Virus record (IMG/VR): IMGVR_UViG_3300042261_001186
Span: 62,001 to 126,000 of that record
Origin: a virus
Length of the DNA: 64,000 bases
Reading direction: 5' to 3' (one strand)
Part shown: positions 1 to 64,000 of the stretch, in pieces
How the letters are laid out: the number at the start of each line of letters is the position of its first letter
How positions within the stretch are numbered: position 1 is the stretch's first letter
The notes under the pieces: model-generated
Database searches by the model: none
Told to the model about the DNA's origin: nothing
The model's input: only the letters and a program-made list of their open reading frames with translations
Translations under genes and position numbers: made by a program

Positions 1-123
1 TTTTATTAAATCAATAATATATTGTGTCATTGTAGTATAATTATCTTTTGATTTTTTAGAAATGTAATCATACAATTCTTTATGTATCCGAAAATTGAAT
101 AATATTTTTTTATCTTTTAACAT
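1..123 (-). CDS. Ribbon-helix-helix-like DNA-binding protein (partial)
   Basis: The gene starts with ATG at 123 and runs off the left edge, so only 41 residues are visible. A short basic N-terminus leads into a strand-like LFNFRI, then a helix and a second helix beginning near TTMTQYI. This order fits Arc/CopG ribbon-helix-helix regulators, which pair the strand across a dimer to touch DNA. It lies just downstream of the late sigma gene on the same strand, with a terminator between them. The missing C-terminus leaves the call tentative; any small strand-helix-helix protein could look like this. Confidence 0.45.
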   Translation of the reverse strand, partial: MLKDKKILFNFRIHKELYDYISKKSKDNYTTMTQYIIDLIK

Positions 124-169
124 TTTTCTTTATATTGTCTTTACATTATATATTAAATAAAAAAGGTCA

Positions 170-204
170 AAAATTTCTATTTTGAAATAAATGACCTTTA
201 TTTT
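170..204 (-). terminator. Intrinsic terminator after the sigma gene
   Basis: AAAGGTCA near 172-179 pairs with TGACCTTT at 192-199. On the minus strand the hairpin is followed by a run of T. It would end the transcript of the gp55-like gene. Confidence 0.6.
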
Positions 205-579
205 TCAGTAATTGTGGAAGCCTTCACCATCATTCGATGAATCAAGACTCACTATTACAACTTTTTCTTGGTTAGCTTTCTTTTGATTGATTTCATTATA
301 TCCAGCTGCCATACCTCTTTTAAATACTTCTGAAAAATAAGGTAATGCTAATCTGTATTTTTTCTCATTAAAATTGTACCATTTTTGGAACATGTAAAGG
401 AGTCCAGTTTGAAGACAATCATTTTTGTCATCTGCTGTTTTGTACATATTGTTCTTTTTTCTGATCATGTTTTCACCTATTAAGACAAGCATTCTTTCTG
501 CTTTTTTGGTCAAGGTTCCTTTACCTTTGGATAAAACAATTTCATAAAATAAATCGTCGTCGTTTAAATAATTGGCCAT
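205..579 (-). CDS. T4 gp55-like late-promoter sigma factor
   Basis: This 124-residue protein follows the layout of T4 gp55, the small sigma factor that lets host RNA polymerase read late promoters with only a -10 box. It opens with YLNDDDLFYEIV (gp55 has YVNNKELLQAII), has a middle helix LVLIGENMIRKK, and then W-Y-N-F-N-E-K-K-Y followed by A-L-P-Y-F-S-E-V-F-K-R-G and a basic helix ending NQKKANQEK, matching the NF-DETKY...AYITQACFNAF...KKERK block of gp55. It is shorter than T4 gp55 (about 185) and lacks most of the C-terminal tail that binds the sliding clamp. The repeated TTTAATATATA boxes in the window are plausible targets. Recognition is by eye. Confidence 0.6.
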   Translation of the reverse strand: MANYLNDDDLFYEIVLSKGKGTLTKKAERMLVLIGENMIRKKNNMYKTADDKNDCLQTGLLYMFQKWYNFNEKKYRLALPYFSEVFKRGMAAGYNEINQKKANQEKVVIVSLDSSNDGEGFHNY

Positions 580-613
580 TTCTTAAAAAATTTTTTTTTT
601 TAATTTTTTTAAT

Positions 614-735
614 TAAATTTGTAACTTGGGGAGAAAATGCTCGAAATGCTTGTAGATGCTAGAATCTTCTTGAAATGGCCTTTATTGCTGTAGTTTGTAT
701 TTAATCCTTATAGATAGTGGTCAATGAAAAGTTTA
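614..735 (+). other. Possible small transcript with an 18-codon ORF
   Basis: TAAATTTG at 614-621 fits the Bacteroidetes -7 box TAnnTTTG, but no clear -33 TTTG is seen. Downstream, GGGGAG (628-633) precedes an ATG at 637 that opens 18 codons (MLEMLVDARI...) to a TAG at 691-693. The stretch ends at the hairpin terminator at 735-771. It could be a small RNA, a leader peptide, or nothing; no family is recognised. Confidence 0.25.
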
Positions 736-771
736 AAAAAAAATCCCATATAACCTATATGGGATTTTTTC
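735..771. terminator. Bidirectional terminator
   Basis: AAATCCCATAT (741-751) pairs perfectly with ATATGGGATTT (757-767) around a 5-base loop, with A-runs before and T-runs after. It would end transcripts from both sides, including the gene at 786-1082. Confidence 0.8.
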
Positions 772-785
772 AATTTTACAAATTA

Positions 786-1082
786 TTAAAATCTGATAGA
801 ATCATCTCTGGTATATACACCATCAACATAAAAAAATATTTTTCTTAATTCATCAACATTATATATGTTTTCTATAATAATCAAAACATCTTCTTTAGTT
901 GGAAGATGGTAATTATTTCTATCGTAAAAATAATATAAAATATCATTTAATTTTCCACGATCATCTTTATATAATTGTTTGATTTTATTGGATATTTCAG
1001 TTTTATATTTTTCTATACTCCAATTTAAAGGTTGATTACCAAAAAGTTCATTAAAGTCATTAAATTCAAATAATCTTTTCAT
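786..1082 (-). CDS. Unknown small protein
   Basis: No family is recognised for these 98 residues. The N-terminus MKRLFEFNDFNELFG resembles the F-x-x-F-x-E head-peptide pattern common in this window. The rest is predicted helical and mildly charged (KEDVLIIIENIYNVDELRKIFF), ending DGVYTRDDSIRF. It follows the 429-residue gene on the same strand after 15 bases, so the two are probably cotranscribed. Confidence 0.7.
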   Translation of the reverse strand: MKRLFEFNDFNELFGNQPLNWSIEKYKTEISNKIKQLYKDDRGKLNDILYYFYDRNNYHLPTKEDVLIIIENIYNVDELRKIFFYVDGVYTRDDSIRF

Positions 1083-1097
1083 ATTTCTTATTTTTTT

Positions 1098-2387
1098 TTA
1101 GTTAATCATCGCTTTTTTATATTGTGTTTTTTGATCTCTAGTCTTATTCAATTCTTGATATAAAACATGTCTGTGTGTCAAAAGATTGTCGAAAGACAAT
1201 TTCAAATCTTCATTTCTTTCAATCAATGCTTGATGATTTTTCATTTCATCAATTGCTTCATTAACATCTTTAATGTCAAGTTCAATAGATTTTTCTCTAT
1301 CTTCCAAAGTTTTGATTTGTTTCATTTCTTTTGAAAGTTTGTTTTCATAGAAATGTGTTAAATCATAATCCAAATCTTTCTTAACATCATTGATAAGTTC
1401 GTTAACAGATTCATATTGATAGAATGAACTACCTGTACGAATATCTCTGCTATACAAACACATTTTGTTCTTGTAATTGAAAGCGTAAGATTCCAAATAA
1501 GGATTCAAAATGTTTGTGATTTTCAAAGCTATATCTAATTCAACTAAATTGTTGAGGTTTTCTTTAATTGTATTAAGCAATAAGAAATAATCTCTCTTCA
1601 AGTAAGGAATAATTGGTGAATTGAAAATATTTTCAAGTGATGTTTCAGCATCCAATTTTTCTTCATTAATGAACAAAGATTTATCACTTTTTGTTGAAAG
1701 ACTTAACATAACATTTTCATCAATTTTGAAAGAAATTTTGTTATCTTCAATTGTTGACAATTTCATACATTGTTCCAAAATTCTGATTTCTTTGATTTTA
1801 TCTTCATCTTTGATGTAATCTTCAGCCAAAACTTGTTTAACTTCATTTTCATCGATTAAGAACCATCTATCTGCCAAGTAAGCCATATAACCATCACCAA
1901 CTTTTTCAACTATGGTATAAACTTTTTCACCTTTACCAGAGTTTGACATATTTTGTCTTTCCAATGGGGATCTAGTTAAATTAAAAACAAATTTCTTAAT
2001 TTCAGGAACCCAATCATACATACGGAGTTCATTAAGAATAGATTCCATTCTAGCATCATCATTATCTTTATTGATGATTTCTAAAATTGTGTGTAATGGT
2101 TGTCTGTACAACATACCTTGGTTACCACGTTCTACCCTTTTGTAGAGGTCTTTCAATTCATACACTAAAGGATATGATTTCATTTCAGAATCTAATGATT
2201 CCAAAAATCTTTTAACATCAGTATCATATGTGTACTTGATGAGTTTTTCATTAACAGCTTTGACCAATTCTTTTTCAGAATAATTATCACAATTGACAAT
2301 GAATCCTTCTACCAAACTTGAAATATCAGTTTGATCGAAAGTCAATCTGTTCTTGAAATTGAATAATTCTAATTTAAAGTTTTTCAT
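1098..2387 (-). CDS. Unknown 429-residue protein with coiled-coil C-terminus
   Basis: No family is recognised. The body is mixed alpha/beta, with a strand-rich centre near residues 155-185 (KVYTIVEKVGDGYMAYLADRW). From about residue 345 it turns into long charged helices with heptad-like spacing (KTLEDREKSIELDIKDVNEAIDEM is the centre of this stretch, given here only as a landmark), typical of a coiled coil. There is no signal peptide or membrane segment. A virion or scaffold role would fit its size and neighbours but is not shown. Confidence 0.75.
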   Translation of the reverse strand: MKNFKLELFNFKNRLTFDQTDISSLVEGFIVNCDNYSEKELVKAVNEKLIKYTYDTDVKRFLESLDSEMKSYPLVYELKDLYKRVERGNQGMLYRQPLHTILEIINKDNDDARMESILNELRMYDWVPEIKKFVFNLTRSPLERQNMSNSGKGEKVYTIVEKVGDGYMAYLADRWFLIDENEVKQVLAEDYIKDEDKIKEIRILEQCMKLSTIEDNKISFKIDENVMLSLSTKSDKSLFINEEKLDAETSLENIFNSPIIPYLKRDYFLLLNTIKENLNNLVELDIALKITNILNPYLESYAFNYKNKMCLYSRDIRTGSSFYQYESVNELINDVKKDLDYDLTHFYENKLSKEMKQIKTLEDREKSIELDIKDVNEAIDEMKNHQALIERNEDLKLSFDNLLTHRHVLYQELNKTRDQKTQYKKAMIN

Positions 2388-2404
2388 ATTATTTTTCTTT
2401 TTTT

Positions 2405-2565
2405 TTATTTTATTTTAATCTTTAAGTATTTAATCAATTCATTGTTTTTCCAAAAAGTATATGCATATTCACATGATTTTTTCAATTCGTTTATTGTTAT
2501 TTTAGCTTCATCATTATTCCATTCTTCATTAATTAATGGACTTTAAAATTTTTTAAATGTTTCAT
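2405..2565 (-). pseudogene. Small head-peptide gene with a frameshift
   Basis: The start MKHLKNF is followed after ten codons by a stop in frame. The +1 frame instead stays open for about 45 codons (SPLINEEWNNDEAKI... to KYLKIKIK) and ends just before the next gene. Joining the two at the A5-T4-A3 run near 2545-2555 gives a 53-residue protein with a head-peptide-like start and an INEEWNND segment. The break is either real decay or a single-base error in a homopolymer. Confidence 0.5.
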
Positions 2566-2571
2566 AATGAT

Positions 2572-2736
2572 TTATTTTTTTTTCATATTATTCAAAAAAG
2601 CAGTGTAAGCAATTTTTAGACTTCCAACAGAAACATTATCTATATTTTCTAAGATATATTTCTTATACATTTCCCTAGCCTTTTCAACTTCTTCTTGGTA
2701 TTTTGATGCTTCATTAAATTTTTTTAAATGGTTCAT
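2572..2736 (-). CDS. Short head-peptide protein
   Basis: This 54-residue gene opens MNHLKKFNEASKY, the [L]KxFNE|A pattern that resembles the T4 capsid-targeting peptide and its cut site. The rest is one long charged helix plus a hydrophobic one (VSVGSLKIAYTAFLNN). It sits between two broken genes with the same type of start, forming a tandem trio. Function unknown; possibly packed in the head. Confidence 0.6.
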   Translation of the reverse strand: MNHLKKFNEASKYQEEVEKAREMYKKYILENIDNVSVGSLKIAYTAFLNNMKKK

Positions 2737-2753
2737 AGTTTGTTGTATTTAAT

Positions 2754-2902
2754 TTAATCTTCTTCTTCAAAATCTTCTGGAAATCTTTTTTCCAATATTG
2801 ATCTTAGAAACATTATTTCTTTTTTCAATTCAAGAATAACATCCTATCCAAGGCTGGATTATTGATATTTTCATTAAGACTCAATTTTTTTACGTGTTTC
2901 AT
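2754..2902 (-). pseudogene. Small head-peptide gene with a frameshift
   Basis: The start MKHVKKLSLNENINN reads to a TGA after 25 codons. The reading continues in another frame as VILELKKEIMFLRSILE then KRFPEDFEEED-stop. The shift falls near GGATAGGATG (about 2840-2850). The joined product would be about 48 residues with a head-peptide-like start and an acidic tail. Decay or sequence error cannot be told apart here. Confidence 0.5.
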
Positions 2903-2974
2903 AATTTTATTTATTTTTTTTTGTATGTTTTACATTTTGAAAAAAATAGACATAATACAGTAATATATATTAAC

Positions 2975-3011
2975 CAAAAAAACCCATTTTTTTCTAAAAT
3001 AGGTTTTTTAA
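2975..3011. terminator. Hairpin terminator
   Basis: AAAACC-CATTTT and AAAAT-AGGTTTT flank a short loop and are bordered by A- and T-runs, so the hairpin can end transcripts on either strand. It separates the 3029-3265 gene from the small genes to its left. Confidence 0.6.
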
Positions 3012-3028
3012 GTTCAAATAAATATTTT

Positions 3029-3265
3029 TTAATTCATATAATCATCGATTTCTGATATAGAAATTTCTTCAACATAATCATATTTGGATCTAAGGTCATC
3101 CATTATGTCGTCGATGTCCAATTTGTTATCATAATAATAATCTATGTCGACAGGTTCTTTACCTGTATACAATTCCACTCGCCAATCAAAATCATTGACA
3201 GCTTTGATGACGCATTTCTCTCCCTGTTCCTCAAGGAAAATGTAATAGATGTCTTTAGAACTCAT
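3029..3265 (-). CDS. Unknown acidic protein
   Basis: This 78-residue protein is strongly acidic from residue 38 on (VDIDYYYDNKLDIDDIMDDL). The first part reads as two or three strands (DIYYIFLEEQGEKCVIKAV). No family is recognised. A TATATA box lies about 30 bases upstream of the start (TATATTC near 3290). Confidence 0.65.
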   Translation of the reverse strand: MSSKDIYYIFLEEQGEKCVIKAVNDFDWRVELYTGKEPVDIDYYYDNKLDIDDIMDDLRSKYDYVEEISISEIDDYMN

Positions 3266-3309
3266 GAATATAGGATTTTTTTTTCACCTATATATTCTAA
3301 TTCTTATGT

Positions 3310-3573
3310 CTATTTTGAAAAAACTAACTTAGGGGCTAAGTAGCAAAAGGTAATAACATAATTTTCTTGATCGTTTTTAACACTATATTGGTTAAATTTA
3401 AAATTCTTCCAACATTCAGTACTATTTAAATATCTTATGATATTCATAATAATTCTTGTATTTGGATTTTCTTTGTAATGAATTTTTAGAATTTTACCAT
3501 ATTGGTCATGTTCCGTCTTGATTATGTTATCTGAAATACCTTTGAATTTAGGCAATCCACATTCACAATCCAT
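3310..3573 (-). CDS. Unknown small protein with N-terminal CxC
   Basis: The 87-residue product begins MDCECGLPKF, followed by mixed strands and a helix (NTRIIMNIIRYL), and ends CYLAPKLVFSK. Two close Cys could bind a metal or form a disulfide, but no second pair is close by, so this is weak. It is transcribed with the 3029 and 3627 genes. Confidence 0.6.
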   Translation of the reverse strand: MDCECGLPKFKGISDNIIKTEHDQYGKILKIHYKENPNTRIIMNIIRYLNSTECWKNFKFNQYSVKNDQENYVITFCYLAPKLVFSK

Positions 3574-3626
3574 AAAATGAATTTATTTTTATTTAATAAA
3601 ATTTAGGTAATAATTTAACAATTTGT

Positions 3627-4577
3627 TTAATCTAATTTTTGATATGCTCCACCTGTTGAATTCAAGTGTAATCTTGGATTCCCAGGTATATAATTTCCAG
3701 CATTGCTTCCTAATCGTCCTGTAGTTGGTGTGTAGTAACTAAAAGTATCCAATGAAGGGTATTGTTTGTACATTACAGGTTTTAAGACCGTTGTAACAGA
3801 ACTATAAACAACTTTACCATCATCAACATATGTAGCATCATTCATAACTTGTTTATTCTTATATAACCATTTATGTTGTATAGCATAATCGATAAAAAGT
3901 TTTTTATCTGCATCATTTACCGTATAAATTCTATCCATATAACTTCTACCTGTAGGTTTTCTCAAGTTATGCCAAACCAATGCTCTACCTTTTATTTTTG
4001 TTCCATCATCATTTAATAAAACTAAAAGATTACATACTTCTGGATTTTTACAATAAATATCAAAATAAGGTTGAGCTTTAGCACCTTTCATACAAGAATT
4101 GTTTATGTCACCAGATGATTGGGTTGTATAATGAGAATCTAAATACCAATATCTAATTTCTTCACCAGAAACTAATTTTAAATTTGAGAATGTTTTACTC
4201 ATTTCACCTTTAAAATCATTAACAAATATTTCTATATCTTTTTGTTGGTATTTATCTGGACAAAGTTTATTAACTAATCTACCAACACCAGTTTCTTGTC
4301 TCATTCTTGAAGTAAAATTATCATTGCCTTGTCTGCCTAAAACATCATCTGCATCAGTAGTTATTTTACCAGCTGGCATAAAAGAAATTTTATCTATTTT
4401 ATCTTTAGTATCAAAACAATCTAAATATGATATATCAAATGGTTTACCTTCAAGTGCTAATATTTCATCAGAAATATTAAGATTTAAACTTTTTAAAACC
4501 TTTTTTAATTTAGGTGAAATTATCAAAGGTGCCTCTGCCGCTTCAAATAAAAATTTGTTATAACTATTTATTTTCAT
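3627..4577 (-). CDS. SCMR-family protein, copy 1
   Basis: This is one of six related proteins of about 290-355 residues in the window. The shared order is: head-peptide-like N-terminus (SYNKFLFEA|A), a helical first third, then W-Y-L-D-S, S-C-M-K-G, F-D-I-Y-x-K-N-P, a strand LLVLLNDDG, G-R-A-L-V-W, M-D-R-I-Y, a helix ending H-K-W-L-Y-K, and Y-P-S-L-D-T ... Y-Y-T-P-T-T-G-R-L-G. The strand/G-R-A-x-V-W/D-R-I-Y/helix order is loosely like a GNAT fold, but no acetyl-CoA loop is evident. Function unknown; packaging with the virion is inferred from the N-terminus. Confidence 0.7.
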   Translation of the reverse strand: MKINSYNKFLFEAAEAPLIISPKLKKVLKSLNLNISDEILALEGKPFDISYLDCFDTKDKIDKISFMPAGKITTDADDVLGRQGNDNFTSRMRQETGVGRLVNKLCPDKYQQKDIEIFVNDFKGEMSKTFSNLKLVSGEEIRYWYLDSHYTTQSSGDINNSCMKGAKAQPYFDIYCKNPEVCNLLVLLNDDGTKIKGRALVWHNLRKPTGRSYMDRIYTVNDADKKLFIDYAIQHKWLYKNKQVMNDATYVDDGKVVYSSVTTVLKPVMYKQYPSLDTFSYYTPTTGRLGSNAGNYIPGNPRLHLNSTGGAYQKLD

Positions 4578-4595
4578 TTCATCTTTATTTGTTTT

Positions 4596-4820
4596 TTATT
4601 GCCATTCGATATTTTTGTCTTTATATATTTCTAGTTTTTGTAGTTCTTCAATTATTTTATTTGTGGCATCCCTTATAGATCCTGATAACATATGGGCATT
4701 ACCATCCTCATCTGCATAAACATCAACATATGACAATATTATGTCATATATTTTAAGTCGTAAGTCATGTTCAGGAAAATCCCAATATGGTTCCAATTGT
4801 TCATTAAATTTGTCTATCAT
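4596..4820 (-). CDS. Small acidic protein with IEW tail
   Basis: The 74-residue, mostly helical, acidic protein ends YKDKNIEWQ, one of the [K/D]-x-[D/N]-I-E-W tails found throughout the window. Unlike most of them it is not overlapped by the next start: the 3627-4577 gene begins 18 bases later. Its own ATG overlaps the stop of the 4817-5878 gene by 4 bases (ATGA), so it is translationally coupled to that SCMR paralogue. Confidence 0.7.
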   Translation of the reverse strand: MIDKFNEQLEPYWDFPEHDLRLKIYDIILSYVDVYADEDGNAHMLSGSIRDATNKIIEELQKLEIYKDKNIEWQ

Positions 4821-5878
4821 TTGTTTGTACTTAATCTTTTAAATCCTCCTCCAATTTTTTGCAATTGTAGTCTTTCAAGGGGTTCACCTGTTTTTGGATT
4901 TAATGTTGGTTTACCTCTTGAAGATGATAATCTACCTGTATATGGTGTGTAATAACAAAGAGTATCCAAATAAGGATATTTAGGATATTCTCCAGCGTGT
5001 TTCAATCTGGTTGTTATTGGTTTATCCATTATGACATCTTTAAACCAAAAAGTTGTACAATCTTTTGTTTGATGTGTTTTACAGAACCAGTTTTTTTCTT
5101 TTGCATAATTAATGAAAATATTGACATCAGATTCTTTTGTATAGTAAATTCTATCCAAGAATGTTCCCTTTGTTGGGTTTTCTGGTTTATCAACTACATA
5201 AACATCCATCCAAACTAAAGCTCTACCAACTAATAAATTATCTTTATTTAACATAACAAGCATTTTAACATTATCTGGGTTATTTACATATATGTCAAAA
5301 AAATCTTGTTTTTCAGGTTGTTTCATACATGATTTCATAAGGACTGTTCTTATGTCAGCTTGACCTTCTGGTGGAGCATCTATAACACCTGGATTAGGAT
5401 TAAAATAACTTTTTATATGATAATATTTCCTTATATCTTCACCATCCACCAAAACCATCCTATAGTTTCCTTGATCCAATGCTCCTTTGAAACTATTTCC
5501 AAATTTTTCAAGTTCACTTGTTCCAGCATAATGAGGTAATGTTCTAGCTACAAATCCACCTATTTTAATAGGTTGTCTACCATATTCACCCCAAGCTGGA
5601 CTATCTGGACCAGGACTTACCAAATCTTTTTCACTAAGTCCTACAATTCTATTTAATCTATTAGCTGGTAAGTATGATAGAACATCTACATCTTTTGTTA
5701 AATCAATGTATGAAAATGCAAATTTATCATCTTCACTTTCAGTTAAACTTAGTAATTCTCTTGATATTGGTGAATTTATAGATTTCAAAATTTGAGTCAA
5801 TTTAGGAGAAAAAAACATTTTCACTTCTTTGACGTTTATTTCGTTTTCAAATAAATAATCCTTATAATTTCTAACCAC
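4817..5878 (-). CDS. SCMR-family protein, copy 2
   Basis: This 353-residue paralogue opens MVRNYKDYLFENE. It carries G-E-D-I-R-K-Y-Y, K-S-C-M-K, F-F-D-I-Y-V-N-N-P, a strand MLVMLNKDN, G-R-A-L-V-W, L-D-R-I-Y, a helix, N-W-F-C-K, Y-P-Y-L-D-T and Y-Y-T-P-Y-T-G-R-L-S-S. Compared with copy 1 it has a longer middle between the Y-Y and S-C-M motifs (a Pro-rich VIDAPPEGQ loop). Function unknown. Confidence 0.7.
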   Translation of the reverse strand: MVRNYKDYLFENEINVKEVKMFFSPKLTQILKSINSPISRELLSLTESEDDKFAFSYIDLTKDVDVLSYLPANRLNRIVGLSEKDLVSPGPDSPAWGEYGRQPIKIGGFVARTLPHYAGTSELEKFGNSFKGALDQGNYRMVLVDGEDIRKYYHIKSYFNPNPGVIDAPPEGQADIRTVLMKSCMKQPEKQDFFDIYVNNPDNVKMLVMLNKDNLLVGRALVWMDVYVVDKPENPTKGTFLDRIYYTKESDVNIFINYAKEKNWFCKTHQTKDCTTFWFKDVIMDKPITTRLKHAGEYPKYPYLDTLCYYTPYTGRLSSSRGKPTLNPKTGEPLERLQLQKIGGGFKRLSTNK

Positions 5879-5894
5879 AATTAATAATTATTTT

Positions 5895-6935
5895 TTAGTC
5901 TACTCTTCCATAACTACCATCAGTAGCTTCTAATTTCAATCTTCTTTTCCCAGGAACTGGATTACCAGCATCAGAACCAAGTCTTCCTGTGTCTGGATTG
6001 TAATATTTCATTGTATCCATATAAGGATATCTATTGTATTCTCTAGGTGTTAGAGCTATAGCCATAGATTTTTTGACAACTTGTCCATCTTCTACATATC
6101 CTGGGTCTCTAGCACTTTGTTGATATTTATACAACCAACCTCTTTCCATAGCATATTTCTTGAATAATTCTTCATCAGATTGTTTGATTACATATATTCT
6201 ATCCATGAAAGTTTTGTCTGTTGGTTTTCTTAATCCTATCCAAACAAGAGCTCTTCCTAAGAGTTTTCCATTATTATCTAATAAAACTAATAAATTACAT
6301 TTATCAGGATTTCTAACATATATGTCAAAAAATGGTTGACAATGTGGATGCCTCATACATGAACCACCTAAACCACCACCAGCATTACCTTGTACAGCAT
6401 AACTATTTTCAAGGTAGTATTTTCTAATGTCTTCACCTTTTACTAATTTAAAATTATCAAAAATGAACAATGCTGCAATTTCAGCTTGATAAGCGTTTCC
6501 GAATTTCTGTATTGCCATATCAGTGAAATCATCAAATAATTTAGTAACAAGTTTGTTAACAGCAAATGTTTGTCTACCACTGGCTTTCCAAACTGGTGAA
6601 TCATCAGTTGGTTTTACATTAGCTTCTTCTTGAGTTTGAAAATTCATATTTCTCCAAGCTCTAGCTGCAGGCATAAAAGAAATTTCAGTGCCTTTATTTC
6701 CATCTACAATATCCAAATAAGTAAAATCAAATAATTCATCATCTGATTTAGACAATTGTATAATCCTATTTATGACGGTTTTTGTTTGAAAATCACCTGT
6801 TTTCAACATTTTTGCGAAAATACCTAACAACCTAGATGAAATAAATAATTTCATCAATTTTTTTTCACCTTTTACAAAAGCAGGTTTACCTGACATATCT
6901 GGCTCTAAATCTTCTTTTATATAATTTTTTCTCAT
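5895..6935 (-). CDS. SCMR-family protein, copy 3
   Basis: The 346-residue copy has the clearest family motifs: G-E-D-I-R-K-Y-Y, a Gly-rich turn G-G-G-L-G-G-S-C-M-R, F-F-D-I-Y-V-R-N-P-D-K-C, strand LLVLLDNNGK, L-G-R-A-L-V-W, F-M-D-R-I-Y, R-G-W-L-Y-K and Y-P-Y-M-D-T-M-K-Y-Y. It starts MRKNYIKEDLEPDM, a weaker head-peptide match than its sisters. Spacing to both neighbours is under 30 bases, so copies 1-4 look like one transcript made by tandem duplication. Confidence 0.7.
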   Translation of the reverse strand: MRKNYIKEDLEPDMSGKPAFVKGEKKLMKLFISSRLLGIFAKMLKTGDFQTKTVINRIIQLSKSDDELFDFTYLDIVDGNKGTEISFMPAARAWRNMNFQTQEEANVKPTDDSPVWKASGRQTFAVNKLVTKLFDDFTDMAIQKFGNAYQAEIAALFIFDNFKLVKGEDIRKYYLENSYAVQGNAGGGLGGSCMRHPHCQPFFDIYVRNPDKCNLLVLLDNNGKLLGRALVWIGLRKPTDKTFMDRIYVIKQSDEELFKKYAMERGWLYKYQQSARDPGYVEDGQVVKKSMAIALTPREYNRYPYMDTMKYYNPDTGRLGSDAGNPVPGKRRLKLEATDGSYGRVD

Positions 6936-6960
6936 TTTTTATATATGTTAATTTTTATTT

Positions 6961-7938
6961 TTAATCAATATTTCCATGTCCACCATCTTGATGCCTCAAA
7001 TTATATCTTCTAAATGTCCTTGAAGGGTTGTTTGGGTCCCTTGCTGGATTTCCTGCAGTTGATGATAATCTACCAGTTGCTGGAGTATAATATTGCATTG
7101 TGTCCATATAAGGATATAATGCATGATCAACAGGTTTTACTCTAGTTGTCACAGATGTTGTTTTTCTTTGTCCGTTTAACATAAATGAATCACTTTCTTT
7201 ATATAACCAACCGTTTTCAATAGCATATTTTTTAAATAATGGTGGTATAACAGATTGTTTTCCAGATGCTGGATAAACTCTATCCATTAACCAATAAGGT
7301 TCTTTATCTTCTTTTGTATCACCACTAGGTTTTATTAAATTATTCCAAACTAAACATCTACCATAAGCTCTATCTCCACTTTCATCTAAATATACTAAAA
7401 GTCCGCATTTTTCTGGGTTTTTTGTATAAATATCAAAGAATTTTTGACATTTGTCATATCTCATACATGAACCCATTTCACCATTATATTTTTTCTCATG
7501 ATACCAAATTCTAACATCATCACCTCTCATTAATTGGAATCTTTCATCTCCCTTATCATCTAATTGTGGACGATATCTATCATAGAAAGCATCAATGTCA
7601 ACATTTGTAAATTTACCAGGAAATAATTTATTAATCATTTTTCCCCAGTTTCCACTATTTCTAAGTGATGTAGTCCAATATTCAGCAGGTGTACATCTTT
7701 TAGATCTATCTGTTGATAATGCTGATACACTTTTGCTGTCATCTTTTACAATATCTAACCAAGAAACATCACTCAAACTTTCACCTTCTGATTTCAGTAA
7801 TTCTTTCGCAACTGATGTTGTATCTATTTTTTTGAGAATAGTTTTTAATTTTGGCGAAAAAACAAGAGGACTTGTTTCTCTAACAATTTCTCCCTCATTT
7901 AAGAAACTATCAAAACCTATAATATAGTCTTTTTTCAT
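6961..7938 (-). CDS. SCMR-family protein, copy 4
   Basis: This 325-residue paralogue begins MKKDYIIGFDSFLNEGEIV, with FxxFLNE|G matching the presumed prohead-protease site. Family motifs follow: G-D-D-V-R-I-W-Y, G-S-C-M-R, F-F-D-I-Y-T-K-N-P, G-R-C-L-V-W (Cys replacing Ala), M-D-R-V-Y, N-G-W-L-Y-K, Y-P-Y-M-D-T-M-Q-Y-Y and G-R-L-S-S. Upstream lies a TATAATATATA box about 27 bases from the ATG. It is the first gene of the four-copy run in transcription order. Confidence 0.7.
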   Translation of the reverse strand: MKKDYIIGFDSFLNEGEIVRETSPLVFSPKLKTILKKIDTTSVAKELLKSEGESLSDVSWLDIVKDDSKSVSALSTDRSKRCTPAEYWTTSLRNSGNWGKMINKLFPGKFTNVDIDAFYDRYRPQLDDKGDERFQLMRGDDVRIWYHEKKYNGEMGSCMRYDKCQKFFDIYTKNPEKCGLLVYLDESGDRAYGRCLVWNNLIKPSGDTKEDKEPYWLMDRVYPASGKQSVIPPLFKKYAIENGWLYKESDSFMLNGQRKTTSVTTRVKPVDHALYPYMDTMQYYTPATGRLSSTAGNPARDPNNPSRTFRRYNLRHQDGGHGNID

Positions 7939-8009
7939 AAAATGCTAATTTAGTTTTTTTTATTTATATATTATATTTTTTTTTTCATTTTTTTACTTTT
8001 ATATTGCTT

Positions 8010-9074
8010 TTAAGTAAATATCAAATTGAAATTGATCGTTTGATTGAAATATGTTGAAAAAGTGTATTTTATTATATTGTAATTATATGACCAATCACTA
8101 TCTAGACCAACAGATGTTACAACTTCAGATGATACCCAATCAATAAGATTAAGTTCTGGGTCATTACCTACTATTATTTTTCCATTTGTTCCATAATTTG
8201 TTGGGGTTATGGCTGGATAACCCAAATATAAATATTTTAAAATGGATGTTGGTCTCATTGTAAATGTTTGATTGGCTTTTCCTTTTATTAATTTACCATT
8301 TGTAAGTGATGTAGTTTGTGATGCATTTGTATAAAATTGACCATTTAAAAAAGATGATTGAGTTTGTTGAGGACTATATTGACTTAATATCCACAAATAA
8401 GGGAAATATGCATTTATTGATGTTGATGCTGTTATAGGACCCATACTACAATAATATTTAGCTGTTTCTGTCAAAGTCCAAGAACTTTGTTCATAATCCA
8501 ACGGTTTAAATTCTATTACTGGTGGTGGTTTTCCATTTAAAGTATCATAAGTTAACATATAAGGTTGTGTGTTCCAAGTACTTATAATATTATTATTTCC
8601 TGGATTATAAGGTGGTACACTTGTTTGTATTATGTCTAAATTACTAAAAGAAGTTTCTTCATTTATAGTTGTTTCTCCAGTGACATTGAAACCAGATGGT
8701 TTTGAACCTATTTCAAATTCATTTTGAACTACTCCATCTTTTAATATGTAACATGTTATTGTTGCACCAGATAATTCCCTAATAGGTCCTACATCTTTTA
8801 TCAAAGTTTCATCTGAATCTTTAACCCCAACTTCATTTATTGCATATGCCCTAAATCTATATGTTTTTCCTATTGTTAATCCTGTAACAGTGTCAGTAAA
8901 AATATGTGTTATTGGATTAATTGTACTAACAGGCCATATAGAAGATCCAGCTATATAATATCCAGGTTTTTCTGTACCATTAATATATTCTCTATATGTG
9001 AAACCAAATTCCAAAAGATTTGCATATCCACCATAATCATCCACTTTTCCTGTTACTGTTGTAGTAATTATCAT
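8010..9074 (-). CDS. Fibre/adhesin segment with Ig-like (FN3) start
   Basis: The 354-residue product begins inside an Ig/FN3-type unit: TVTGKVDDYGGYANLLEFGF, then L-T-I-G-K-T-Y-R-F-R-A-Y-A-I-N-E-V-G. The rest is strand-rich, Ser/Thr/Asn-rich and low in charge, typical of fibres. Because the first strand of this unit (L-P-T-V-T-M-I-S-A-T-N-P) ends the neighbouring gene at 9091, the two genes probably descend from one fibre gene. Likely function: host binding at the tail tip. Confidence 0.6.
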   Translation of the reverse strand: MIITTTVTGKVDDYGGYANLLEFGFTYREYINGTEKPGYYIAGSSIWPVSTINPITHIFTDTVTGLTIGKTYRFRAYAINEVGVKDSDETLIKDVGPIRELSGATITCYILKDGVVQNEFEIGSKPSGFNVTGETTINEETSFSNLDIIQTSVPPYNPGNNNIISTWNTQPYMLTYDTLNGKPPPVIEFKPLDYEQSSWTLTETAKYYCSMGPITASTSINAYFPYLWILSQYSPQQTQSSFLNGQFYTNASQTTSLTNGKLIKGKANQTFTMRPTSILKYLYLGYPAITPTNYGTNGKIIVGNDPELNLIDWVSSEVVTSVGLDSDWSYNYNIIKYTFSTYFNQTINFNLIFT

Positions 9075-9090
9075 TTATTTTTAATTTTTT

Positions 9091-11199
9091 TTAAGGATTT
9101 GTTGCACTAATCATAGTCACTGTTGGTAATTTTTTAGTTGTGAAAGTTATAACATTTAGATTTGTTATAGTTTTACCATAACCATATCCAGCTGAATTCA
9201 ATGCATATGCTCTTGAATAATATGTTGTTCCACTTATCAATGAAGTCATATCAACACTAAATAACCCCGTTTGAACAGGTATGGATGCTGAAGAGTCAAC
9301 ACCAACAGTTGGTAATGTATTAGTTGAAGACCAACAATAACCAATATCTGTTATTATACTATTACCATTGTATGTAACATATCCATATCCAACTGCTTTT
9401 ATATTTGTTATAGAACTATCTGGGACAGAATCATTAATTAATATTGGTAGAACAGCTGCAGAAGTAGCAGGAGTTGTAAATGGTTTTGGTGGTGAACCTA
9501 TACCTTCACCTACTGAATTTGTTGCAAAAGCATAATAATTATATGTTGTATTTGCTGATAATGCACCTATAATATTTTGACTAAAAAATGTACCATTACT
9601 AAGTATAGGAAGTGTCATAGGTGGTAATTGAGTATATAAAGGATTTGTTGATAATTTATAATAAAAACCATAACTTAATATTTGTTGACCATTATTGTTT
9701 TCTAAGAAACCATCTAAGGTTGCTGAATCTGAAGTTGTTGTTGCAGTATATGTTAAAACTTTTGGTAATCCAGGAATAATTGTTTGAGATGTTGTGAAAC
9801 TATATAATTCACCATAAGTCATTCCAGTTTTATTAGATACAAATGATTTATAATTATATGTTGTATTTTGAGTTAATCCATTTATTTTAATAGAAAAAGG
9901 ACCCATTGTTCCACCATCTGTAACAATTATGGTTGTAGGGTCTCCTATTGTTGGATTAATTGGAGAACCTGCATAACAAAATCCTCTACTTAATATCATT
10001 CCACCTCCATTATTTGTTACTCTACCATTACCATAAACACTATTTTCTGTGATTGTTGTTGCACTATATGTGACAACTGTTGGTAAATTAACAACATTTG
10101 ATATAGACAATGGTAATAAACTTCCTTCAACTGTATTTACTGACATATAACCATTTTCAAAAACACCATCAAGCCATAGACCATCATAAAAATGACCATT
10201 TTTGAATGTACCATTTATCCATAAACCATTGTACCATTTTCCATTATTCCAGATACAATTTGTATAATATGTAGAACCTATAGTAGAACCAAAAACACCA
10301 CCATACCATTCACCATTATTAAAATTACCTTTATTAAAATGTCCACCATACCATTTCCCACCATTAAAATTTCCTTTAGTCCATTGTGATAAATTATCAT
10401 TTAAGCTTGGATATGTATTTCCACTAGAATCCATGTTTAGGCCAGAATGAAATTCACCATTAGAAAAAGTTCCACCTAACCAATTTGATTTATAGGTTGT
10501 ACCAGTATAAGTCCCAAATCTACTTTTTATATCATTATTTGTTTGATCAAAATATCCAGCATACCAATCACCAACAATAAAATCACCACCATACCAATAA
10601 CCATTGAACCAAGCATATCTTGAAAAAGTACCATTATAGAATTTACCATCACACCAATAAGAATTCTCTATATTACCATTATAAAAGACACCATTAAGCC
10701 AAATAGAATTTTTAAATAATCCATTATGGAATTTGCCATCATAAAAATATGCACAATTTATAGTTTTACTTAAAATAGTATTTTTATCTAAAAATGATGT
10801 GAAAGTAGAATCTCTATCTCCACTAAATGTACCATTATAGAAATCACCTTGATACCATTTACCATTTCTGAATTCTGAATATTTTTTGTCTTCTTCTAAT
10901 ATTACAAATTTTTTTGACATTACCATTACTAAATCAAGTAAATAAGAATAGAATTTACCATTTTTCCAAAACCCATCATGCCATATTCCTGAATACCAAG
11001 TACCATTTTCCCATTCACCACATATCCATTCACCAGAATACCAAACTAATCCATAAGAATCTTCACCTATTATACAATTCTTAACACTAGCATTCAAGAA
11101 CCAATTGTATTTTATTTTCAATTTTTCTATTGTTAAATCATCTGTCAATAAAATATTATTGAGATTTTCTGAAGTATCTGCTATTTTAACTTTAAACAC
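9091..11199 (-). CDS. Tail fibre/adhesin: W-x-x-G repeats plus FN3-like domains
   Basis: In this 702-residue protein residues about 50-345 hold some two dozen repeats of the type W-Y-N-G-x-F-x-N-G-x, a MORN-like pattern of short hairpins. Residues about 360-700 hold three Ig/FN3-type units, each with ATTITENS-like start, G-F-C-Y or G-F-Y-Y or G-Y-C-W, N-T-T-Y-N-Y-K-S-F-V-S-N and a T-T end. Such repeats are common in Bacteroidetes surface proteins and their phages. The N-terminal 45 residues resemble the start of the protein at 19151. Probably a receptor-binding fibre. Confidence 0.65.
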   Translation of the reverse strand: MFKVKIADTSENLNNILLTDDLTIEKLKIKYNWFLNASVKNCIIGEDSYGLVWYSGEWICGEWENGTWYSGIWHDGFWKNGKFYSYLLDLVMVMSKKFVILEEDKKYSEFRNGKWYQGDFYNGTFSGDRDSTFTSFLDKNTILSKTINCAYFYDGKFHNGLFKNSIWLNGVFYNGNIENSYWCDGKFYNGTFSRYAWFNGYWYGGDFIVGDWYAGYFDQTNNDIKSRFGTYTGTTYKSNWLGGTFSNGEFHSGLNMDSSGNTYPSLNDNLSQWTKGNFNGGKWYGGHFNKGNFNNGEWYGGVFGSTIGSTYYTNCIWNNGKWYNGLWINGTFKNGHFYDGLWLDGVFENGYMSVNTVEGSLLPLSISNVVNLPTVVTYSATTITENSVYGNGRVTNNGGGMILSRGFCYAGSPINPTIGDPTTIIVTDGGTMGPFSIKINGLTQNTTYNYKSFVSNKTGMTYGELYSFTTSQTIIPGLPKVLTYTATTTSDSATLDGFLENNNGQQILSYGFYYKLSTNPLYTQLPPMTLPILSNGTFFSQNIIGALSANTTYNYYAFATNSVGEGIGSPPKPFTTPATSAAVLPILINDSVPDSSITNIKAVGYGYVTYNGNSIITDIGYCWSSTNTLPTVGVDSSASIPVQTGLFSVDMTSLISGTTYYSRAYALNSAGYGYGKTITNLNVITFTTKKLPTVTMISATNP

Positions 11200-11219
11200 T
11201 CTTTAAGTATTATTTTTTA

Positions 11220-11900
11220 TTATATATTATAGTTTAACAACCACCTTTTATTTGATGAAATCAAATCATTTCTTGAATATAAAGAATATACTGAAGGTTT
11301 TCCATTATTAACGCCTGATATATTTATTGTACCATCAGTTGTCATAAATGTATCTGCAATAATGAAAACATTATCTATTTCTGAATTAGATAAATAATTA
11401 TTATATAAATTGATATTTTCCAAATAAATAAGTTTTTCTATATTTATAGTTGTTAATAAACTATTTGGAATTGCAAATTCTTTTAAATATTTTAAATTAC
11501 TTATTGATGCTGACATAACACCACCAGTTGTACCAGATGGTGAAACATAAAAACGTTCTATTTTATTTAAATCACCAAATATCCTAATATCAAAAATATC
11601 AGTAGTTGAGTATATGTGTTGATATATAAAAGGTAATGAAATAGTATGTTGTTCTGTTGTACCATCCCCAAAATCAAAAGTGAGACTAGTTGGAAAAGTA
11701 GGTGCAGATAATTCAATCAACAATGTTGAATTACTATAATTAGAATTGAATTGTATATAAAAAGAATCTATTGGTATACCATTATCATTGTCATATTCTG
11801 AAGTTACATTATCATTTAATATAGGTATAGGTATCTTTGTTAATTTATCTATCCCTATATCTAATAACTCTATTGGTTTTAATGTTAATTTAGAATCCAT
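11220..11900 (-). CDS. PKD-like plus leucine-rich-repeat adhesin
   Basis: The 226-residue protein has a PKD-like unit with F-D-F-G-D-G-T-T-E-Q-H and Y-Q-H-I-Y-S-T (residues about 75-105). Two or three leucine-rich turns follow (LKYLKEFAIPNSLLTTINI, then IYLENINLYNNYL). It is transcribed just before the fibre genes and is likely another tail-tip or receptor-binding part. No signal peptide is seen, as expected for a virion protein. Confidence 0.6.
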   Translation of the reverse strand: MDSKLTLKPIELLDIGIDKLTKIPIPILNDNVTSEYDNDNGIPIDSFYIQFNSNYSNSTLLIELSAPTFPTSLTFDFGDGTTEQHTISLPFIYQHIYSTTDIFDIRIFGDLNKIERFYVSPSGTTGGVMSASISNLKYLKEFAIPNSLLTTINIEKLIYLENINLYNNYLSNSEIDNVFIIADTFMTTDGTINISGVNNGKPSVYSLYSRNDLISSNKRWLLNYNI

Positions 11901-11903
11901 GTT

Positions 11904-12242
11904 TTATTTTTTTCTTTTAGATATTTTTGAAATTTTATTATTCAATTCCTCTTTTGTACAATTTTCTAATCCAATTGGTCTTTCTGTTTCATCACAATAC
12001 ATTTGAATATAATCATTATTGAATTCAACTATACTAATATTTAATTCATTTCCTTCAGAATCATATGTTCTGAAATCAAAATTTCTTTGAATATTATTAA
12101 AATCAATATGTTTAATTTCTATATCATTCATACCTTTTAATAAAGTTAAATAATCTTCAATTCCATGAAAATTCCAATTTTCTTCCCCTAAAGGATCAAC
12201 ATCTGAGTAATCTGTTTCAAACAATTTAAATTTAGTTATCAT
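11904..12242 (-). CDS. Head-peptide protein with DPLGEENW motif
   Basis: The 112-residue protein starts MITKFKLFETDYSDVDPLGE and continues E-N-W, so a head-peptide-like start is directly followed by the window-wide D-P-x-G-E-E-x-W motif. The remainder predicts as strands and a basic Lys-rich C-terminal helix (KEELNNKISKISKRKK). It is the first gene of a minus-strand run reading into the fibre genes and diverges from 12292, with TATATATA boxes between them. Confidence 0.7.
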   Translation of the reverse strand: MITKFKLFETDYSDVDPLGEENWNFHGIEDYLTLLKGMNDIEIKHIDFNNIQRNFDFRTYDSEGNELNISIVEFNNDYIQMYCDETERPIGLENCTKEELNNKISKISKRKK

Positions 12243-12291
12243 TTATGAGAATTTTATTTTAATATATATATAAAAATAAAAAAGACAAACT

Positions 12292-12903
12292 ATGAAACTT
12301 TTTGAAGAATTTATACAAGCTGATTATGAGATGGACAGAATTGTCAAACAACTTATTGAAAGAATAAATTATTGGTTTAAAGATGGTTCTTTCTCTTTAA
12401 GTTCATCACCTGTTGATATAACTAAAAGTTCTACACCAAATGCTTCAAAAAGAGCAATCATAACTAATTTTGCAGATGCAGAATTCTATTACCAACTAAT
12501 CATAAAAATATACATAGAAGATTTGGAAAATTGTGATGTTATACTGAAAAAATATGATCCAAATAAAATAGATGAACCAAATGGTGGCGAACCAATATCA
12601 CAAATAGATTTGACAAATGATAAACAAGTAAAAATTAATGAAGTTAAAGAAGATTTTATTATAAAGAAAATATCTGAATTGGATGATAAAAAAGAAAATC
12701 CAGATGAAAATAAAATAGAAACACCTAAAGAAAAAGAAGAAAAACCTGCACAAGGACAACAACCACCAGCTCAAGGTGGAATGCCTCCAGGTTCTATGCC
12801 ACCTCCTGCTCCTGGTGCACAAATGGGTGGAATGCCACCTGCTCAAGGTATGGCTCCTCCAGCACAAATGGGCGGAGCACCTGGTATGCAGACCCAAATG
12901 TAA
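12292..12903 (+). CDS. Protein with Pro/Gly/Met-rich tail
   Basis: The first 130 of 203 residues are folded-looking (MKLFEEFIQADYEMDRIVKQ start, helix-strand mix). After an acidic Lys/Glu linker (about 128-148), the last 55 residues are low-complexity repeats of A-Q-G-G-M-P-P and P-P-A-Q-M-G-G. Such tails are flexible and could be a spacer or a display segment on the virion. It heads a three-gene run ending in the lysin. Family unknown. Confidence 0.65.
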   Translation: MKLFEEFIQADYEMDRIVKQLIERINYWFKDGSFSLSSSPVDITKSSTPNASKRAIITNFADAEFYYQLIIKIYIEDLENCDVILKKYDPNKIDEPNGGEPISQIDLTNDKQVKINEVKEDFIIKKISELDDKKENPDENKIETPKEKEEKPAQGQQPPAQGGMPPGSMPPPAPGAQMGGMPPAQGMAPPAQMGGAPGMQTQM

Positions 12904-12928
12904 TTTATATATAAGATAAAAAACATAA

Positions 12929-13414
12929 ATGGAAATTGTAACATCAAGTAATATGATAAGAAGATTTAGAGGAATAAAAGAATTCCAAATGAATCTTGGA
13001 TTATCCAAAACAACTGAAATAAATAAAGAAGGTACAAAAAGTGGTCAACAGATAATAATAAAGATTAAAGATCCATTTGTTAAAAGATATCTTATGTTAA
13101 CTGGAAATTATTTAGTAAAAAGTGGAAATATAGGTTCTTTGAATTTCTATATGGATAATTCTGTTGGTTATAATAATTTCCTTATATATGATAAGGATAA
13201 AGAATATAAATTTGATTTTAAGGATACTGGAGATATTAGAAGTTATTTATCAGATATATTAGATAAAATACTTAATAATGAATTAACACCAACCAATTTG
13301 GAAATGAATATGGAAGAAGAAATAGAATTCAGATTGGATAAGAATTTACCACAAAGAGAATTTTTGGAAAAACAAAAGGAAATGCAAGAGGAAATGGCAA
13401 GAATGAAAATTTAA
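12929..13414 (+). CDS. Unknown 161-residue protein
   Basis: No family is recognised. The centre is strand-rich (QIIIKIKDPFVKRYLMLTG) and the C-terminus is a charged helix rich in Glu and Met (QREFLEKQKEMQEEMARMKI). It sits between the Pro-rich protein and the amidase with gaps of 25 and 17 bases, so it is likely in the same transcript. Confidence 0.65.
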   Translation: MEIVTSSNMIRRFRGIKEFQMNLGLSKTTEINKEGTKSGQQIIIKIKDPFVKRYLMLTGNYLVKSGNIGSLNFYMDNSVGYNNFLIYDKDKEYKFDFKDTGDIRSYLSDILDKILNNELTPTNLEMNMEEEIEFRLDKNLPQREFLEKQKEMQEEMARMKI

Positions 13415-13431
13415 AAAATAAACAAAAAATT

Positions 13432-14139
13432 ATGGAAAAAATATTATTAGAAGATATAGTTCAAGTAGATTTCCCTGAAAATCAATATTATAGGGAAGAA
13501 ACAAATAAAAAACAAATTGTACTACATCATACCGTTTCTGGTGGAAAAGCTGATGGAACAATAAGTTGGTGGAATCAAGATTCTCAAAAAATAGCAACTC
13601 AATTTATAGTTGATGCTAGTGGTGTTGTATACCAATTATATTCATCTAAATTTTGGGCACATCATTTAGGTATTAAAGCAGATTTTATAAAAAAATATGG
13701 TTTTACAGATTATGGTAACAGAAATACTCTTTTAAATAAAGAATCCATAGGTATAGAAATTTGCAGATGGGGTGGACTTTTAAAAGATTCTAATGGTTAT
13801 CACCCAACATATTGGGATGCTGCTTTGAAAAAAGAAGTTTGTCAAACCAAAATAACAATACCTAATGAAAACGTTCAAGTTTTTGATAAACCTTTTAGAG
13901 GATATTATGCATTTGAAAAATATACACCAGAACAAATTGAATCTGTTGGAAAATTAGTTACTTACTTAGGTGAAAAATGGGGTATTCCACTTGATTACAA
14001 TTCTGATATGTGGGATGTTAATAAAAATTCTTTAGGTAGTGTACCTGGTATTTGGACTCATGTAAGTTATAGAGCTGATAAATCAGATTTAATGCCACAA
14101 CCTGAAATGATTGAAATGTTACAGAATTTAACGGTTTAA
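13432..14139 (+). CDS. N-acetylmuramoyl-L-alanine amidase (lysin)
   Basis: This is an Amidase_2 (PGRP-type) zinc amidase that cuts between muramic acid and the stem peptide of peptidoglycan. Visible motifs are I-V-L-H-H-T-V-S-G-G with the first zinc His (about residue 28), ATQFIVDASGVVYQLYSSKF, and W-A-H-H-L-G with the second His region; later G-I-E-I-C-R-W-G and G-I-W-T-H-V-S-Y, which supplies the third zinc His. At 235 residues it is of ordinary size with no separate wall-binding domain or signal peptide, so it would need a holin or act from the virion. The start follows a 17-base gap. Confidence 0.9.
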   Translation: MEKILLEDIVQVDFPENQYYREETNKKQIVLHHTVSGGKADGTISWWNQDSQKIATQFIVDASGVVYQLYSSKFWAHHLGIKADFIKKYGFTDYGNRNTLLNKESIGIEICRWGGLLKDSNGYHPTYWDAALKKEVCQTKITIPNENVQVFDKPFRGYYAFEKYTPEQIESVGKLVTYLGEKWGIPLDYNSDMWDVNKNSLGSVPGIWTHVSYRADKSDLMPQPEMIEMLQNLTV

Positions 14140-14700
14140 TTTTTCAGTGTATGCTGATAGTTCATCATCTATATTAATCATTAAATCTTTATCATCTCTG
14201 ACGGTGTATTTGTCTATTTCTCTACTATCATATCTGACTACTACCATATATTTTGGTGCTCCAACTTTTCTTCCAACTGGTGGGAATTGCCCAGGGTACA
14301 GCATTTCTATTTCCATATAAGATTTACCAAATGTTATTCCCATAAAATTATCACTGACATAAAGTTCTACTTCAAATTCACATTTTTCTACATAATCTTT
14401 AACATTTTTTAAAAAAAGATCGTTGAATTTATTATCTTCGAAGATAATGTAGTCTTTCTTGTAACCTGCAGGGTTTATCATTTTCATAATAGTTGGTCTA
14501 TTTGTATCATAGAACACAAAAAAACCACCACTTGTATATTTTGTAGTGTATTGTAAGAGACCTATTTCATACATTTTATTGAAGAGACCCCTATCTATAA
14601 ATAATGCCTCACCACTAGGCACACCAATAATATAGATTTTGCTATTATCATTAACAAAATCATAATTTTCCTTTATGTATTTTTTCCTTCTTTTCAACAT
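14128..14700 (-). CDS. Unknown 190-residue protein
   Basis: No family is recognised. The N-terminus is basic (MLKRRKKYIKENYDF), followed by a strand-rich body with IYIIGVPSGEALFIDRGLF and a P-G-Q-F-P-P-V-G-R-K loop. Its 3' end overlaps the lysin gene end by 12 bases in convergent orientation. A TATATTTG box lies only about 2 bases before the ATG, so the message may be leaderless or the true start lies a little further in. Confidence 0.65.
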   Translation of the reverse strand: MLKRRKKYIKENYDFVNDNSKIYIIGVPSGEALFIDRGLFNKMYEIGLLQYTTKYTSGGFFVFYDTNRPTIMKMINPAGYKKDYIIFEDNKFNDLFLKNVKDYVEKCEFEVELYVSDNFMGITFGKSYMEIEMLYPGQFPPVGRKVGAPKYMVVVRYDSREIDKYTVRDDKDLMINIDDELSAYTEKLNR

Positions 14701-14701
14701 G

Positions 14702-14709
14702 CAAATATA
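14702..14709 (-). promoter_or_regulatory. Host-type -7 box
   Basis: TATATTTG on the minus strand matches TAnnTTTG, with A/T-rich sequence rather than a clear TTTG at -33. It would drive the 14128-14700 gene with almost no leader. Confidence 0.35.
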
Positions 14710-14769
14710 TATAAAATTTTTAAAACATAAAAATACAAAACATAATTTCTTTTTTTTCGTATAAGTTTC

Positions 14770-16389
14770 ATGATTTCAATAACAGAAACCCTAGATATCC
14801 ATTTCCCATTAGAATTAAAGCCAAGAACACAGCAAATAGAGATGCTTAACTTGACTAAAGAATCAGTCAATAATGGTAAGAAATTCATTCTTTTAAATGC
14901 ACCAACTGGTTCAGGAAAATCATATTTCACTATGATGTTCATGAACTGGTATAAAAACTTTGTAAATGACACTGCTAAATTTGATATAATAACCAATAGT
15001 AAAATACTTCAACAACAATATAAAGATGATTTTGATTTCATATGTGACCTAAGAGGACAATCTAATTATGATTGTGATAGACACAAAACAAATTGTCATC
15101 TTGGTAAAGAAATGAACAAAGCTTTGAAATTACCACCTTGTGGTAATTGTCCTTATGATTCTGATAAGAAATTTTGGATAGGTGGTGAAATATCCCTTAC
15201 CAATTTCCATCTATTCAATAGTTTTGCTTTCTATGTGCCAGAAATAATGGAAGAAAGACATGCCAATGTCCTAATAGTAGATGAAGCACATTCTTTTGAG
15301 GAAGTTTTCTGTGACTTTATATCAATTAAACTAAGTGCAAGGATATTCAAGAATTATGGAATAGAAGAGAAAAATGTTGATAGATTTGTTGCAAGATTAG
15401 GAAGAATTCAAACAATTAAACAATATATAAATTTTGTAAATGATGAATTTCTACCACATATTAGTAGTCTAAAAGATGAATTTGATATTGCTATAGGTGA
15501 AATGACTAATGATAAAATCAAAGAAACTTATGCTAAATATGTTTCTTATATTGATAGTGCAACAGAGAGATTTGAAAGTTTACTTGATGATTTTGAAAAA
15601 CATGAAGAGAATTGGGTTGTAGATTCTACAAAAGACAAAAATTTAAATATAGAATTAACGGTTCAACCAATATGGGGACATTTATACTTAAATGAAGCTA
15701 TATGGGATAAATATGATCATGTAATATTTATGTCTGGTACTATTTTAGATAAAAAAATGTTTTCTTACTTAAATGGTTTTGATGAAGAATTAACAGATTA
15801 TTATGATTTAAATTCAACTTTCCCAATACTAAATAGACCATTATATTATATACCAACAGGTAAAATGACTTATACTGAAAAAGAAGTTACATTTCAAAAA
15901 CAGATTAAGATAATAAGTAAAATTCTTAAAAAATACGAGAAAGAAAAAGGTATAATTCATACAACCAATTATGAATTATCTAATTGGATAAACAAATCAA
16001 TAAAAGATAAAAGGTTTGTATTCCATGATTCAGAAAATAGGGAAGATCAATTTGAGAAATTTAAAAAGAAAAACAAAGGTATTATGGTTTCCCCATCTAT
16101 GATATCTGGTATATCACTTGATGATGATATGAGTAGATTTCAAATAATGATGAAAGTCCCTTATCCAAATATATCAAGTAATAAAATAAAGGCTAGACAA
16201 ACATCCAATAGAAATTGGTATTCTTGGAGAACTGCAGTAGATGTTATACAGGCTTATGGTAGGTCAATAAGAAGTGATGAAGACTGGGCACATACTTACA
16301 TTTTAGATTCTTCATTTGGTGATTTACTTAAATATAATGGTAATTTGTTCCCTAAATATTTCACTGAAGCAATAAGATTAGTAAAATAA
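14770..16389 (+). CDS. DinG/XPD-type superfamily 2 helicase
   Basis: This 539-residue protein is a 5'-3' DNA helicase-like ATPase. Walker A is A-P-T-G-S-G-K-S (about residues 44-51) and the Walker B box is V-D-E-A-H. Between them lie four Cys in the pattern of an iron-sulfur domain (Y-D-C-D, N-C-H-L-G, P-P-C-G-N-C-P). The C-terminal half has M-S-G-T-I-L-D, then Q-A-Y-G-R-S-I-R-S motif VI. Length and order fit DinG/Rad3 helicases. In phages such enzymes may unwind DNA during replication or repair. It is the only gene between the lysin block and the 16407 gene. Confidence 0.85.
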   Translation: MISITETLDIHFPLELKPRTQQIEMLNLTKESVNNGKKFILLNAPTGSGKSYFTMMFMNWYKNFVNDTAKFDIITNSKILQQQYKDDFDFICDLRGQSNYDCDRHKTNCHLGKEMNKALKLPPCGNCPYDSDKKFWIGGEISLTNFHLFNSFAFYVPEIMEERHANVLIVDEAHSFEEVFCDFISIKLSARIFKNYGIEEKNVDRFVARLGRIQTIKQYINFVNDEFLPHISSLKDEFDIAIGEMTNDKIKETYAKYVSYIDSATERFESLLDDFEKHEENWVVDSTKDKNLNIELTVQPIWGHLYLNEAIWDKYDHVIFMSGTILDKKMFSYLNGFDEELTDYYDLNSTFPILNRPLYYIPTGKMTYTEKEVTFQKQIKIISKILKKYEKEKGIIHTTNYELSNWINKSIKDKRFVFHDSENREDQFEKFKKKNKGIMVSPSMISGISLDDDMSRFQIMMKVPYPNISSNKIKARQTSNRNWYSWRTAVDVIQAYGRSIRSDEDWAHTYILDSSFGDLLKYNGNLFPKYFTEAIRLVK

Positions 16390-16390
16390 T

Positions 16391-16401
16391 TTTTATATAT
16401 A
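16391..16401 (+). promoter_or_regulatory. Late-type promoter box, 5 bases before ATG
   Basis: TTTTATATATA ends 5 bases before the ATG at 16407. This spacing recurs in the window and suggests a gp55-type -10 element with a near-leaderless message. Confidence 0.5.
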
Positions 16402-16406
16402 GTTTT

Positions 16407-16973
16407 ATGAAATCTTATGAAAATTTTGTGAAAGAAGGTATTAAACATTGGTTTAGGAAAAATGATTATGTTTTGAATGGATTTATTGGTGAAACAATAA
16501 ATCTTAGGATAACAGGTACTGATCATACTGAACTCAAGACTATAACTGAAAATCCAACTTATGCTAGATCATTGAAAGATGGATTTTATGGTAATTTTGG
16601 TATTTATTTTCATTTTAATAATGATAATGGATTAAAAATAGATGATGATATAGACCCTTTAGGTGAAGAAAATTGGAATGATGAAGAGATAGAAAATCTT
16701 ATCATCAGAAATGCTCAAACTACAAAGAAAATGGTATATAATTATCCTGGGTCATTTGATTGGGATAACGTACCTTATCACATATCTTTGACTTTTGGAG
16801 ATGAAGATATACCATTACAAACAGATAAAGCTGGTGTAGAATTGATAGGTAGATTGATAAAAGCTATTGCAGATAAAGAGATATGGACAGATGGTGATAG
16901 TAAAGGATTCACTCCATTGTTACACTATTATATCGAGGAATTAGAAAGAGGTGATTCAATTTTTAATATATAA
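16407..16973 (+). CDS. Head-peptide protein with DPLGEENW motif
   Basis: The 188-residue product starts MKSYENFVKEGIKHWF (head-peptide-like, cut site K-E|G). It holds D-I-D-P-L-G-E-E-N-W-N in mid-protein, in a loop between strands at about residues 87-95. The start is set by the TATATATA box 5 bases upstream. The rest is mixed alpha/beta without a recognised family. A small membrane-protein gene follows 17 bases later. Confidence 0.7.
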   Translation: MKSYENFVKEGIKHWFRKNDYVLNGFIGETINLRITGTDHTELKTITENPTYARSLKDGFYGNFGIYFHFNNDNGLKIDDDIDPLGEENWNDEEIENLIIRNAQTTKKMVYNYPGSFDWDNVPYHISLTFGDEDIPLQTDKAGVELIGRLIKAIADKEIWTDGDSKGFTPLLHYYIEELERGDSIFNI

Positions 16974-16990
16974 AAATAAATATAAAAATT

Positions 16991-17173
16991 ATGTGGAACA
17001 AAATTTTAACTTGGTTGAAAGATAATACAGCATCATTTCTCCTATCATTATTGATAGTTGTAGGATTTATATTAATGGTTGCTTTTTTTCCAAAATGGAT
17101 TATCATATTGGTAGCAAGTTTATCTTACTTAATTTTATTTGCTTATAAAGTCTGGAAAGATCAACCTTTTTAA
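16991..17173 (+). CDS. Small two-helix membrane protein
   Basis: These 60 residues hold two hydrophobic spans (SFLLSLLIVVGFILMVAFF and IIILVASLSYLILFAY) with positive ends. It could be a holin or a minor inner-membrane protein. It is not next to the lysin, so a holin role is only a guess. It converges with the glycosyltransferase gene, overlapping its end by 4 bases. Confidence 0.65.
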   Translation: MWNKILTWLKDNTASFLLSLLIVVGFILMVAFFPKWIIILVASLSYLILFAYKVWKDQPF

Positions 17174-18330
17174 AGAGTTATAGTTAAATATTTATTGTTG
17201 TAATCTGCCCAATAAAATCCATGCCCCATACTTAAAATATGATTTTTTATTCTGTGGAATAAATCTCCATTTGTACCATCTTTAAATGTAAATTGTATTG
17301 ATAATTTTTTAAACCTTACTTTTTCAAAAACATTCTTGAAATATTCAAATTGTCCATTATTTGTTATATGTATTACATAGTAATCCATATCATCTGAATA
17401 ATCATTAAAATATATTTTGTGATCAAAATATAATTCAGAAAAACTTTCTTTTTGAGATAATTTCAATATATTTTCAGATATAAAAGATAATTTCTTACTA
17501 GTTCTTTGACTATTTATTTCATGATTTAAAAGTGCCATACTTTCCCAATGAATATTTTGAAATATTCTTTTGAAACTATTTATATCTTTTGTTTTTCTTC
17601 TTTCTCTAATTTCATTATTTATTGCTGCAGTATCAGATAAGAAATTATTAGATTCATCAAGTTTTCTTGTTATAGAATCTTCTCTTGTTATGTACATATA
17701 TAATGCTCTTGGAATATGTAAATATTTACCATATTCTTCCATTTTCATTAAATGCACAAAATCATTAACTATATTTCTTATGTCTATTTTATTATCAGGA
17801 TTGAAATCTACATTAATATTTCTCCATGATCTACAATATCCAAGAATGAAACAATCGCTGAACATATCTTTTTCTATAGATGGATCATTTTTCTCATTTT
17901 CCATCCATCCCCATAAACTTTTATAATTTTCATAATCAAAATAAAGTGAACCACTATAAGAACTTCCTTTGAAATTATTTAATTCTGTTGTTATTAAAAC
18001 AACATCAGGGTATTTATTGAAGAAATAATTAATTACTTCTAGGGATTTTGGTACAAAATAATCATCAGAATCTATGTGTGTTATTGTATCACCTTTTGCA
18101 TATTTATGTGGATTCCAAAAAATTTCTTTTTTACTTTCTTGTTCAATATATCTTATTCTACCATCTCTTTTAGGTAATGATTTCACTAATTCGCTGGATT
18201 CCAAATTAGAACTAAAATCATCTGTTATAACCCATTCCCAATTAGTGAATGTTTGCCCAATGACGCTCTCATATAGTTTTTCAATAAAATGTATTTCTGT
18301 ATTGTAAAAAGTGGTAATAATACTTATCAT
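17170..18330 (-). CDS. GT2-family glycosyltransferase
   Basis: The first 110 of 386 residues are a GT-A fold: MISIITTFYN start, Q-T-F-T-N-W-E-W-V-I-T-D-D (nucleotide-binding strand) and H-I-D-S-D-D-Y-F (the DxD-like metal site, about residue 88). The C-terminal 200 residues are unassigned and may bind the acceptor. Phages use such enzymes to modify their DNA, virion proteins or the host surface; the acceptor cannot be read from the sequence. It is transcribed alone, between convergent 16991 and the Cys-rich pair. Confidence 0.85.
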   Translation of the reverse strand: MISIITTFYNTEIHFIEKLYESVIGQTFTNWEWVITDDFSSNLESSELVKSLPKRDGRIRYIEQESKKEIFWNPHKYAKGDTITHIDSDDYFVPKSLEVINYFFNKYPDVVLITTELNNFKGSSYSGSLYFDYENYKSLWGWMENEKNDPSIEKDMFSDCFILGYCRSWRNINVDFNPDNKIDIRNIVNDFVHLMKMEEYGKYLHIPRALYMYITREDSITRKLDESNNFLSDTAAINNEIRERRKTKDINSFKRIFQNIHWESMALLNHEINSQRTSKKLSFISENILKLSQKESFSELYFDHKIYFNDYSDDMDYYVIHITNNGQFEYFKNVFEKVRFKKLSIQFTFKDGTNGDLFHRIKNHILSMGHGFYWADYNNKYLTITL

Positions 18331-18405
18331 ATAAAAAAATTATTTTTCTTTTATATGATAAAGCTTAATGAAAGATTAATTTATTTTAGACACTCAAGTA
18401 TTTCT

Positions 18406-18759
18406 TCAGAACCATTCTATGTCTTCTTCTTTTATTATTTCTTTTGGACCACCCAATATTCTCAGTAATGCTGCTTCTGGATCTTTGTAGCATATATTGT
18501 CTATCATAACATAACCATTAACATCATTGGCACATGCTTGACAAACAAAGAAAACAGCATATCTCTCCTCGGTTTTTGATATATCTTCTTTTACTTGCTC
18601 AATCCAATTATCCCCTGGTTCATCTTTTTCTATGGAAACTTGCATATTTGCTGAATCATAATATATTAACAAGCAATTGTCTTCACCACACTCATTACAC
18701 CTAGAATCTTTGAAAATCAATCCTTCATTTATGAAACTTGAGTATTTCTTTAGTACCAT
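18406..18759 (-). CDS. Cys-rich head-peptide protein with IEW tail (a)
   Basis: The 117-residue protein starts MVLKKYSSFINEGLIFKD, with F-I-N-E|G fitting the presumed cut site. Then come R-C-N-E-C-G-E-D-N-C and F-F-V-C-Q-A-C-A, two CxxC-type pairs that could hold one zinc. It ends K-E-E-D-I-E-W-F. Its ATG lies inside the last codons of the upstream paralogue (10-base overlap), the same seam as in the large arrays. It is a sister of the next gene. Confidence 0.75.
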   Translation of the reverse strand: MVLKKYSSFINEGLIFKDSRCNECGEDNCLLIYYDSANMQVSIEKDEPGDNWIEQVKEDISKTEERYAVFFVCQACANDVNGYVMIDNICYKDPEAALLRILGGPKEIIKEEDIEWF

Positions 18760-19127
18760 TCTATATTTTCATCTTTTATTATTTCTGGTGGTTCGGACAT
18801 TGCTATTATTTTCTTAAGAGCTTTGTATGAATCTTTATATCTTTTACCATCAATCACAACACTTCCACTTGATTCATCTTCACATTCATTGCAAGCATAA
18901 AAAGTATTGTAATTGTTGTTAGTCTCAATATCATTTTTTATGTCATTTAAGGTGATATTTTTCATAGATTGACCATTTGAATTCAAAATTGTACCATCTG
19001 ATTCTATATCGATCTCACCAAGTTTTGTTGACCTATATATTATTACTATAGTATTATTTTCACCACAAACAGAACATTGAGATTTAAATAATCTACTCTC
19101 ATTCAAAAATTCTAGGAAATTCCTCAT
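18750..19127 (-). CDS. Cys-rich head-peptide protein with IEW tail (b)
   Basis: This 125-residue paralogue of the gene at 18406 has the start MRNFLEFLNESRLFKS, Q-C-S-V-C-G-E-N-N-T, F-Y-A-C-N-E-C-E and tail K-D-E-N-I-E-W-Y. The N-E-S-R-L-F-K-S block after the cut site is also present, as N-E-G-R-L-F-K-S, in the protein at 19151, so this head peptide has moved between unrelated bodies. Likely zinc-binding; function unknown. Confidence 0.75.
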   Translation of the reverse strand: MRNFLEFLNESRLFKSQCSVCGENNTIVIIYRSTKLGEIDIESDGTILNSNGQSMKNITLNDIKNDIETNNNYNTFYACNECEDESSGSVVIDGKRYKDSYKALKKIIAMSEPPEIIKDENIEWY

Positions 19128-19150
19128 AACTTAATTTTCGTCTATATTCA

Positions 19151-19861
19151 TTATCTACCACGGGGACCTACTTTACCTAAATATTTATTAAATCTCCATT
19201 GACGTTTACCAATTTGAACATCATGATTTTGTAAATATTTTAATACCTTTTCAGCAATTTCATCATCTTCTTTTGGTGGATCAGATTTAAATAATCTACC
19301 TTCATTTATAAATGTTGTATAATTCTTAATTACTCTTTCTTCTATTTTCTGAGGTTGGACTTTTTGTACTTGTGGTTCTTCTTCAGGTGATTGTCCTTGA
19401 ATTTTTTGTTCCATACCTCTATTGTTAGGTATTCCTTGAGGTTGGTTTTGTGTTTGTGGAATAACTTTTTGAAGGGTTGTATCAACAACTTCTTTAGATA
19501 AATCAACATCAAATATTTCACCACCCCTTATTTCACCACCTTCTATTTTACCTCCTATGAATCTACCTCCAAAAATAATTCCATTTTTAAATATACCATT
19601 ATACCAAGTACCATTATACCAGACACCACCTTCCCAAGTACCATATTTCCATTGACCATCTCTGAAAACACCATATACCCAAGTACCATTAAAGAAAACA
19701 CCAGCATTAAACACTAATGTGTTTTTAGTTATTTCTAATCTAACATTTTCAACTTCACAATCTAGGAACCAATCAAATTTACATTTAATAAGTATTTCCT
19801 CAATCTTTGCTGTTTCAGTATAGATTTTGTCTTGATATTTCAGTTCTTTATAACGATTCAT
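19151..19861 (-). CDS. W-x-x-G repeat protein with an internal head peptide
   Basis: In this 236-residue protein residues about 20-115 resemble the start of the fibre at 9091, with repeats such as G-T-W-V-Y-G-V-F-R-D-G and W-Y-N-G-T-W-Y-N-G-I-F. A Gln/Pro-rich linker follows (about 125-175). Then comes N-Y-T-T-F-I-N-E-G-R-L-F-K-S, a head-peptide-like block in the middle of the chain rather than at the start, and a basic C-terminus. It looks like a fusion of a fibre-like piece to a packaged protein, or an in-line cleavage site. Confidence 0.7.
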   Translation of the reverse strand: MNRYKELKYQDKIYTETAKIEEILIKCKFDWFLDCEVENVRLEITKNTLVFNAGVFFNGTWVYGVFRDGQWKYGTWEGGVWYNGTWYNGIFKNGIIFGGRFIGGKIEGGEIRGGEIFDVDLSKEVVDTTLQKVIPQTQNQPQGIPNNRGMEQKIQGQSPEEEPQVQKVQPQKIEERVIKNYTTFINEGRLFKSDPPKEDDEIAEKVLKYLQNHDVQIGKRQWRFNKYLGKVGPRGR

Positions 19862-19866
19862 AATCC

Positions 19867-19877
19867 TATATATTAAT
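19867..19877 (-). promoter_or_regulatory. Late-type promoter box
   Basis: On the minus strand ATTAATATATA ends 5 bases before the ATG at 19861. Confidence 0.5.
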
Positions 19878-19888
19878 TTTTTAATTCA

Positions 19889-20767
19889 TTAAATAAATGG
19901 TGCACAAGTATATCTTTTCATTGGTAATCTATTATAACCAACTTTATCTCTAACATTTTCATAATTGGACAGAAAATATTTGTTACCTTCTGTGTAGAAA
20001 TACCTCATAGTATCCATATATGGGTTGAATCTTGGATGACCATAATTTCTTTTCACATAAACTTTGAATATATTATTAGGTGCCCAACCTTGTTTATCAT
20101 CATACATCAACCATTTGTTTTGTCTGGCATAATTAATGAACATTTGCTGAACAGCATAATTAGAATAGTAAATCCTATCCATATAAGTTCTTCCTGCTGG
20201 TTCATCCAATTTCCATACTATGGCCCTACCCAATAGTTTATTATTGTCATCTGTCAATATCAACAAATTTATCTTATCTGGATTTTCTGCATAAATTCTA
20301 AATTTTAATTGTGAGAAAATTCCCCTCATACAAGAACTATGTAATGGTGATCCTCTATCTCTATTTGTGTAATTCCATCCTAGATACCATCTATTTATAG
20401 CTAAACCATCAACTAATCTAAACCTACTATTTTCTTTATATTGTTTATAAAAACCTTTGTACCTATTAACACACATTTCAACATTATGTTCATTAAAAAC
20501 ATCTTTTGGAAAAAAGGTTTCTAGGGAATTTAAAAATCTCCCATATTTTATTTCTTGTCTAGCATTAGGTTTATCAACATGAATATAAGATATTACATCA
20601 TCTCTATCTGTGATTTTAAGGTCATATATCTTTCCAGTTTTACCAGCTAATTTTCTCAATTCATAAATTTTTGAGAAAACATTGTCCCAACTGACTTTAT
20701 CAAAAGTGACTTCATGAAATAGGTCTTCTTTTGGTTTTCTTTCGAATGTTCTTTTTACTTCTTCCAT
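19889..20767 (-). CDS. SCMR-family protein, copy 5
   Basis: This 292-residue paralogue is away from the main cluster. It keeps S-S-C-M-R-G, L-K-F-R-I-Y-A-E-N-P, strand LLILTDDNNK, L-G-R-A-I-V-W, Y-M-D-R-I-Y, N-K-W-L-M-Y and N-P-Y-M-D-T-M-R-Y-F. The usual head peptide is missing: it starts MEEVKRTFERKPKED, so either it is not packaged or uses another signal. The G-R-L-S-S-x-x-G-N end of the other copies is replaced by a different tail (PMKRYTCAPFI). Confidence 0.7.
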   Translation of the reverse strand: MEEVKRTFERKPKEDLFHEVTFDKVSWDNVFSKIYELRKLAGKTGKIYDLKITDRDDVISYIHVDKPNARQEIKYGRFLNSLETFFPKDVFNEHNVEMCVNRYKGFYKQYKENSRFRLVDGLAINRWYLGWNYTNRDRGSPLHSSCMRGIFSQLKFRIYAENPDKINLLILTDDNNKLLGRAIVWKLDEPAGRTYMDRIYYSNYAVQQMFINYARQNKWLMYDDKQGWAPNNIFKVYVKRNYGHPRFNPYMDTMRYFYTEGNKYFLSNYENVRDKVGYNRLPMKRYTCAPFI

Positions 20768-20772
20768 GAAAC

Positions 20773-20783
20773 TATATATTAAA
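20773..20783 (-). promoter_or_regulatory. Late-type promoter box
   Basis: TTTAATATATA on the minus strand, exactly 5 bases before the ATG at 20767. Confidence 0.55.
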
Positions 20784-20838
20784 TAAAAAATTCAAACTTT
20801 ATATTACATATCATATAAAATAAAATAAAATCATATTT

Positions 20839-21798
20839 ATGCTCGAAGGTAAAAGATTTCAAAATAATGAAAATGGTGATATAGTAGAGGTTATAGCAGA
20901 TACTGGAATGTTCTACAACCTAAGTAATGGTTCAAATATTAAAAGAGATATATTTTTTCAAAAATATTCAGAAATGGTAGATCCAACTAGTTTTTTCCAA
21001 AAACAAACGGTTGCAGGTCTTTCAAATTTGGCTGAACAATTCAAAAATTTAGATTCTAGGAATGCTGTAGATGGTGATATGCCACCAACAGTTAGACATA
21101 TATCAGAATCAACAGGTAATTATTCACCACCAACACCTGAACAAGACAGACAAGAAATGATTAGGAGATATAATGAAAATCAAGCTAAAAAAGATTTATC
21201 ACAATATAAAGTATTTGATAATGAAGATGAAGCAGCATCTGATTTTGAGAGAAGACAAAAAGAAATTCAACAAAATCAAATACAACAAAGAAATAAATCT
21301 TTAAGACAACAAAAATTAGAAGAAGAAGAGAGATTTTTAAGGGGAGAACAAAACATTCAAAATGTAGAATATACAGAACCAACACCACAAGAATTTACAC
21401 AACCTGCTTATGTATCTAAAGATGAAGAAGCTTATAGATTTTTCAAATCTTTTAAAAGAGTGTATCCTGTAAAGTTGTCCATAGATTTTGATGAAAAAAT
21501 TGCAGAACCTAATTTTTTAAAAATGATGGTTACTAATATGGAAGCTGATATTATTCAATATTATACAAAAGAAATTATGAATAGAATTCATAATGATCCT
21601 GGTTATTTGGAAACAAAAATATATGAAAAACTTAGGTCTATAGTTTTTGAAGAAGAACAAAAAAAACCTAAAAGAACTATTAAACCTAAAGTTGTTAAAG
21701 AAGAAGTTAAAGTTCCAACTAAAAAACAACCTAAGAAAAGAGTTATACCTTCTGTTCCACCTAAGGATAGAGAGAGATTACAAGAGGGGGTTGAATAA
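20839..21798 (+). CDS. Unknown Gln/Glu-rich protein
   Basis: The first 45 of 319 residues are SH3-like in look (GKRFQNNENGDIVEVIADTG). Residues about 95-190 are a Gln/Glu/Lys-rich helix typical of coiled coils, and the end is Lys/Pro-rich (KPKVVKEEVKVPTKKQPKKR). The pattern fits a scaffold or virion-associated protein. It heads a four-gene run to 22855. Confidence 0.65.
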   Translation: MLEGKRFQNNENGDIVEVIADTGMFYNLSNGSNIKRDIFFQKYSEMVDPTSFFQKQTVAGLSNLAEQFKNLDSRNAVDGDMPPTVRHISESTGNYSPPTPEQDRQEMIRRYNENQAKKDLSQYKVFDNEDEAASDFERRQKEIQQNQIQQRNKSLRQQKLEEEERFLRGEQNIQNVEYTEPTPQEFTQPAYVSKDEEAYRFFKSFKRVYPVKLSIDFDEKIAEPNFLKMMVTNMEADIIQYYTKEIMNRIHNDPGYLETKIYEKLRSIVFEEEQKKPKRTIKPKVVKEEVKVPTKKQPKKRVIPSVPPKDRERLQEGVE

Positions 21799-21816
21799 AA
21801 AATAATATATAAAATT

Positions 21817-22188
21817 ATGATAGATAAATTACTTGAAGACGCCTTTAAAATATTTGGGTGGGAAGTTGAATATTTCATTACAGAACAAAGTAAAGAAGAA
21901 ACATTAGATAATTATAAATTAACAAATATAGTTGATAAGGTATGTATTAAAGTTTTAATTGATGATAATATAAATAATGTAAAAAACTTTAAAATAAAAA
22001 TTTTAAAGAGTACATTTTTAGAAAACAAAAAACCTAGTGTAAATGACATAATTTATATACCAGGTGTCAAAAGACTTTATTATGTTGAAAAAGTATTGGA
22101 TGAAGATGAAAATATGATGTCAGGAGGAATTTGCTTTTTTAATGTTGAATTGTCTCAATATGAAATTAAATTTAAAATAAATGGATAA
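21817..22188 (+). CDS. Unknown 123-residue protein
   Basis: A mixed alpha/beta protein beginning MIDKLLEDAFKIFGWEVEYF, with a strand-rich C-terminal half (DIIYIPGVKRLYYVEKVL). It is preceded by an 18-base gap and overlaps the next start by 8 bases, so it is part of an operon with its neighbours. No family recognised. Confidence 0.65.
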   Translation: MIDKLLEDAFKIFGWEVEYFITEQSKEETLDNYKLTNIVDKVCIKVLIDDNINNVKNFKIKILKSTFLENKKPSVNDIIYIPGVKRLYYVEKVLDEDENMMSGGICFFNVELSQYEIKFKING

Positions 22189-22531
22189 AAAATTTATAGA
22201 ACAAGCTAAGAACATTAGAAGAGAATACATTAAAAGTGTTAATGACATATTGTCTTGTGAGGATAAAATAAATTATTATAAAACTAAATTATCTGAAGTT
22301 CAACTTAATATGCAAAGTACTAGTAAAGATGATATACGTATTAAAATGATGGATATAGAGAAAAATATAAAAGTTATTGAAAATCTAATGAATCCTCATA
22401 CAAATAAAGTAAAATCTCTTGAAAAAGAAGCTGATATTTTGTTTGAAAATATAATGGAAAGACATCCAAATTATACTAAGGAAGATATTCAAAATGAACT
22501 TATTCCACACCTAAAAGAAATCAAATTTTAA
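22181..22531 (+). CDS. Unknown coiled-coil protein
   Basis: Nearly the whole 116-residue chain is charged helix with heptad-like hydrophobics (INYYKTKLSEVQLNMQ; MDIEKNIKVIENLM). It overlaps the upstream gene by 8 bases, and the next gene starts immediately after its stop (TAAATGG), suggesting coupled translation. Possible scaffold or assembly factor; not identified. Confidence 0.65.
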   Translation: MDKKFIEQAKNIRREYIKSVNDILSCEDKINYYKTKLSEVQLNMQSTSKDDIRIKMMDIEKNIKVIENLMNPHTNKVKSLEKEADILFENIMERHPNYTKEDIQNELIPHLKEIKF

Positions 22532-22855
22532 ATGGAAGAATTAGACTTAACCTCTTATGATGATTTGATGAAATCATATCACCTTGTAAGAAAAATATAT
22601 GAAATTCATAATAAATTCAAAGATTTGGAAGATGATCCAATAGAATATAAATCTATTAATGTTAATTTAGATTTACTTGATATAATAATGGAAGTAAATT
22701 TTGTATTTTCACCAAAAATTGGTATATTGAGTAAGATTGATAAAGTAACAAAAGTGGGTGTATTACTTAATATTGAGGTTTTCTTGGAACCAGGTTTAGA
22801 GAATAAAGTAGTTTTTAATGGAAGAGAAAACTATGAATTAATAGTTAAAATATAA
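22532..22855 (+). CDS. Unknown 107-residue protein
   Basis: An N-terminal helix (SYDDLMKSYHLVRKIYEIHN) is followed by strands (LDIIMEVNFVFSPKIG; VGVLLNIEVFLEPG). The start codon directly abuts the preceding stop. No family recognised. It is the last gene before a host-type promoter that starts a new unit. Confidence 0.65.
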   Translation: MEELDLTSYDDLMKSYHLVRKIYEIHNKFKDLEDDPIEYKSINVNLDLLDIIMEVNFVFSPKIGILSKIDKVTKVGVLLNIEVFLEPGLENKVVFNGRENYELIVKI

Positions 22856-22886
22856 TTTTTTATATCAATAATTATGTTTATATTTG
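22856..22886 (+). promoter_or_regulatory. Bacteroidetes-type promoter
   Basis: TATATTTG (22879-22886) fits the -7 box TAnnTTTG. TTTT at 22856-22859 lies at the right place for the -33 box, with 19 bases between. It would start the operon from 22910. Confidence 0.55.
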
Positions 22887-22909
22887 TATAATAAATAAAA
22901 TTTTTCAAA

Positions 22910-23248
22910 ATGGCAACATTGTTCAGACCAGTTGGGTTAAAAGAACTTCTTCTGATAAAAAATTCTGGCTGGACAAAATTTCCACCTAGATTACCAGAAC
23001 AGCCAATATTTTATCCTGTCTTAAATGAAGAATATGCTACACAAATAACTAAAGATTGGAATGTTAAATCAACTGGTTTTGGATTTGTCACAAAATTCAA
23101 TATTGATGATGAATATTTTAATACTTTTGAAATACACAATGTTGGGGCAAAAATTCATAATGAACTTTGGGTTCCAGCTAGACAACTTAATGAATTTAAT
23201 AAACATATAATAGGAAAAATAGAAATCACTAAATCTTTTAAAAAATGA
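22910..23248 (+). CDS. Homologue of small bacterial 'ADP-ribosylation/crystallin J1' proteins
   Basis: The 112 residues match from memory a bacterial family with the pattern RPVGLKEL...GWxxFPPRLPEQPIF, then Y-P-V-L-N-E-E-Y-A-x-Q-I-x-x-D-W-N, G-F-V-T-x-F and E-L-W-V-P-A-x-x-L-x-E-F-N-x-H-I-x-G. The family is often auto-labelled 'ADP-ribosylation/crystallin J1', but its real activity is not established. The close match in a phage implies recent gain from a host. It is coupled to the HD hydrolase gene by a 4-base overlap. Confidence 0.65.
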   Translation: MATLFRPVGLKELLLIKNSGWTKFPPRLPEQPIFYPVLNEEYATQITKDWNVKSTGFGFVTKFNIDDEYFNTFEIHNVGAKIHNELWVPARQLNEFNKHIIGKIEITKSFKK

Positions 23249-23787
23249 AATTCTTCGATAGATTTATTTTAGCACCTTATATAATGAAGGCTACATCCCT
23301 TATAGGTGTTCATCGTAGATGTGGTGGAAATCAATTCAGACACCAATTTGCAACACTTGGAATTTTATTGGACTATAAATATTTTGATGATAGTGTCTTA
23401 CTCAAGGCTTCACTCATTCACGATTTACTTGAAGATTGGGGTGATGAACAAATTGAAGCAATAAGAAACCTTGATGAAGATGGATACCAAGTTATTGAAT
23501 TGGTTAAAGAAGTCACCAAGAGTAAAGATGAACCTAAAGAAGTGTATCTTAAAAGAATACTTGATAGTGGTTCAGATAGAGCTAAAATCCTTAAATGTGC
23601 AGACAGAATAAGTAATTTAACAGACTTACATTTAGATACACACACATCAGGAAAAATAGCATTATATTTAGATAATACTGAAAAATTTATTATTCCAATG
23701 GCATTAGCTGTATCTAATATAGATTTTGTGAAAGAACTTGCAGATTTAATTATAGAAAGAAGATTATTAATTGAAACCAAAAAATAA
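23245..23787 (+). CDS. HD-domain hydrolase, SpoT-like
   Basis: This 180-residue protein has the metal-binding HD pattern: H-R-R-C-G-G-N-Q-F-R-H, then A-S-L-I-H-D-L-L-E-D (the HDxxED signature of SpoT/Mesh1 hydrolases), and K-C-A-D-R-I-S-N-L-T-D-L. Such enzymes split 3'-phosphates from (p)ppGpp or related nucleotides. A phage could use one to blunt the starvation alarm or to change nucleotide pools; the substrate is not certain. It starts 4 bases inside the previous gene. Confidence 0.7.
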   Translation: MKFFDRFILAPYIMKATSLIGVHRRCGGNQFRHQFATLGILLDYKYFDDSVLLKASLIHDLLEDWGDEQIEAIRNLDEDGYQVIELVKEVTKSKDEPKEVYLKRILDSGSDRAKILKCADRISNLTDLHLDTHTSGKIALYLDNTEKFIIPMALAVSNIDFVKELADLIIERRLLIETKK

Positions 23788-23793
23788 ATAGAT

Positions 23794-24012
23794 ATGAAAA
23801 ACAAATATTTTGAAAATTGGACACCTAATGTTATAAATAGAAATTATAATGAAATGTATGTATCATATTTGAAAAGTAAAATAAATAATTATCCTGAAAT
23901 TAAATTAAAATATGATAATATTGATTTAGATTCAATGAATAAAGATGATATTAGTATTGAAGCCAAGAAAATAGATGAAATGATAACTGAAATTAAAAAT
24001 AAAAACAAATGA
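23794..24012 (+). CDS. Unknown 72-residue protein
   Basis: Asn/Lys/Asp-rich, mostly helical (NRNYNEMYVSYLKSKINNYP), ending in a Lys-rich helix. Its stop overlaps the YqeY start by 4 bases. No family recognised. Confidence 0.6.
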   Translation: MKNKYFENWTPNVINRNYNEMYVSYLKSKINNYPEIKLKYDNIDLDSMNKDDISIEAKKIDEMITEIKNKNK

Positions 24013-24458
24013 TTGAAAACACAATTAACACAGACATCAAGAATGCAATGATGGAAAAAAATGCAATGAGACTAGAAGCTCTCAGAACCATCAAAACAGC
24101 AATTCAATTAGAAAAAGCTAAAGAAGGAACTGAATTGACTGATGAACAAGTTATTAAAATTATACAAAAACTAGTCAGTCAAAGAACAGAATCAGCAGTT
24201 CAATATGCAAGTGCTGACAGAGTAGACTTAGTTGAACATGAATTGGATTTGGTTACGGTTTTCAAACTTTACTTACCAGAACAAATGTCTGAAGCTGAAA
24301 TCAATGCTAAAGTAAAGGAAATCATTACTAATGTTGGAGCAACATCTGTAAGGGATATGGGTAAAGTTATGTCTATTGTAAATAAAGATTTGGCTGGAAA
24401 AGTAGATGCTAAAGCAGTAGGACAATTAGTAAAACAATTATTAACCTTAAAAACTTAA
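24009..24458 (+). CDS. YqeY/GatB-domain protein
   Basis: This 149-residue protein follows the YqeY family end to end: a helical N-domain with R-L-E-A-L-R-T-I-K-T-A-I, T-D-E-Q-V-I-K-I-I-Q-K-L, then the tail domain with Y-L-P-E-Q-M-S-E-A-E-I, M-G-K-V-M and A-V-G-Q-L-V-K-Q-L. The tail resembles the tRNA-binding end of the amidotransferase subunit GatB, but the free-standing protein's job is unclear. It looks host-derived. Nearby tmRNA makes a translation-related role tempting but unproven. Confidence 0.85.
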   Translation: MIENTINTDIKNAMMEKNAMRLEALRTIKTAIQLEKAKEGTELTDEQVIKIIQKLVSQRTESAVQYASADRVDLVEHELDLVTVFKLYLPEQMSEAEINAKVKEIITNVGATSVRDMGKVMSIVNKDLAGKVDAKAVGQLVKQLLTLKT

Positions 24459-24462
24459 AATT

Positions 24463-24690
24463 ATGATTTTATTTATTGCAGAAGTAATATTGACCATTTT
24501 TGCATGGAGAAATGGTTGGAAATGGTTGGCTTTGATACCAATGGGTGTTATTTTCTTAATTGGTATGATTATTGGTTCTAGTGTGGCTATGTCAGGTGGG
24601 TCAATGGACAATTTAGGAGGTCTCTTTATGTTCGATCTTATGGCTATTGTGGTTTTGATCATTATGGTATGTAAGAAAAGAAAAATTTGA
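24463..24690 (+). CDS. Small membrane protein
   Basis: These 75 residues hold three hydrophobic spans (MILFIAEVILTIFAW; WLALIPMGVIFLIGMIIG; LMAIVVLIIMVC) with a Gly/Ser/Met loop and a basic end KKRKI. It follows YqeY by 4 bases and likely sits in the inner membrane. Function unknown. Confidence 0.65.
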   Translation: MILFIAEVILTIFAWRNGWKWLALIPMGVIFLIGMIIGSSVAMSGGSMDNLGGLFMFDLMAIVVLIIMVCKKRKI

Positions 24691-24716
24691 TAATTCAAAA
24701 AATTGTTGTATCTTTG
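24686..24716 (+). promoter_or_regulatory. Bacteroidetes-type promoter
   Basis: TTTG (24686-24689) and TATCTTTG (24709-24716) with 19 bases between are a near-ideal -33/-7 pair. It drives the 51-residue gene at 24730 and perhaps the RNA cluster behind it. Confidence 0.75.
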
Positions 24717-24729
24717 TTAAAATTATAAA

Positions 24730-24885
24730 ATGAAAAATATAAAACTTTTATTGGCTGGATTAGTGATAGGATTTGTGGTTTCTGAAGCTGTCGTTCAATA
24801 TAAAAAAATGAAAAATGAAAAAGAAATTGAAGACAAGGAAATCAGTGAATTACTCAAGTTGAAAAGAAAATACCCTAAAGTTTAA
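24730..24885 (+). CDS. Small membrane-anchored protein
   Basis: A 51-residue gene: MKNIKLLLAGLVIGFVVSEA forms one N-terminal membrane segment, then a charged helix (KKMKNEKEIEDKEISELL) and a basic end. It has a strong host-type promoter about 14 bases upstream. It resembles short single-span proteins of bacteria; function unknown. Confidence 0.6.
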   Translation: MKNIKLLLAGLVIGFVVSEAVVQYKKMKNEKEIEDKEISELLKLKRKYPKV

Positions 24886-24932
24886 ACTTTTTGGAAATAT
24901 GTGACTATTAAGAGATAATATATAGTAATATA

Positions 24933-25110
24933 TTGTTCTTTGAAAATATTTAAAAATTGTGAAAACGAAAGAACCCAAGACCCCATCGCATAGGGGAGAA
25001 CGCAACCTTAGGAAAAACCGAATGGTGTCGGTAGTCAGAAATGACGAAACTTAAGCAGGCGGATTGAAATGAAGATCCTTAATATTATGTGCGAACTTTT
25101 TTTAAATATT
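24933..25110 (+). ncRNA. Structured RNA A, upstream of tmRNA
   Basis: No ORF covers this stretch and it is far less AT-rich than its surroundings. Visible hairpins are CCCC-N8-GGGG near 24977-24992, ACCGA-N6-TCGGT, GTCA-GAAA-TGAC and GGAT...ATCC. It begins with TTGTTCTTTGAAAATAT, repeated just before the tmRNA, then TGAAAACGA. Later comes CTTAGGAAAAA. The same leader, TGAAAACGA and CTTAGGA blocks recur in the RNA at 35.8 kb, so this is one member of a two-copy RNA family. No known RNA class was recognised. Confidence 0.6.
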
Positions 25111-25115
25111 TTTAA

Positions 25116-25132
25116 TTGTTCTTTGAAAATAT
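25116..25132 (+). promoter_or_regulatory. boxA-like leader repeat before tmRNA
   Basis: TTGTTCTTTGAAAATAT is an exact second copy of 24933-24949 and ends right at the first base of the tmRNA. TGTTCTTTGA resembles the antitermination boxA seen in Bacteroidetes rRNA leaders (from memory). Confidence 0.45.
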
Positions 25133-25531
25133 GGGCTCGTATGGCTTAGACAGCGATGCGAAATAATGAATAAGCAAGTATCGTACTTTCTGTGATACGA
25201 TTAATAAATTGGCAGGAGACAAATAAATGCAAAAACATCAAAAATAGTGTCTGAAGATATGATGAGTATCTTCACTAGCGTGACAGGAAAGGTTTCTGAA
25301 ACCTTTTACGCGAAAGAAAGCGCCGAATTGGCCTTGGCATAACAGGAAAAAATCAGATACTCTGAATATTGGAGAGTTTTAACAGAGGATAAACTAAATT
25401 AAATAATTGATGAATTGACAATTTTTCAGAATACAAATTGTATATGAGTTGATACAGAAATTATCAAATAAACTTGTAGAAATTTTTTAAAATCATTGTT
25501 GGAAGCGGGTTCGAATCCCGCCGAGTCCACA
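25133..25531 (+). ncRNA. ssrA: Transfer-messenger RNA
   Basis: This tmRNA frees stalled ribosomes and tags the unfinished protein for breakdown. The acceptor stem is GGGCTCG (25133-25139) with CGAGTCC (25522-25528); its third pair is G-U, the mark read by alanyl-tRNA synthetase. The T-arm GCGGG-TTCGAAT-CCCGC (25505-25521) is perfect. The 5' side has the short D-like loop (TGGCTTAGACAGCGATGCG). A tag frame at 25310-25342 ends in L-A-L-A-stop. Hairpins before the tag could be the first pseudoknot. The CCA end is not encoded in full. About 399 bases, one piece, not permuted. Confidence 0.9.
25310..25342 (+). other. tmRNA tag reading frame
   Basis: From a GCG resume codon the frame reads A-K-E-S-A-E-L-A-L-A then TAA. 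The small hydrophobic end (LALA) is the kind of degron read by ClpXP. Whether GCG is the exact resume codon is inferred from the length and the stop. Confidence 0.7.
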
Positions 25532-25539
25532 AAAGGAAT

Positions 25540-25636
25540 GACAATTCTGGTTGTGATGTACACATAGATCAGTCAAATCATTCGCGTTTTAAAACGAAAC
25601 CGTGAACATAGCCAAGATAAGGAACGGATAAAATTT
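25540..25636 (+). ncRNA. Possible third structured RNA
   Basis: Between the tmRNA end and a terminator lie about 100 bases with no ORF and a GC level above the local norm. They include TTCGCGTTTTAAAACGAA, which can fold back on itself. It may be the processed 3' trailer of the tmRNA transcript or a separate RNA. No class recognised. Confidence 0.35.
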
Positions 25637-25663
25637 AACCAATCATTTTGATTGGTTTTTTTA
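25637..25663 (+). terminator. Terminator of the RNA cluster
   Basis: AACCAATCA (25637-25645) pairs with TGATTGGTT (25649-25657), followed by seven T. It would end the transcript that holds the tmRNA. Confidence 0.8.
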
Positions 25664-25752
25664 TTTGGAAACATTTAATTAAATTTGCAATGTAGAATTA
25701 AAAACAAGGATGTATATTTTCAAGAAATTATTCTTAACAACTACATTACCAT

Positions 25753-25794
25753 ATGCAAATTCAATATAAAGATGAAAATATAGAATGGGTTTAA
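25753..25794 (+). CDS. Tail-only mini-gene 1 (13 codons)
   Basis: The frame reads M-Q-I-Q-Y-K-D-E-N-I-E-W-V-stop, that is, almost nothing but the IEW tail of the neighbouring genes. The next gene starts 3 bases after its stop. It may be the scar of a deletion between two tail repeats, kept because the tail DNA supplies the next gene's ribosome site, or a real short peptide. Confidence 0.4.
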   Translation: MQIQYKDENIEWV

Positions 25795-25797
25795 ATT

Positions 25798-26094
25798 ATG
25801 TTCAAGAATATTTTAATAACTTTTTTAAAAGATAAGTACCCTAATTTTGATTTCATAATTTTCCCTTGGTCAAAGGATGATATGGATATCATAGAAAAAA
25901 AAGGACTTGGTAGAATGGATCCAAGGTACACAATTAATATGTATTTGGAGCATGCTAGTCAGGTTTATGCTCGTTCATCTAGAGAACAACAGACTGAAAT
26001 TTTGACACTGGCTGTGAATAGAGTGGATAAATTCATAAAAATGAAATGTAAAATAATTGAAGAATATAAAGATGAAAACATAGAATGGGTATAA
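25798..26094 (+). CDS. IEW-tail family protein
   Basis: The 98-residue protein has the array-family order: N-terminal helix, K-Y-P-N-F-D-F-I-I, a turn, strand, then helix (REQQTEILTLAVNRVDKFIK) and the tail Y-K-D-E-N-I-E-W-V. It lies between two tail-only mini-genes. Function unknown; paralogous in shape to the genes at 37-43 kb. Confidence 0.7.
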   Translation: MFKNILITFLKDKYPNFDFIIFPWSKDDMDIIEKKGLGRMDPRYTINMYLEHASQVYARSSREQQTEILTLAVNRVDKFIKMKCKIIEEYKDENIEWV

Positions 26095-26097
26095 ATT

Positions 26098-26145
26098 ATG
26101 TTTAAAGACGATGAATACAAGGATGAAAATATAGAATGGGTATGA
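26098..26145 (+). CDS. Tail-only mini-gene 2 (15 codons)
   Basis: The frame M-F-K-D-D-E-Y-K-D-E-N-I-E-W-V-stop is again only a start plus the IEW tail. Its last 10 bases (ATGGGTATGA) hold the start of the 26136 gene, so it preserves the coupling seam exactly. See mini-gene 1 for readings. Confidence 0.4.
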   Translation: MFKDDEYKDENIEWV

Positions 26146-26447
26146 AAGAGGAATTCCTTAAAAAACTGAAAGAAAAATATGGGTTTGAAAAAATCTCACT
26201 TGATGGTAATGACTTAGTTATAAACAAGAACCCTAAAGCATTGAATGACATTAAAATATGGGTGGATTTGGATTTTGCTAAATATATGATGGAATTGACT
26301 GGTTCCAGCATGGAAATGGAAATAAAATGTCAAATGATACATGTTGATTGGGAACTCAAAAGGATGGATTATTTTTCAGAAAATCCTAAAAGTTGGTGGG
26401 TTGACAAAAAAGATATTTATGAAGATGAAAACATAGAATGGGTATGA
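26136..26447 (+). CDS. IEW-tail family protein
   Basis: This 103-residue protein begins MGMKEEFLKKLKEKYGFEKI; the second Met (26142, ATGA) may be the real start. It has the helix-strand-strand-helix order and ends Y-E-D-E-N-I-E-W-V. It overlaps mini-gene 2 and the next truncated gene by 10 bases at either end. Confidence 0.7.
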   Translation: MGMKEEFLKKLKEKYGFEKISLDGNDLVINKNPKALNDIKIWVDLDFAKYMMELTGSSMEMEIKCQMIHVDWELKRMDYFSENPKSWWVDKKDIYEDENIEWV

Positions 26448-26524
26448 AAATAGCGGATTATTTGTATAAAAAATACTCAAACATCAGTTTCTATATCGTA
26501 GGAAACCGCCACATAAAAGAGTAG
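26438..26524 (+). pseudogene. Truncated IEW-family gene
   Basis: MGMKIADYLYKKYSNISFYI matches the first helix and strand of the family. After 28 codons a TAG ends it with no tail. It looks like the 5' remnant left at the end of this short array. Confidence 0.45.
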
Positions 26525-26548
26525 GAATAAAAAATAAATTTAAATTAT

Positions 26549-27364
26549 ATGGCAAAAAAGAGTGGAAAAGATTTCCAAAGAGAAGTCTTAAATGACCCTG
26601 AATGGGTAAAAGAACATGGTGATGTTGATAAATTTGAGGATATAGATTCGAAAGTTAATACCGAATATTCCTCTAAAAGAAAAGAAAAAACATCACTTAT
26701 AAACAAAAATAGATCTGGTAAATATCAATATGATTCTAGGTCAGCATTAAAAGGTGATACATTAATGTATAAAGGAAAAAAGAAAATAGTTTCTGAATAT
26801 AAAAATTATGATAGTGTAAGAAGCTTATTTAAACCACCTTCCATTTATGATATGAGTAAGTTTATGAAAACTAATGACTCAAACATTAGATATGCATCTG
26901 AACAAAAATTAGATTTTATATCTAATGATACTAAAAATTATTATGATAATTTTTTCAATCAAATCTTCAATGGTCCTAAAATTCACACATTAGAAACAAC
27001 TAATGAACCTATTCCAATTGGTTTTCTGGATTATGATTCTTTTTTAGAATTAATATGTTCTATTGAATTAGGGTTTGCATATAAAGAATTTGGTGTTGAA
27101 AAAATGAAAAATTTTGTTTGTTTGGACAATACAAATAAAAAATATATGAAAGATCTTGATTTAACAAAAGTCATAAACAAAGGTGATATAGTTAAATTAA
27201 GTATTTGGATTGATCCAACAACTAGATATTCTTACCTAATTTACACTTGTAATGATGAACCTATTTACATTCTTTCACAAAGAAAAAATGTTGCAAAAGC
27301 AAATTGTGCCTTTATTCCAAATTCTAAATTTGTAGTAAATGAAAAATCTAGAAAATCCATCTAA
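26549..27364 (+). CDS. Unknown 271-residue protein
   Basis: The N-terminal third is Lys/Ser-rich and polar (KEKTSLINKNRSGKYQYDSR). The C-terminal half is strand-rich (IVKLSIWIDPTTRYSYLIYT). No family recognised. It has no head peptide, DP motif or IEW tail, unlike its neighbours. A strong terminator follows directly. Confidence 0.65.
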   Translation: MAKKSGKDFQREVLNDPEWVKEHGDVDKFEDIDSKVNTEYSSKRKEKTSLINKNRSGKYQYDSRSALKGDTLMYKGKKKIVSEYKNYDSVRSLFKPPSIYDMSKFMKTNDSNIRYASEQKLDFISNDTKNYYDNFFNQIFNGPKIHTLETTNEPIPIGFLDYDSFLELICSIELGFAYKEFGVEKMKNFVCLDNTNKKYMKDLDLTKVINKGDIVKLSIWIDPTTRYSYLIYTCNDEPIYILSQRKNVAKANCAFIPNSKFVVNEKSRKSI

Positions 27365-27366
27365 AC

Positions 27367-27397
27367 AAAAAACCCCCTTAATTGGGGGTTTTTTTAT
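27367..27397. terminator. Bidirectional terminator
   Basis: AACCCCC and GGGGGTT pair around TTAATT, flanked by A- and T-runs. It serves the convergent genes at 26549 and 27394. Confidence 0.85.
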
Positions 27398-28494
27398 TTC
27401 ACCAAATTCTTGAATATCGCTTCTAAAACATTAACAACTATTGAATTTCCTGCCAATTTTATTAATGCACTATCACTCATAGTCCCTTCAACTTTATTAA
27501 AATCACTATCTGTGAACCCCATTAATTTCCAACATTCTCTTGGTATAAGTTGTCTTACTTCACCATTTTCATAAACCTTTATTCTAGATAATGCACCAGT
27601 TGCAGTTATAGTTGGAGATATACTATCAGTATGATAAACCTTATTTTCACTTGCAAAATTTGTATAACCAACTAAATCAAATCCTCTTATACCATTCTTA
27701 GTTTTTTTAGTTTCTATTACACTTGGATAATATTTCTTAAAATCAAAATAATATTTCTTATCAACATTTTTAGACATAATATCACCAATAGTTAAATTAG
27801 TTAATTCATTTTGTTCTGGAATAATATATTCTTGATCATCTATTATAGAAACCATATAAGCTCTTTCTCTATTCTGTGGTATATCAAAATAAGAAGCTTT
27901 CAATTTGAAATCATAATTCCTATATCCTAATTTTGTGAGATTCTCTTTCCAAGTTTCAAATCCTGTTTTGTGTTTATCACTCATTATTGATGCGACATTT
28001 TCCATTAATAAATATTTTGGTAATCTATTTTCAACTTTTAATTCATTAAGTAGTCTATCTACTTGCCACAATAAAGAACTTGATTTACCTTCAAATAAAC
28101 CTCTACCACTTCCTTGGTTACTTAAATCCTGACATGGAAATGAATATGTTAATAAATCATGGTCTGGCATATCAGTTGATTTGAAATCTAATATGGAACC
28201 AAGATTGTTTATGTTTTTATTAGAGACATAAAGTTTCTTTGCTTTTTCAAAATTCATTTTATCAGTATTTGTAGGTGTTTTAGTATCTAAAGAAAATGTA
28301 AATTTTTTAAGATAATCATATATTTCTTCTTTTGAATCTGTAGTTTCTTCATATGAATGATGGACAAGGTTATATGACATTATGGCATTGACATCCCATT
28401 CTGATACTGCAACTACTTCAAAGTCAGCTTTTATATTTTTAAGTGCTTTGTGTTGAGAACCAATACCAGCAAATAATTCAATTACTTTTATCAT
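27394..28494 (-). CDS. C5-cytosine DNA methyltransferase
   Basis: This 366-residue enzyme moves a methyl from S-adenosylmethionine to C5 of cytosine. Motif I is E-L-F-A-G-I-G-S (about residues 6-13), motif IV F-P-C-Q-D-L-S with catalytic Cys near 121, motif VI M-E-N-V near 164-167, motif VIII Q-N-R-E-R-A-Y near 207-213, motif X G-N-S-I-V near the end. The long gap between motifs I and IV holds an extra helical insert. The target site cannot be read. It probably protects phage DNA from restriction. A Vsr-like nuclease at 48.4 kb may be a functional partner. Confidence 0.9.
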   Translation of the reverse strand: MIKVIELFAGIGSQHKALKNIKADFEVVAVSEWDVNAIMSYNLVHHSYEETTDSKEEIYDYLKKFTFSLDTKTPTNTDKMNFEKAKKLYVSNKNINNLGSILDFKSTDMPDHDLLTYSFPCQDLSNQGSGRGLFEGKSSSLLWQVDRLLNELKVENRLPKYLLMENVASIMSDKHKTGFETWKENLTKLGYRNYDFKLKASYFDIPQNRERAYMVSIIDDQEYIIPEQNELTNLTIGDIMSKNVDKKYYFDFKKYYPSVIETKKTKNGIRGFDLVGYTNFASENKVYHTDSISPTITATGALSRIKVYENGEVRQLIPRECWKLMGFTDSDFNKVEGTMSDSALIKLAGNSIVVNVLEAIFKNLVK

Positions 28495-28535
28495 AAAATA
28501 TTTTTTATTTTATATAAATAATTTCAAGAGGAAAG

Positions 28536-28546
28536 TTTAATATATA
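28536..28546 (+). promoter_or_regulatory. Late-type promoter box
   Basis: TTTAATATATA ends exactly 5 bases before the ATG at 28552. Confidence 0.55.
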
Positions 28547-28551
28547 GTGAT

Positions 28552-28818
28552 ATGATTAAACTATTTGAGGAATTTAATAAAAAGAAAGAAATAGACCCTT
28601 CAGATGCTTCTAAATGGAAAGTTGGAGATACAATTATTTGTACAAACAAAGGTAGAGGTAAAAGATTAGAAATAGGAAAAGAATATAAGATATTTGACAT
28701 AACTAAACCTTCTGGACAAGCAGTAATGATAAAAGGAGATTATACTTATTATAGTACAAAATATTTTATTAAGAAATTCAAAGATAAAATAAAAGAAGAA
28801 GACATAGAATGGTTCTAA
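28552..28818 (+). CDS. SH3-like small protein with IEW tail
   Basis: The 88-residue protein opens MIKLFEEFNKKKEIDPSDAS, a head-peptide-like start plus a worn form of the DP motif (D-P-S-D-A-S-K-W). The body is one SH3-like unit of the polyprotein type: K-V-G-D-T-I-I-C-T-N, G-K-E-Y-K-I-F, A-V-M-I-K-G-D-Y. It ends K-E-E-D-I-E-W-F, and the next gene starts inside this tail. Confidence 0.7.
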   Translation: MIKLFEEFNKKKEIDPSDASKWKVGDTIICTNKGRGKRLEIGKEYKIFDITKPSGQAVMIKGDYTYYSTKYFIKKFKDKIKEEDIEWF

Positions 28819-29348
28819 ATTATAAAAAATATAATGAATCTATTTACGAAGATTTTAAAATTGGTGATAGAGTCATCACGAAAGATTTATGGAAATTTAG
28901 TAATAAGTATGCAACTATTGTAAGGATAGATCATGGTGGTGATAAATATTGTATAGAATTTGATGAATTTATTGATGGACATAGTTGTTCAGGTAAGGGG
29001 AAAAAAGGACATTGTACTAATGCAAGTATTAAAAATTTAATTAAAATTGAAAAAGAAGAACCTATAAAAGAAGAAGATATAGAATGGTTTGAATCACTTA
29101 AACCAATGAATGAAAGTTTTGAGATAGGTGACATAGTGGTTTGCTTGGAGACAAAGAATGACAATAAAGGTAGGTTGAATTTCTTGGAAGGTAAAGAATA
29201 TCAATTGTTAAGGGGAATGGGAGACAAATATTTGTTTATTCAAGGGGAACAGAGAAACCTTGAATTATTTAGAAAAGATACTATACACAAATATTTTAAA
29301 AAAGTTGATATAAGTAATATAAAAGAAGAAGATATAGAATGGTTCTAA
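28809..29348 (+). CDS. Two-module SH3-like protein with inner and terminal IEW motifs
   Basis: The 179-residue chain holds two SH3-like units (F-K-I-G-D-R-V-I-T and F-E-I-G-D-I-V-V-C). The first ends K-E-E-D-I-E-W-F-E-S and runs straight on into a head-peptide-like K-P-M-N-E|S, then the second unit ends K-E-E-D-I-E-W-F-stop. It looks like two adjacent array genes fused where the overlap seam used to be, showing how the polyproteins nearby could arise. Confidence 0.75.
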   Translation: MVLNYKKYNESIYEDFKIGDRVITKDLWKFSNKYATIVRIDHGGDKYCIEFDEFIDGHSCSGKGKKGHCTNASIKNLIKIEKEEPIKEEDIEWFESLKPMNESFEIGDIVVCLETKNDNKGRLNFLEGKEYQLLRGMGDKYLFIQGEQRNLELFRKDTIHKYFKKVDISNIKEEDIEWF

Positions 29349-29692
29349 ATTATAAACAATTTAATGAAGGTAGATTTAATCCTTTTAGAAAAAAAATAAA
29401 TAATTTTATACCAAAACCACCAAAGTTTGTTAAACATTCAGATATAGATCCATATGGGGAAGAAGATTGGAATGATGGTAAATATCAAATGGGTGAAGAT
29501 CTTGTTGCTGTTAGAAATTTATATTATACCAAAGATGATGCCCCATTAATAACTAAAAACAAAGTATATAAAATCATAGATAAATTTGTGGAATATGAAC
29601 ATATAAGATATACTTTTATAAGTGATAAGGGGATAGAACACACATTGACAGAGGATTCAATGAAATTGAATTTTAAAAAGATACCACTTTAA
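29339..29692 (+). CDS. Head-peptide protein with DPYGEEDW motif
   Basis: This 117-residue product starts MVLNYKQFNEGRF (N-E|G), then a Pro-rich stretch, then D-I-D-P-Y-G-E-E-D-W-N-D near residue 40, followed by a strand-rich unit. Its start lies inside the IEW tail of the gene before (10-base overlap). The two motif types thus coexist in one coupled operon. Its end overlaps the convergent 29673 gene by 20 bases. Confidence 0.7.
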   Translation: MVLNYKQFNEGRFNPFRKKINNFIPKPPKFVKHSDIDPYGEEDWNDGKYQMGEDLVAVRNLYYTKDDAPLITKNKVYKIIDKFVEYEHIRYTFISDKGIEHTLTEDSMKLNFKKIPL

Positions 29693-30002
29693 AGTCTTTC
29701 CTATATATTTTGGCATATTTATTAGGAAAATCATATTTAGATTTTATCACAATATAATCATCTTTTATTTCTACAACATTAACAATATAAAGTCTTTCTT
29801 TTTCCATAGTAGAGGTTCCTTCAATTTTATCATATAAATTTCCAGTATCATCATTCCAGACTGGTGAATAAAAAATTAATTTTATATCATTAAGTGGTAC
29901 TATTTCATTTTCTCCTCTAACGACAACATCATCATCCCAATTTTCTTCATCAAATGGGTCATTCTCATTATATTGTTCAAATGTTTTAATCTTTGATTTC
30001 AT
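29673..30002 (-). CDS. Head-peptide protein with DPFDEENW motif
   Basis: A 109-residue protein: MKSKIKTFEQYNENDPFDEE then N-W-D-D-D, so head peptide and DP motif are fused at the N-terminus (N-E|N-D-P). The rest is a strand-rich SH3-like unit (ERLYIVNVVEIKDDYIVIKS). It is the last unit of the minus-strand polyprotein run and its start overlaps the previous module by 17 bases. Confidence 0.7.
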   Translation of the reverse strand: MKSKIKTFEQYNENDPFDEENWDDDVVVRGENEIVPLNDIKLIFYSPVWNDDTGNLYDKIEGTSTMEKERLYIVNVVEIKDDYIVIKSKYDFPNKYAKIYRKDFKVVSF

Positions 30003-30288
30003 ATTGATTGTCTTTTAGTTTAAAATAAAAGTTATTAGCTTTGAATATTGTATATTTTCCAGGTTCTGTGTAATTTACAATTTCATGGTTTGTTTTTTCA
30101 TATTTTTTAATTACTTCAGCATTCAAATATTCTAAATAATAAATTTTAGTGTATTCAATATGACGACTTCTTTCACAATCATCTATAGTTTTATAAAATT
30201 CAATATTAACAAGTCCTTTTACATATACATGTTTTGGATTATCATCCCAATTCTCTTCATCATAAGGATCTAATTCATTGTATACAGA
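29986..30288 (-). pseudogene. Polyprotein module cut off by an in-frame TAA
   Basis: Directly after the TAA that ends the 30289-31134 gene, the same frame stays open for 100 codons: S-V-Y-N-E-L-D-P-Y-D-E-E-N-W-D-D, then a strand-rich module ending Y-E-I-K-D. There is no start codon near its beginning. It is therefore the former C-terminal module of that polyprotein, now separated by one nonsense codon, or expressed by readthrough. Confidence 0.55.
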
Positions 30289-31134
30289 TTAATTTAAACC
30301 AAATTCTCCTTTAAGAAACATAATTCCATTTCTATAATAACTATTTCTATTTGGATTTTTATCAAAAAATTCCTCTGCATCATTTCTAATAATTTCTATT
30401 ATTTCTTCTTTAGTTAACCAATGTCCTTTCCAAGCATATTGAGGTTTAATTTTAGGCCAAGATTCTTCTCCCCAATTCTCTTCATTATATGGGTCTATTT
30501 CATTGGATTCATTAACTATTCTATCAAAATGAATATCAAAATCATATTTAGCAAAAACATATTTATATGGGTGTCCTTGTACAATTCCTATCATAACAAT
30601 ATATTGATTATCTTCTTTGAAAATTTCATAATCTCTGTTACTGTGGAATATCCAATGTAAACCATTAGTAGTATGAACATCTCTTTTACAATGAGCATAA
30701 TGTTTTTTGTCTTCATCCCAATTCTCTTCATCATAAGGATCTATTTCATTATGTGTACTTTCAATGAAAAGTTCAGGATTTTCCATATATTTACCATTTT
30801 TAAGGTCATTAAAAGAGTTTTTGAGATATATCCTATTTAAGGAATAGTAGATTTCATGAATGAAATCCTGTTTTTGGTTCGGTGTCAATCCAATTGTATC
30901 AGACAATGAATCTAGGTAATGCTTTGTTTTTATGTAAACTTCAGTTTTATCGATTGTAGTCATGTATTCTTCTTGAAGATCGAATAGACCTTTTATTTCA
31001 TCATCATTCAAACCTATTCTCCTAAGCCAATTTACTAATCTTTCTTTATATCGTCTTGGTTCATATTGACTTTCCCTCCAATTTTCTTCATTGTAAGGAT
31101 CTATTTCATTGAAATCTTCAAATAGTTTAATCAT
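30289..31134 (-). CDS. Polyprotein with three DP motifs
   Basis: The 281-residue chain starts MIKLFEDFNEIDPYNEENW (head peptide fused to motif 1). A helical module (W-L-R-R-I-G-L-N-D-D-E-I-K-G-L-F) ends F-I-E-S-T-H-N-E-I-D-P-Y-D-E-E-N-W (motif 2). A strand module ends I-V-N-E-S-N-E-I-D-P-Y-N-E-E-N-W (motif 3), then a short end. The helical module is also found in the 835-residue neighbour (W-L-R-K-I-G-L-D-E-D-E-I-K-D-L-F), so modules are shared. Function unknown. Confidence 0.7.
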   Translation of the reverse strand: MIKLFEDFNEIDPYNEENWRESQYEPRRYKERLVNWLRRIGLNDDEIKGLFDLQEEYMTTIDKTEVYIKTKHYLDSLSDTIGLTPNQKQDFIHEIYYSLNRIYLKNSFNDLKNGKYMENPELFIESTHNEIDPYDEENWDEDKKHYAHCKRDVHTTNGLHWIFHSNRDYEIFKEDNQYIVMIGIVQGHPYKYVFAKYDFDIHFDRIVNESNEIDPYNEENWGEESWPKIKPQYAWKGHWLTKEEIIEIIRNDAEEFFDKNPNRNSYYRNGIMFLKGEFGLN

Positions 31135-31367
31135 TTCTTTATAAAATACTTTTTAGTCTCCTCATCACTGAAAAGTAATTCTTTACCCCTATCATTAAAA
31201 ACAGAATTAAAATGTTGTTTAGTATATTGAGCAGGAACTATTCTATCTATCATATAAGTATTACCTTTTGTAAAATTAAAATAAAACTCTTTAGCAATTA
31301 GTAAATCACCTTCATTATAAGTTTCATCACCCCATTCTTCTTCATTGAAAGGGTCTACTTCACTAAT
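31131..31367 (-). pseudogene. Out-of-frame polyprotein module
   Basis: Just past the end of the 835-residue polyprotein the +1 frame opens with I-S-E-V-D-P-F-N-E-E-E-W-G-D and runs 78 codons to a TGA that overlaps the next ATG (ATGA). No start codon precedes the motif. It is most simply the missing last module of the polyprotein, put out of frame by a one-base change, or reached by frameshifting. Confidence 0.55.
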
Positions 31368-33870
31368 TCACATTTGGTTTCATATAATTTAATGTCTTAT
31401 CCAATTTTTCTTTATCTAAATATTTTTCTATTTCTTCTTCGGTGGCTCTCCTGTGCCATCTATCATCATAGTTTGTTTGGCAAGTTGGTACTTTTCCTTT
31501 GTTTGGAGACCTTTTGTCAACTTCCCATATGTACCTTCTGCTAGCAACACCATTGTAGTGCATATGTAGGACAACATGAATCATAGGTTTACATTGGCCA
31601 AAACCGACTATGAAAGGGGAATACATAATGTAAAAAAATTCTTCATCATCATCCCAATCATCTTCACCATATGGGTCAACTTCACTATATACTGATTCTT
31701 TGAACATTTCTGGTTTATCTATATATCTTCCACCTTTTAAATACAACCAATGATTGTTTACATAAAGTCTATATAAACTTCCAAAAATATCTGTTAAAAA
31801 TTGTAATCTAGGATTACCATCAGTTAATATTGAACCATATAAATCTAATTTATCTGCTAATGTATCAACATATTTCCTGAACCTATCATATGCTATGTCA
31901 TATGGACTATTTTCTTTATTATAATAAAGTTCATATTCTTTAAAAAGATCTTTTATTTCATCTTCATCAAGTCCTATTTTTCTTAACCAATCTATGACTT
32001 TTTCATCTTTTCCTTTAGGTATATAATTATATTTCCAATTTTCTTCTTCAAATGGGTCAACATCACTATGATTTTCATTTATTCTTTTTGTGAAACGTGG
32101 ATCAGTGTACCCACCATCATACCAATAATGATCTTTATTTTTTATTTTTATCATTAATACGCCTTCGTCATTCACATACTTGTTTTCTATTTCATAGATA
32201 TCTTTATTATTGAAATAACTATTAGGTGTTGCTAACCATTTAACTTTGTCACCTATTTTAAAATTATCATAATCTATGTCATCCCAATCTTCTTCATTAT
32301 AAGGATCTACTTCTTCTTTGTTTTCATTTATAACATTTAAAATTGTGAATGAACTAATAGGTATTTCATAAAATTCCATTTCTCCTGCTGTTTTAAATTT
32401 ATCAAAAGTGAATTCAATATAATCTCCTTTTTGTTCAGTTATATTAATAATATATTTTTGATTTCTGTTTAAATGTAGATAATTGCCACCATGATAATAT
32501 ACATAAAAATCCTGGTCTTGATTATTCCAGTTGTATCTATAGGCAGGTGTTTCTTGATCTTTCAACATTAAAATTTCACATTCTCCAATAGGTATTTCAA
32601 CATCATTCCAATCTTCTTCACTATATGGGTCTACATCTAAATGACTTTCATTTATTATTTTGGTAAAATAATTACCTATATTACCATAATGGAAAATTAC
32701 TCTAGCATTAGCATCATTCCTCACATAAAGATAATGATCTGGATGTAGTTTACTAAGTTCAATTACTTCATATGTCTTACCTACATAAAAATGTAACCCT
32801 CCTATTTGTCTGATACATTTCAATTTGTCACCGACTTTGTATGTTGGTCCATATTCCCAGTTATCAACATCATCTATTTTTTTACCTAAAACCCACCATT
32901 TATCATTACTTTCATTGAGTTTTTTGATAAATAATTCAGGATGCCAACCTCTGTCAATATCAAATTTATTATTTTTCTTAACTGGTTCTACATTAATATA
33001 ATATGTTTTAAATCCATGTGGTTTATAAACATCAAGTACAACATAATCATATCCTTTTTGTAAATATTTTGGTCCCATATTATGTCCATCAATACAAGTG
33101 ACTATATCACCTATATCAAAAGGACCTTTTTCTTCTATTTCATTCCAATCTTCTTCACTAAATGAATCGACATCCAAATGTGATTCATTGAGTTTCTTTT
33201 TTTGTAATTTGAAATCGAATTCAACAAGTTCCCACTTTTCAATCCACCTACCTTGACTGATAAAGTATTTTATAGTTTTGTAATATTCTGGGTCCCTTAT
33301 TTCCTTTATTTCCCCCATATATACACCATCCCAATCATAAATTATATCTCCTATGTTTATTTCAGTATCTATATTTATTTCAGATATTTCTTCATTTCCA
33401 TCCCAATTATCCTCACCTAATGGATCAATATCCAAATGTGATTCAAGTAAATCTTCAATCCAATCTTCTTCACCATATGGATCATTTTCACTTATTACTG
33501 AAGTTGGTTTTATCAATATGTCATCTAAATTCAAAAACCTTTCACGTATGGTTCCATATCTACTTTTGTAATTTATTCTTATGGGGTATTTAATTAAATG
33601 TGTTGACCCTACTTCTTTATCTTTAGTTTTTTCAAAAGAAATTGGAATTATTTTTTCATCAACAAAAAGTCTTATGTTATGTCTGTCCACAGGGTGTTCT
33701 TTACCATAAAAATGAACTTCTTCTAATGTAAAATTTTCATTTAAATAATATATGACTTTATCCAAATCTCCAAACTTATCATAAATGTCCATTATCTTGA
33801 CTTTCATAACTCGTTCTTTGTCAAAATCAAAACTTAATTGAGTTTCATATGTTTTGAAACGTTTAATCAT
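31363..33870 (-). CDS. 835-residue polyprotein with seven DP motifs
   Basis: After a head-peptide-like start (MIKRFKTYETQ) and a 115-residue first domain, modules of 80-120 residues follow. DP motifs lie near residues 130, 149, 235, 414, 522, 604 and 732, most preceded by L-N-E-S-H, I-N-E-S-H, I-N-E-N or S-E. Several modules are SH3-like: I-G-D-I-V-T-C, G-x-x-Y-x-V, W-x-x-x-x-F-I-K-K-L-N-E. Each L/I-N-E|S/N junction resembles the head-peptide cut site, so the chain could be cleaved into separate small proteins. No enzyme motif is seen. Confidence 0.75.
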   Translation of the reverse strand: MIKRFKTYETQLSFDFDKERVMKVKIMDIYDKFGDLDKVIYYLNENFTLEEVHFYGKEHPVDRHNIRLFVDEKIIPISFEKTKDKEVGSTHLIKYPIRINYKSRYGTIRERFLNLDDILIKPTSVISENDPYGEEDWIEDLLESHLDIDPLGEDNWDGNEEISEINIDTEINIGDIIYDWDGVYMGEIKEIRDPEYYKTIKYFISQGRWIEKWELVEFDFKLQKKKLNESHLDVDSFSEEDWNEIEEKGPFDIGDIVTCIDGHNMGPKYLQKGYDYVVLDVYKPHGFKTYYINVEPVKKNNKFDIDRGWHPELFIKKLNESNDKWWVLGKKIDDVDNWEYGPTYKVGDKLKCIRQIGGLHFYVGKTYEVIELSKLHPDHYLYVRNDANARVIFHYGNIGNYFTKIINESHLDVDPYSEEDWNDVEIPIGECEILMLKDQETPAYRYNWNNQDQDFYVYYHGGNYLHLNRNQKYIINITEQKGDYIEFTFDKFKTAGEMEFYEIPISSFTILNVINENKEEVDPYNEEDWDDIDYDNFKIGDKVKWLATPNSYFNNKDIYEIENKYVNDEGVLMIKIKNKDHYWYDGGYTDPRFTKRINENHSDVDPFEEENWKYNYIPKGKDEKVIDWLRKIGLDEDEIKDLFKEYELYYNKENSPYDIAYDRFRKYVDTLADKLDLYGSILTDGNPRLQFLTDIFGSLYRLYVNNHWLYLKGGRYIDKPEMFKESVYSEVDPYGEDDWDDDEEFFYIMYSPFIVGFGQCKPMIHVVLHMHYNGVASRRYIWEVDKRSPNKGKVPTCQTNYDDRWHRRATEEEIEKYLDKEKLDKTLNYMKPNVN

Positions 33871-33875
33871 AAACC

Positions 33876-33886
33876 TATATATTAAA
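33876..33886 (-). promoter_or_regulatory. Late-type promoter box
   Basis: TTTAATATATA on the minus strand, 5 bases before the ATG at 33870 of the large polyprotein. Confidence 0.55.
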
Positions 33887-33946
33887 TTTTTTAAAGAACT
33901 TTTTTAATTTTATATATACATATAATAAAAAATAATCAATTTAATT

Positions 33947-34240
33947 ATGTATATCTGGAACGACATTATATCACGCGATAAGCATTCTAAAATATTTGAA
34001 GTGGACATAAATCAATATAATCCTAATGATCCTGATTTCCCAAATAGACATTTTGTTGGATTTAAAAATGGTATAGTTAAAATGACAGAAGAAGAAATAG
34101 TTGAAAGAATAAAAAATGGGGAAACCTTCTATACACTTGATAAAAGTGCTAAGGTTTTAATTTATGATGAAAAACATATTATTTCTAAAAAAGATAAAAA
34201 ATTGGATAATAATATAAATAGATTACCATTAATGGATTAA
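33947..34240 (+). CDS. Unknown 97-residue protein
   Basis: It starts MYIWNDIISRDKHSKIFEVD, with a middle helix T-E-E-E-I-V-E-R-I-K and strands around it, ending in a Lys/Asn-rich tail. It is the only plus-strand gene between two minus-strand polyproteins, and its stop touches the end of the 34241 gene. No family recognised. Confidence 0.6.
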   Translation: MYIWNDIISRDKHSKIFEVDINQYNPNDPDFPNRHFVGFKNGIVKMTEEEIVERIKNGETFYTLDKSAKVLIYDEKHIISKKDKKLDNNINRLPLMD

Positions 34241-34519
34241 TCACAATTTATTGGTATTTTCTTTTATAATTTTTTTAACTACATCCAATTGTTTCTGATA
34301 ATCATTTTCATCAAAAAACCATTCATCATCAAACCCAAATTTCTTATTCAAAATATTATTTATAGAATCTATATCTAATGTTAAATTACCATCTCTATCT
34401 ATATAGTTTTTATATTTTAGGAAAGAAAATACTCTGAACAATTCTGAAAAAGAATCAACATAATCTAAATCTCTAACATTAAAGAGATCTTCTAGTAAAA
34501 ATAATTTTAAATGTTTCAT
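34241..34519 (-). CDS. Small acidic protein with head-peptide-like start
   Basis: The 92-residue protein starts MKHLKLFLLEDLFN, with LFLLE|D resembling the cut site. It is largely helical and acidic with an aromatic cluster (FGFDDEWFFDENDY). It follows the 394-residue polyprotein by 14 bases on the same strand. Function unknown. Confidence 0.65.
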   Translation of the reverse strand: MKHLKLFLLEDLFNVRDLDYVDSFSELFRVFSFLKYKNYIDRDGNLTLDIDSINNILNKKFGFDDEWFFDENDYQKQLDVVKKIIKENTNKL

Positions 34520-34533
34520 ATATTTTCTTTTTT

Positions 34534-35718
34534 TTAGTCTTCCAAATTATCTTCTCCCAATGGATCTATATCTGAATGTTCAAATCCAAAAGGTTCATAA
34601 GACAAACAATTATCATGTCTACTGAATCCAGTCATTTTACCATAATCCCCCAATGCTTTACAAGAATACATTGGACTACTTCCCCTAAGGAATTTATGTG
34701 GACTATTGTCATATGTTGTTATGTCTGTTATTTTCCACAAGGTGTTTCTATAATTGTCTTTGGCTTTGCTGTCATCTTCAATTATTCCACTATCATAAGC
34801 ATTCCTACCTTTGAAATATACTACATCCCCAATCTTGAATTTAGGTATTGGAAATTCAGCACTTTCATTTGTTTTCTTTAAAAAGACACCATCTAAAGTT
34901 TCTTGATAAAAACCATTATATTTAGGACTATCATCATCCCAATTCTCTTCACCTAAAGGATCTACATCTATATGATTTTCATTTAATTTTTTCTTAGCAA
35001 ATCTTTCCTTTGCCCAAAATTTGTCAATACCTCTAATTTTCAGAAATTCATGTCCTAATCCAAATTTTTCAGTGTCCACAACCTCATAATCTTTACCAGT
35101 TTTCAACAAATTTTCTGTTCCCCTCGGTACATTGGATTCATAATCATTTACACAAGTCACAATGTCACCAATTTCTATATTACTTAAATCATAATCATTC
35201 CAATCTTCTTCTTCAAAAGGATCAATTTCTGTGTGACTTTCATTCAATTGTTTCCTAATAAACCTATTATTGTTCCAATATCTATTCAAACAACCATCTA
35301 TATCTAATATGACATGTTTACCATCTAGGTGAACTTCTAATACTTCATAATCATCACCATGATATAGTATATCATCAGAACCTGCACTATTTATACAGGT
35401 CAATATATCACCTCTTCTGAATGGATTGTCATCATCCCAATTTTCTTCACCAAGTGGATCTACTTCATTATGATTTTCATTCAATATTTTTTTGAATCTA
35501 GATGGGTCCCAATAACCATCATCACCTTTGATTTTTATTGTTGGTTCACCTATAAAAATAACTATATCATCTACTATATATTGTTGATTTTTAAATAATC
35601 TTATTCCGTCATAAGTACCTCTAACACAAATAACAGAATCACCAACTTCTATTTCATCCCAATTTTCTTCATTATATGGATCTATTTCTGAGTGAAAATT
35701 TTCAAAAGATTTTATCAT
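34534..35718 (-). CDS. 394-residue SH3-repeat polyprotein with five DP motifs
   Basis: Start MIKSFENFHSEIDPYNEENW, then four SH3-like units, each reading G-D-x-V-x-C, a G-K/N-x-Y-x-V strand, an I-K/D strand, W-x-x-x-R-F and then K-x-L-N-E-[N/S]-H. Every unit is separated by D-P-L-G-E-E-N-W or D-P-F-E-E-E-D-W. The chain ends D-I-D-P-L-G-E-D-N-L-E-D, so motif copies cap both ends. The unit after the fourth motif differs (VYFKGRNAYDSGIIEDDSKA). Beads on a string, cut or uncut, is the natural picture. Confidence 0.75.
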   Translation of the reverse strand: MIKSFENFHSEIDPYNEENWDEIEVGDSVICVRGTYDGIRLFKNQQYIVDDIVIFIGEPTIKIKGDDGYWDPSRFKKILNENHNEVDPLGEENWDDDNPFRRGDILTCINSAGSDDILYHGDDYEVLEVHLDGKHVILDIDGCLNRYWNNNRFIRKQLNESHTEIDPFEEEDWNDYDLSNIEIGDIVTCVNDYESNVPRGTENLLKTGKDYEVVDTEKFGLGHEFLKIRGIDKFWAKERFAKKKLNENHIDVDPLGEENWDDDSPKYNGFYQETLDGVFLKKTNESAEFPIPKFKIGDVVYFKGRNAYDSGIIEDDSKAKDNYRNTLWKITDITTYDNSPHKFLRGSSPMYSCKALGDYGKMTGFSRHDNCLSYEPFGFEHSDIDPLGEDNLED

Positions 35719-35723
35719 AAACC

Positions 35724-35734
35724 TATATATTAAA
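35724..35734 (-). promoter_or_regulatory. Late-type promoter box
   Basis: TTTAATATATA on the minus strand, 5 bases before the ATG at 35718. Confidence 0.55.
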
Positions 35735-35776
35735 TATTATTTTGGAAAAATGAGATTAAAAATAAATAATATATAA

Positions 35777-35808
35777 TTTGGTAGATATAAATATTTGTTG
35801 TATATTTG
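35777..35808 (+). promoter_or_regulatory. Bacteroidetes-type promoter for RNA D
   Basis: TTTG (35777-35780), 20 bases, then TATATTTG (35801-35808). This is a full -33/-7 pair; transcription should begin near 35812-35816. The stretch TTGTTGTAT-TTTGT is shared with the promoter at 24.7 kb. Confidence 0.8.
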
Positions 35809-35814
35809 TATTGA

Positions 35815-36048
35815 AATGTGTTCTTAAAAATATTGAAGATTTAAATTGACTGAAAACGACAAGCTTGGAAACAAGTGATGACACTGAACTTAGGAGAAAA
35901 CTGCGGTCTTGTACGGTTTTTTGTGATTAACCGGTGGTCAAGAGGTTCCTGGAATTGCCTTAACTGCCAGCGTTAGTAGTAAAACGAAAACTTACTATAT
36001 GGGAAAATTTTTCCTTGTTACAGCGGAAACTCACAAACTGGCTGTAAC
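35815..36048 (+). ncRNA. Structured RNA D, relative of RNA A
   Basis: About 234 bases with no ORF, a perfect promoter in front and a strong terminator at the end. It shares with RNA A a leader (TGTTCTTAAAAATATT here), then TGAAAACGA, a GNRA-type hairpin (CTTG-GAAA-CAAG), and CTTAGGAGAAAA. Further hairpins use TAGTA...TACTA and GGAAAA-TTTTTCC. It is longer than RNA A after the CTTAGGA block. A regulatory or packaging RNA is possible; no known class was recognised. Confidence 0.7.
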
Positions 36049-36054
36049 TTTTTT
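36017..36054 (+). terminator. Terminator of RNA D
   Basis: GTTACAGC (36017-36024) pairs with GCTGTAAC (36041-36048), followed by six T. The loop of 16 bases is long for a terminator, so it may also be a functional RNA stem. Confidence 0.75.
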
Positions 36055-36640
36055 ATTTTACCAAAGGACCATTTGGATGTAATTTCACTTCTCTATCTAC
36101 AGACCCATCTATGTAAGTTTTACCTTTCATTTGAGTTTGCATTGTTATGTTATAAGTTTTTGGATTCACTTTTTCAAATATGACTATAACCGTGTAAAGT
36201 GAAGCATCTTTTGATTTTATCATAACTCTACTCTGATTTCTTATTTGATTTGTGTCTATCATAAAAGTTATGTGATTTATATTATTGTAAATTATATTAA
36301 TTCCTTCAAATGGTCCAGGAGTGAGATATCTATCTGCTTCATATTCTTTTCTTAGGAATTTAACATACCAATGTTGTGTTGTATATAAATCATAATTGAT
36401 AGATCTTATTTGTCCAGTTTTTTCATTTTTATAACTTCCAATAAAAGGATTTATCTCATCTAACTTTTTTTCAACAATATTTTCAATTTCCCTTAGTTTC
36501 ATTTTATTTTCACTTGAAATAATAGTATCTTTATTATAATATTTAAAGTCAAATTGCTCTAAAATATAATCCCAATAAGGTCCATTTATAACCTGAATTA
36601 TGACATTATTTTTAATAAAACTATTGTATTCTAGTAACAT
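36053..36640 (-). CDS. Unknown 195-residue protein
   Basis: Start MLLEYNSFIKNNV is like a head peptide without the final Glu. The body has a W-Y-V-K-F-L-R-K-E-Y segment and a strand-rich second half (GINIIYNNINHITFMIDT). A TTTAATATATA box lies about 20 bases upstream on the same strand. No family recognised. Confidence 0.65.
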   Translation of the reverse strand: MLLEYNSFIKNNVIIQVINGPYWDYILEQFDFKYYNKDTIISSENKMKLREIENIVEKKLDEINPFIGSYKNEKTGQIRSINYDLYTTQHWYVKFLRKEYEADRYLTPGPFEGINIIYNNINHITFMIDTNQIRNQSRVMIKSKDASLYTVIVIFEKVNPKTYNITMQTQMKGKTYIDGSVDREVKLHPNGPLVK

Positions 36641-36673
36641 TGAAAATAATTTGTTTTTGTTATATATTAAATT

Positions 36674-36702
36674 TTTTAATCAACATTTATCGATTATCTT
36701 TG
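36674..36702 (+). promoter_or_regulatory. Bacteroidetes-type promoter
   Basis: TATCTTTG at 36695-36702 with T-rich sequence at the -33 position. It sits 18 bases before the ATG at 36721 and starts the long plus-strand array. Confidence 0.6.
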
Positions 36703-36720
36703 TATATAATTATAAAAACT

Positions 36721-36879
36721 ATGTTAAAAGTAGAAGGACATTTTCTAAATATTTTTGCAAATGAATTCTCTTTAGGAGTGTATACTTTGAATGGAGAAGA
36801 TGAAACTGGGTACTTTAGATCTATTAACATAGGATTTATAATATTTGAATTAAACATTTTTAATTACCCTGAATTATGA
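36721..36879 (+). CDS. Small protein at the head of the array
   Basis: The 52-residue protein (MLKVEGHFLNIFANEFSLGV...) is mostly strands. The promoter at 36695-36702 rules out upstream Met codons, fixing this start. Its stop overlaps the next ATG by 4 bases (ATGA). Function unknown. Confidence 0.6.
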   Translation: MLKVEGHFLNIFANEFSLGVYTLNGEDETGYFRSINIGFIIFELNIFNYPEL

Positions 36880-37265
36880 CAAAAGAAGAATTAGATGAAA
36901 AAATCAATGAACTTAAACGTTCACATTATGAATTGATAAGTTCAATCGAAGAAGATATCAAACTCGAAGAAGAACTTTGGGAAGATACTGATATTAGTGA
37001 TAAATTGGACATATGTCCTAAACAAATGAGACAAATGAGAAATCATTATGTTCCACTCTCAGATATGTATCCTGATATAAAAATTATAAATATACCACCT
37101 GACAATGGTGGACAACCTTCTAAAGATGATTTTGTAAAAAAAATTATGCTTCAACTTTATACTGAAAGAATGCAGTTAAAGAAAAAAATTGAAGAAGGTG
37201 AAAGAATCCTAAAATACAACAACGAATTACTTAAGAACTCTGATCCAAATGGTGATTGGGATTAA
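36876..37265 (+). CDS. Unknown coiled-coil protein
   Basis: The 129 residues have an N-terminal helix (EELDEKINELKRSHYELISS), a central C-P-K-Q-M-R-Q-M and Pro-rich loop, and a C-terminal helix (LYTERMQLKKKIEEGERILK). Two helices bracketing a loop suggest an antiparallel hairpin. It comes just before the IEW-tail array but lacks the tail, ending D-P-N-G-D-W-D, a possible worn DP motif. Confidence 0.65.
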   Translation: MTKEELDEKINELKRSHYELISSIEEDIKLEEELWEDTDISDKLDICPKQMRQMRNHYVPLSDMYPDIKIINIPPDNGGQPSKDDFVKKIMLQLYTERMQLKKKIEEGERILKYNNELLKNSDPNGDWD

Positions 37266-37277
37266 TATTTAAAATTA

Positions 37278-37580
37278 ATGGAACTCAGTAGTTATCAGAT
37301 AAAAGCTATTTTAAGACACATACCAGGTATTTTACATGTATTGTATTTGGGGAATAATAAATATGTTTTCAATTACAAAAAAGAAAATGGTACAAGTTAT
37401 CAAACTAGAATGATTATTCAAAAAAAACAATATGTACCAATTCATCTTAGACATTTGAGTATGGAATCTCTTTTTTTTGTAAAAACAGAAATTGAAAGAA
37501 GTGTTAGAAAACATATAGAGATGCGTAATATTTTTGGAAGAAAAGAAGAGTATAAAGAGGAGAACATAGAATGGATGTAG
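37278..37580 (+). CDS. IEW-array protein 1
   Basis: The 100-residue protein opens the tightest part of the array. Order: helix (SYQIKAILRHIPGIL), strands (HVLYLGNNKYVFNYK), strand, helix (FFVKTEIERSVRKHIEM), tail E-Y-K-E-E-N-I-E-W-M-TAG. Bases GAGGAG in the tail codons are the ribosome site of the next gene, whose ATG lies in the Glu-Trp codons. Confidence 0.75.
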   Translation: MELSSYQIKAILRHIPGILHVLYLGNNKYVFNYKKENGTSYQTRMIIQKKQYVPIHLRHLSMESLFFVKTEIERSVRKHIEMRNIFGRKEEYKEENIEWM

Positions 37581-37822
37581 GTATTTACAAACCAAAAGAT
37601 ATGTATTATGGATTGGATTCTGTTAAAATAAAAAAAGTAGTTTATTTTTTAAGAGATCAACATGATTGGACCAATAGGAAATTCAAGACTTATGAAGATT
37701 GTTTGGAATTCAAAACACATTTCAGTAGTGATGTGTGGGATGAATTTGTTAAATATTTAGAGAAATATCAAAACATAACTATTATAGAGAAAATCAAAGA
37801 GGAGGATATAGAATGGCTTTGA
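37571..37822 (+). CDS. IEW-array protein 2
   Basis: The 83-residue product starts MDVGIYKPKDMYYGLDSVKI and carries a W-T-N-R-K-F-K-T-Y-E-D-C block. The last helix is unusual in the family (SSDVWDEFVKYLEKYQNITI). Tail E-K-I-K-E-E-D-I-E-W-L. Overlap with both neighbours is 10 bases. Confidence 0.75.
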   Translation: MDVGIYKPKDMYYGLDSVKIKKVVYFLRDQHDWTNRKFKTYEDCLEFKTHFSSDVWDEFVKYLEKYQNITIIEKIKEEDIEWL

Positions 37823-38091
37823 TATTGGAAAACATAGCGATTATTTCGAAATATTTGAAAAGTGCCAAAGTGAATTACACTGGTAACAACATGTATTCAA
37901 TTATCATTCGCGATTTGTATGTCAATGTTTTGATAGATGAACACTTATATGATTTGGAATTAATGACGATGGTCAGGTTTGCGTTCAAAGAAAAATATGG
38001 AGTTGATATTTTGAAGACAACACTTGAACATAATTTGAAACGTTTGAATGATAAAGAAACTTATAAAGAGGAGGATATAGAGTGGTTATGA
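37813..38091 (+). CDS. IEW-array protein 3
   Basis: A 92-residue copy: helix (NIAIISKYLKSAKV), strands N-Y-T-G-N-N-M-Y-S-I-I-I-R-D, then a helix with F-K-E-K-Y-G-V-D-I, and tail Y-K-E-E-D-I-E-W-L. The Y-x-G-x-N-x-Y-S-I pair of strands is shared with array proteins 1 and 8, evidence of common descent. Confidence 0.75.
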   Translation: MALILENIAIISKYLKSAKVNYTGNNMYSIIIRDLYVNVLIDEHLYDLELMTMVRFAFKEKYGVDILKTTLEHNLKRLNDKETYKEEDIEWL

Positions 38092-38360
38092 GACAAACTA
38101 CAGTTTTGATACAAAATAAATTACCGAATGGGTTCAAAGTTGATTACCAACTAGGTGGGTCTCAATTGATTGTTTATACACCAAATTGGAAATCTGTAAC
38201 AATTAGATTGAGTTCCTTAGAAATAAGACATGCGCACAGGTTGATAGATTCTATTGTCAGAAGAATAGAGTCAAAATTCAAATACAAACACAACATTTAT
38301 CTTAATGTGGAACCTAGGTACATTGAAACATATAAAGAGGAGAATATAGAATGGATATAA
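38082..38360 (+). CDS. IEW-array protein 4
   Basis: The 92-residue protein starts MVMRQTTVLIQNKLPNGFKV. The second Met overlaps the upstream stop as ATGA and may be the used start. Then strands (Q-L-I-V-Y-T-P, S-V-T-I-R-L), helix and tail Y-K-E-E-N-I-E-W-I. Its L-P-N-G-[F/Y] start is shared with the broken copy that follows, its closest sister. Confidence 0.75.
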   Translation: MVMRQTTVLIQNKLPNGFKVDYQLGGSQLIVYTPNWKSVTIRLSSLEIRHAHRLIDSIVRRIESKFKYKHNIYLNVEPRYIETYKEENIEWI

Positions 38361-38698
38361 GTCCTAGAAGAGCATGTGAATTGATAAAGGACAAGCTTCC
38401 TAATGGATATGAAATCAGTTATAAAATATAACCAGGATGGAGAGGCTGAGGAGAAGCTGGATTTTGGATTACTTCCTTATCAGGAAGTGGGGTTTTCTCT
38501 ATTGTTACCAATGATAAAAAATCAATTAAAGTATCAGTTTATTATCATGAAATAATGCAATTGGAAAGCAATTATATATTGGAAAGTGTTATCAATAGAA
38601 TTAAAAAGAATTTTGAAATAAAATATGAAACTTTAGCTCCAACATGGCTCCATGAAAATCTTGAAAATTACAAAGAGGAGGACATAGAATGGTTATGA
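38351..38698 (+). pseudogene. IEW-array gene 5, broken by two stops
   Basis: From ATG at 38351 one frame runs to the tail N-Y-K-E-E-D-I-E-W-L at 38698, but TAA (38429-38431) and TGA (38447-38449) interrupt it. Relative to array protein 4 there is an extra stretch of about 60 bases around the stops (P-G-W-R-G-stop-G-E-A-G-F-W), with ACTTCC...GGAAGT fold-back. The seams at both ends are intact, so the operon coupling survives in DNA even though this product is lost. An insertion event is the likely cause. Confidence 0.65.
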
Positions 38699-38958
38699 CA
38701 AAAGATGTTCTAGAAAAAGTTAAATCTTTACATGGAATAAATTATATTTTTCATGATGGAATGTGTAGATTGGAATATAATGGATATATGGTTCAGTTCA
38801 AACTCTATAAAAGTTATTCTAGTACTATTAAAATAATTGGATTAATAAAGAAACATTTTTATCAAAAACATAGATTACATTTCAATATGAGAGATGTTGC
38901 AGAATTATTTAAAAATGGTATAGAACATTATAAAGAGGAGAACATAGAATGGCTATGA
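38689..38958 (+). CDS. IEW-array protein 6
   Basis: The 89-residue copy has the family order: helix (VLEKVKSLHGINYIF), strands (C-R-L-E-Y-N-G-Y-M-V-Q-F-K-L), helix (IGLIKKHFYQKHRL) and tail Y-K-E-E-N-I-E-W-L. The upstream gene is broken, so ribosomes would have to load directly at GAGGAG here rather than by coupling, or the seam is enough alone. Confidence 0.75.
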   Translation: MVMTKDVLEKVKSLHGINYIFHDGMCRLEYNGYMVQFKLYKSYSSTIKIIGLIKKHFYQKHRLHFNMRDVAELFKNGIEHYKEENIEWL

Positions 38959-39206
38959 CAAAAAATCAGATTGCTGATATGATAGAAGATTCTTTTGAAG
39001 GGACATTGGTGAGGTTCTTATCAGATAATGTCATAAAACTCCATTATGATCTTAAATGGGGTAATCGAAAAAAAAGGACTATTGTGATAGGTATAGATTC
39101 TTCTTTTAAATATGAAAGTAAAGAAAAACTTTTGGTTAGGATAGAGAAAATTTTGGAAGAATATAAAGAAGAAAAATATGATGAATCAAACATAGAATGG
39201 TTATGA
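38949..39206 (+). CDS. IEW-array protein 7
   Basis: The 85-residue copy starts MAMTKNQIADMIEDSFEGTL, has basic strands (KWGNRKKRTIVIGI) and a C-terminal helix, and ends K-Y-D-E-S-N-I-E-W-L. Here the tail has drifted (K-E-E to D-E-S), yet the 10-base overlap with the next gene is kept. Confidence 0.75.
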   Translation: MAMTKNQIADMIEDSFEGTLVRFLSDNVIKLHYDLKWGNRKKRTIVIGIDSSFKYESKEKLLVRIEKILEEYKEEKYDESNIEWL

Positions 39207-39460
39207 TGGATCAATTGGAAGTATTAGAACAAATAGATAAAATGCATGGAATAGAATCAGTTAATTACATTGGTTTAAATACATATTCTATACATATCAA
39301 AGACAACAGAAAAATTTCAATAAAAATAAATCATGAAAAAATAAGTTTGACTCATATGGATTTACTTAAAGAATCTATATACCGTGATTTTAGGATGAAA
39401 TATGGTATCAATTTACACAACATAGAAAAATATGATGATTCAAATATAGAATGGTTATGA
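39197..39460 (+). CDS. IEW-array protein 8
   Basis: The 87-residue copy is typical of the family: helix (LEVLEQIDKMHGIESV), N-Y-I-G-L-N-T-Y-S-I-H-I-K-D, K-I-S-I-K-I, helix, F-R-M-K-Y-G-I-N-L, tail Y-D-D-S-N-I-E-W-L. M-H-G-I and K-Y-G-I/V are shared with proteins 3 and 6. Confidence 0.75.
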   Translation: MVMMDQLEVLEQIDKMHGIESVNYIGLNTYSIHIKDNRKISIKINHEKISLTHMDLLKESIYRDFRMKYGINLHNIEKYDDSNIEWL

Positions 39461-39780
39461 AAAGAGAATATTTAAAATACGTGAAAAACGCTGGTGAAAT
39501 TATACGTAGGAATTTCAACATACCAGAACTTGACAAACCTTTGAATAGATTAAATGAAATGTATAATCAAAGTGGTGGTCAAATTTACAATGAAAATAAG
39601 GTAAAGCTGGATCCTTTGGGAGAAGAAGATTGGGGAGATGAAAATGAAGAAAACAACATAGACATAAATGAAGTAGAAACTATAGCCAAATACTTTGAAT
39701 ATGTAATTGAAAATAGAATGAAAGATATGAAAAAAAATGTGGTTTTGAAAGAAGCCATAGAAAATAGATTTGACTTATGA
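39451..39780 (+). CDS. Array-end protein with DPLGEEDW motif
   Basis: The last of the strict 10-base-overlap chain, 109 residues, helical. It has no IEW tail but carries K-L-D-P-L-G-E-E-D-W-G-D near residue 50, so a DP-motif protein follows IEW-motif proteins in the same coupled chain. Its stop overlaps the possible upstream start of the next gene. Confidence 0.75.
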   Translation: MVMKREYLKYVKNAGEIIRRNFNIPELDKPLNRLNEMYNQSGGQIYNENKVKLDPLGEEDWGDENEENNIDINEVETIAKYFEYVIENRMKDMKKNVVLKEAIENRFDL

Positions 39781-39824
39781 TAATTATACCTAGATTATTA
39801 GCATTTACATTTAAAAAACACAAA

Positions 39825-40034
39825 ATGGAACCTAAGAAAGCATTAAATAATTATGCTAAATATTCAAGTATTGCAATACAAATGATAGTAATTATATTAC
39901 TTGGTGCATTTGGTGGGATAAAACTAGATCAATGGTTAAATACATCACCAATATTTACGGTTATTATTTTACTATTATCTGTTGTATTATCTATGTATTT
40001 AGTAACAAAAGATTTATTGAAATTCAAAAGTTAA
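39825..40034 (+). CDS. AtpZ/AtpI-like membrane protein
   Basis: These 69 residues (MEPKKALNNYAKYSSIAIQM...) match the AtpZ/AtpI family found beside F-type ATP synthase genes: N-Y-A-K-Y-S-S-I, a first span (IAIQMIVIILLGAFGGIKL), D-Q-W-L-N-T, and a second span (FTVIILLLSVVLSMYLV) ending K-D-L-L-K. AtpI/AtpZ help assembly of the c-ring and ion supply. This start is preferred over an ATG at 39777 because family members are about 70 residues. A host-derived gene; purpose in the phage unknown. Confidence 0.75.
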   Translation: MEPKKALNNYAKYSSIAIQMIVIILLGAFGGIKLDQWLNTSPIFTVIILLLSVVLSMYLVTKDLLKFKS

Positions 40035-40040
40035 TATATA
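40030..40040 (+). promoter_or_regulatory. Late-type promoter box
   Basis: GTTAATATATA, 5 bases before the ATG at 40046; it overlaps the stop of the AtpZ-like gene. Confidence 0.5.
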
Positions 40041-40045
40041 CTTCT

Positions 40046-40597
40046 ATGAATATAGAAAAAGTTAAGGAAGATGCATTCAAGGCACATTCTGATATCAATC
40101 ATTTATATGATGGTAATAAACCATATAGTTTTCATTTAAATATGGTTGCTTTGAATGGAATATCTTTTAAGAAATTAATACCAAATAAAGATTGGTTGAA
40201 TGTTCTTGCTGCTATTTATCATCATGATACACTTGAAGATACTGCTATGACTTATGATGAAATAGTATCTACAACAAATGATATTGTTGGTGAAATAGTA
40301 TTTGCTTTAACTAATACTTTTGGTAGGGGTAATGATAAGTATTATGAAGGTATGAAAAAAGTTGAATATGCAACTTTTGTTAAATTGGCAGATAGAATAG
40401 CTAATGTTCAATATAGTCTTGATCAAGCAAGAAAGACAGGTAATGACAGAAAATTAAAGATGTATAAGAAAGAGAATGAACATTTCAAACAAATGTTATA
40501 CACATCTGAATATGAATCTATGTGGAATTACTTGGATTACTTGTTTACAATGGAATTCACTGAGTTTTTAACTTTAGATGGTGATAAGTTATGGTAA
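40046..40597 (+). CDS. HDxxED hydrolase, Mesh1/SpoT-like
   Basis: The promoter box fixes the ATG at 40046 (183 residues). Signature residues: F-H-L-N-M-V (first His), A-I-Y-H-H-D-T-L-E-D-T (HDxxED), E-Y-A-T-F-V-K-L-A-D-R-I-A-N (last Asp). This is the (p)ppGpp-hydrolase layout, also used by Mesh1. No synthetase domain is present. It is the second such enzyme in the window (other at 23245) and the two are only distantly alike. Likely to damp host alarm signals; substrate not proven. Confidence 0.8.
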   Translation: MNIEKVKEDAFKAHSDINHLYDGNKPYSFHLNMVALNGISFKKLIPNKDWLNVLAAIYHHDTLEDTAMTYDEIVSTTNDIVGEIVFALTNTFGRGNDKYYEGMKKVEYATFVKLADRIANVQYSLDQARKTGNDRKLKMYKKENEHFKQMLYTSEYESMWNYLDYLFTMEFTEFLTLDGDKLW

Positions 40598-40896
40598 CAC
40601 TTATTGTTCTTTCTTTTTTTTATATATTATTCACTGGATTCTATTTCTATATGATGTATACAGAAAATGATTTCAGTGAATTCAAATGGCTTTTGTTAAC
40701 ACCATTGAATTTGATGTTTACTCTTTTTTTCATAGCAATGTTCATTAAAGAGAAAATAGATGATAGGAAGAATAACAGAATAAGAAAACATATAGAAAAA
40801 TTGAAAATTATCGATAGGGAAGAAAAAATAAAATCAGGGTTATTGAAAACCAATCCACTTGATCCTTATTTTGAAGAAAATTGGGATGAAAATTAA
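40591..40896 (+). CDS. Two-span membrane protein with DPYFEENW end
   Basis: The 101-residue protein has two hydrophobic spans (LIVLSFFYILFTGFYFYM; WLLLTPLNLMFTLFFIAMFI), then a basic cytoplasmic-type helix (KIDDRKNNRIRKHIEKLKII), and ends N-P-L-D-P-Y-F-E-E-N-W-D-E-N. The DP motif on a membrane protein shows the motif is not limited to soluble packaged proteins. It overlaps the hydrolase gene by 7 bases. Confidence 0.7.
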   Translation: MVTLIVLSFFYILFTGFYFYMMYTENDFSEFKWLLLTPLNLMFTLFFIAMFIKEKIDDRKNNRIRKHIEKLKIIDREEKIKSGLLKTNPLDPYFEENWDEN

Positions 40897-40907
40897 AACT
40901 AAAAAAT

Positions 40908-41138
40908 ATGAGAACGGTAGAATTTAAAGCAGAAGTTTGGGTATCTATAGATGTAGAAGATGATGAAATGACTAATGAAGAAATAATACAATCATTGGAA
41001 GATGGTGTTTATGTTGCTGATTTGTTACATATAGGTGATCCTATTGTTCAAGAAGGTGATGTCATGCAATCTATTTTATTAAAATCTGATAGTCTTATAA
41101 GAGAAGATGATGATATAGTCTGGCAATATAATAAATAA
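40908..41138 (+). CDS. Unknown acidic protein
   Basis: 76 residues, very acidic (DVEDDEMTNEEIIQSLEDGV), with strands at both ends. M-R-T-V-E-F-K-A-E-V-W-V-S-I-D at the start is ferredoxin-like in pattern only. No family recognised. Confidence 0.6.
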   Translation: MRTVEFKAEVWVSIDVEDDEMTNEEIIQSLEDGVYVADLLHIGDPIVQEGDVMQSILLKSDSLIREDDDIVWQYNK

Positions 41139-41154
41139 AAATTCATAAACATTT

Positions 41155-41165
41155 TTTAATATATA
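41155..41165 (+). promoter_or_regulatory. Late-type promoter box
   Basis: TTTAATATATA ends 5 bases before the ATG at 41171, which selects that codon over the ATG at 41165. Confidence 0.55.
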
Positions 41166-41170
41166 TGGTT

Positions 41171-41662
41171 ATGAAAAATTTCAGTAATTTTTTAAATGAA
41201 GATTTTATGGATGTGAATGATCATCTATTTATGGGTTATTATCAAGGTATGACTTATGAAAATGCATTCGAGGAATTATTAAATGCTGTTAATATTGATG
41301 ATTCAGGTAATTACAACACCATAAAAAGTGGTGCTAGATTAGCTTTTGCATTCACTGAGAAAAAAGGTTCTGATAAATCAGCTTTTGTTATAAAACATAG
41401 TTCAAGTTATTATGTATTTGAAAATTATTGTGGTAGTAAAAGAACCTTTAAAACCATAGATACTAGTCAACCTATGGAAAAATTATCTGTTTTAAGAAGT
41501 GTATTAGTATCTTTTTATGATGATAATGATTTAGTATCTTCTGAAAAGAATAATAAAATGGTTAAGAAATTTGATAGATTTTTTGGTATAAAAAGTTATA
41601 TAAGAAAATTTGATCCAATTGTGGATCCATATGGAGAAGAGAATTGGGAAGAAGATGATTAA
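41171..41662 (+). CDS. Head-peptide protein ending DPYGEENW
   Basis: With the start set by the promoter box the protein has 163 residues and begins MKNFSNFLNEDFMD, a good head peptide. The middle is alpha/beta (SGARLAFAFTEKKGSDKSAF). It ends F-D-P-I-V-D-P-Y-G-E-E-N-W-E-E-D-D. Thus head peptide at one end and DP motif at the other. The stop overlaps the convergent 41659 gene by 4 bases. Confidence 0.75.
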   Translation: MKNFSNFLNEDFMDVNDHLFMGYYQGMTYENAFEELLNAVNIDDSGNYNTIKSGARLAFAFTEKKGSDKSAFVIKHSSSYYVFENYCGSKRTFKTIDTSQPMEKLSVLRSVLVSFYDDNDLVSSEKNNKMVKKFDRFFGIKSYIRKFDPIVDPYGEENWEEDD

Positions 41663-41871
41663 TTAGCCCAGTCTTCCTCACCATAAGGGTCTAATTTACT
41701 GATTATTCTTTTTGGTTCAAAATTTATTTTTTTACCTGCCATTCTCAATCCTAATATAATTCCACTTAAAAAACTATATGTCGCATCCAATCCTTCTGTA
41801 TTATAACCACAAGTAAAACACATCTGATCATTTTCAACTTTAACTTCTATTTTACCATTTTCAAGAAACAC
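41659..41871 (-). CDS. Small protein ending DPYGEEDW (GTG start or frameshift)
   Basis: 70 residues from a GTG: M-F-L-E-N-G-K-I-E-V, C-F-T-C-G-Y, a hydrophobic helix (YSFLSGIILGLRMAG), end S-K-L-D-P-Y-G-E-E-D-W-A-N. The 37-codon gene just upstream overlaps it by 11 bases and ends in a different frame, so the two may be one 108-residue protein joined by a frameshift, with head peptide at the front and DP motif at the back. Confidence 0.55.
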   Translation of the reverse strand: MFLENGKIEVKVENDQMCFTCGYNTEGLDATYSFLSGIILGLRMAGKKINFEPKRIISKLDPYGEEDWAN

Positions 41872-41974
41872 CTAGTTTTGGGTAATGTTCCCAAATCGCT
41901 TTACATACTCTTTTAAGATCATCTACTGATGCAGATTCATTTAATTTTTGATATTTTTCATATTTTAGTATCAT
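41861..41974 (-). CDS. Short head-peptide ORF
   Basis: 37 codons: MILKYEKYQKLNESASVDDL... with L-N-E|S at the cut site, then a helix (KRVCKAIWEHYPKL). Either a complete short protein or the N-terminal part of the 41659 gene. Confidence 0.5.
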   Translation of the reverse strand: MILKYEKYQKLNESASVDDLKRVCKAIWEHYPKLGVS

Positions 41975-42010
41975 ATTGATATATTATTTTTTATTTTTGG
42001 TTTTTTTTCT

Positions 42011-42018
42011 TACATTTG
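42011..42018 (+). promoter_or_regulatory. Host-type -7 box
   Basis: TACATTTG matches TAnnTTTG; the -33 region is T-rich without a clear TTTG at the ideal distance. It precedes the ATG at 42036 by 17 bases and argues against the in-frame start at 41976. Confidence 0.5.
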
Positions 42019-42035
42019 TAAAAATTGCAATAATT

Positions 42036-42344
42036 ATGACAGATAGAGAAAAAATAGAGGTATTTTTAGCTTATGTTAGGAATAAATTATTGGATAAATA
42101 TCCTAATATAGTAATTAATACAATAATTTTTGAAGATGAAATTACATATGGTTTTACTTTTTTTGATATTGAAAATAAAAGAATGATGGGTCAAAATTAT
42201 GTAGGTCTACATTGGTTATCTTCTCATTGGGATTCTTTAGTAAATCATATGGAAAGGACATTAAATGTTCATTTTTTCAAACCAAAAACAAAACAAGTTT
42301 TCTGTGAAGTTGATCCATTTGGAGAGGAGGAATGGGAATGTTAA
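42036..42344 (+). CDS. Array protein ending DPFGEEEW
   Basis: The 102-residue protein (MTDREKIEVFLAYVRNKLL...) has the helix, K-Y-P-N-I-V-I-N-T strand and second-helix order of the IEW family but ends F-C-E-V-D-P-F-G-E-E-E-W-E-C. So the same fold can carry either tail. The codons for G-E-E-E-W (GGAGAGGAGGAATGG) also provide the ribosome site and ATG of the next gene, an overlap of 13 bases. Confidence 0.75.
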   Translation: MTDREKIEVFLAYVRNKLLDKYPNIVINTIIFEDEITYGFTFFDIENKRMMGQNYVGLHWLSSHWDSLVNHMERTLNVHFFKPKTKQVFCEVDPFGEEEWEC

Positions 42345-42607
42345 CAAAACCTCAAGACATAAAGGATAAATTACAAGGTAATTATCCAAATATTTATTTT
42401 ACATATGATGATATCATGCCAAGTATTACCTGTTGTAAAATTGAAAATACTGAAAAACCAAAAGTACAAAAATTTAAATTGAGACACACTAATAATACTT
42501 ATGATCTTGAATTGTATTATGCCCTTATCGTTAATTACTTGATAGATATAAATTACATTAAAAAATCTGTTCAAGAATATAAAGAGGAGGACATAGAATG
42601 GTTATGA
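42332..42607 (+). CDS. IEW-array protein
   Basis: The 91-residue copy: MGMLTKPQDIKDKLQGNYPN, strands I-Y-F-T-Y-D-D, C-C-K-I-E, V-Q-K-F-K-L, helix (LELYYALIVNYLIDI), tail Y-K-E-E-D-I-E-W-L. It starts within a DPFGEEEW tail and ends with an IEW tail, linking both seam types in one chain. Confidence 0.75.
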   Translation: MGMLTKPQDIKDKLQGNYPNIYFTYDDIMPSITCCKIENTEKPKVQKFKLRHTNNTYDLELYYALIVNYLIDINYIKKSVQEYKEEDIEWL

Positions 42608-43158
42608 GAATCCTCATATTAATTTTATCTTTTCTGTCATTATATACATATGGTCAGAAAAGAATTTTTGTGTTTGGTGACTCACATGTCTTTAGTGGAA
42701 TAGGTCTTTATTTAGGTGAGGATTTGAAAAAACAAAATAATATTTATGAATATTATGGTGTTAGTGGTTCTAGTTTTACCAATAATTTTATGGGTAAGAA
42801 AAAAGAATTACTAAACAGAATAAACAAATTCAAACCAGATATTATTATTTGTTTTATGGGAACTAATGAAATGTACTATAATAAAAGTGGTTATAGTAAT
42901 TTATTAAATAGTGTTAATTTATTTTTAAAGGATATAGATAAGAAGAAACTTATCATAGTTAGTTTACCTTATTATGAATATAAAAGTGCTAAAAATGTAT
43001 CTGAGGGATTAAAAACATTTTCTAAAAAAAATAATATAAAATACATTGATATTTTTAATAAAAAATATTCAGAATTAAACTTATTAAGTGATAAATATCA
43101 TTTCAATCAACAAGGATATAAAAATATATCAGAACATATAAATACTTTATTAAAATGA
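42598..43158 (+). CDS. SGNH/GDSL-type hydrolase with signal peptide
   Basis: Of 186 residues, the first 20 (MVMRILILILSFLSLYTYGQ, or from the Met at 42604) form a signal peptide. Block I is F-V-F-G-D-S-H (nucleophile Ser), block III F-M-G-T-N-E-M, block V D-K-Y-H-F-N (Asp/His). This is the lipase/acyl-esterase fold that removes acyl groups from sugars or lipids. Export suggests action on host envelope or capsule, or preventing superinfection. It is embedded in the array: its start lies in an IEW tail and its stop overlaps the next ATG by 4 bases. Confidence 0.8.
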   Translation: MVMRILILILSFLSLYTYGQKRIFVFGDSHVFSGIGLYLGEDLKKQNNIYEYYGVSGSSFTNNFMGKKKELLNRINKFKPDIIICFMGTNEMYYNKSGYSNLLNSVNLFLKDIDKKKLIIVSLPYYEYKSAKNVSEGLKTFSKKNNIKYIDIFNKKYSELNLLSDKYHFNQQGYKNISEHINTLLK

Positions 43159-43493
43159 CATTAACAGAATTTAGAGATAAACATAGATGTGGACCAGCTT
43201 TCATTATTTATTACCTAGATAGAGATGGTAATCGTGGGGATATGAATCTAAAAACAAGGACAATGATGCTGAGTGAAGGTAACATCAGACACAATCAAGA
43301 TATAATAAGACATATTAGTGAAGATCAAAATTTTGAGCGTTTCTGTGGTGACACTGCAACTGATATATTACTTATTAATGGAGTGATGGATAATCCAGTA
43401 CAATTACCAATTGGGGTTAGACTTAAACCAGTATTTCCTTCTATTGCAGTATTATCAAATGAATATGATGACAAAAACATAGAATGGGTATGA
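43155..43493 (+). CDS. IEW-tail protein, second family (a)
   Basis: 112 residues: M-T-L-T-E-F-R-D-K-H at the start, I-I-Y-Y-L-D-R strand, a helix with F-E-R-F-C-G-D-T-A, then a Pro-rich stretch and tail E-Y-D-D-K-N-I-E-W-V. It belongs with the next two genes (M-T-x-x-[E/V]-F start, Y-Y/Y-R strand, F-x-R-[W/F] near the end of the body). Confidence 0.7.
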   Translation: MTLTEFRDKHRCGPAFIIYYLDRDGNRGDMNLKTRTMMLSEGNIRHNQDIIRHISEDQNFERFCGDTATDILLINGVMDNPVQLPIGVRLKPVFPSIAVLSNEYDDKNIEWV

Positions 43494-43786
43494 CAATAGA
43501 TGTGTTTCGATATAAATATAGTGGTAAACCAATTCCAGCTACAACTATTTCTATTTATTATGAAGTTTATTCCACTGGACCTGGTGGGACTACTGAAGAT
43601 GAAAGATCTTTCAAGTTAACTTACAATGATCTTAGTGAAAAACTGAATGAAACTAAAGAGTATTTAAAGTATATTGAAAACAGTCGACATTTTGTCAGAT
43701 GGAAAACACCTACAAGAGTAATGGACATCCATTCTTTGAAAATTGAAAGAGAAATATATGAAGAAGAAAATATAGAATGGGTATGA
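43484..43786 (+). CDS. IEW-tail protein, second family (b)
   Basis: 100 residues: MGMTIDVFRYKYSGK, I-S-I-Y-Y-E-V-Y-S, a helix with Y-L-K-Y-I-E-N, H-F-V-R-W-K-T-P-T-R-V-M-D-I-H-S-L, tail Y-E-E-E-N-I-E-W-V. The R-W-x-T-x-x-x-V-x-D-I-x-S-L block is shared with copy (c). Overlaps both neighbours by 10 bases. Confidence 0.7.
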   Translation: MGMTIDVFRYKYSGKPIPATTISIYYEVYSTGPGGTTEDERSFKLTYNDLSEKLNETKEYLKYIENSRHFVRWKTPTRVMDIHSLKIEREIYEEENIEWV

Positions 43787-44064
43787 CATTAGGAGAATTC
43801 AAATCAATATATTCTTTGGGAGAGTACATCCATATAGTTTATAGGGAATATAATAATCTTTATCATTATGAAGAAATGAGGACCATAAGAATACCTGTTG
43901 TTGATTTGGATGTCAATCTTAATTATTGGAAAGCAGATTTGAAATATGTTGAGAAAAGAGCATCTTTCAGAAGATGGGAAACCCATAAAACTGTAAATGA
44001 CATATATAGTTTGACTAAAGATAGTTTGGAAATTTACAATGAAGAAAATATAGAATGGGTATAA
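43777..44064 (+). CDS. IEW-tail protein, second family (c)
   Basis: 95 residues: MGMTLGEFKSIYSLGEYIHI, a strand pair, L-K-Y-V-E-K-R-A-S-F-R-R-W-E-T-H-K-T-V-N-D-I-Y-S-L, tail Y-N-E-E-N-I-E-W-V-TAA. No gene starts in its tail: a new promoter and gene follow, so this is the end of this coupled chain. Confidence 0.7.
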   Translation: MGMTLGEFKSIYSLGEYIHIVYREYNNLYHYEEMRTIRIPVVDLDVNLNYWKADLKYVEKRASFRRWETHKTVNDIYSLTKDSLEIYNEENIEWV

Positions 44065-44069
44065 ATTAT

Positions 44070-44100
44070 TTTTTTTATAATAAAAAATGTATTATATTTG
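44070..44100 (+). promoter_or_regulatory. Bacteroidetes-type promoter
   Basis: TATATTTG at 44093-44100, T-run at 44070-44073 at the -33 distance, and ATG 19 bases downstream at 44119. Confidence 0.55.
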
Positions 44101-44118
44101 TATAAATAAAGTTGTGTT

Positions 44119-44319
44119 ATGGATGAAAAAGGTGGAATAATAGTTAAATCTAGAACGGTGAAACATAGATTGGAAATACCATTTGGTATGACGGTTCATT
44201 ATGTTTATTTAGCCAGTAATTTCATAGATCTTAATGATTCTGAATATAAAAAAGAAAAAGAAGGTAAAAGAATATTTAATGAAGTAGACCCATTTGGGGA
44301 AGAAAATTGGGAGGTTTAA
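44119..44319 (+). CDS. Small protein ending DPFGEENW
   Basis: 66 residues with strands (GGIIVKSRTVKHRLEIPFGM) and a Lys/Glu helix, ending R-I-F-N-E-V-D-P-F-G-E-E-N-W-E-V. It starts the DP-tail part of the array. GGGAGG in the tail codons lies 7 bases before the next ATG (44321). Confidence 0.7.
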   Translation: MDEKGGIIVKSRTVKHRLEIPFGMTVHYVYLASNFIDLNDSEYKKEKEGKRIFNEVDPFGEENWEV

Positions 44320-44320
44320 T

Positions 44321-44719
44321 ATGGCACTCAAATATTTGATAGTAAATAGAAGTAGAGTAAGAAATGTAAGGGGAGAATATATCCTTTATAGGTATACTCT
44401 TCAGAATTACAACAATAAATTAATTAGGTATCATGAGAAAGTTGTTGATCATGATTCATCTAGTTATTTGATTAAACATATTGTTATAACTCAAACATAT
44501 GTAAATAGATTCCAAGGACATATAGACAAAATGGCAAAAATAAAATTTTGGACACCTTGGACATTAAAAAAATATGAAAATGAAATAATAAATTTCACAT
44601 ATTTCGGTCAACTTCAAGAAGTATTAAACATGTTTAAATATTTGGATTATAATGAAGTAAAAGGGCAAAAATTCATACCGGAACTTGACCCATTCGGTGA
44701 AGAAAATTGGGAGGGATAA
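44321..44719 (+). CDS. Array protein ending DPFGEENW
   Basis: 132 residues: basic strands at the start (MALKYLIVNRSRVRNVRGEY), helix (ITQTYVNRFQGHIDKMAKI), K-F-W-T-P-W-T-L-K-K-Y-E-N-E, then Q-K-F-I-P-E-L-D-P-F-G-E-E-N-W-E-G. The W-T-x-x-x-L/Y-K-K/F-Y-E block recurs in the gene at 45082, so these two are relatives. The GGGAGG of the tail lies just before the next ATG. Confidence 0.7.
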   Translation: MALKYLIVNRSRVRNVRGEYILYRYTLQNYNNKLIRYHEKVVDHDSSSYLIKHIVITQTYVNRFQGHIDKMAKIKFWTPWTLKKYENEIINFTYFGQLQEVLNMFKYLDYNEVKGQKFIPELDPFGEENWEG

Positions 44720-44723
44720 AATT

Positions 44724-45098
44724 ATGATGAGACTTAACTTAGAAATGCGACAGAAAATAGGACAACTGCAAGCTGTCTTAAATGATTTGAAAGATTTGCA
44801 AAGCAAATTGGAAGAAAATGTAATTCATTACAAGATTAAAAATATTGAATATGATCAGGTTAATGAACTTATAAATAAAAATATAGAAATTTTAGAAATT
44901 GAAATAAATTTCTTTAGTAATTGTTCATATAAGTATAGTAAAAAAATAGATGATAGAATATCTATGTTTAACCATACTAAAAATGGATTACTTGAAAATT
45001 ATAATTATATGTTTTATATGGAACCTAAAGGTCAAAACATAACTGATGAAGATCCTTTTGGTGAAGAAAATTGGGATTCAGATGATGATAATATTTAA
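44724..45098 (+). CDS. Coiled-coil array protein ending DPFGEENW
   Basis: 124 residues; almost entirely helical with heptads (KIGQLQAVLNDLKDLQSKLE; VNELINKNIEILEIEI). Ends N-I-T-D-E-D-P-F-G-E-E-N-W-D-S-D-D-D-N-I. The start at 44724 is preferred to upstream non-ATG options because GGGAGG lies 10 bases before it. It overlaps the next gene by 17 bases. Confidence 0.7.
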   Translation: MMRLNLEMRQKIGQLQAVLNDLKDLQSKLEENVIHYKIKNIEYDQVNELINKNIEILEIEINFFSNCSYKYSKKIDDRISMFNHTKNGLLENYNYMFYMEPKGQNITDEDPFGEENWDSDDDNI

Positions 45099-45549
45099 CA
45101 TAATACTTGGTAGTGTAATTCTTATTGTTTTTGTTTCTCTTATTTCTCTTTATTTATATTTTAATATGAAAGATAATAAATTTAAGAAATATATAAAATA
45201 TTTTTTTAGAGAAGAAAGATATGTGAATAGTTTGAAACGTACTTTTACTTTAATTAATGAAGATTTAAAAGAAATTGAATTCAAATTAGTAAATGTTCGT
45301 TATGATAAAGATATTATTGTAAAAGTATGGAATTTAGAATTCAGTATAGCTAGGACTCTTAAAGAATTTAATGATGTTGATTTTTGGACTAAAGGAAAAT
45401 ATTATAAGTTTTATGAAAAATTCAAAAAATATGAAAGAGAATTAATAGTAATACGAAAATTAAATGATATTTTAAATGATAACACTCCAAGAGGTCAAAG
45501 ATTTATACCTATTGATCCATTTGGAGAAGAAATTTGGGAAGATGATTAA
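45082..45549 (+). CDS. Membrane-anchored array protein ending DPFGEEIW
   Basis: 155 residues starting M-M-I-I-F-N-I-I-L-G, one membrane span to about residue 24 (VILIVFVSLISLYLYF), then long charged helices with D-V-D-F-W-T-K-G-K-Y-Y-K-F-Y-E-K-F-K-K, and end R-F-I-P-I-D-P-F-G-E-E-I-W-E-D-D. Its ATGATG start sits inside the D-D-D codons of the previous tail. Confidence 0.7.
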   Translation: MMIIFNIILGSVILIVFVSLISLYLYFNMKDNKFKKYIKYFFREERYVNSLKRTFTLINEDLKEIEFKLVNVRYDKDIIVKVWNLEFSIARTLKEFNDVDFWTKGKYYKFYEKFKKYERELIVIRKLNDILNDNTPRGQRFIPIDPFGEEIWEDD

Positions 45550-45807
45550 ACAAATTCTGAATACTCTGAAAATTATGGCATACACTTATCTGCCAGCATA
45601 TGTTGTCATATCTGTGTTTTTTGAGATTATGGGTTGGCCAATAAGTGTATGGTGGTCTAGCGCAATAAGGTTTTTGTAGCATATTCTTTTTACCTTTGGA
45701 TAAATCATATTGTTGAAAAAAAGAAAAAAAGAAAAGAATTAATGAAAGTTGAAGGTCGAAGAATTAGTTCAATAAATCCACTTGGAGAAGAAAATTGGGA
45801 TAAATAA
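45542..45807 (+). pseudogene. Membrane protein gene with a -1 frameshift, ending NPLGEENW
   Basis: From ATG at 45542 (overlapping the previous stop) the frame M-I-K-Q-I-L-N-T-L-K-I-M-A-Y ... S-A-I-R-F-L ends at TAG 45677-45679. At the T5 run just before it, the -1 frame continues as V-A-Y-S-F-Y-L-W-I-N-H-I-V-E-K, a Lys-rich helix, and I-N-P-L-G-E-E-N-W-D-K to 45807. The joined 88-residue product has two membrane segments and the expected tail. The slip site (G-TTTTT-G) could be programmed, a mutation, or a sequence error. Confidence 0.6.
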
Positions 45808-45814
45808 AATAAAT

Positions 45815-46456
45815 ATGAAAGAGAAAATTAAAATATGTGTAATATCTGATACTCATGGTGAACATGGTGAACTTGTTATTCCACCATGTGATATCATTGT
45901 ACATTGTGGTGATAGTACCTCACTTGGTAAAGAACATAGTGTTAGGGAATTTCTTAAATGGTTTACTGAACTTGAACAATGTAAAAACAAAATTTTCATT
46001 GCAGGTAATCATGATTTCTTTTTTGAAAGGAAGGGTGAATATGCTAGGGGATTGGTGCCAGAAAACATCATTTATCTTGAAGATAAAATGGTTGAAGTTG
46101 AAGGTATAAAATTTTATGGAACTCCTGTTACTCCAGTATTCCATAATTGGGCTTTTAATAAAACTGAAGAACAATTAAAAGATTATTGGAGGGATGTTCC
46201 TGAAGGAATTGATGTTTTGGTCACTCATGGACCACCTTTAGGGATATTGGATGTATCCCCTTGGACAAAGAAGAATTGTGGTTCTACAACCTTGAAAGAG
46301 GAAATCTTTGGAAGAATCAAACCAAAGTATCATTGTTTTGGACATATCCATGATTGTTATGGTATGGAAGAAGTAGATGGTGTAACATTTATTAATGCAT
46401 CAAGTTTGAATGAACAATATGAAGTAGCAAATGAACCTATACTAATAGAAATATAA
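45815..46456 (+). CDS. Calcineurin-type metallophosphoesterase
   Basis: The 213-residue enzyme has every family motif: I-S-D-T-H-G (DxH), H-C-G-D-S (GDx), A-G-N-H-D-F-F (GNHD), V-T-H-G-P-P and F-G-H-I-H (GHxH). Two metal ions at these residues would hydrolyse phosphate esters. It resembles short bacterial phosphoesterases of the YfcE/MPPED type. No tail motif is present, unlike its neighbours. The start at 45815 is 7 bases after the preceding motif ORF. Confidence 0.85.
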   Translation: MKEKIKICVISDTHGEHGELVIPPCDIIVHCGDSTSLGKEHSVREFLKWFTELEQCKNKIFIAGNHDFFFERKGEYARGLVPENIIYLEDKMVEVEGIKFYGTPVTPVFHNWAFNKTEEQLKDYWRDVPEGIDVLVTHGPPLGILDVSPWTKKNCGSTTLKEEIFGRIKPKYHCFGHIHDCYGMEEVDGVTFINASSLNEQYEVANEPILIEI

Positions 46457-46457
46457 A

Positions 46458-46634
46458 ATGGAACGAAAAAATTTAGAAAAATTGACAAAGAGGGAACTGA
46501 TCGATTTGATGATGGAACACTATGATTGTCTGAAAAGAGTTGCTAAACGACATAAAGATGATTATGATAAAGGAAATTCTGATATGAATGATTGGAATTT
46601 TACTTATTATGCTGGAAAAAATTTCTGTGAATGA
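46458..46634 (+). CDS. Small helical protein, probably frameshifted
   Basis: 58 codons (MERKNLEKLTKRELIDLMME... to A-G-K-N-F-C-E). At the A6 run near 46616-46621 another frame continues as I-S-V-N-E-H-I-L-V-G-K-K-Y-P-D-A-N-R-F-R to TAA at 46728, overlapping the next gene's ATG in the same style as elsewhere in the array. A single-base change in the A-run would restore about 90 codons. Confidence 0.55.
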   Translation: MERKNLEKLTKRELIDLMMEHYDCLKRVAKRHKDDYDKGNSDMNDWNFTYYAGKNFCE

Positions 46635-46714
46635 ACACATCCTGGTCGGAAAGAAATATCCCGATGCAAATAGGTTTAGGAATACTTGTGAAGTGAAAAC
46701 TTTAAATAGACAAC

Positions 46715-46972
46715 ATGAAAAGAGTTAAAGAAATAGTCCTTGATTTCAACACCAAAATGCACTTGTTTTTCCCACAAGTAACTAAAACATATATTGGTGG
46801 TAGGAAATTATTGGTGGAAAATTTATATTTCTCTAATGATGATGATGAATGGGTATCTATAAACAAAAAAGGTGAATTATTTACTTTAGAAGAAGCTAAG
46901 GAATTTCTAAATAATATAGATAAATATTTAGGGAGTAAAAAAGACATAACAATAATATATCATGAATTGTAA
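46715..46972 (+). CDS. Unknown 85-residue array protein
   Basis: MKRVKEIVLDFNTKMHLFFP, then basic-hydrophobic strands (Y-I-G-G-R-K-L-L-V-E-N-L-Y-F) and a helix ending I-D-K-Y-L-G. It overlaps the next gene by 11 bases. It has neither tail motif. Helix-strand-strand-helix like the IEW family. Confidence 0.6.
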   Translation: MKRVKEIVLDFNTKMHLFFPQVTKTYIGGRKLLVENLYFSNDDDEWVSINKKGELFTLEEAKEFLNNIDKYLGSKKDITIIYHEL

Positions 46973-47195
46973 AGTAACTAGGGAACAAGTAGAGGATTTA
47001 AAGAATTTTCATATGGGTATAGATGTAGTTCAAGCTCTTGAAGCACAATTGATTAAGGAGTTAACTGAAAATATTTCAGAAAATATAAGAGTTAGGATTC
47101 AAACCATAAGAAGTTATGATTATCCTGAGTTAAAGAAATACAAACAAGTGTTTAATGAAGTAGATCCTTATGGAGAAGAAATGTGGGAGGAATAA
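46962..47195 (+). CDS. Array protein ending DPYGEEMW
   Basis: 77 residues, two helices (TREQVEDLKNFHMGIDVVQA; LIKELTENISENIRVRIQTI) and end K-Y-K-Q-V-F-N-E-V-D-P-Y-G-E-E-M-W-E-E. The K-Y-K-Q-V-F-[N/S]-E-V-D-P block is the same as in the GC-rich gene at 47436, although codon choice differs. GGGAGGA sits 8 bases before the next ATG. Confidence 0.7.
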   Translation: MNCKVTREQVEDLKNFHMGIDVVQALEAQLIKELTENISENIRVRIQTIRSYDYPELKKYKQVFNEVDPYGEEMWEE

Positions 47196-47197
47196 TT

Positions 47198-47434
47198 ATG
47201 AAAAATGTTATGATAGTGGAAAACGTAAATCCGACCGGCGAAATCGTATTGAAAGGGACGTTCGTGACTTTCTCAATTAAGAATTCCGGTAGGTTCTATG
47301 ATGTTGAGATGTATAAATCCGCGTTGGCCGAGATATTGGCCAGAAAAGCCGAAAACGAGGAAAAGAAAAAACAGGCTTTCTGCCAGGTGTTCAGCGATGT
47401 GGACCCATACGGGGAAGAAGAATGGGAGGCTTGA
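47198..47434 (+). CDS. Array protein ending DPYGEEEW; start of GC-rich island
   Basis: 78 residues (MKNVMIVENVNPTGEIVLKG..., helix LAEILARKAENEEKKKQ, end V-F-S-D-V-D-P-Y-G-E-E-E-W-E-A). The first 15 codons are AT-rich like upstream; from about 47215 codons become GC-rich (CCGACCGGC, GCGTTGGCC). The base shift inside one gene marks the left edge of an imported or differently evolved block. Confidence 0.7.
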   Translation: MKNVMIVENVNPTGEIVLKGTFVTFSIKNSGRFYDVEMYKSALAEILARKAENEEKKKQAFCQVFSDVDPYGEEEWEA

Positions 47435-47435
47435 C

Positions 47436-47921
47436 ATGGCATTGGTTAAAATGACGAACGCGACGCAGGAATTCAAGGACAACCTGACGGCGCAAGCGAG
47501 GTACCTCGAAATAGAAAACACTTACTTAGGCAGCGTGAATAGGGATTGCTGGGTATGGACTGGCAGGTGCTTCGCGCAGACTCTGAAAGGCAAAAACTTG
47601 AATTTGGATGGACACCGCGATTTCGGATGGATGAATTTCAAGGGATTCTCAAGAATAGACGGGTGCCCGGTTTTCTTAGTGCCTGAGAATTTCGCTGCAG
47701 GGGATAGATATGCTAGGATGATAGAAGTGTTCGGATTGATGACTTTGAACGCGGACGGAACGGCGAAGCATTATCAAAAAAACGATTTGCGGTTCCAATT
47801 GATAGAGCCTGTTTTTGAGGTGAGATATGCGCCCGGATACAAGCCTCTCCCTATGAAAAAATACAAGCAAGTCTTCAGCGAAGTCGATCCTTTCGGCGAA
47901 GAGAACTGGGAGGAGGATTGA
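47436..47921 (+). CDS. Array protein ending DPFGEENW (GC-rich)
   Basis: 161 residues: helix (T-Q-E-F-K-D-N-L-T-A-Q-A-R-Y-L), C-W-V-W-T-G-R-C-F-A-Q-T-L, F-G-W-M-N-F-K-G-F, strand-rich end and K-Y-K-Q-V-F-S-E-V-D-P-F-G-E-E-N-W-E-E-D. Unlike most array genes it has several Trp and Cys. The start lies one base after the previous stop, with GGGAGG just before it. No family recognised. Confidence 0.7.
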   Translation: MALVKMTNATQEFKDNLTAQARYLEIENTYLGSVNRDCWVWTGRCFAQTLKGKNLNLDGHRDFGWMNFKGFSRIDGCPVFLVPENFAAGDRYARMIEVFGLMTLNADGTAKHYQKNDLRFQLIEPVFEVRYAPGYKPLPMKKYKQVFSEVDPFGEENWEED

Positions 47922-48144
47922 TAGACGACAGGGAATACGTGAAAAGGCTGAAGTTTTTCAGGGAGCTGAAAATGACAAAGACAAATGGGCATCTTTCAGC
48001 GACGCAGAAAGGGGCCTGCTTTTGGAAAAAATGAGGGAAGTCTCCGATTATTCCGCGAATTTCAGGAAAAACAGAAAATTTAAAAAACTGCAAAAATATA
48101 AAGAAATAGACCCTTACGGGGAAGAAAACTGGGAGGACGATTGA
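47918..48144 (+). pseudogene. Frameshifted array gene ending DPYGEENW (GC-rich)
   Basis: A TTG at 47918 overlaps the previous stop (TTGA) and opens I-D-D-R-E-Y-V-K-R-L-K-F-F-R-E-L-K. After this, a neighbouring frame gives N-D-K-D-K-W-A-S-F-S-D-A-E-R-G-L, a helix, K-Y-K-E-I-D-P-Y-G-E-E-N-W-E-D-D. One missing A in the AAAA run near 47970 would join them into a 76-residue protein. Deletion or read error are both possible. The tail still abuts the next ATG at 48146. Confidence 0.6.
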
Positions 48145-48145
48145 T

Positions 48146-48379
48146 ATGGGCGGGAGCTTAAGGATTACGACTAAATTCAACAAATATGCGATCGCGGAAT
48201 CAAAAGGCATAGACATGCTGAAAATAATAGAAGACGATTTGATAAGGCAGATGAAAAACTTAGGTTATCACAAATACGAAGTGATTAGGCACGATGATTC
48301 TATCGTCGTTCAATCCTGCACCGGAACAAGGATTTTTTCAGAAGTCGATCCTTTGGGCGAAGAAATATGGGAGGACTGA
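48146..48379 (+). CDS. Array protein ending DPLGEEIW (GC-rich)
   Basis: 77 residues: basic start (MGGSLRITTKFNKYAIAESK), helix (DMLKIIEDDLIRQMKNLGYH), strand pair, end R-I-F-S-E-V-D-P-L-G-E-E-I-W-E-D. The C-terminal GGGAGGA and TGATGG link it to the Vsr gene, whose ATG overlaps this stop by one base. Confidence 0.7.
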   Translation: MGGSLRITTKFNKYAIAESKGIDMLKIIEDDLIRQMKNLGYHKYEVIRHDDSIVVQSCTGTRIFSEVDPLGEEIWED

Positions 48380-48834
48380 TGGCCAAATACGAATTCGAGA
48401 CCACCGACGCGAGAAGGGAAATCATGAAAAAAATAAAAGCCAAGGACACGAAAACGGAAGTGGCTTTCAGGAAAGAATTGTGGAGGCTCGGAATAAGGGG
48501 GTACAGGAAAAACAGCAAGAAAGTCTTCGGAAAGCCGGATCTGTCTTTTTCGAAGAAAAAAATAGCGGTTTTCATAGACGGGGAATTCTGGCACGGATTG
48601 GAATTTGAAAAGACGGCGAAGATAAAATCGAACGCCTCTTATTGGTTGCCCAAAATAGAAAGGAACATCCAACGGGACAAAGAGGTTAACGAAAGATTGA
48701 AAGAAGAAGGTTGGACGGTCTTGAGGTTTCCGGAAAAGAAGAAAACCAAAAAAGACATTATCTCGGCGGCGAACAAAGTGATCGAGGCGCTGGGACAAAA
48801 AATAAAAGACGCAGATGGGATTGTTAAATGTTGA
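48379..48834 (+). CDS. Vsr-like mismatch endonuclease
   Basis: The 151-residue protein follows the very-short-patch repair nuclease plan: T-T-D-A-R-R-E-I-M-K-K-I-K-A-K-D-T at the start, E-V-A-F-R-K-E-L-W-R-L-G, G-K-P-D-L-S-F (catalytic Asp), A-V-F-I-D-G-E-F-W-H-G, Y-W-L-P-K-I-E-R-N-I-Q-R-D, G-W-T-V-L-R-F. Vsr nicks at T:G mismatches made by deamination of 5-methylcytosine. The zinc Cys/His set of E. coli Vsr is not obvious, so a role as a restriction-type nuclease is also possible. The ATG at 48379 (GGGAGGA before it) is chosen over 48367. Confidence 0.75.
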   Translation: MAKYEFETTDARREIMKKIKAKDTKTEVAFRKELWRLGIRGYRKNSKKVFGKPDLSFSKKKIAVFIDGEFWHGLEFEKTAKIKSNASYWLPKIERNIQRDKEVNERLKEEGWTVLRFPEKKKTKKDIISAANKVIEALGQKIKDADGIVKC

Positions 48835-48868
48835 AAAAAAAGAGGAAGATTAATCTTCCTCTTTTTTT
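48834..48868. terminator. Bidirectional terminator at the island's right edge
   Basis: GAGGAAGATT and AATCTTCCTC (48842-48861) form a perfect palindrome with A7 before and T7 after. It ends both the long plus-strand array and the minus-strand DHFR operon, and overlaps the last codons of the DUF1289 gene. Confidence 0.85.
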
Positions 48869-49005
48869 ATTCTATCCAATACATTTTGTTTTTCTTCATT
48901 AGTATATTTATTCCATTTGGATATTTCTTCTTTTGTTCGTTTACAACCTATGCATACACCTTCTTCTAAAATGCATATATGTTGACAGGGACTTTTAACT
49001 TCCAT
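48850..49005 (-). CDS. DUF1289-family protein
   Basis: 51 residues: K-S-P-C-Q-H-I-C-I-L-E-E-G-V-C-I-G-C-K-R-T-K-E-E-I-S-K-W, then a helix with T-N-E-E-K-Q-N-V-L-D-R-I. The C-x3-C-x6-C-x2-C layout with G-C-x-R-T-x-E-E-I-x-x-W is the DUF1289 signature; the Cys probably bind a metal. Function of the family is unknown. The ATG lies within the last codons of the gene before it (11-base overlap). Too short to be found by length alone. Confidence 0.8.
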   Translation of the reverse strand: MEVKSPCQHICILEEGVCIGCKRTKEEISKWNKYTNEEKQNVLDRIKKEED

Positions 49006-49234
49006 TTTTATTATCTGGTATTTCTATTATTTTTGGTTTATCTGGTATTTCTGGATTATCTGGCATTAATGGAATTTCTTCTACATCAGGTTTTTGTGGT
49101 AATATTTCTACACTTGAAAATGTAAAAAATTTTCTAGTTAATTTAGCAGGTATAGGTTTTCCTTCTTCATAAAGAGTGTTTATTTCCTTGTGTTTCTTAA
49201 TAAGTTTCTTTAATGCTTTTATATTTATTTTCAT
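48995..49234 (-). CDS. Small protein with Pro-rich acidic end
   Basis: 79 residues: basic helix (MKINIKALKKLIKKHKEINT), a short strand, then E-I-P-x-x-P-D-N-P-E-I-P-D-K-P repeats. The second half is likely unstructured. It overlaps the DUF1289 start and lies in the DHFR operon. Confidence 0.65.
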   Translation of the reverse strand: MKINIKALKKLIKKHKEINTLYEEGKPIPAKLTRKFFTFSSVEILPQKPDVEEIPLMPDNPEIPDKPKIIEIPDNKNGS

Positions 49235-49244
49235 TTAGTTTTTA

Positions 49245-49622
49245 TTATTTTTTAGACAATTTAGCCTTATATCCAAAATCAAATGGGGAACCTTCTTGCC
49301 ATTCTTGTGTTTGTCCATTATAAACTCTGGGTATTTCATTCATCATCAATGAATCTTTAAATAAATCACAATCTACACCAACATTAGAATTCAAATCTAA
49401 TGTATGTTCTTCATCACATAATTCAAGATTCATTTTTAGAACTTTGATTTCTTCTTCCAATATCCTCTGACTACTGGCAAATTTTTCTAAAATTGCAGGA
49501 GATTGTTGAAAAGATATAGTTTTTTCAACTAACCCATTCAATATTTTTATTTCTCTCTCTTTCTTAGCGATTTCTTCAGAAATACTAAGTGATACTTCTT
49601 CGTAATTAATTCGGTCTTTCAT
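49245..49622 (-). CDS. Unknown coiled-coil protein
   Basis: 125 residues; residues 10-65 are charged helix (SEEIAKKEREIKILNGLVEK), followed by a loop with V-D-C-D-L-F and an F-D-F-G-Y-K end. Its start overlaps the DHFR stop by 17 bases, suggesting coupled translation. No family recognised. Confidence 0.65.
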   Translation of the reverse strand: MKDRINYEEVSLSISEEIAKKEREIKILNGLVEKTISFQQSPAILEKFASSQRILEEEIKVLKMNLELCDEEHTLDLNSNVGVDCDLFKDSLMMNEIPRVYNGQTQEWQEGSPFDFGYKAKLSKK

Positions 49623-50121
49623 AGATTTCGTATGTATAATTATATTCGTTTTTTTCGTCTTTTTTATGTTCTTCCTTGAATGTTATTCTCCAATCATCAT
49701 CATTGATATAAGGAAAATAAGTATCTCCTTCAATATTACAATCTATCCTAGTTATATACATCTTATTTGCATAAGGCATAAATTGTTTATAAATAGAACC
49801 TCCACCAATAATGAAGATTTCATCTTTTAATTCACCCATTTCATTATTAATGAAATTAGCATCTTCTATAGCATCTTTGATACTATTAACTACAACACAT
49901 CCTCTGATATTCTTATCTTTTTCATCACTGATAACTATGTTGTACCTATTGGGTAAAGCAGACCCTATGGAATCAAATGTTTTCTGACCCATTATAACAA
50001 TATGTTGAGTGGTCAACTCTTTGAATCTTTTTAAGTCAGCTGATTGTTTCCATAGGAGGGTGTTATTCCCTCCTATGCAACCATTGTTTGATATTGAAAC
50101 TATTATACTTATGTCTTTCAT
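49606..50121 (-). CDS. Dihydrofolate reductase
   Basis: This 171-residue enzyme reduces dihydrofolate with NADPH for thymidylate and purine synthesis. All landmarks are present: I-V-S-I-S-N-N-G-C-I-G, L-L-W-K-Q-S-A-D-L-K-R-F-K-E-L-T (acidic substrate residue in the helix), I-V-I-M-G-Q-K-T-F-D-S-I-G, L-P-N-R-Y-N-I-V-I-S, I-F-I-I-G-G-G-S-I-Y (NADPH loop), G-D-T-Y-F-P and Y-T-Y-E-I-Y-E-R. T4-like phages often carry it next to thymidylate synthase, but no such gene is in this window. Catalytic acid replaced by Gln/Ala context near residue 26 deserves checking. Confidence 0.9.
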   Translation of the reverse strand: MKDISIIVSISNNGCIGGNNTLLWKQSADLKRFKELTTQHIVIMGQKTFDSIGSALPNRYNIVISDEKDKNIRGCVVVNSIKDAIEDANFINNEMGELKDEIFIIGGGSIYKQFMPYANKMYITRIDCNIEGDTYFPYINDDDWRITFKEEHKKDEKNEYNYTYEIYERPN

Positions 50122-50405
50122 GATAATGATTTATATAAATTTAGAATTTTTGTGTCATAATGTTTGTCTATTTCCCTAGAATCAAAAAGGAATTCAGCAG
50201 TGTTCAGTGCTAATTTCATATCAGCAATTCTTTCACACATTGTGTTGTAAGATTCAGAGTATTTGGTGTAATCTTCTTTGAAATCAATGTTTTTATGTTC
50301 TTGTATTGTTACAGATAATTTTAAGCAGTTATCTAAAATTTGTTCCAGCATCATAGCTTCACCAAATTTCATTACTAAGTCTTGGGTTAAATCTTTGTTG
50401 TTCAT
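50118..50405 (-). CDS. Unknown 95-residue helical protein
   Basis: Helical throughout: KFGEAMMLEQILDNCLKLSV, then Y-N-T-M-C-E-R-I-A-D-M-K. Start MNNKDLTQDLVM. First gene after the host-type promoter and coupled to DHFR by a 4-base overlap. Helical layout recalls MazG-type folds, but no E-E-x-x-E/E-x-x-D motif is visible. Confidence 0.65.
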   Translation of the reverse strand: MNNKDLTQDLVMKFGEAMMLEQILDNCLKLSVTIQEHKNIDFKEDYTKYSESYNTMCERIADMKLALNTAEFLFDSREIDKHYDTKILNLYKSLS

Positions 50406-50456
50406 AATTTTTTAGTTTTAAATTAGTTTGTTAATTTTCTTTAAAATTATATGTTA

Positions 50457-50487
50457 CAAAGATAACATAGTTTTAAAAATATAAAAA
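50457..50487 (-). promoter_or_regulatory. Bacteroidetes-type promoter of the DHFR operon
   Basis: On the minus strand TATCTTTG (50457-50464) with a T-rich -33 region 19-20 bases upstream. ATG of the first gene is about 52 bases downstream. Confidence 0.6.
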
Positions 50488-50493
50488 ATTTTA

Positions 50494-50524
50494 TTTAATA
50501 TATAGTTTTATAAAATTATATATA
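50494..50524 (+). promoter_or_regulatory. Tandem late-type boxes
   Basis: TTTAATATATA (50494-50504) and AATTATATATA (50514-50524). The second lies 7 bases before the ATG at 50532, not the usual 5. After each box, the codon at the 5-base spacing is ATA. Confidence 0.4.
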
Positions 50525-50531
50525 GGGTTAT

Positions 50532-50984
50532 ATGAATAATTTGAAAACATACAATAGTTACTTGAATGAAGGTAGGTTAATGGCTCAAAAAGAATATGAT
50601 GAAGTGTTGATAAAGATAATGAATAATATGAAAAAGTTTGTGAATGTTGCTAAAATTGAAGTAACTAAAACTAGTACAGCTAGGTATGATAAGATAAATT
50701 ATTATTATGAATATAACAAAAGTGATTATAAAGAAAGAGCACATATGGATGTTGATCCCTTAGGTGAAGATGATTGGGATGATGACAATGTTAAAAATAG
50801 GACATTGAATTTGAGAGCAAAATATGAAGAAGATGTTGGGTTTTTTCATAAAATAAAAGAATATGATTTTTGGATAAACAATGAAAAGCTTCAAATATCA
50901 ACCTATCTTATCAAGGATTTTATAAACTTATTGAAAAAGGCTAAATCAGATAGTATTAAAAAAAAATTTTTAGAAGATGTATAA
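50532..50984 (+). CDS. Head-peptide/DP-loop family, member 1
   Basis: 150 residues: MNNLKTYNSYLNEGRLM (L-N-E|G), helix (YDEVLIKIMNNMKKFVN), strands, then D-V-D-P-L-G-E-D-D-W-D-D in a loop near residue 75, a strand pair (F-W-I-N-N-E-K-L-Q-I-S) and a closing helix. First of six consecutive paralogues to 53197. The next start overlaps by 8 bases. Confidence 0.75.
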   Translation: MNNLKTYNSYLNEGRLMAQKEYDEVLIKIMNNMKKFVNVAKIEVTKTSTARYDKINYYYEYNKSDYKERAHMDVDPLGEDDWDDDNVKNRTLNLRAKYEEDVGFFHKIKEYDFWINNEKLQISTYLIKDFINLLKKAKSDSIKKKFLEDV

Positions 50985-51540
50985 ATTAAAAACATATGAA
51001 GAATACCAATTAAATGAAGCTAAGTACTTCAATAAACAAATGTATGATCCATTAATCACTAAAATTTGTGACATACTAGAAACAGGTGTCAGGTTGGATA
51101 GGTTAAGGGTGAATAAAGATAGTCAGGGACTCCTGGGCATGAGAGTGTATAATAGAGTTTGTAATGATCATTATCAATATACATACATAAAAAATGATTA
51201 CATTAAAAGGAATCACACAGAAAATGATCCTTATGGTGAAGATGAGGAATTGAATCCTGCAGAAACACTTGTCATAATAGCTAGAAAAGTCACCACTAGA
51301 ATTTGGAAAAGAAAACTTCAGGAGTTTGTGAAATACCCTAGTTATAAGATGAGTATAAATGGTTATGATATCAGAGTTTCAAATTACTTAGTTAAAAGGT
51401 TTATATATATAATGGAGAATGCCAAGAAGATAAAGGAGAGAGAAGATAAGAATTATCAAAAACAAAGAGAAATTGAAGCAAAAATAAGAAGAGAACAAGA
51501 AGACCTTGAAAAAAGGGATAAATGGATGAGTTCAATATGA
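50977..51540 (+). CDS. Head-peptide/DP-loop family, member 2
   Basis: 187 residues: MYKLKTYEEYQLNEAKYF (L-N-E|A), helix (PLITKICDILETGV), strands, E-N-D-P-Y-G-E-D-E-E near residue 84 where the Trp is lost, strands with M-S-I-N-G-Y-D-I-R-V-S, helix, and a long Arg/Glu/Gln helix at the end. The loss of Trp makes this a natural variant for testing the motif. Confidence 0.75.
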   Translation: MYKLKTYEEYQLNEAKYFNKQMYDPLITKICDILETGVRLDRLRVNKDSQGLLGMRVYNRVCNDHYQYTYIKNDYIKRNHTENDPYGEDEELNPAETLVIIARKVTTRIWKRKLQEFVKYPSYKMSINGYDIRVSNYLVKRFIYIMENAKKIKEREDKNYQKQREIEAKIRREQEDLEKRDKWMSSI

Positions 51541-51941
51541 AAAACTTGATAACATATAAACAATACCTCAATGAAGGTTGGTTCAGTGGTAAACATGATG
51601 GTATAGGCAGGAAAATATATCAATATGTCTTTGATAGAGATGATATAGAATATGTTTATAGTGGAGGTGGTGATTATTACACTTTTTATTTAAAACCTAC
51701 TGCTATACAAAACCCAGAGGCTGATCCTTTAGGTGAAGATGATTGGAATGAAAATATAGATAATCATCCTATACGAATTTATGTAAGTGGTGAATATAAA
51801 TTGAGATTAGATGGTGAAAACATAGATGTTTCTTCAGGTATAGTTAAAAAAATATACAAAGAACTCAAAAATAAAGCTAAAAAAATAGCAGACAAGAAAC
51901 TACAAGATAAAATAGATAGAGCAGAAAAATTATTAAGATAA
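51537..51941 (+). CDS. Head-peptide/DP-loop family, member 3
   Basis: 134 residues from the ATG that overlaps the previous stop (ATGA): MKNLITYKQYLNEGWFSGKH. Then I-Y-Q-Y-V-F-D-R-D-D-I-E-Y, Y-Y-T-F-Y-L-K-P, E-A-D-P-L-G-E-D-D-W-N-E, Y-K-L-R-L-D-G-E-N-I-D-V-S and a Lys-rich helix. N-E-G-W-F-S after the cut site is shared with member 4. Confidence 0.75.
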   Translation: MKNLITYKQYLNEGWFSGKHDGIGRKIYQYVFDRDDIEYVYSGGGDYYTFYLKPTAIQNPEADPLGEDDWNENIDNHPIRIYVSGEYKLRLDGENIDVSSGIVKKIYKELKNKAKKIADKKLQDKIDRAEKLLR

Positions 51942-51955
51942 AAAAAAATATTAAT

Positions 51956-52378
51956 ATGAATAATCTAAAGACATATGAAGAAATGGGTTGGTTTTCTAAA
52001 AAACCAAAATTTCTTGTAAAACCAGATGATGATGTTGCAACTAAACTTTTAGATTTTATAGTTAAACATTGTGATGAAATAGATTTACGAAATGATGCTG
52101 GTGATTACAGAATAAAAGTTTTCAGTATAAAACAAAAATCAGAGAATCCAGCAGATGATCCTTTAGGTGAAGATGATTGGGATGAAGAATCAACGGTAAT
52201 TGTAAAATTAGACTCTAGATATGAAAGATTGACTATTGATGATCAACTTCTAGATGTTTCTGTAGACCTTAAACTTAAAATTAATGATGCTTTAGATAAC
52301 ATATTAACATTGAGAGCGAACAAGATAAAACAGGCTAAGATAGACAAAATGCATAATCTTTTAAAAAAATTTGACTAA
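51956..52378 (+). CDS. Head-peptide/DP-loop family, member 4
   Basis: 140 residues: MNNLKTYEEMGWFSKKPKF (here the L-N-E is reduced to E-E-M|G), helix (ATKLLDFIVKHCDEIDL), strands, A-D-D-P-L-G-E-D-D-W-D-E, L-T-I-D-D-Q-L-L-D-V-S, helix, and I-K-Q-A-K-I-D-K-M. K-H-C-D-E-I-D-L is shared with members 5 and 6, so 4-6 are recent duplicates. Confidence 0.75.
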   Translation: MNNLKTYEEMGWFSKKPKFLVKPDDDVATKLLDFIVKHCDEIDLRNDAGDYRIKVFSIKQKSENPADDPLGEDDWDEESTVIVKLDSRYERLTIDDQLLDVSVDLKLKINDALDNILTLRANKIKQAKIDKMHNLLKKFD

Positions 52379-52791
52379 TGATGAAAAATTTGAAAACATA
52401 TGATGAATTATATGAAGGTTGATTTAAGTCAACTCCGAAACCAGATGATGCTGCAGCTGAAAGGCTCCTACAATACATAGTAAATCATTGTGATGAAATA
52501 GATTTGATATCAACACATGGTGGATATCATTACAATTTTGACATAAAAGAGAAAATACATAATGAAGAAGATCAATTAGGTGAAGAAGATTGGGGAGAAG
52601 TTATTCCAGTACATTTTGAAGGTGATAGATGGCTTTCTATTGATGGAGAAACATTGGATTTGTCTAAGAAAATGGGTTGGAAAATAAAAGATGCTTTGAA
52701 AAATCTAGATATATTGAAAAAAAACAAGATAAAACAGAGCAAGATAGATAGGATGGATAATTTAATAAAAAAATTAAATAAACATGAATAA
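52378..52791 (+). pseudogene. Head-peptide/DP-loop family, member 5, with Trp-to-stop change
   Basis: From ATG 52378/52381: M-K-N-L-K-T-Y-D-E-L-Y-E-G, then TGA (52420-52422) exactly where sisters have TGG for G-W-F, then F-K-S-T-P-K-P-D-D and an open frame to 52791 with V-N-H-C-D-E-I-D-L, N-E-E-D-Q-L-G-E-E-D-W-G and I-K-Q-S-K-I-D-R-M. A single G-to-A change explains it. The rest shows no decay, so the mutation is recent, suppressed, or an error. Reinitiation at a later ATG would make a product without head peptide. Confidence 0.65.
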
Positions 52792-53197
52792 TTTAAAGAC
52801 ATATGATGAATTAAATGAAGAACTGTTTTTCAAGAAAAAGAAGAAGGAAGATGATGTATTCGGTCAAAAATTGTTGGATTTCATAGTGAATCATTGTGAT
52901 GATATAGATTTGAAAAAACAAGGACGTTATTACACTTTCATCTTAAGAGCTGACAACAGAAATGAAAATGATCCATTGGGTGAGGAAGATTATGATACTG
53001 ATGTCAAAATAGTATATTGGGATTCAGATAGCACTTTTCATGACACCTTGGAAATTGATGGAGATGAAATAGATTTGTCAAGAGATATGAGGCATAAAAT
53101 ATTAAAAGCCCTTAAAAACCTTGATCAATTGAAGAAAAACAAGATCAAGAGAGGCAAGATGGAGAAAACAGAGAATTTATTGAAAAAATTCGATTAA
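52784..53197 (+). CDS. Head-peptide/DP-loop family, member 6
   Basis: 137 residues: MNNLKTYDELNEELFFKKKK (L-N-E|E), F-I-V-N-H-C-D-D-I-D-L, Y-Y-T-F-I-L-R-A, N-E-N-D-P-L-G-E-E-D-Y-D (Trp replaced by Tyr), L-E-I-D-G-D-E-I-D-L-S, helix, K-R-G-K-M-E-K-T. Starts 8 bases inside the previous gene. Confidence 0.75.
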   Translation: MNNLKTYDELNEELFFKKKKKEDDVFGQKLLDFIVNHCDDIDLKKQGRYYTFILRADNRNENDPLGEEDYDTDVKIVYWDSDSTFHDTLEIDGDEIDLSRDMRHKILKALKNLDQLKKNKIKRGKMEKTENLLKKFD

Positions 53198-53233
53198 TTA
53201 TATTTAATATATACTAAAAAATAATAAAAAATT

Positions 53234-53620
53234 ATGGCAAAAGAAACCTTACACAATATGATCAAGTTCAGCGAATTCGATCATCTACAACCGGTTCAGA
53301 AACCTACAAAGAAAACCGAAATAGGTGGATTTGCAGTATTGGAAAAAATGTCTATAAAAGACCTTCTTAAAATAGCTAAGAATAAAACCGGTCAATCAAA
53401 GAAAGAATTAAAGAAACTTTCTCCTAAAAAATTGAAGAAACTTGTTCTTAAAGATATGCCTAAAAAAGGTGAAGAAAAAGAACCAGAAGAAAAAGAAACT
53501 TCTGAAGGTTTACTTTATGAGAAGAAAAAAGCTTCTGCTAAACAAAAAGCTGCAAGAGCTAATTTTATGGCTATGATAGGTAAAAAGAAGAAATGTAAAC
53601 CTTGTGATGATGAGGAATAA
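53234..53620 (+). CDS. Lys-rich protein
   Basis: 128 residues: I-K-F-S-E-F-D-H-L near the start is head-peptide-like. The middle is S-I-K-D-L-L-K-I-A-K-N-K-T and K-K-L-S-P-K-K-L-K-K-L, strongly basic; the end has K-K-K-C-K-P-C-D-D-E-E. A DNA-binding or condensing head protein would fit the charge, but no family is recognised. A TTTAATATATA box lies about 20 bases upstream. Confidence 0.65.
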   Translation: MAKETLHNMIKFSEFDHLQPVQKPTKKTEIGGFAVLEKMSIKDLLKIAKNKTGQSKKELKKLSPKKLKKLVLKDMPKKGEEKEPEEKETSEGLLYEKKKASAKQKAARANFMAMIGKKKKCKPCDDEE

Positions 53621-53649
53621 TTTAAATATAAAAAATAAAATATAAAAAC

Positions 53650-53976
53650 ATGGAAAAATTCACAAAGAAACTCAATACATTTGATACCCGTAAATATACG
53701 GATAAAACAAAAAATGAGATTTATTCTTTAATAAAAGAAAATATGACCGTTAGAATTGATGGAAACATTGGTTATATTGATGGTAATGCTGATATCTCCT
53801 TGAATGGGATTGAAGACTTAACAGATGTTTTGTATAACTATGTACAACAAGAAAAAGCTAAACAAGAAGTTCTTACTTTGGAAAAAGTTAAATTGAACTT
53901 TGCTTTAGGTAAAGCTTTCAACATCAAAGAAGTTAATGAGCACATCGAAATGATTAATGAAAAATTAAATAGCTAA
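53650..53976 (+). CDS. Unknown 108-residue protein
   Basis: Start MEKFTKKLNTFDTRKYTDKT; a strand hairpin V-R-I-D-G-N-I-G-Y-I-D-G-N-A; then helices (LTDVLYNYVQQEKAKQEVLT). The I-D-G-N repeat is a simple beta turn. It lies 2 bases before the next gene. No family recognised. Confidence 0.65.
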   Translation: MEKFTKKLNTFDTRKYTDKTKNEIYSLIKENMTVRIDGNIGYIDGNADISLNGIEDLTDVLYNYVQQEKAKQEVLTLEKVKLNFALGKAFNIKEVNEHIEMINEKLNS

Positions 53977-53978
53977 CA

Positions 53979-54647
53979 ATGAATAATTTGAAATTGTTTG
54001 AACAATGGGTTTCTCAAAATGAAGGACTCAGCTCTTCGATAAGTGTCGATAAGTTGAATCGTTATTTAAATGATCCTAAATTTGTTAATCCAATTATGAA
54101 ATCTTTCAATTCACTTGGTGGTAGATATAAAAAAATATTATTTGATTTTGCTAAGAAAGAAACTCTTGATCTTCCAAAAATAACTAGAATTATTAAAAAA
54201 TTCAATTTGATTGAAAGATTGAAAAGTAAAAAAGGAGATTTGAATGACAAAATAGATCAAGTTACTTCAGATGTAAATAGTACAAATGAAGAATTTTTTA
54301 TTGAAGCTTTTTTTATATTTATTTGTGTTGTAGTAACAGCATTACTTTTAGGTGGTGGAATAACTTTGATAATCATTAATAATGATGATGGTTTTTTAAT
54401 AGGTATTGGTATATTTTTAATATGTCTTTGGATTCTATTAAGTGGTGTTTTTTATGAAATAAATAAACAATCATTTTCAAATTCAAAAGAAAAAGAAAAA
54501 ACTGAAATAGTAACAAAAAATACTGACAATATGGCAATAGATAGTGATACTACAATTGTTAAACAAGTTAAAACAGATGATGGTAAATTAATAAATTTAG
54601 TTATAATAAAAAAAGGCAACACTTACCTTGTTGAAGAAGTAAAATAA
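53979..54647 (+). CDS. Head-peptide protein with two membrane spans
   Basis: 222 residues: MNNLKLFEQWVSQNEGLSSS (Q-N-E|G), helical domain, two spans (FFIFICVVVTALLLGGGITL and FLIGIGIFLICLWILLSGVF), then a polar tail with V-K-Q-V-K-T-D-D-G-K-L-I-N-L-V-I-I-K-K-G. A packaged, cleavable membrane protein could be injected to act in the host membrane, for example in DNA entry or superinfection exclusion. Function not shown. Confidence 0.7.
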   Translation: MNNLKLFEQWVSQNEGLSSSISVDKLNRYLNDPKFVNPIMKSFNSLGGRYKKILFDFAKKETLDLPKITRIIKKFNLIERLKSKKGDLNDKIDQVTSDVNSTNEEFFIEAFFIFICVVVTALLLGGGITLIIINNDDGFLIGIGIFLICLWILLSGVFYEINKQSFSNSKEKEKTEIVTKNTDNMAIDSDTTIVKQVKTDDGKLINLVIIKKGNTYLVEEVK

Positions 54648-54655
54648 TAAATATT

Positions 54656-55174
54656 ATGAATAATCTTAAAACATTTGAACAATTTGTATTTGAAGGATCT
54701 GGTGATGCTTGTGCTGGTGTCATGAAAAAGAAAAAGAAACCAATTAAAAAAACTTCTCTAAAACCTAATAAATGGATGAAATGGGAAGATGTGAAAGAAG
54801 ATTTTGATTTTTTCAACAGACCTAAAATGGAAAATACCATACATAATATTTTCAAAAAAATCAAAGATGAATTCAAAACTGAATTTACAGTTAATAAATT
54901 GACTACTGGATATGAAGCAGGAGAATCAAGATTAAAATACTATGAATACATAATGCAAGGTGGAGATAGAATATCTGTTAGTGAAGGTGGTGGTGAATAT
55001 CATAGAAATCCAGTTTTATACTTAAATAACAAGAATGTTTCTGAAGATGTAAGTAAAAATACAATAAAAATCATTTATAATTTCTTTGATGATAAATATA
55101 ATAATATTGAAAGAAATCCTATCAATATAATAAAAAGAATAAGAAGAGGAGATACAATAAAATCTATGGAATAA
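54656..55174 (+). CDS. Head-peptide protein
   Basis: 172 residues: MNNLKTFEQFVFEGSGDACA (F-E|G), a basic run K-K-K-K-K-P-I-K-K, then helix-strand (TIHNIFKKIKDEFKTEFTVN), a Gly/Ser turn and closing helix. Ends in a basic R-I-R-R-G-D. A terminator follows at once. No family recognised. Confidence 0.7.
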   Translation: MNNLKTFEQFVFEGSGDACAGVMKKKKKPIKKTSLKPNKWMKWEDVKEDFDFFNRPKMENTIHNIFKKIKDEFKTEFTVNKLTTGYEAGESRLKYYEYIMQGGDRISVSEGGGEYHRNPVLYLNNKNVSEDVSKNTIKIIYNFFDDKYNNIERNPINIIKRIRRGDTIKSME

Positions 55175-55201
55175 AAAAAACCACCTTAAAGGTGGTTTTT
55201 T
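55173..55201. terminator. Bidirectional terminator
   Basis: AAACCACC and GGTGGTTT pair around TTAAA with A-run and T-run borders. It separates the convergent genes at 54656 and 55205. Confidence 0.85.
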
Positions 55202-55204
55202 CAT

Positions 55205-55906
55205 TTAATCTTTATCTTCCGCTGTAGTTAAGAATGCTCCTATAAATACTACTAATCTTTTATCTATATTTCCAGAAATTGTAATATCATATTCTGGAGT
55301 TAAAGAAATTATTTTCTTCCTTGCAAATACAACTATATTTCCATTTGTGTCATATATTTCAACCGTTTTAGTGAACAAATTCAATTTTTTTGACTTTGCA
55401 ATAACCCTTCCAGTTGCATCCTTTATAGAATAAATATTATATACAGATACCAAGGATTCCAACACCTCTTGTTCCAATGAACCTATCAATGTACCCCTAG
55501 CATCTGATATCTTTATAACAGTGTATAAATTTAAAGGTTTTTGATGTGCCTTTGCTATCAAATTACCATTTGCATCTAAATATTCAAAAGTTTTACCTAT
55601 TGACAAAATTTTCTCATCTATTTTACCTAAATCATTTCCATTAGCATCCTTAATATCCATTACTGTTCCTATCGATATTATTTCCTTTGTTAAAGTAAAT
55701 TTATTTGGTAATTCTGCAGATTTAGAAGTTGGACTCCATGATGATTCTGTGTCAGGTCCAGACCAATTTATGTTTTTAAGAATGCCTTTATTTCCAAGAG
55801 TAATTGCCCCTGCAGCTATACCTAAACCAACTAATCCAGCAGCTAAAGTTTTTTTACCTAACTCTTCATTAAGACTATATTCTTCATATGATTTTAGTTT
55901 ATTCAT
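55205..55906 (-). CDS. LURP-one/scramblase-like repeat protein with head peptide
   Basis: 233 residues from the ATG that overlaps the previous stop: MNKLKSYEEYSLNEELGKKT (L-N-E|E), then a hydrophobic stretch (LAAGLVGLGIAAGAITLG) and a body of repeated hairpins: I-K-D-A-N-G-N-D-L-G-K-I, Y-L-D-A-N-G-N-L-I-A-K-A, I-S-D-A-R-G-T-L-I-G, I-K-D-A-T-G-R-V-I-A-K-S, I-Y-D-T-N-G-N-I-V-V-F-A. This x-x-D-x-x-G-x-x-[I/V]-[A/G] series is typical of Tubby-like LURP-one/scramblase domains. Membrane binding is plausible. Confidence 0.65.
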   Translation of the reverse strand: MNKLKSYEEYSLNEELGKKTLAAGLVGLGIAAGAITLGNKGILKNINWSGPDTESSWSPTSKSAELPNKFTLTKEIISIGTVMDIKDANGNDLGKIDEKILSIGKTFEYLDANGNLIAKAHQKPLNLYTVIKISDARGTLIGSLEQEVLESLVSVYNIYSIKDATGRVIAKSKKLNLFTKTVEIYDTNGNIVVFARKKIISLTPEYDITISGNIDKRLVVFIGAFLTTAEDKD

Positions 55907-56801
55907 TTCCATATATTTCATTTTGCATTGCTTCCATAGCCATAACTACAGCAGCAAAAGTTCCTTCTATAACATAACCATAAAGACTTTCCACACCTAC
56001 TTCTTCATCATAGAAATCATTATCTGCCAATATCTGATCTACATCATTTTGGTATTTCAAATAAAAATCAAAAATGTCAGCATCTTCAATAAAACCTTCA
56101 AGTACTTCTTCTGAATCCTCATTAACATAACTATCTATGAAATCCTGTACTTTTGTAATATCACCATCTAATTGTTTATCTAATAACTCTAATATACCTC
56201 TTTTAAGAGATGTATAAGTGTTGGATACCTTATCCCTTAACTCATCAGTGATAGCTTCATTAACAGAAGGATTGACCTGTTTAAATGACTTCAGGCCTTC
56301 ATTTGAATTCATTATTTCAATGAGACTTTTTCTTAAATCCATAGTTTTGAAAGTCTTTTTAGGTTTTTCTTCACCATCATTCCAATCTTCTTCACCAAAA
56401 GGATCTCTTTCATCATAAACTCTTTGAGATTGTGATATAAGACCATTGAATGATTTGACTTTTTCATCCATTTGTTTAATATTAACCATAATCTCATAAT
56501 TCTTTATTATGTCATATAAATTCTCTATATCTTCATAAACACTATCTATTATTTGATCATTACCTTCTTGATCAGTAACTTTCTTTTTTACTGCATTAAT
56601 AGTGTAGTTTTTCTTACCTTCTCTATTAAAATTCAATTTGAAACCAGTTTTGGTTTCTTTAAAAGAATCAAAATAATCACTTTTTATAACATCATGGTTA
56701 TAAACATAATCACATACTTCCTTAGCTAGACTAAGTAGATCACCAAATGAATGATGATTAGTATAATGTTGTTCGAAAAATTTTGAAAAATTTAGTGTCA
56801 T
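55899..56801 (-). CDS. 300-residue head-peptide protein with DPFGEEDW motif
   Basis: Start MTLNFSKFFEQHYTNHH. Strand-helix domain to about residue 125, then E-R-D-P-F-G-E-E-D-W-N-D-G-E-E near 132, a Lys-rich linker, S-N-E-G-L-K-S-F and S-V-N-E-A (both possible cut sites) and a helical acidic C-domain. The last helix is Ala/Met-rich (GTFAAVVMAMEAMQNEIY). Two N-E|[G/A] sites near residues 167 and 181 could split the protein in two. Confidence 0.7.
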   Translation of the reverse strand: MTLNFSKFFEQHYTNHHSFGDLLSLAKEVCDYVYNHDVIKSDYFDSFKETKTGFKLNFNREGKKNYTINAVKKKVTDQEGNDQIIDSVYEDIENLYDIIKNYEIMVNIKQMDEKVKSFNGLISQSQRVYDERDPFGEEDWNDGEEKPKKTFKTMDLRKSLIEIMNSNEGLKSFKQVNPSVNEAITDELRDKVSNTYTSLKRGILELLDKQLDGDITKVQDFIDSYVNEDSEEVLEGFIEDADIFDFYLKYQNDVDQILADNDFYDEEVGVESLYGYVIEGTFAAVVMAMEAMQNEIYGNE

Positions 56802-56806
56802 ACAAC

Positions 56807-56817
56807 TATATATTATA
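56807..56817 (-). promoter_or_regulatory. Late-type promoter box
   Basis: TATAATATATA on the minus strand, 5 bases before the ATG at 56801. Confidence 0.5.
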
Positions 56818-56831
56818 TTTTAATATTCATT

Positions 56832-57857
56832 TTATTTAAACACTGAAGCTTTTGTATCCCATCTTGTATATAATTCACAATCACTTCTTAATATTAAATA
56901 TCTAATTTCACCAACAGAGTGTTCTGCCATACAATCGCGATCAACCACAATAGATAAATTACCTAATTGGAATTTAGGATAACTAGTATTCATACTTTTA
57001 CCATTTTCCATACAATACATTTCTATATCATCTACAAATTTATCAGATACTTTATTTCCTTTTATCCATCTACTTATTTCATTATCATCTTTACCAGACC
57101 ATAAAACTCTAAATGTTGCTTGATCAATACCTAATTCATGTAGTCTATTAACTATATCTTCTGGTGAATGTTTTTCATAACCTGATACTAAATTAAGTGA
57201 TAATCTAAGTAAAAATCCTTTTGATTTTATTCTATGACACAAATCTAACATATTAAACCTAACATTTTTATGCATTTGTATTATACTTGCATTTACATCA
57301 TCATCAAATATATCTGATACTGAAAGTGATATAAGGTAAACACCTACTTCATTTTTTAAAAAATCAAGATTAGCATCATTAAGCATAACACCAGATGTTT
57401 GTATTTCTAATTTAAAAGGATTTTCTAATCTCCTATTAAATTCTCCTATCATTCTAAGAAATGGTTTGTTTTGTATAGGTTCACCTGTACCTGTGAGAAT
57501 TGCATAAGTACAACCCATTTTACTAACTCTTTCAAATTTTTTGAAATATTCTTCTTTGAACATTTCTTCTTTAGAAAGATCTGAATATTCGTCTTTTAAT
57601 TGAGATATTTTAGAAACACAGAATTTACATGAATTAACACAACCATGAGTTGGAACTAATATTGACATGGATCTTACATCAACATTATATCTAGGGGCTT
57701 CTCTAACACCAACTCTATTTTTAGCTCTACGCATAGGTTGTTCTTCCATTTCTACACCTTCAGATATATTCCTAACTTTTATCATATTAAGATAATTATC
57801 TAGACAATAAGGACATATGGTGTTTTTATTAACATATTCATTATATTTATAAATCAT
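56832..57857 (-). CDS. Radical SAM enzyme
   Basis: 341 residues. C73-x3-C77-x2-C80 (G-C-V-N-S-C-K-F-C) is the iron-sulfur motif that splits S-adenosylmethionine into a radical. G-T-G-E-P follows near residue 124 as the SAM-binding GGE-type motif, then strands and helices of a partial TIM barrel (L-E-I-Q-T-S-G, Y-L-I-S-L-S-V-S). The N-terminus carries I-C-P-Y-C and the C-terminus has single Cys residues that may bind an extra cluster. Substrate unknown; RNA/base modification or peptide modification are options. Ungrouped with any clear partner gene. Confidence 0.85.
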   Translation of the reverse strand: MIYKYNEYVNKNTICPYCLDNYLNMIKVRNISEGVEMEEQPMRRAKNRVGVREAPRYNVDVRSMSILVPTHGCVNSCKFCVSKISQLKDEYSDLSKEEMFKEEYFKKFERVSKMGCTYAILTGTGEPIQNKPFLRMIGEFNRRLENPFKLEIQTSGVMLNDANLDFLKNEVGVYLISLSVSDIFDDDVNASIIQMHKNVRFNMLDLCHRIKSKGFLLRLSLNLVSGYEKHSPEDIVNRLHELGIDQATFRVLWSGKDDNEISRWIKGNKVSDKFVDDIEMYCMENGKSMNTSYPKFQLGNLSIVVDRDCMAEHSVGEIRYLILRSDCELYTRWDTKASVFK

Positions 57858-57911
57858 GAAATAATGTTTTTTTATTTTTATATATATATATTAAAAAATA
57901 TTTCTATTAAA

Positions 57912-58427
57912 ATGAATAACTTAAAAAACTATGATGAGTACCTAAATGAAGGAAAGTTTAAAAATCTTGCATTAGCTGCAGGATTAGCTACAACTATGGG
58001 TTTAGCAAGTTGTTGTGGTGGTGGGGATCATTTGGCTTATGATGTCACCAAAAATCAACCTATAGAGATGTCAGATAGGGAAAATACAACTATATATGGA
58101 AAAATACTAAGTATAAGAGATGAACACATATCTAAATATACCCATTATGCAGTTGTTTTGATAAAAGGTAAAGATGGAATAACTTACAAAGTTGTTCTTG
58201 ATGATGCTAGGAAATTTTGGGGCTGGAATGAATGGCCATTAAAAAAAGGTGATGCTGTAGCCATAGTTGTGTTGAATGGTGCTGGTTACATAAAATTCTC
58301 AGATAAAAAAGGTAAAGAAGGTGAATATTTTCCTTTATTAACAGATGTTTGGGGTTGTGTTGAAAATGATGCTGAGAAACAATACCAAGAATTACCAAAA
58401 GAAACAAAAACCAAAGACCAATGGTAA
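57912..58427 (+). CDS. Head-peptide protein with lipobox-like signal
   Basis: 171 residues: MNNLKNYDEYLNEGKFKNLA, so L-N-E|G, directly followed by a basic and hydrophobic segment (FKNLALAAGLATTMGLAS) and C-C-G-G-G, which reads like a lipoprotein signal with lipobox G-L-A-S|C. The body is strand-rich (T-I-Y-G-K-I-L-S-I, A-V-V-L-I-K-G-K). One reading: the head protease removes the first 13 residues in the virion, exposing an export signal after injection. The ATG at 57912 is preferred as the head peptide begins there. Confidence 0.65.
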   Translation: MNNLKNYDEYLNEGKFKNLALAAGLATTMGLASCCGGGDHLAYDVTKNQPIEMSDRENTTIYGKILSIRDEHISKYTHYAVVLIKGKDGITYKVVLDDARKFWGWNEWPLKKGDAVAIVVLNGAGYIKFSDKKGKEGEYFPLLTDVWGCVENDAEKQYQELPKETKTKDQW

Positions 58428-58428
58428 T

Positions 58429-60114
58429 TTAAAAATCATCTGGATCATCGAATACATCATCAGCATTAAACATAATACCTAAATCTGGTGTATCGTCTTC
58501 AACCTCTTCTTTTTTAGGTTGTTTTAATTTGAAATCAAATAAAGAACCAAGTACAGACATTCTTTTATTTACCATAGGTAAATCAAGTGCTTTCAAAAAA
58601 CCATTACAAATACTTAAAACGGTTTTATCAAATTGTGCATCATAATCAAATTGTACACCTTCTTTTTCTGTTATCTCATTTGGGTGCATACCTCTAACAT
58701 ATCCAAATACATTATTCTTGTCATGTTTACAATAATAATATTTTATCTTACCACCTCTAATAATATCATATTTTGTTTTGTATTCAGAATTTTTATTAAG
58801 TATGTAATTATAAAGACCTGCAGCTTTTATAGAGAAATGTGCACCCTTAATTGTTTCTAACCCTGTTGTATCATTCATTATTTTTTCATTATAATTAGTA
58901 CAACTTGTTTGACTAGAAATATTGTCATAATCTTCCAAATCAAATTCTTTTCTAATTTGTTTAATGATTTTGAGAATGTCTTTAATATTCAAATCATCTG
59001 CATTAGCAAATAGATATTTTATAAATTCCCAAATACCACCACTTTGGTCTTTACCTCTAACAAAATTAGGTGTTTCACTTCTAACAATTTTAATACCAGT
59101 TGGTGAGAAATATGTTAAATCATCAAAGAAAATACCTTCTTCCCATGCAACATTCTTCAAGTAGTTTTTCTTTTCAAAGAATAATATGGATTTACTTATG
59201 GTTTCAAGTTCAAAGTCTTGTATGTTCTTAACCCCATATCTTTTAGCATATACATCTAAGAAATCTTTATGAAGTTTTTTCATTGCAACTTTATCAAAAT
59301 GTAATATAAATTCCAATTCATTACCTTCATAATTTAAAGATTCCATTAATGGTTTATAAGAAAAGTAATAAGAGTCTGTATCACAATATTTAGTAACACT
59401 ATTATTACCTGCATAGAATACAACACCAGTATCTAAATCTTTTACCCATTTTGGATTAGTATCAAGTTGTTGAATATTATCTGTATCAAATAATTTATAT
59501 TCATACATTAATTCATAATCACCAACAATTCCTTCAATTTTCTTTAGTTTACTAATAGAAATTTTCCTTGAAAGTAATATATCTCCTTGTTCATGTGTAT
59601 TAAAATGTGGATATGGTCTGTCTACTTTAACATAATTTTTATTAAGGAAATAGTATTTACCATCTTTATTTGATTTTGCAATATATTCTGTTCCAAGTAA
59701 TTTATGTAATTCTGTGTCAAGGTGCCATTTATTATAGAAATAATCTTCTGATGTAACAACCATATATCTAATTAAATCTCTACCCATACCAGTAATTGCA
59801 TTAGCAATTTTGGAATTGGATAATACAAAATATTTATTAGCAAATGCACCATAGGTTGCATTCAGAATAGTTTTATAAGCAAGTTGAAGTGCTTTGTTAT
59901 AAGAGTATGCTGCTGTTTTCTCAGTGATTTTCTTTTTTATCCCAATGATGTTATTGAGTTTTTCAACTATTAGGGTTGGGTATTCTGATCCTGGTTTTAA
60001 TTCAAGTGCTTTAAGATAAAGTGACAATGCATCATCATAGTCTTTTATCTTACAAAGTTCATCTGCTTTCTTGACTGATTCATTATATGTTCTATTTATT
60101 AAAGCTATTTCCAT
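58429..60114 (-). CDS. Family B DNA polymerase, C-terminal part (gp43-like)
   Basis: 561 residues cover only palm/fingers from motif B onward and the thumb. Motif B: K-T-I-L-N-A-T-Y-G-A-F-A-N-K (about 81-94). Motif C: Y-C-D-T-D-S-Y-Y (245-248). K-K-N-Y-L motif near 313. End: L-G-S-L-F-D-F, like the T4 gp43 C-terminus, then an acidic tail that could hold a clamp-binding peptide. Exonuclease and motif A (DxxSLYPS) are missing and no such gene is adjacent. Residues 15-55 look like a TPR hairpin; an extra block of about 100 residues lies between motifs B and C. A split polymerase is likely. Confidence 0.8.
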   Translation of the reverse strand: MEIALINRTYNESVKKADELCKIKDYDDALSLYLKALELKPGSEYPTLIVEKLNNIIGIKKKITEKTAAYSYNKALQLAYKTILNATYGAFANKYFVLSNSKIANAITGMGRDLIRYMVVTSEDYFYNKWHLDTELHKLLGTEYIAKSNKDGKYYFLNKNYVKVDRPYPHFNTHEQGDILLSRKISISKLKKIEGIVGDYELMYEYKLFDTDNIQQLDTNPKWVKDLDTGVVFYAGNNSVTKYCDTDSYYFSYKPLMESLNYEGNELEFILHFDKVAMKKLHKDFLDVYAKRYGVKNIQDFELETISKSILFFEKKNYLKNVAWEEGIFFDDLTYFSPTGIKIVRSETPNFVRGKDQSGGIWEFIKYLFANADDLNIKDILKIIKQIRKEFDLEDYDNISSQTSCTNYNEKIMNDTTGLETIKGAHFSIKAAGLYNYILNKNSEYKTKYDIIRGGKIKYYYCKHDKNNVFGYVRGMHPNEITEKEGVQFDYDAQFDKTVLSICNGFLKALDLPMVNKRMSVLGSLFDFKLKQPKKEEVEDDTPDLGIMFNADDVFDDPDDF

Positions 60115-60166
60115 GTGGAATATATAATCTTTTTTTTAGGAATTGTTTGAAAAAACGAATTTTAAA

Positions 60167-60178
60167 TTTAAATATATA
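60167..60178 (+). promoter_or_regulatory. Late-type promoter box
   Basis: TTTAAATATATA ends 5 bases before the ATG at 60184, selecting that codon over the ATG at 60178. Confidence 0.5.
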
Positions 60179-60183
60179 TGTGC

Positions 60184-61206
60184 ATGAGATATGTAAAAAC
60201 ATTTGAAGAGTTTGATATTCTAAACCTATTCAAAGGAAAAGAAAAAGTTGTGGCAACTGCATTAAATTATGATAATGACACTATTTATCTGTCTAATAAT
60301 TTAATAAACACATTGAAAAATGTTGGGAATAATAACATATGTAGTTTGTTTTTCACACTTAAAATGATAGAAGAAGACAAATTGATTCCTAATCATGCCA
60401 ATTATTTGGATGTTGATGGTAAAGGAAATGTTTCTTATTTAGATGGTAAATATCTTCTTGAAGAAACTGAATTTAATCCTGAAGGATTTACAAATCCTAA
60501 AAGACAAAATATTAAGGTTACAAAGGTATTCACTAAAATATTGAAGCCAGAGTATTTACCAACTGATCAAAGAGATATAGAATCTTTCATAAATAGTTGG
60601 AAAGGTATATTTGAAAATGAATTAAGAGTTGAAGAATTTACTGGTGAAGATATATTGAGAGCATATAATTATAAAAATGAAATGCCATCTAGTTATGGTT
60701 CTTGTGCTGTATTCACAAAAGGTAGTAGTCATGTGAAAAAAGAAATGTTTGATATTTTAACAAAGAACCCAGAAACTTTTTCAGCATTTGTTGTTTTCAG
60801 AGGAGACAAAATTATAGCCAGACAAATAGGTATTAAAGGTATACAAACTAAAACACATGGTGAATTGAAAGAAGGTGAATATTACAAAATTCTTAACAAT
60901 TATTATGGTGAAGGTGGTACTAAATCTAAAGCTGGAATGATGATTTTGAAATATGCAAAAAATTGTGGTTATAAGTACATAAATTATGGTAATCTATATG
61001 AAATAGATTCAGATTATAAGAAAATGGCCAGTAAGGATTCTATATTTAGGGTACATGCTAACACTAGACAAAAATCAACATACCCAGCATTTGATGGTTG
61101 TTATGTCAATTTTCACACTAATGAAATAGCAACAAGAATTCCAAAAGAGAATGGTAATGGTAAATGGCAAGGGATGTATCATGCAAGATGTCCAGTTTTT
61201 CTATAA
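60184..61206 (+). CDS. SCMR-family protein, copy 6 (divergent)
   Basis: 340 residues: MRYVKTFEEFDIL head-peptide-like start; G-E-D-I-L-R-A-Y-N, Y-G-S-C-A-V-F (Met-Arg replaced by Ala-Val), F-D-I-L-T-K-N-P, strand AFVVFRGDKI, I-A-R-Q-I-G-I, a helix with M-M-I-L-K-Y-A-K-N-C-G-Y-K-Y, Y-P-A-F-D-G-C-Y-V-N-F. The order is the same as in the others, but the G-R-A-L-V-W and D-R-I-Y motifs are lost. If the family is enzymatic this copy may be inactive or changed in specificity. Confidence 0.65.
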   Translation: MRYVKTFEEFDILNLFKGKEKVVATALNYDNDTIYLSNNLINTLKNVGNNNICSLFFTLKMIEEDKLIPNHANYLDVDGKGNVSYLDGKYLLEETEFNPEGFTNPKRQNIKVTKVFTKILKPEYLPTDQRDIESFINSWKGIFENELRVEEFTGEDILRAYNYKNEMPSSYGSCAVFTKGSSHVKKEMFDILTKNPETFSAFVVFRGDKIIARQIGIKGIQTKTHGELKEGEYYKILNNYYGEGGTKSKAGMMILKYAKNCGYKYINYGNLYEIDSDYKKMASKDSIFRVHANTRQKSTYPAFDGCYVNFHTNEIATRIPKENGNGKWQGMYHARCPVFL

Positions 61207-61259
61207 ATAAAATTTAATCCATATTAGGTTTTTAATATATAAGTAAAAATAATTTTGAA

Positions 61260-61838
61260 ATGAGCCCGCACGAACACGAGATATATGACAGATTAAAACA
61301 TATTGTTGAGTTATATAGGAAAAAAGGTCTTTCTTCAATAGAAATAAGACAGCATTTTTTAAAACCAAAAAATTTCAATGGTAAGTTAATACATAATATG
61401 AGGGATTTAAAACATATTTATGATGAACAACATTACCCTTTAGATTTTGAGACAACCGTTTATAATTGTTTATTTTATAGAGTATTGATGGATAGGATAT
61501 ATTATGAGAAAGACAATCCACAAGCTCAAGATGAATCTGTTGTTAAGAATTTTAGAGATTATTTGAATGAATCAAACAAGAAACTGATAAAGGAAGCAAA
61601 GAAAATGAATATGGATGATTTAGAAAAAATGAGGATGGATAACATCTCTACAAGGCAATTAACATCAATAATTGCAAATTATGAATTTAAGGCATCTAAG
61701 GCAGATGCTAAAACAGCCAAGAATTACAAAGAGATGGCTAAAGTTTATAAAGAAGAATTGGAAAAAAGACAAGGGGAATTACATAAAAAAATGATGTCTA
61801 AAATAGATAGTGAGGGACGATGGATAAAATCGCCTTGA
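61260..61838 (+). CDS. Unknown protein with a head peptide in mid-chain
   Basis: 192 residues. Residues 1-92 form a helical domain (EHEIYDRLKHIVELYRKKGL; F-N-G-K-L-I-H-N-M-R-D-L). Then V-V-K-N-F-R-D-Y-L-N-E|S-N-K-K near 95-108, an exact head-peptide pattern inside the chain, followed by helices (MDDLEKMRMDNISTRQLTSI; KASKADAKTAKNYKEMAKVY). Either an in-line cut site or a fusion of two genes. No family recognised. Confidence 0.7.
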   Translation: MSPHEHEIYDRLKHIVELYRKKGLSSIEIRQHFLKPKNFNGKLIHNMRDLKHIYDEQHYPLDFETTVYNCLFYRVLMDRIYYEKDNPQAQDESVVKNFRDYLNESNKKLIKEAKKMNMDDLEKMRMDNISTRQLTSIIANYEFKASKADAKTAKNYKEMAKVYKEELEKRQGELHKKMMSKIDSEGRWIKSP

Positions 61839-61859
61839 AGGTCATTGAAAACAATGATT

Positions 61860-61892
61860 AAAGAGATCAGAAAACTAGTTTTTTGATCTTTT
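61860..61892. terminator. Terminator
   Basis: AGATCA and TGATCT enclose AAAACTAGTTTT, itself able to fold, followed by T6. It closes the 61260 gene and possibly the convergent 61897 gene. Confidence 0.65.
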
Positions 61893-61896
61893 TTAT

Positions 61897-62166
61897 TTAT
61901 ATCTCAAATTTTTCAAATAAATCTTTAACAGGTGGGAGTACAGTGAATATCTTCATTAATAAATCTTCTAAATGTTCATATTCATATATTGTTGTAATAT
62001 TTAATAATTCTGTAAGTTTTTCATCTGTGGTTAAAACGTATTTAGATTTTGAATTGAACCAGAATATCATTTGATATATTTTATCATCTATGTTAAGTGA
62101 TAATAACACTGCAACTCCGTTTTTAACTTTACCAATGTAGTCGACTATAGATATACTAACTTCCAT
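61897..62166 (-). CDS. Unknown 89-residue protein
   Basis: From ATG at 62166: MEVSISIVDYIGKVKNGVAV, strands (L-L-S-L-N-I-D-D-K-I-Y-Q-M-I-F-W-F), helix (LEDLLMKIFTVLPPVKDL). This start is preferred over one 24 codons upstream because the extra segment is Phe/Tyr/Lys-rich and overlaps the promoter region shared with 62221. No family recognised. Confidence 0.6.
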   Translation of the reverse strand: MEVSISIVDYIGKVKNGVAVLLSLNIDDKIYQMIFWFNSKSKYVLTTDEKLTELLNITTIYEYEHLEDLLMKIFTVLPPVKDLFEKFEI

Positions 62167-62220
62167 ATTTAAACAAGTAATTTTTAATATATATAGAAAA
62201 TAAAATGTTCGTTTTTTACA

Positions 62221-62562
62221 ATGATTAATAAATTCCATATGTTTGAAAATAAAAGAAGAGACATAGATCCTTATGATGAAGAAATTTGGGATGATGTAGA
62301 TTATGAGATGATGTTTGTAAAGTTCCTAATTCAAAATAAATTGGTGAATAAATATGTACCAAATTTATTGACATCTAAATTAGTCAAAGTAGAGACAGTA
62401 AAAGAATTTATGGATCAATTCCCACCAGAAAGATGGGTAAGAAACGCTTTTCGTTGGACAGACACTTCTCAAGATTTTATGTTTTGGAATAATATAGATA
62501 TAATGTGGAATCAAATATTGGTCAATCACAATTATGATTTTGAAGAACATGCATATGAATAA
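62221..62562 (+). CDS. Head-peptide protein with DPYDEEIW motif
   Basis: 113 residues: MINKFHMFENKRRDIDPYDE, then E-I-W-D-D, so head-peptide-like start and DP motif adjoin. The rest is helical with several Trp (R-W-V-R-N-A-F-R-W, F-W-N-N-I-D-I-M-W). It lies just before the baseplate-like gene. Function unknown. Confidence 0.7.
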   Translation: MINKFHMFENKRRDIDPYDEEIWDDVDYEMMFVKFLIQNKLVNKYVPNLLTSKLVKVETVKEFMDQFPPERWVRNAFRWTDTSQDFMFWNNIDIMWNQILVNHNYDFEEHAYE

Positions 62563-62579
62563 TAAAATAATATAATTAT

Positions 62580-62948
62580 ATGGTACTAGATTTTAAAGAT
62601 TTATACATAAAATATGATGGGCACCCTAGGTTTCATTCTGAAAGAATAGTTGAGGATGATGTCTTAGAAGTTATTGTCCAGAAATTGGAAATGGTTCTTT
62701 TTACTATGAAAGGAGATTTATATGGTGGACAAAATTTAGGTACTAATTTAGAATATTATTTATGGGAAACCAAATTACCAGTTGGTGATATTAAAAATGT
62801 AGTTGTAGAACAAATAGATAATTATATACCTGAACTTAATGAAATAGGGTATGATTTTACAGTTAATTTGTATGAAGGAACTTATAGAGATATATTATAT
62901 TTGAATTTTGTTATTAAAGGTTATAATTTCGAAATGTTATTAAAATAA
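62580..62948 (+). CDS. gp25-like baseplate wedge protein
   Basis: 122 residues with the pattern of T4 gp25/phage lysozyme-like wedge proteins: N-terminal helix V-I-V-Q-K-L-E-M-V-L-F-T, then M-K-G-D-L-Y-G-G-Q-N-L-G-T-N-L-E-Y-Y-L (the xxxKGxxxxxPxxGxxL block), V-V-V-E-Q-I-D-N-Y-I-P-E-L and a strand pair D-F-T-V-N-L ... L-Y-L-N-F-V-I-K-G. The family sheathes the tail tube/baseplate junction and is not a lysozyme. Recognised by eye; W-acidic neighbours are not adjacent here. Confidence 0.6.
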   Translation: MVLDFKDLYIKYDGHPRFHSERIVEDDVLEVIVQKLEMVLFTMKGDLYGGQNLGTNLEYYLWETKLPVGDIKNVVVEQIDNYIPELNEIGYDFTVNLYEGTYRDILYLNFVIKGYNFEMLLK

Positions 62949-62959
62949 TTTAATATATA
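62949..62959 (+). promoter_or_regulatory. Late-type promoter box
   Basis: TTTAATATATA, exactly 5 bases before the ATG at 62965; it overlaps the end of the gp25-like gene region. Confidence 0.55.
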
Positions 62960-62964
62960 TCTTT

Positions 62965-63405
62965 ATGAATAATTTAAAATCTAGAGATCAATATATAGTT
63001 GAGATGCAAATAATAAGGAAAGAAGTTCAAAAAGAACCTGAAGAAAATTTCACTCAAAAAGAAAAAAGAACCTTGGAAAATTGTGAGGGTATGAATTTTG
63101 ATGTCATACATAGAAATAAAGCAGTTTTCCAATATGGTAAATATAAAATTTCTATTTATAAAAGAAAAGTAGATGATTTTTTCTATAGAGTTAGGAATAC
63201 ATCTAATGCATTCAACAAAGTCATGATGGAAGGTATTGGTAAAGACCTTAATACTTGTCTTTTTGATATAGATAGTTATATGTTCGATCTTATTAAAGAA
63301 GATAAAGCCAGAGCTAAAGAAGCTGCTGAACAAGCTAAATTAGATAAATTAAACCCACCTCAAGTCTTTGGTGGTAAATCATTTGGTGGAAAATTTAATT
63401 ATTGA
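62965..63405 (+). CDS. Head-peptide-like protein
   Basis: 146 residues: MNNLKSRDQYIVEMQII (the V-E|M pair is a weak cut site), charged helix (RKEVQKEPEENFTQKEKRTL), strand pair (A-V-F-Q-Y-G-K-Y-K-I-S-I-Y-K-R), helix, and a Gly/Phe/Lys end (V-F-G-G-K-S-F-G-G-K-F-N-Y). No family recognised. The start is fixed by the late box. Confidence 0.65.
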   Translation: MNNLKSRDQYIVEMQIIRKEVQKEPEENFTQKEKRTLENCEGMNFDVIHRNKAVFQYGKYKISIYKRKVDDFFYRVRNTSNAFNKVMMEGIGKDLNTCLFDIDSYMFDLIKEDKARAKEAAEQAKLDKLNPPQVFGGKSFGGKFNY

Positions 63406-63482
63406 AAATAATATACCTTATGATGTTTTAAAAGATTCTTGACTTAGGAGTAGAACTTTTTTTAAATTAAATATTTTTATAT

Positions 63483-64000
63483 ATGAAATTAGAAGATTTT
63501 ATAAAAATAGTGGAACCATACTCTATGACTAGTAGAGATAGGATAAGAGAATTGTTTTTTTCTTTAGAATACATCAGAATAAATGACATAAAAGGGGACT
63601 TAGTTGAATGTGGTGTTTGGAAAGGTGGAAATATATTGGGTATATTGGAATATTTGGAATTTTATAAAATGTATAATTTTAATGTATGGTTATATGATAC
63701 ATTCAAAGGAATGACAGAACCAGAAGGAGTTGATGTTGATTTTCAAGGAGTCAAAGCTGATGAATGGAAAGAAACCTGTTATTCATCTTTAGAAGAGGTT
63801 AAAGGAAACCTATCTAAATCATATTTCAAATCAGAAAATATTAAATATGTTGTTGGAGATGTTGAATATACACTGGATGTAAAAGAAAATTTACCAGAAA
63901 AAATATCATTGTTGAGATTAGATACAGATTGGTATAAATCCACAAAGAAAGAATTAGAAGTGTTATATCCTTTTCTGAATAAAAATGGAATATTGATAGT
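63483..64000 (+). CDS. TylF/MycF-type methyltransferase (partial)
   Basis: 172 residues are seen before the right edge. G-D-L-V-E-C-G-V-W-K-G-G-N is the SAM-binding start, W-L-Y-D-T-F-K-G-M-T follows as the next strand/acidic residue, then L-R-L-D-T-D-W-Y-K-S-T and a G-I-L-I-V strand at the cut. This is the macrocin O-methyltransferase (TylF) family, which methylates sugars; the two Asp near D-T-D are the usual metal ligands. With the GT2 gene it hints at glycan decoration. The C-terminal end is outside the window. Confidence 0.8.
   Translation, partial: MKLEDFIKIVEPYSMTSRDRIRELFFSLEYIRINDIKGDLVECGVWKGGNILGILEYLEFYKMYNFNVWLYDTFKGMTEPEGVDVDFQGVKADEWKETCYSSLEEVKGNLSKSYFKSENIKYVVGDVEYTLDVKENLPEKISLLRLDTDWYKSTKKELEVLYPFLNKNGILI

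Follow-up and report, generated by a model that had tools for sequence, protein, structure and literature searches.

The window analysed here, a 64,000-nucleotide stretch of a 130-kb huge-phage fragment, raises the question of why about 25 of its open reading frames (ORFs), most of them unrelated in sequence, carry the same eight-residue peptide, DP[Y/F/L]GEExW (hereafter the tag; tag peptide KRVFSELDPYGEENWEE), and what this peptide does.

Occurrence and conservation of the tag

A six-frame search with the strict pattern DP[YFL].E[ED].W found 38 matches in the window and none in any of 20 Markov shuffles. With three to four degenerate tags added (34543, DPLGEDNL; 51226, DPYGEDEE; 52970, DPLGEEDY), the count rises to about 41, bearing out the preliminary description, which had reported more than 40 copies on both strands in some 30 frames. 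ORF calling places 33 tags in 23 ORFs; the tags outside called ORFs lie in short ORFs, or directly beyond the stop or frameshift of module genes (30247, 31332). The sites are as first described: N-terminal (residues 12-16) in ORFs 11904, 29673, 30289, 34534 and 62221; mid-protein in ORFs 16407, 29339, 50532-53197 and 55899; between modules in ORFs 30289, 31363 and 34534; and at the extreme C-terminus in ORFs 40591 to 48379. N-terminal, internal and C-terminal tags have a single common core consensus. Comparison with Pfam and PHROGs yielded no usable function for any tagged protein of the window; these proteins are listed below.

11904..12242, minus strand: 112-aa ORF; leader MITKFKLFE; tag 12174-12197 (VDPLGEENW)
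16407..16973, plus strand: 188-aa ORF; capsid-targeting-like leader MKSYENFVKEG; mid-protein tag 16653-16676
29339..29692, plus strand: 117-aa ORF; leader MVLNYKQFNEG; tag 29447-29470
29673..30002, minus strand: 109-aa ORF; leader MKSKIKTFEQYNE; tag 29937-29960
30289..31134, minus strand: 281-aa module protein; three tags (31078, 30718, 30472), a fourth (30247-30270) in frame directly beyond the stop
31363..33870, minus strand: 835-aa module protein; six tags (33460, 33403, 32608, 32284, 32035, 31654)
31332-31355: extra tag directly downstream of the 835-aa module protein, in another frame
34534..35718, minus strand: 394-aa module protein; four tags (35659, 35437, 35200, 34939) and a degenerate C-terminal one (34543); linkers [LI]NE[NS]H.[ED][VI]DP
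39451..39780, plus strand: 109-aa ORF; tag 39610-39633
40591..40896, plus strand: 101-aa membrane-type protein; C-terminal tag 40861-40884
41165..41662, plus strand: 165-aa ORF; leader MVMKNFSNFLNED; C-terminal tag 41624-41647
41659..41871, minus strand: 70-aa ORF; C-terminal tag 41668-41691
42036..42344, plus strand: 102-aa ORF; C-terminal tag 42312-42335
44119..44319, plus strand: 66-aa ORF; C-terminal tag 44287-44310
44321..44719, plus strand: 132-aa ORF; C-terminal tag 44687-44710
44724..45098, plus strand: 124-aa ORF; C-terminal tag 45051-45074
45046..45549, plus strand: 167-aa membrane-type ORF; C-terminal tag 45514-45537
46962..47195, plus strand: 77-aa copy of major capsid protein residues ~345-389 (profile iE 1e-7); C-terminal tag 47163-47186
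47195..47434, plus strand: 79-aa copy of the prohead protease N-terminus; C-terminal tag 47402-47425
47436..47921, plus strand: 161-aa copy of major capsid protein residues ~148-238 (iE 1e-5); C-terminal tag 47886-47909
48109..48132, plus strand: C-terminal tag of a short ORF
48146..48379, plus strand: 77-aa ORF; C-terminal tag 48347-48370
50532..50984, plus strand: 150-aa ORF; leader MNNLKTYNSYLNEG; mid-protein tag 50754-50777
50977..51540, plus strand: 187-aa paralogue; degenerate tag 51226-51249
51522..51941, plus strand: 139-aa ORF; leader NLITYKQYLNEG; tag 51723-51746
51956..52378, plus strand: 140-aa ORF; tag 52157-52180
52784..53197, plus strand: 137-aa paralogue; degenerate tag 52970-52993 (DPLGEEDY)
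55899..56801, minus strand: 300-aa ORF; tag 56382-56405
62221..62562, plus strand: 113-aa ORF; leader MINKFHMFE; tag 62266-62289

Between orthologues the tag has a dN/dS of 0.006 (2 nonsynonymous and 45 synonymous changes), compared with 0.16 for the bodies of tagged proteins and 0.10-0.13 for untagged genes. Selection thus acts on the peptide and is nearly absolute: synonymous sites change normally (dS 0.59), the amino acids do not, and the earlier statement that the peptide is kept with different codons was right. Tag codons in LR756501, a 735-kb relative, are biased relative to its genome (TAC, 75% vs 36%; CCT, 67% vs 35%), indicating that tag copies have spread by DNA duplication too.

LR756501 was the largest phage genome in a 2020 survey of huge phages (PMC7162821). 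It holds 106 tag copies, on about one protein in 12, and across the contigs studied from this clade 8-29% of ORFs are tagged. The tag was absent from 28 sister contigs (capsid identity <70%) and from four further huge or jumbo phages. Its retention in divergent orthologues, its absence from sister clades and its dN/dS strongly support selection for a shared function. The preliminary description had named two observations that would speak against such a function, tag-free orthologues and a tag no better conserved than its flanks; neither generally holds, and the few orthologues that lack the tag include that of ORF 55899..56801 in LR756501 (48% identical). Shared C-terminal peptides of other kinds also occur: E..K[LM]GLL in contig G025 and KEE[DN]IEW in the window phage.

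Copies of virion proteins among tagged proteins

The bodies that carry the tag had been described as unrelated. This is mostly so, as 202 tagged proteins fall into 152 clusters; the exceptions are some paralogues among the module proteins and several proteins that represent fragments of virion proteins encoded by the phage itself. The presence of such fragments is the most informative fact about the tagged proteins, and was missing from the preliminary description. Many of the small tagged proteins derive from parts of the major capsid protein, portal, prohead protease/scaffold or tail sheath, the parents being identified as a T4-type portal (PF07230), the major head protein, the head maturation protease and the sheath. 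Fragments and tags are associated over the contigs with an odds ratio of 13 (p=4e-12), a figure that includes non-independent orthologues, and in LR756501 alone with an odds ratio of 10.4 (p=8e-5). Partial copies of the capsid protein are commonest (13, of which 8 are tagged); for the other parents, the tagged share is 4/4 for protease/scaffold, 2/2 for sheath and 1/5 for portal.

The capsid fragments cover segments 1-43, 87-133, 142-238, 345-389, 431-516 and 517-566. In the window, the 161-aa copy shares GFSRIDG.P.F with the capsid protein, and the 79-aa protease copy aligns with a score of 73, compared with 66 for the best of 500 shuffles. Other copies are mosaics in shuffled order: W01_48028 joins three portal segments, and G001_72313 capsid and protease segments. 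The tagged protease copies W01_11314 and G008_1507 have replacements at H57, H77 and one or both of S132/S133, residues invariant in 48 of 48 real proteases, and are predicted to be catalytically dead. A window capsid fragment is only 32% identical to its LR756501 relative; the true capsid proteins are 78% identical.

Some candidate copies were rejected. ORF 48146..48379 is not significant as a capsid copy (60 of 500 shuffles were equally good), and pieces of DNA polymerase B (W01_497197, W01_554211) and tail fibre (W01_554211, W01_555792) that looked likely by eye were unsupported by any profile and are not claimed. The tag itself resembles an invariant capsid strand, IYVDPY[MQ]RWDDN; in this likeness the capsid protein comes 4th among 640 untagged proteins without being an outlier, which makes it only a weak lead. 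Single-chain AlphaFold models had mean pLDDT values of 42 (capsid copy) and 31 (module protein) and were not used.

Leaders, predicted cleavage sites and the possible role of the tag

The phage encodes a T4-type prohead protease, portal and capsid protein. Unrelated proteins of the clade begin with a leader of the form Y..F[ILV].E (aromatic-x-x-aromatic-[ILV]-x-Glu), found at 49 of 965 N-termini in LR756501, a 15-fold enrichment over protein bodies, and leader and tag co-occur (odds ratio 4.2, p=1e-9). The scaffold domain repeats I.Y..Y[IVL]AE 12-13 times, mostly at a spacing of 14 residues, and the leader Y..F[ILV]NE matches a single such repeat, which suggests a simple route to building capsid-targeting signals. 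The tripeptide [LIVMFY]NE is over-represented next to tags by a factor of 4.2 (1.1-1.5 in controls), and an invariant [ML]NE lies at the presumed cleavage site of the capsid proteins. Of the roles first suggested for the tag, docking and packaging are both candidates, and processing is supported only indirectly, by this enrichment. The co-occurrence with leaders and the enrichment of NE sites likewise bear only indirectly on whether the tag would direct proteins into the head.

The reading we favour, with a confidence that falls somewhat short of even, is that DP[YFL]GEExW is a clade-specific, position-independent short linear docking motif that labels a set of accessory proteins at or in the prohead: module proteins with T4-like capsid-targeting leaders, and copies or mosaics of capsid, portal, protease, scaffold and sheath. 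A leader or virion-protein fragment would bring the tagged protein to the assembling particle, where the tag would bind a common partner; the prohead protease could then cut at nearby [hydrophobic]NE sites and so separate the modules. We infer the prohead location, the cleavage at NE and the common partner, for which 43 candidates remain after a screen of clade-specific conserved genes. Cargo loading, assembly control and interference are candidate purposes of the tagged set. Several findings argue against prohead docking. Most tagged proteins (~65-84%, by the pattern used) have no recognisable leader, some look membrane-bound, and sheath is no prohead component. Leaders and a small number of untagged fragments of capsid and portal, moreover, also occur in sister phages, which lack the tag, so the tag is dispensable for both.

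The fragments would also fit a library of decoys, in which tagged mimics of conserved virion pieces titrate host sensors of capsid, portal or tail proteins or poison the assembly of rival phages or satellites, with the tag serving to bring in an effector or to hold the mimics off the phage's own assembly. The tiling of several capsid parts alongside portal, protease and sheath, the shuffled mosaics, the predicted loss of protease activity and the divergence of a capsid fragment all speak for this, as does the role of capsid proteins as known defence triggers; one example is Lit, which a short peptide from the capsid can activate (PMC9712102). Against it, virion fragments can be recognised in only a minority of the tagged proteins, mosaics built from short segments might fail to fold or bind, and many tagged proteins have packaging-type leaders. 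We consider decoys of this kind unlikely, although a serious candidate. Its more specific form strikes us as rather doubtful: that short, shuffled and dead pieces of the phage's own capsid, portal, protease and sheath, all bearing one handle peptide that recruits a shared effector or marks self, disarm host sensors or sabotage rival assembly.

A function of the tag unconnected with the head, as a degron or localisation signal that a protease or adaptor of phage or host would read, or that would direct proteins to a membrane or replication compartment, seems improbable to us. Extreme C-terminal tags on many small proteins, some with membrane segments, would suit such a signal, as would the other C-terminal peptides shared in other lineages; it leaves unexplained the N-terminal and internal inter-module copies, the association with virion fragments and the NE sites. 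Finally, an effect at the nucleotide level, through ribosome binding or overlap with the start of the following gene, or through a mobile or recombinogenic repeat read in frame, is very improbable, the dN/dS having already refuted it for the most part. In its favour, 70 of 107 C-terminal tags lie within 15 nt of the next start (all genes, 45%) and the codons are biased in LR756501. Against it, no such neighbour exists for the other 37 C-terminal tags or for tags at N-terminal and internal positions, tag codons vary widely and synonymous change is normal; ribosome binding or translational coupling was rejected as the main cause.

One tag shared by so many proteins, with small, partial and catalytically dead copies of virion proteins among them, points to an undescribed protein-addressing system around virion assembly. 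It also offers a way into much of the uncharacterised proteome of a huge phage: identifying the single partner would place dozens of huge-phage genes in context together. The partial and dead copies of capsid, portal, protease and sheath are a new kind of accessory gene, with roles in head assembly, cargo ejection or conflict to test.

Comparison with known systems

Literature searches turned up neither a tag of this kind nor families of capsid fragments. A look-alike, SIEDP[FY].E[DE]DW, occurs in Lactobacillales in what we take to be the enolase active-site loop; that loop is part of a conserved enzyme, whereas the tag is transferable, and the likeness is probably a coincidence. In hub systems such as the sliding-clamp and SSB C-terminal motifs, many unrelated proteins display a short motif that a single partner recognises; the tag differs from these in sequence and in having internal copies. 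The giant phages SPN3US and phiKZ cut many packaged proteins behind a short motif ending in Glu, as proposed here, and no shared tag of this kind was found described in the literature on their ejection and processing.

A further parallel is the capsid-targeting sequence (CTS) of T4 internal proteins processed by gp21, which, like the tag, is one short peptide on otherwise unrelated, fast-changing proteins. In T4, a short leader at the N-terminus is enough to load diverse proteins into the head (PMC9026906; PMC3012670). Positions 4 and 7 of the CTS are reported to be important for targeting and 8 and 10 for processing (PMC9026906), and the clade leader Y..F[ILV].E has the same spacing. The CTS lies at the extreme N-terminus (first ~10 residues), whereas DPYGEExW is a different peptide that can be N-terminal but is mostly internal or C-terminal, occurs in a single clade and is attached to copies of structural proteins.

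Occurrence and limits of the tag

Six-frame translation of the window gave 38 strict matches to the tag DP[YFL].E[ED].W, compared with none in 20 Markov shuffles, which bears out the preliminary description of a motif shared among reading frames. The whole virus record has 130,397 bases, of which the window is bases 62001-126000. As a back-translated DNA pattern, the tag matches 52 times in the record (reversed pattern, 0) and 106 times in LR756501, a 735-kb phage from a 2020 huge-phage survey (PMC7162821) whose DNA polymerase shares 73% identity with that of the window phage. We compared the window with LR756501 (W01), with the IMG/VR relatives G001, G002, G003, G004, G005, G008 and G010 and with two sisters that lack the tag, G025 (345 kb) and G036 (159 kb); these contigs are fragments, and G003 is close to LR756501. 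ORFs were called from ATG codons, the longest being taken first and the minimum length set at 40 residues; with so simple a rule, ORF counts are approximate. By these counts, the tag is carried by 8.4% of ORFs in LR756501, by 18.4% in the record that contains the window and by 11-29% in other contigs of the clade, but by 0 of 502 in G025 and 0 of 233 in G036.

The capsid protein was used to find 33 contigs; in this set, the tag is confined to those where the capsid protein shows at least 78% identity to its counterpart in the window phage. It is missing from all 28 contigs below 70% identity and from one short contig at 76%. On this distribution, the tag belongs to one clade. A motif search across phage genomes, as proposed earlier, succeeds within the clade but not in these 28 sisters or in four large phages (634, 541, 462 and 219 kb; no match to the back-translated pattern). 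We found no precedent for such a tag in the open-access literature.

A 3.3-kb contig, 99.9% identical across three lake Bacteroidales/Bacteroidetes MAGs (L269, L275, L278), encodes a ParB-methyltransferase-like protein and a 96-residue protein (L269, 2551-2841, plus strand) with an exact tag at its end, PKRIFSEIDPYGEEDWEN. It had no matches in the phage collection; either it comes from a phage and was mis-binned, or it belongs to some other element.

Selection on the tag, and other shared C-termini

Comparison of LR756501 with G003 orthologues gave a dN/dS of 0.006 for the tag (2 nonsynonymous and 45 synonymous differences), against 0.16 for the remainder of the tagged proteins and 0.10-0.13 for untagged proteins. 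These values indicate that the bodies are working proteins and that the tag ranks among their most constrained parts; a tag no more conserved than the rest, named previously as evidence against a shared function, was not what we observed. The consensus D-P-Y-G-E-E-[ND]-W-[DE]-[DE] does not differ between N-terminal, internal and C-terminal sites; copies at the C-terminus carry an additional upstream K..[RQ][VI][FYI]S[ED][LIV]. Tag codons vary, in agreement with the peptide-level selection proposed at the outset, yet the LR756501 copies have a common codon bias, indicating that they spread by duplication and were afterwards maintained by peptide selection.

Other lineages may use C-terminal tags of their own: in G025, about 29 small proteins (e.g. 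303-335 kb, L244-L245), mostly unrelated (3 similar pairs of 465), end in E..K[LM]GL[LMIF]; roughly half of these ends overlap the next gene's start and half do not. A C-terminal RT.LID motif is common to 18 small proteins of LR756501 (219-223, 274-278 and 673-675 kb), several of which look like Zn ribbons by eye. A second C-terminus is common to about 15 small window proteins and was found only in the window phage; its GAATGG frequently overlaps the next ATG, with several cases lacking a downstream start.

Window proteins with the second C-terminus
18406-19127, 25798-26447, 28552-29348, 37278-44064: proteins ending in KEE[DN]IEW[FLVMIY]

Tagged copies of virion proteins

In an unbiased count of short partial paralogues in LR756501, the commonest parent was the major capsid protein (13 pieces, 8 tagged), followed by portal (5, 1 tagged), protease/scaffold (4, all tagged) and sheath (2, both tagged). 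The preliminary description of the bodies as unrelated in sequence therefore needs amending for several of them. Parentage was confirmed by profile searches (capsid, protease and portal from up to 50 relatives each, sheath from a single sequence; best reversed-sequence control iE 1e-3). Parents were assigned independently by PF07230 (portal) and PHROGs (major head protein, head maturation protease, tail sheath), and PHROGs also match several fragments themselves. Capsid residues 1-43, 87-133, 142-238, 345-389, 431-516 and 517-566 are represented among the tagged pieces.

Copies in the window
46962-47195: capsid residues ~345-389 (profile)
47195-47434: protease N-terminus
47436-47921: capsid residues ~148-238, GFSRIDG.P.F conserved

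Some copies are rearranged: W01_48028 has three portal segments in changed order around a tag, G001_72313 fuses capsid and protease segments, and G001_70970 repeats one capsid segment with a tag after each copy. Fragments and tags are associated across contigs (odds ratio 13, p=4e-12, with orthologues included and hence not independent) and in LR756501 alone (odds ratio 10.4, p=8e-5). The protease copies are predicted to be inactive, because they carry replacements at H57, at H77 and at S132, S133 or both, all positions that are invariant in 48/48 real proteases. The window capsid fragment is 32% identical to its LR756501 relative, compared with 78% for the true capsid proteins. Predicted structure models of tagged proteins were poor.

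An untagged 84-residue protein of LR756501 (W01_730457_730711, 730457-730711) fuses a leader, TEYLNE, with the capsid protein's mature N-arm. The capsid strand IYVDPY[MQ]RWDDN (residues ~500-520; G000:53832-55631, minus strand), near-invariant in the family, is tag-like, a likeness that is not statistically special.

Leaders, predicted cleavage sites and possible function

Many proteins open with a leader, M..K[YF]..F[ILV]NE, found in 49 of 965 LR756501 ORFs (15-fold over protein bodies). In the protease/scaffold protein, the scaffold part contains I.Y..Y[IVL]AE 12-13 times, mostly at a spacing of 14 residues, and the leader thus resembles one unit of this repeat. Around residue 42 of the capsid proteins lies an invariant [ML]NE, the expected maturation site. 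Tag and leader co-occur (odds ratio 4.2, p=1e-9), and [LIVMFY]NE is 4.2-fold enriched beside tags (controls QE, DE and KE, 1.1-1.5-fold). The fused module proteins can be parsed as leader-body-tag units linked by [LIVMFY]NE-type sites.

Beside the module genes, tags at 30247-30270 (just after a stop) and 31332-31355 (shifted frame) suggest that the genes at 29.9-33.9 kb were formerly longer and are eroding. A paralogue family, SCM...FDIY..NP...LLVLxD...GRALVW (window 3627-7938, 19889-20767, 60178-61206), has capsid-targeting-like leaders in several members and no matches in Pfam or PHROGs.

The tag is thus a single clade-specific, position-independent peptide on which selection at the peptide level is extreme; it goes together with fragments of virion proteins, leaders resembling the scaffold repeat and predicted protease sites. 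Our tentative reading, which may well be wrong, is that a single partner at the prohead would read it as a docking motif, the tagged proteins forming an accessory proteome that is probably packaged or assembly-associated. The copies of virion proteins could instead constitute a decoy or interference library, which we regard as rather unlikely; a degron, or a signal for another location, is less likely again, and a nucleotide effect, given the variable codons, is very improbable.

In T4, capsid-targeting leaders direct targeting through residues 4 and 7 and processing through residues 8 and 10 (PMC9026906), and the leaders described here have the same spacing. The tag itself is ruled out as such a sequence, being mostly not N-terminal, whereas the N-terminal leaders of the clade share its features at the sequence level.

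Follow-up and report, generated by a model that had tools for sequence, protein, structure and literature searches.

Tail-only mini-genes, possible scars of cassette exchange, in an accessory island of a huge phage with a dispersed peptide tag

The window analyzed here, a stretch of 64,000 nucleotides corresponding to positions 62,001 to 126,000 of the IMG/VR virus record IMGVR_UViG_3300042261_001186, holds a compact run of very small and medium-sized frames that share a C-terminal tail, YKDENIEWV (Table 1). Mini-gene 1 is the first frame 3′ of a tmRNA gene and of a terminator-like hairpin, and its stop codon lies 3 nt before the ATG of a 98-aa gene. The start of that gene and the start of mini-gene 2 have the junction TAAATTATGTTYAAR in common, and the gene that follows mini-gene 2 could begin either at 26136, inside the mini-gene tail (giving 103 aa), or at 26142, overlapping its stop codon (101 aa). 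The run ends in a head-only frame of 26 codons if read from 26444 or 28 if read from 26438. These two mini-genes are the only orphan tails, each with an ATG no more than 6 codons from the tail; all other C-terminal tails sit on longer frames, including a tail at 38666 that ends a 47-codon fragment of a broken gene. ARAGORN's tag for the tmRNA, GKNQIL, looks wrong, and a frame at 25310-25342 that reads AKESAELALA before its stop codon fits a tmRNA tag better; this ending is unlike YKDENIEWV, and the idea of a link between the tail and the tmRNA tag was dropped.

Table 1. Features of the mini-gene locus and of the other tailed-gene groups, in window coordinates
Feature	Position	Strand	Description	Basis
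Two tailed genes	18406..19127	-	N-termini like the T4-type capsid targeting sequence (CTS)	
Accessory island	24459..49605		Between yqeY-like gene (24009-24458) and DHFR-like gene (49606-50121)	
tmRNA gene	25133..25532	+		Rfam RF00023, 69.9 bits; ARAGORN
Terminator-like hairpin with T run	about 25639-25665		Between tmRNA gene and mini-gene 1	Read from sequence
Mini-gene 1	25753..25794	+	13 codons plus stop, MQIQYKDENIEWV; M-QIQ-YKDENIEWV	Translation
43-nt direct repeat, left copy	25763..25805	+	Tail, stop, ATT, ATGTTCAA	Repeat search
98-aa gene	25798..26094	+	Ends in YKDENIEWV; between the two mini-genes	
43-nt direct repeat, right copy	26063..26105	+		Repeat search
Mini-gene 2	26098..26145	+	15 codons plus stop, MFKDDEYKDENIEWV; M-FKDDE-YKDENIEWV	Translation
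103/101-aa gene	26136..26447	+	Ends in YEDENIEWV	
Head-only frame	26438..26524	+	M(GM)KIADYLYKKYSNISFYIVGNRHIKE, early stop; begins inside preceding tail	
Tailed genes	28552..29692	+	Next gene's start inside tail; one internal fused copy KEEDIEWFESLKPMNES	
835-aa repeat protein	31363..33870	-	DPxxEE(D/N)W at the seams between domains; [LI]NE precedes several copies	
Tailed-gene array	37278..39780	+	Successive genes start inside previous tail	
Broken array member	about 38351-38698	+	Head (26 codons), middle and tail each in a different frame	
Three tailed genes	43155..44064	+	Two are clear paralogues	

The sequence-only reading had described this interval as two tail-only frames, of 13 and 15 codons, interleaved with full-length members of a gene family, and a third frame consisting of the family's N-terminal part. 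Translation finds the two frames and their interleaving exactly as described. The notion of a family holds for the tail and fails for the bodies, among which tail-stripped comparison detects similarity for three pairs only (43484/43777, 37813/39197 and 38082/38351), and the third frame is a family head by position but not by sequence, its similarity to other tailed-gene heads being not significant in the same comparison. The body of the 98-aa gene has no detectable homologue in an IMG/VR protein search or among the other tailed genes once tails are stripped, and a single-protein search of IMG/VR found no relative of the 101-aa gene, whose stripped body likewise resembles none of the others; nor did such searches find relatives of the 271-aa and HD-domain proteins. 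Since the tail-stripped bodies are mostly not detectably related, the tail is a tag shared by different bodies and not the end of one family.

Across the whole 130,397-base record a motif scan returned 23 forward matches to the tail and none in a reversed-protein control, so the motif is not due to chance; about 24 copies are present in all, in same-strand groups at 18.4-19.1, 28.5-29.7, 37.3-39.8 and 42.3-44.1 kb and at the mini-gene locus. The tail is a C-terminal tag and a gene junction at once. With genes taken from simple ORF calls, as for all gene counts given here, 18 tailed genes are 80 aa or longer; in 12 of these the next gene starts within the last 12 bases of the tail, and in all 12 overlaps the embedded start is fixed at base -10, as GAATGG (ATG) or, once, GAGTGG (GTG); untailed genes overlap the next gene in 16 of 129 cases, never at -10. 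The arrangement resembles translational coupling through overlapping stop and start codons, in that a gene begins within its predecessor's last codons or overlaps them. It differs in that the overlap always falls on the same base of a conserved peptide tag, borne by genes whose bodies are mostly unrelated. Ile is encoded by ATA in 20 of 21 copies of the tail, whereas the genome-wide share of this codon is 54% (p 4.5e-5). The embedded start therefore has an A at -3, where A promotes initiation in Flavobacterium johnsoniae (PMC6847099). Shared ancestry of the tails could account for the bias at least in part. A GDSL-type lipase/acylhydrolase gene (42598-43158) has its start within a tail and lies among tailed genes. 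The idea of an acidic C-terminal tip like that of SSB was rejected, as internal and N-terminal copies of the motif do not fit it; an AlphaFold model of a tailed protein (pLDDT 46) was too poor to use.

The record belongs to a Mahaphage-type huge phage of Bacteroidota, with LR756501 (735 kb), the largest known phage, as the nearest complete relative: dozens of window genes are collinear between the two, and a DNA polymerase part is 72.8% identical over 98%. LR756501 belongs to the Mahaphage clade, with Bacteroidetes as predicted hosts (PMC7162821). The genes that flank the accessory island are collinear with those of LR756501 at about 50-80% identity, and 1.8 kb occupies the place of the 25-kb island there (tblastn collinearity and the LR756501 ORFs of that stretch). 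LR756501 has neither YKDENIEWV tails nor mini-genes. A class-A (YKDENIEWV-type) tail pattern had no match in IMG/VR, and searches of IMG/VR, of the genome collection and of eight related phage records, which may not have included near-identical records, gave no such tail beyond chance matches. Matches that were taken as chance comprise three IMG/VR contigs from a looser tail pattern, where the match is a 9-codon stop-to-stop frame, four genome contigs with the pattern inside unrelated proteins, and one match in LR756504. Queries with the yqeY-like and helicase genes found no copy of the island boundary in 30 DPYGEEDW contigs and returned one helicase match. The island also encodes a C-5 cytosine DNA methylase (27394-28494) and a Vsr-type mismatch endonuclease (48367-48834).

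The mini-genes on their own are a small curiosity that points to a larger pattern, and the broader finding is a dispersed tag. A second form, DPYGEE(D/N)W, occurs in the record at the C-terminus of small genes beside YKEENIEW ones, behind N-termini and between repeated domains. Its exact DNA pattern was found at 69 loci in IMG/VR, a broader protein pattern giving 232 matches, and the motif is dispersed over many unrelated proteins of one huge-phage group, which comprises LR756501 (L117-L131) and IMG/VR loci L009-L077. The exact pattern matches LR756501 59 times and a reversed control not at all; seven other phage records, including a Lak phage and three further Mahaphages, have no match. At the protein level LR756501 has 113 motif copies, spread over 95 frames. 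Of these, 42 are C-terminal and 23 lie close to the N-terminus, and the shortest C-terminally tagged frame is 55 aa long. The tagged proteins include a 1178-aa protein (L120:4866-8402, minus strand) that combines a cytidine-deaminase-like part with a tRNA nucleotidyltransferase with HD domain and has four motif copies between its parts; an acetyltransferase; a methyltransferase; and an S77-protease-like protein. A 177-aa S77 prohead-protease-like protein (L117:11317-11850, minus strand; below the Pfam cut-off) ends in DPYGEENW, and a separate frame of ~811 aa in the same phage holds an S77-like stretch. The literature searched yielded no published description of the motif and a single match, a yeast peptide, and the tag apparently represents a wider, undescribed tagging system that is used about a hundred times in LR756501.

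Such a tag is comparable, by analogy only, to the cargo-loading and encapsulation peptides of encapsulins and bacterial microcompartments. There, as here, one short motif recurs on many proteins that are otherwise unrelated, terminally or between their domains; the tag differs from these peptides in sequence. A pattern [FY]xx[FY][ILVM]xE at residues 4-8 is found in 50 of 971 genes of LR756501 and 16 of 170 genes here, the pattern starting at residues 3-8 and occurring almost nowhere else in the first 60 residues, and it fits the CTS of phage T4, in which residues 4 and 7 direct targeting and residues 8 and 10 processing (PMC9026906). When the CTS pattern is relaxed, the number of CTS-like genes that are tagged exceeds expectation both in LR756501 (27 versus 10.8 expected, p 9e-7) and in this record (21 versus 11.2 expected, p 1e-4); the 98-aa gene, the 101-aa gene and the mini-genes all lack a CTS-like N-terminus. 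Peptidase_S77-like stretches are encoded by this record and by four complete Mahaphages, with E values of 1e-6 to 1e-4 that all fall below the Pfam cut-off. In view of this enrichment and of the prohead-protease-like gene, the tag may mark cargo for the phage head. In T4 the CTS belongs to the internal proteins IPI-IPIII and Alt, from which it is cut by the gp21 prohead protease (PMC9026906, PMC7411985). The present system resembles it in the CTS-type pattern at some N-termini and in the enrichment of the tag among such genes, and would also do so in a putative cognate protease, the S77-like stretch; but the T4 signal is N-terminal and removed, whereas the tag stands at the C-terminus, internally or directly after the CTS and reads DPYGEEDW or EENIEW. 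The giant phage SPN3US packages many different head proteins, with protease cleavage at an xxE motif (PMC7411985, PMC10052503). The present phages would resemble it in having many different proteins in the head of a large phage; the passages on the SPN3US head ejection proteins mention no common DPYGEEDW-like tag. If the tag does direct delivery, it could reveal which members of the large uncharacterized proteome of a huge phage share a route. A capsid polyprotein cut at every seam was also considered and is only partly borne out, [LIVM]NE standing no more than 12 residues before the motif in 9 of 43 copies in this record and 2 of 90 in LR756501. A second repeat protein, at 34534-35718 on the minus strand, has the motif at its domain seams, as does the 835-aa protein; in these repeat proteins [LI]NE stands before several copies, as it would in a polyprotein cut by a protease, and this pattern is much rarer in LR756501.

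Several features of the locus speak to how the mini-genes arose. The 98-aa gene is flanked by two 43-nt direct repeats that are 93% identical and exactly 300 nt apart, each made up of tail, stop, ATT and ATGTTYAA; their three differences are in third positions and silent in the frames in which they fall, and loss of one 300-nt repeat unit would join mini-gene 1 directly to mini-gene 2. Truncated heads begin at the position of the tail-embedded start not only at 26438 but also at 38351, where a 26-codon head follows a tail at 38328 and matches its neighbor at 38082 (E 1e-5 to 3e-5), and at 18438, where the last tail of the minus-strand group runs into a 9-codon stub, MVLKKYLSV. We posit, at a probability only slightly better than even (about 0.55), that the mini-genes are scars of cassettes, left by genes that were swapped in and out at the tag. 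On this account YKDENIEWV would be a local form of the C-terminal tag, whose DNA also supplies the next gene's start (gaATGG), and tagged genes would be accessory cassettes joined head to tail at tag junctions. All junctions share one short sequence (43 nt, 93% around the 98-aa gene), so that recombination or slippage between them could add, remove or truncate gene bodies. A mini-gene would be what remains where a body is missing, namely a start with a handful of codons, followed by the tag and the junction to the next gene, and the head-only frame would be the complementary leftover; the remaining junctions would keep downstream genes translated, and the tag would, with less certainty, mark the proteins as cargo, probably for the phage head. 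The analysis shows the frames and the repeats, the constant register in which the embedded start falls, the other truncated heads and the absence of the island from the nearest relative; that bodies were lost rather than gained, and by recombination, is what we infer. Repeated recombination between seams had been proposed in the sequence-only reading, and the 43-nt repeats, the truncated heads inside tails and the missing island lend it circumstantial support. Against the scar reading, searches of IMG/VR, the genome collection and eight related phage records turned up neither an unoccupied site nor a donor copy, nor any sister phage that carries this array. The tail-embedded start also offers a concrete route for stringing together and exchanging tagged accessory genes.

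Scars of this kind are favored by the absence of any motif-tailed frame below 55 aa among the 95 motif-bearing frames of LR756501 and by the start of mini-gene 1, whose context score (trained on 126 genes) equals the median of all ATGs and falls at the 7th percentile of gene starts. The constant -10 register, the conservation of the tail on mostly unrelated bodies and the ATA bias point the same way. Scores for the 98-aa gene and mini-gene 2 are as low as that of mini-gene 1, which may reflect dependence on coupling, and where genes are coupled the score may be blind to the distinction between real and unreal starts. These weak independent contexts also fit a rather unlikely alternative, in which the mini-genes are leader frames of a translational relay, kept because ribosomes ending on a tail restart on the next gene; the peptide would be irrelevant, and the genes so served would be the 98-aa gene (by mini-gene 1) and the 101-aa gene (by mini-gene 2). 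Stop/start spacing and overlap at both mini-genes, the systematic tail-embedded starts of tailed genes and the A that the ATA bias puts at -3 are all in keeping with a relay, but the start of mini-gene 1 is itself poor and most arrays do without such a leader. A leader, moreover, needs no peptide, yet the mini-gene 1 and 2 tails differ at four positions, the stop codon included, and all four differences are silent. The neutral probability of this pattern is about 0.0004-0.0024, depending on transition bias. It is the pattern expected of peptides under selection and hence counts against scars, as does the nearby ATG of each orphan tail; it supports a coding constraint, possibly one that predates the loss of the bodies and acted on the tails of full genes.

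Silent-only divergence, together with a tag that is intact in both mini-genes and used at scale in the clade, would be explained if the 13- and 15-residue products were made as free tag peptides that bind or titrate the tag's binder and so tune the delivery of tagged proteins; the sequence-only reading, too, had allowed for peptides that are made and act. We consider this unlikely, as no mini-genes occur among the 95 motif-bearing frames of LR756501 and no binding partner of the tag is known; DPYGEEDW-type tail-only pieces in contigs L029 and L035 were rejected as mini-genes, for they look like frameshifts in A-runs. More doubtful still is the comprehensive proposal that a huge-phage clade tags ~1/10 of its genes, that this one short acidic-aromatic tag (DPYGEEDW/EENIEW) sends proteins with nothing else in common to the same place, probably the phage head, and that the mini-genes make free peptides that titrate the tag receptor. 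Least credible to us is inert decay, in which the mini-genes are random broken copies without a role whose frames are open by luck: a frame of mini-gene length stays open easily, and broken genes lie nearby, but the tag is exact in both copies, which differ only silently, and the next gene begins within mini-gene 2.
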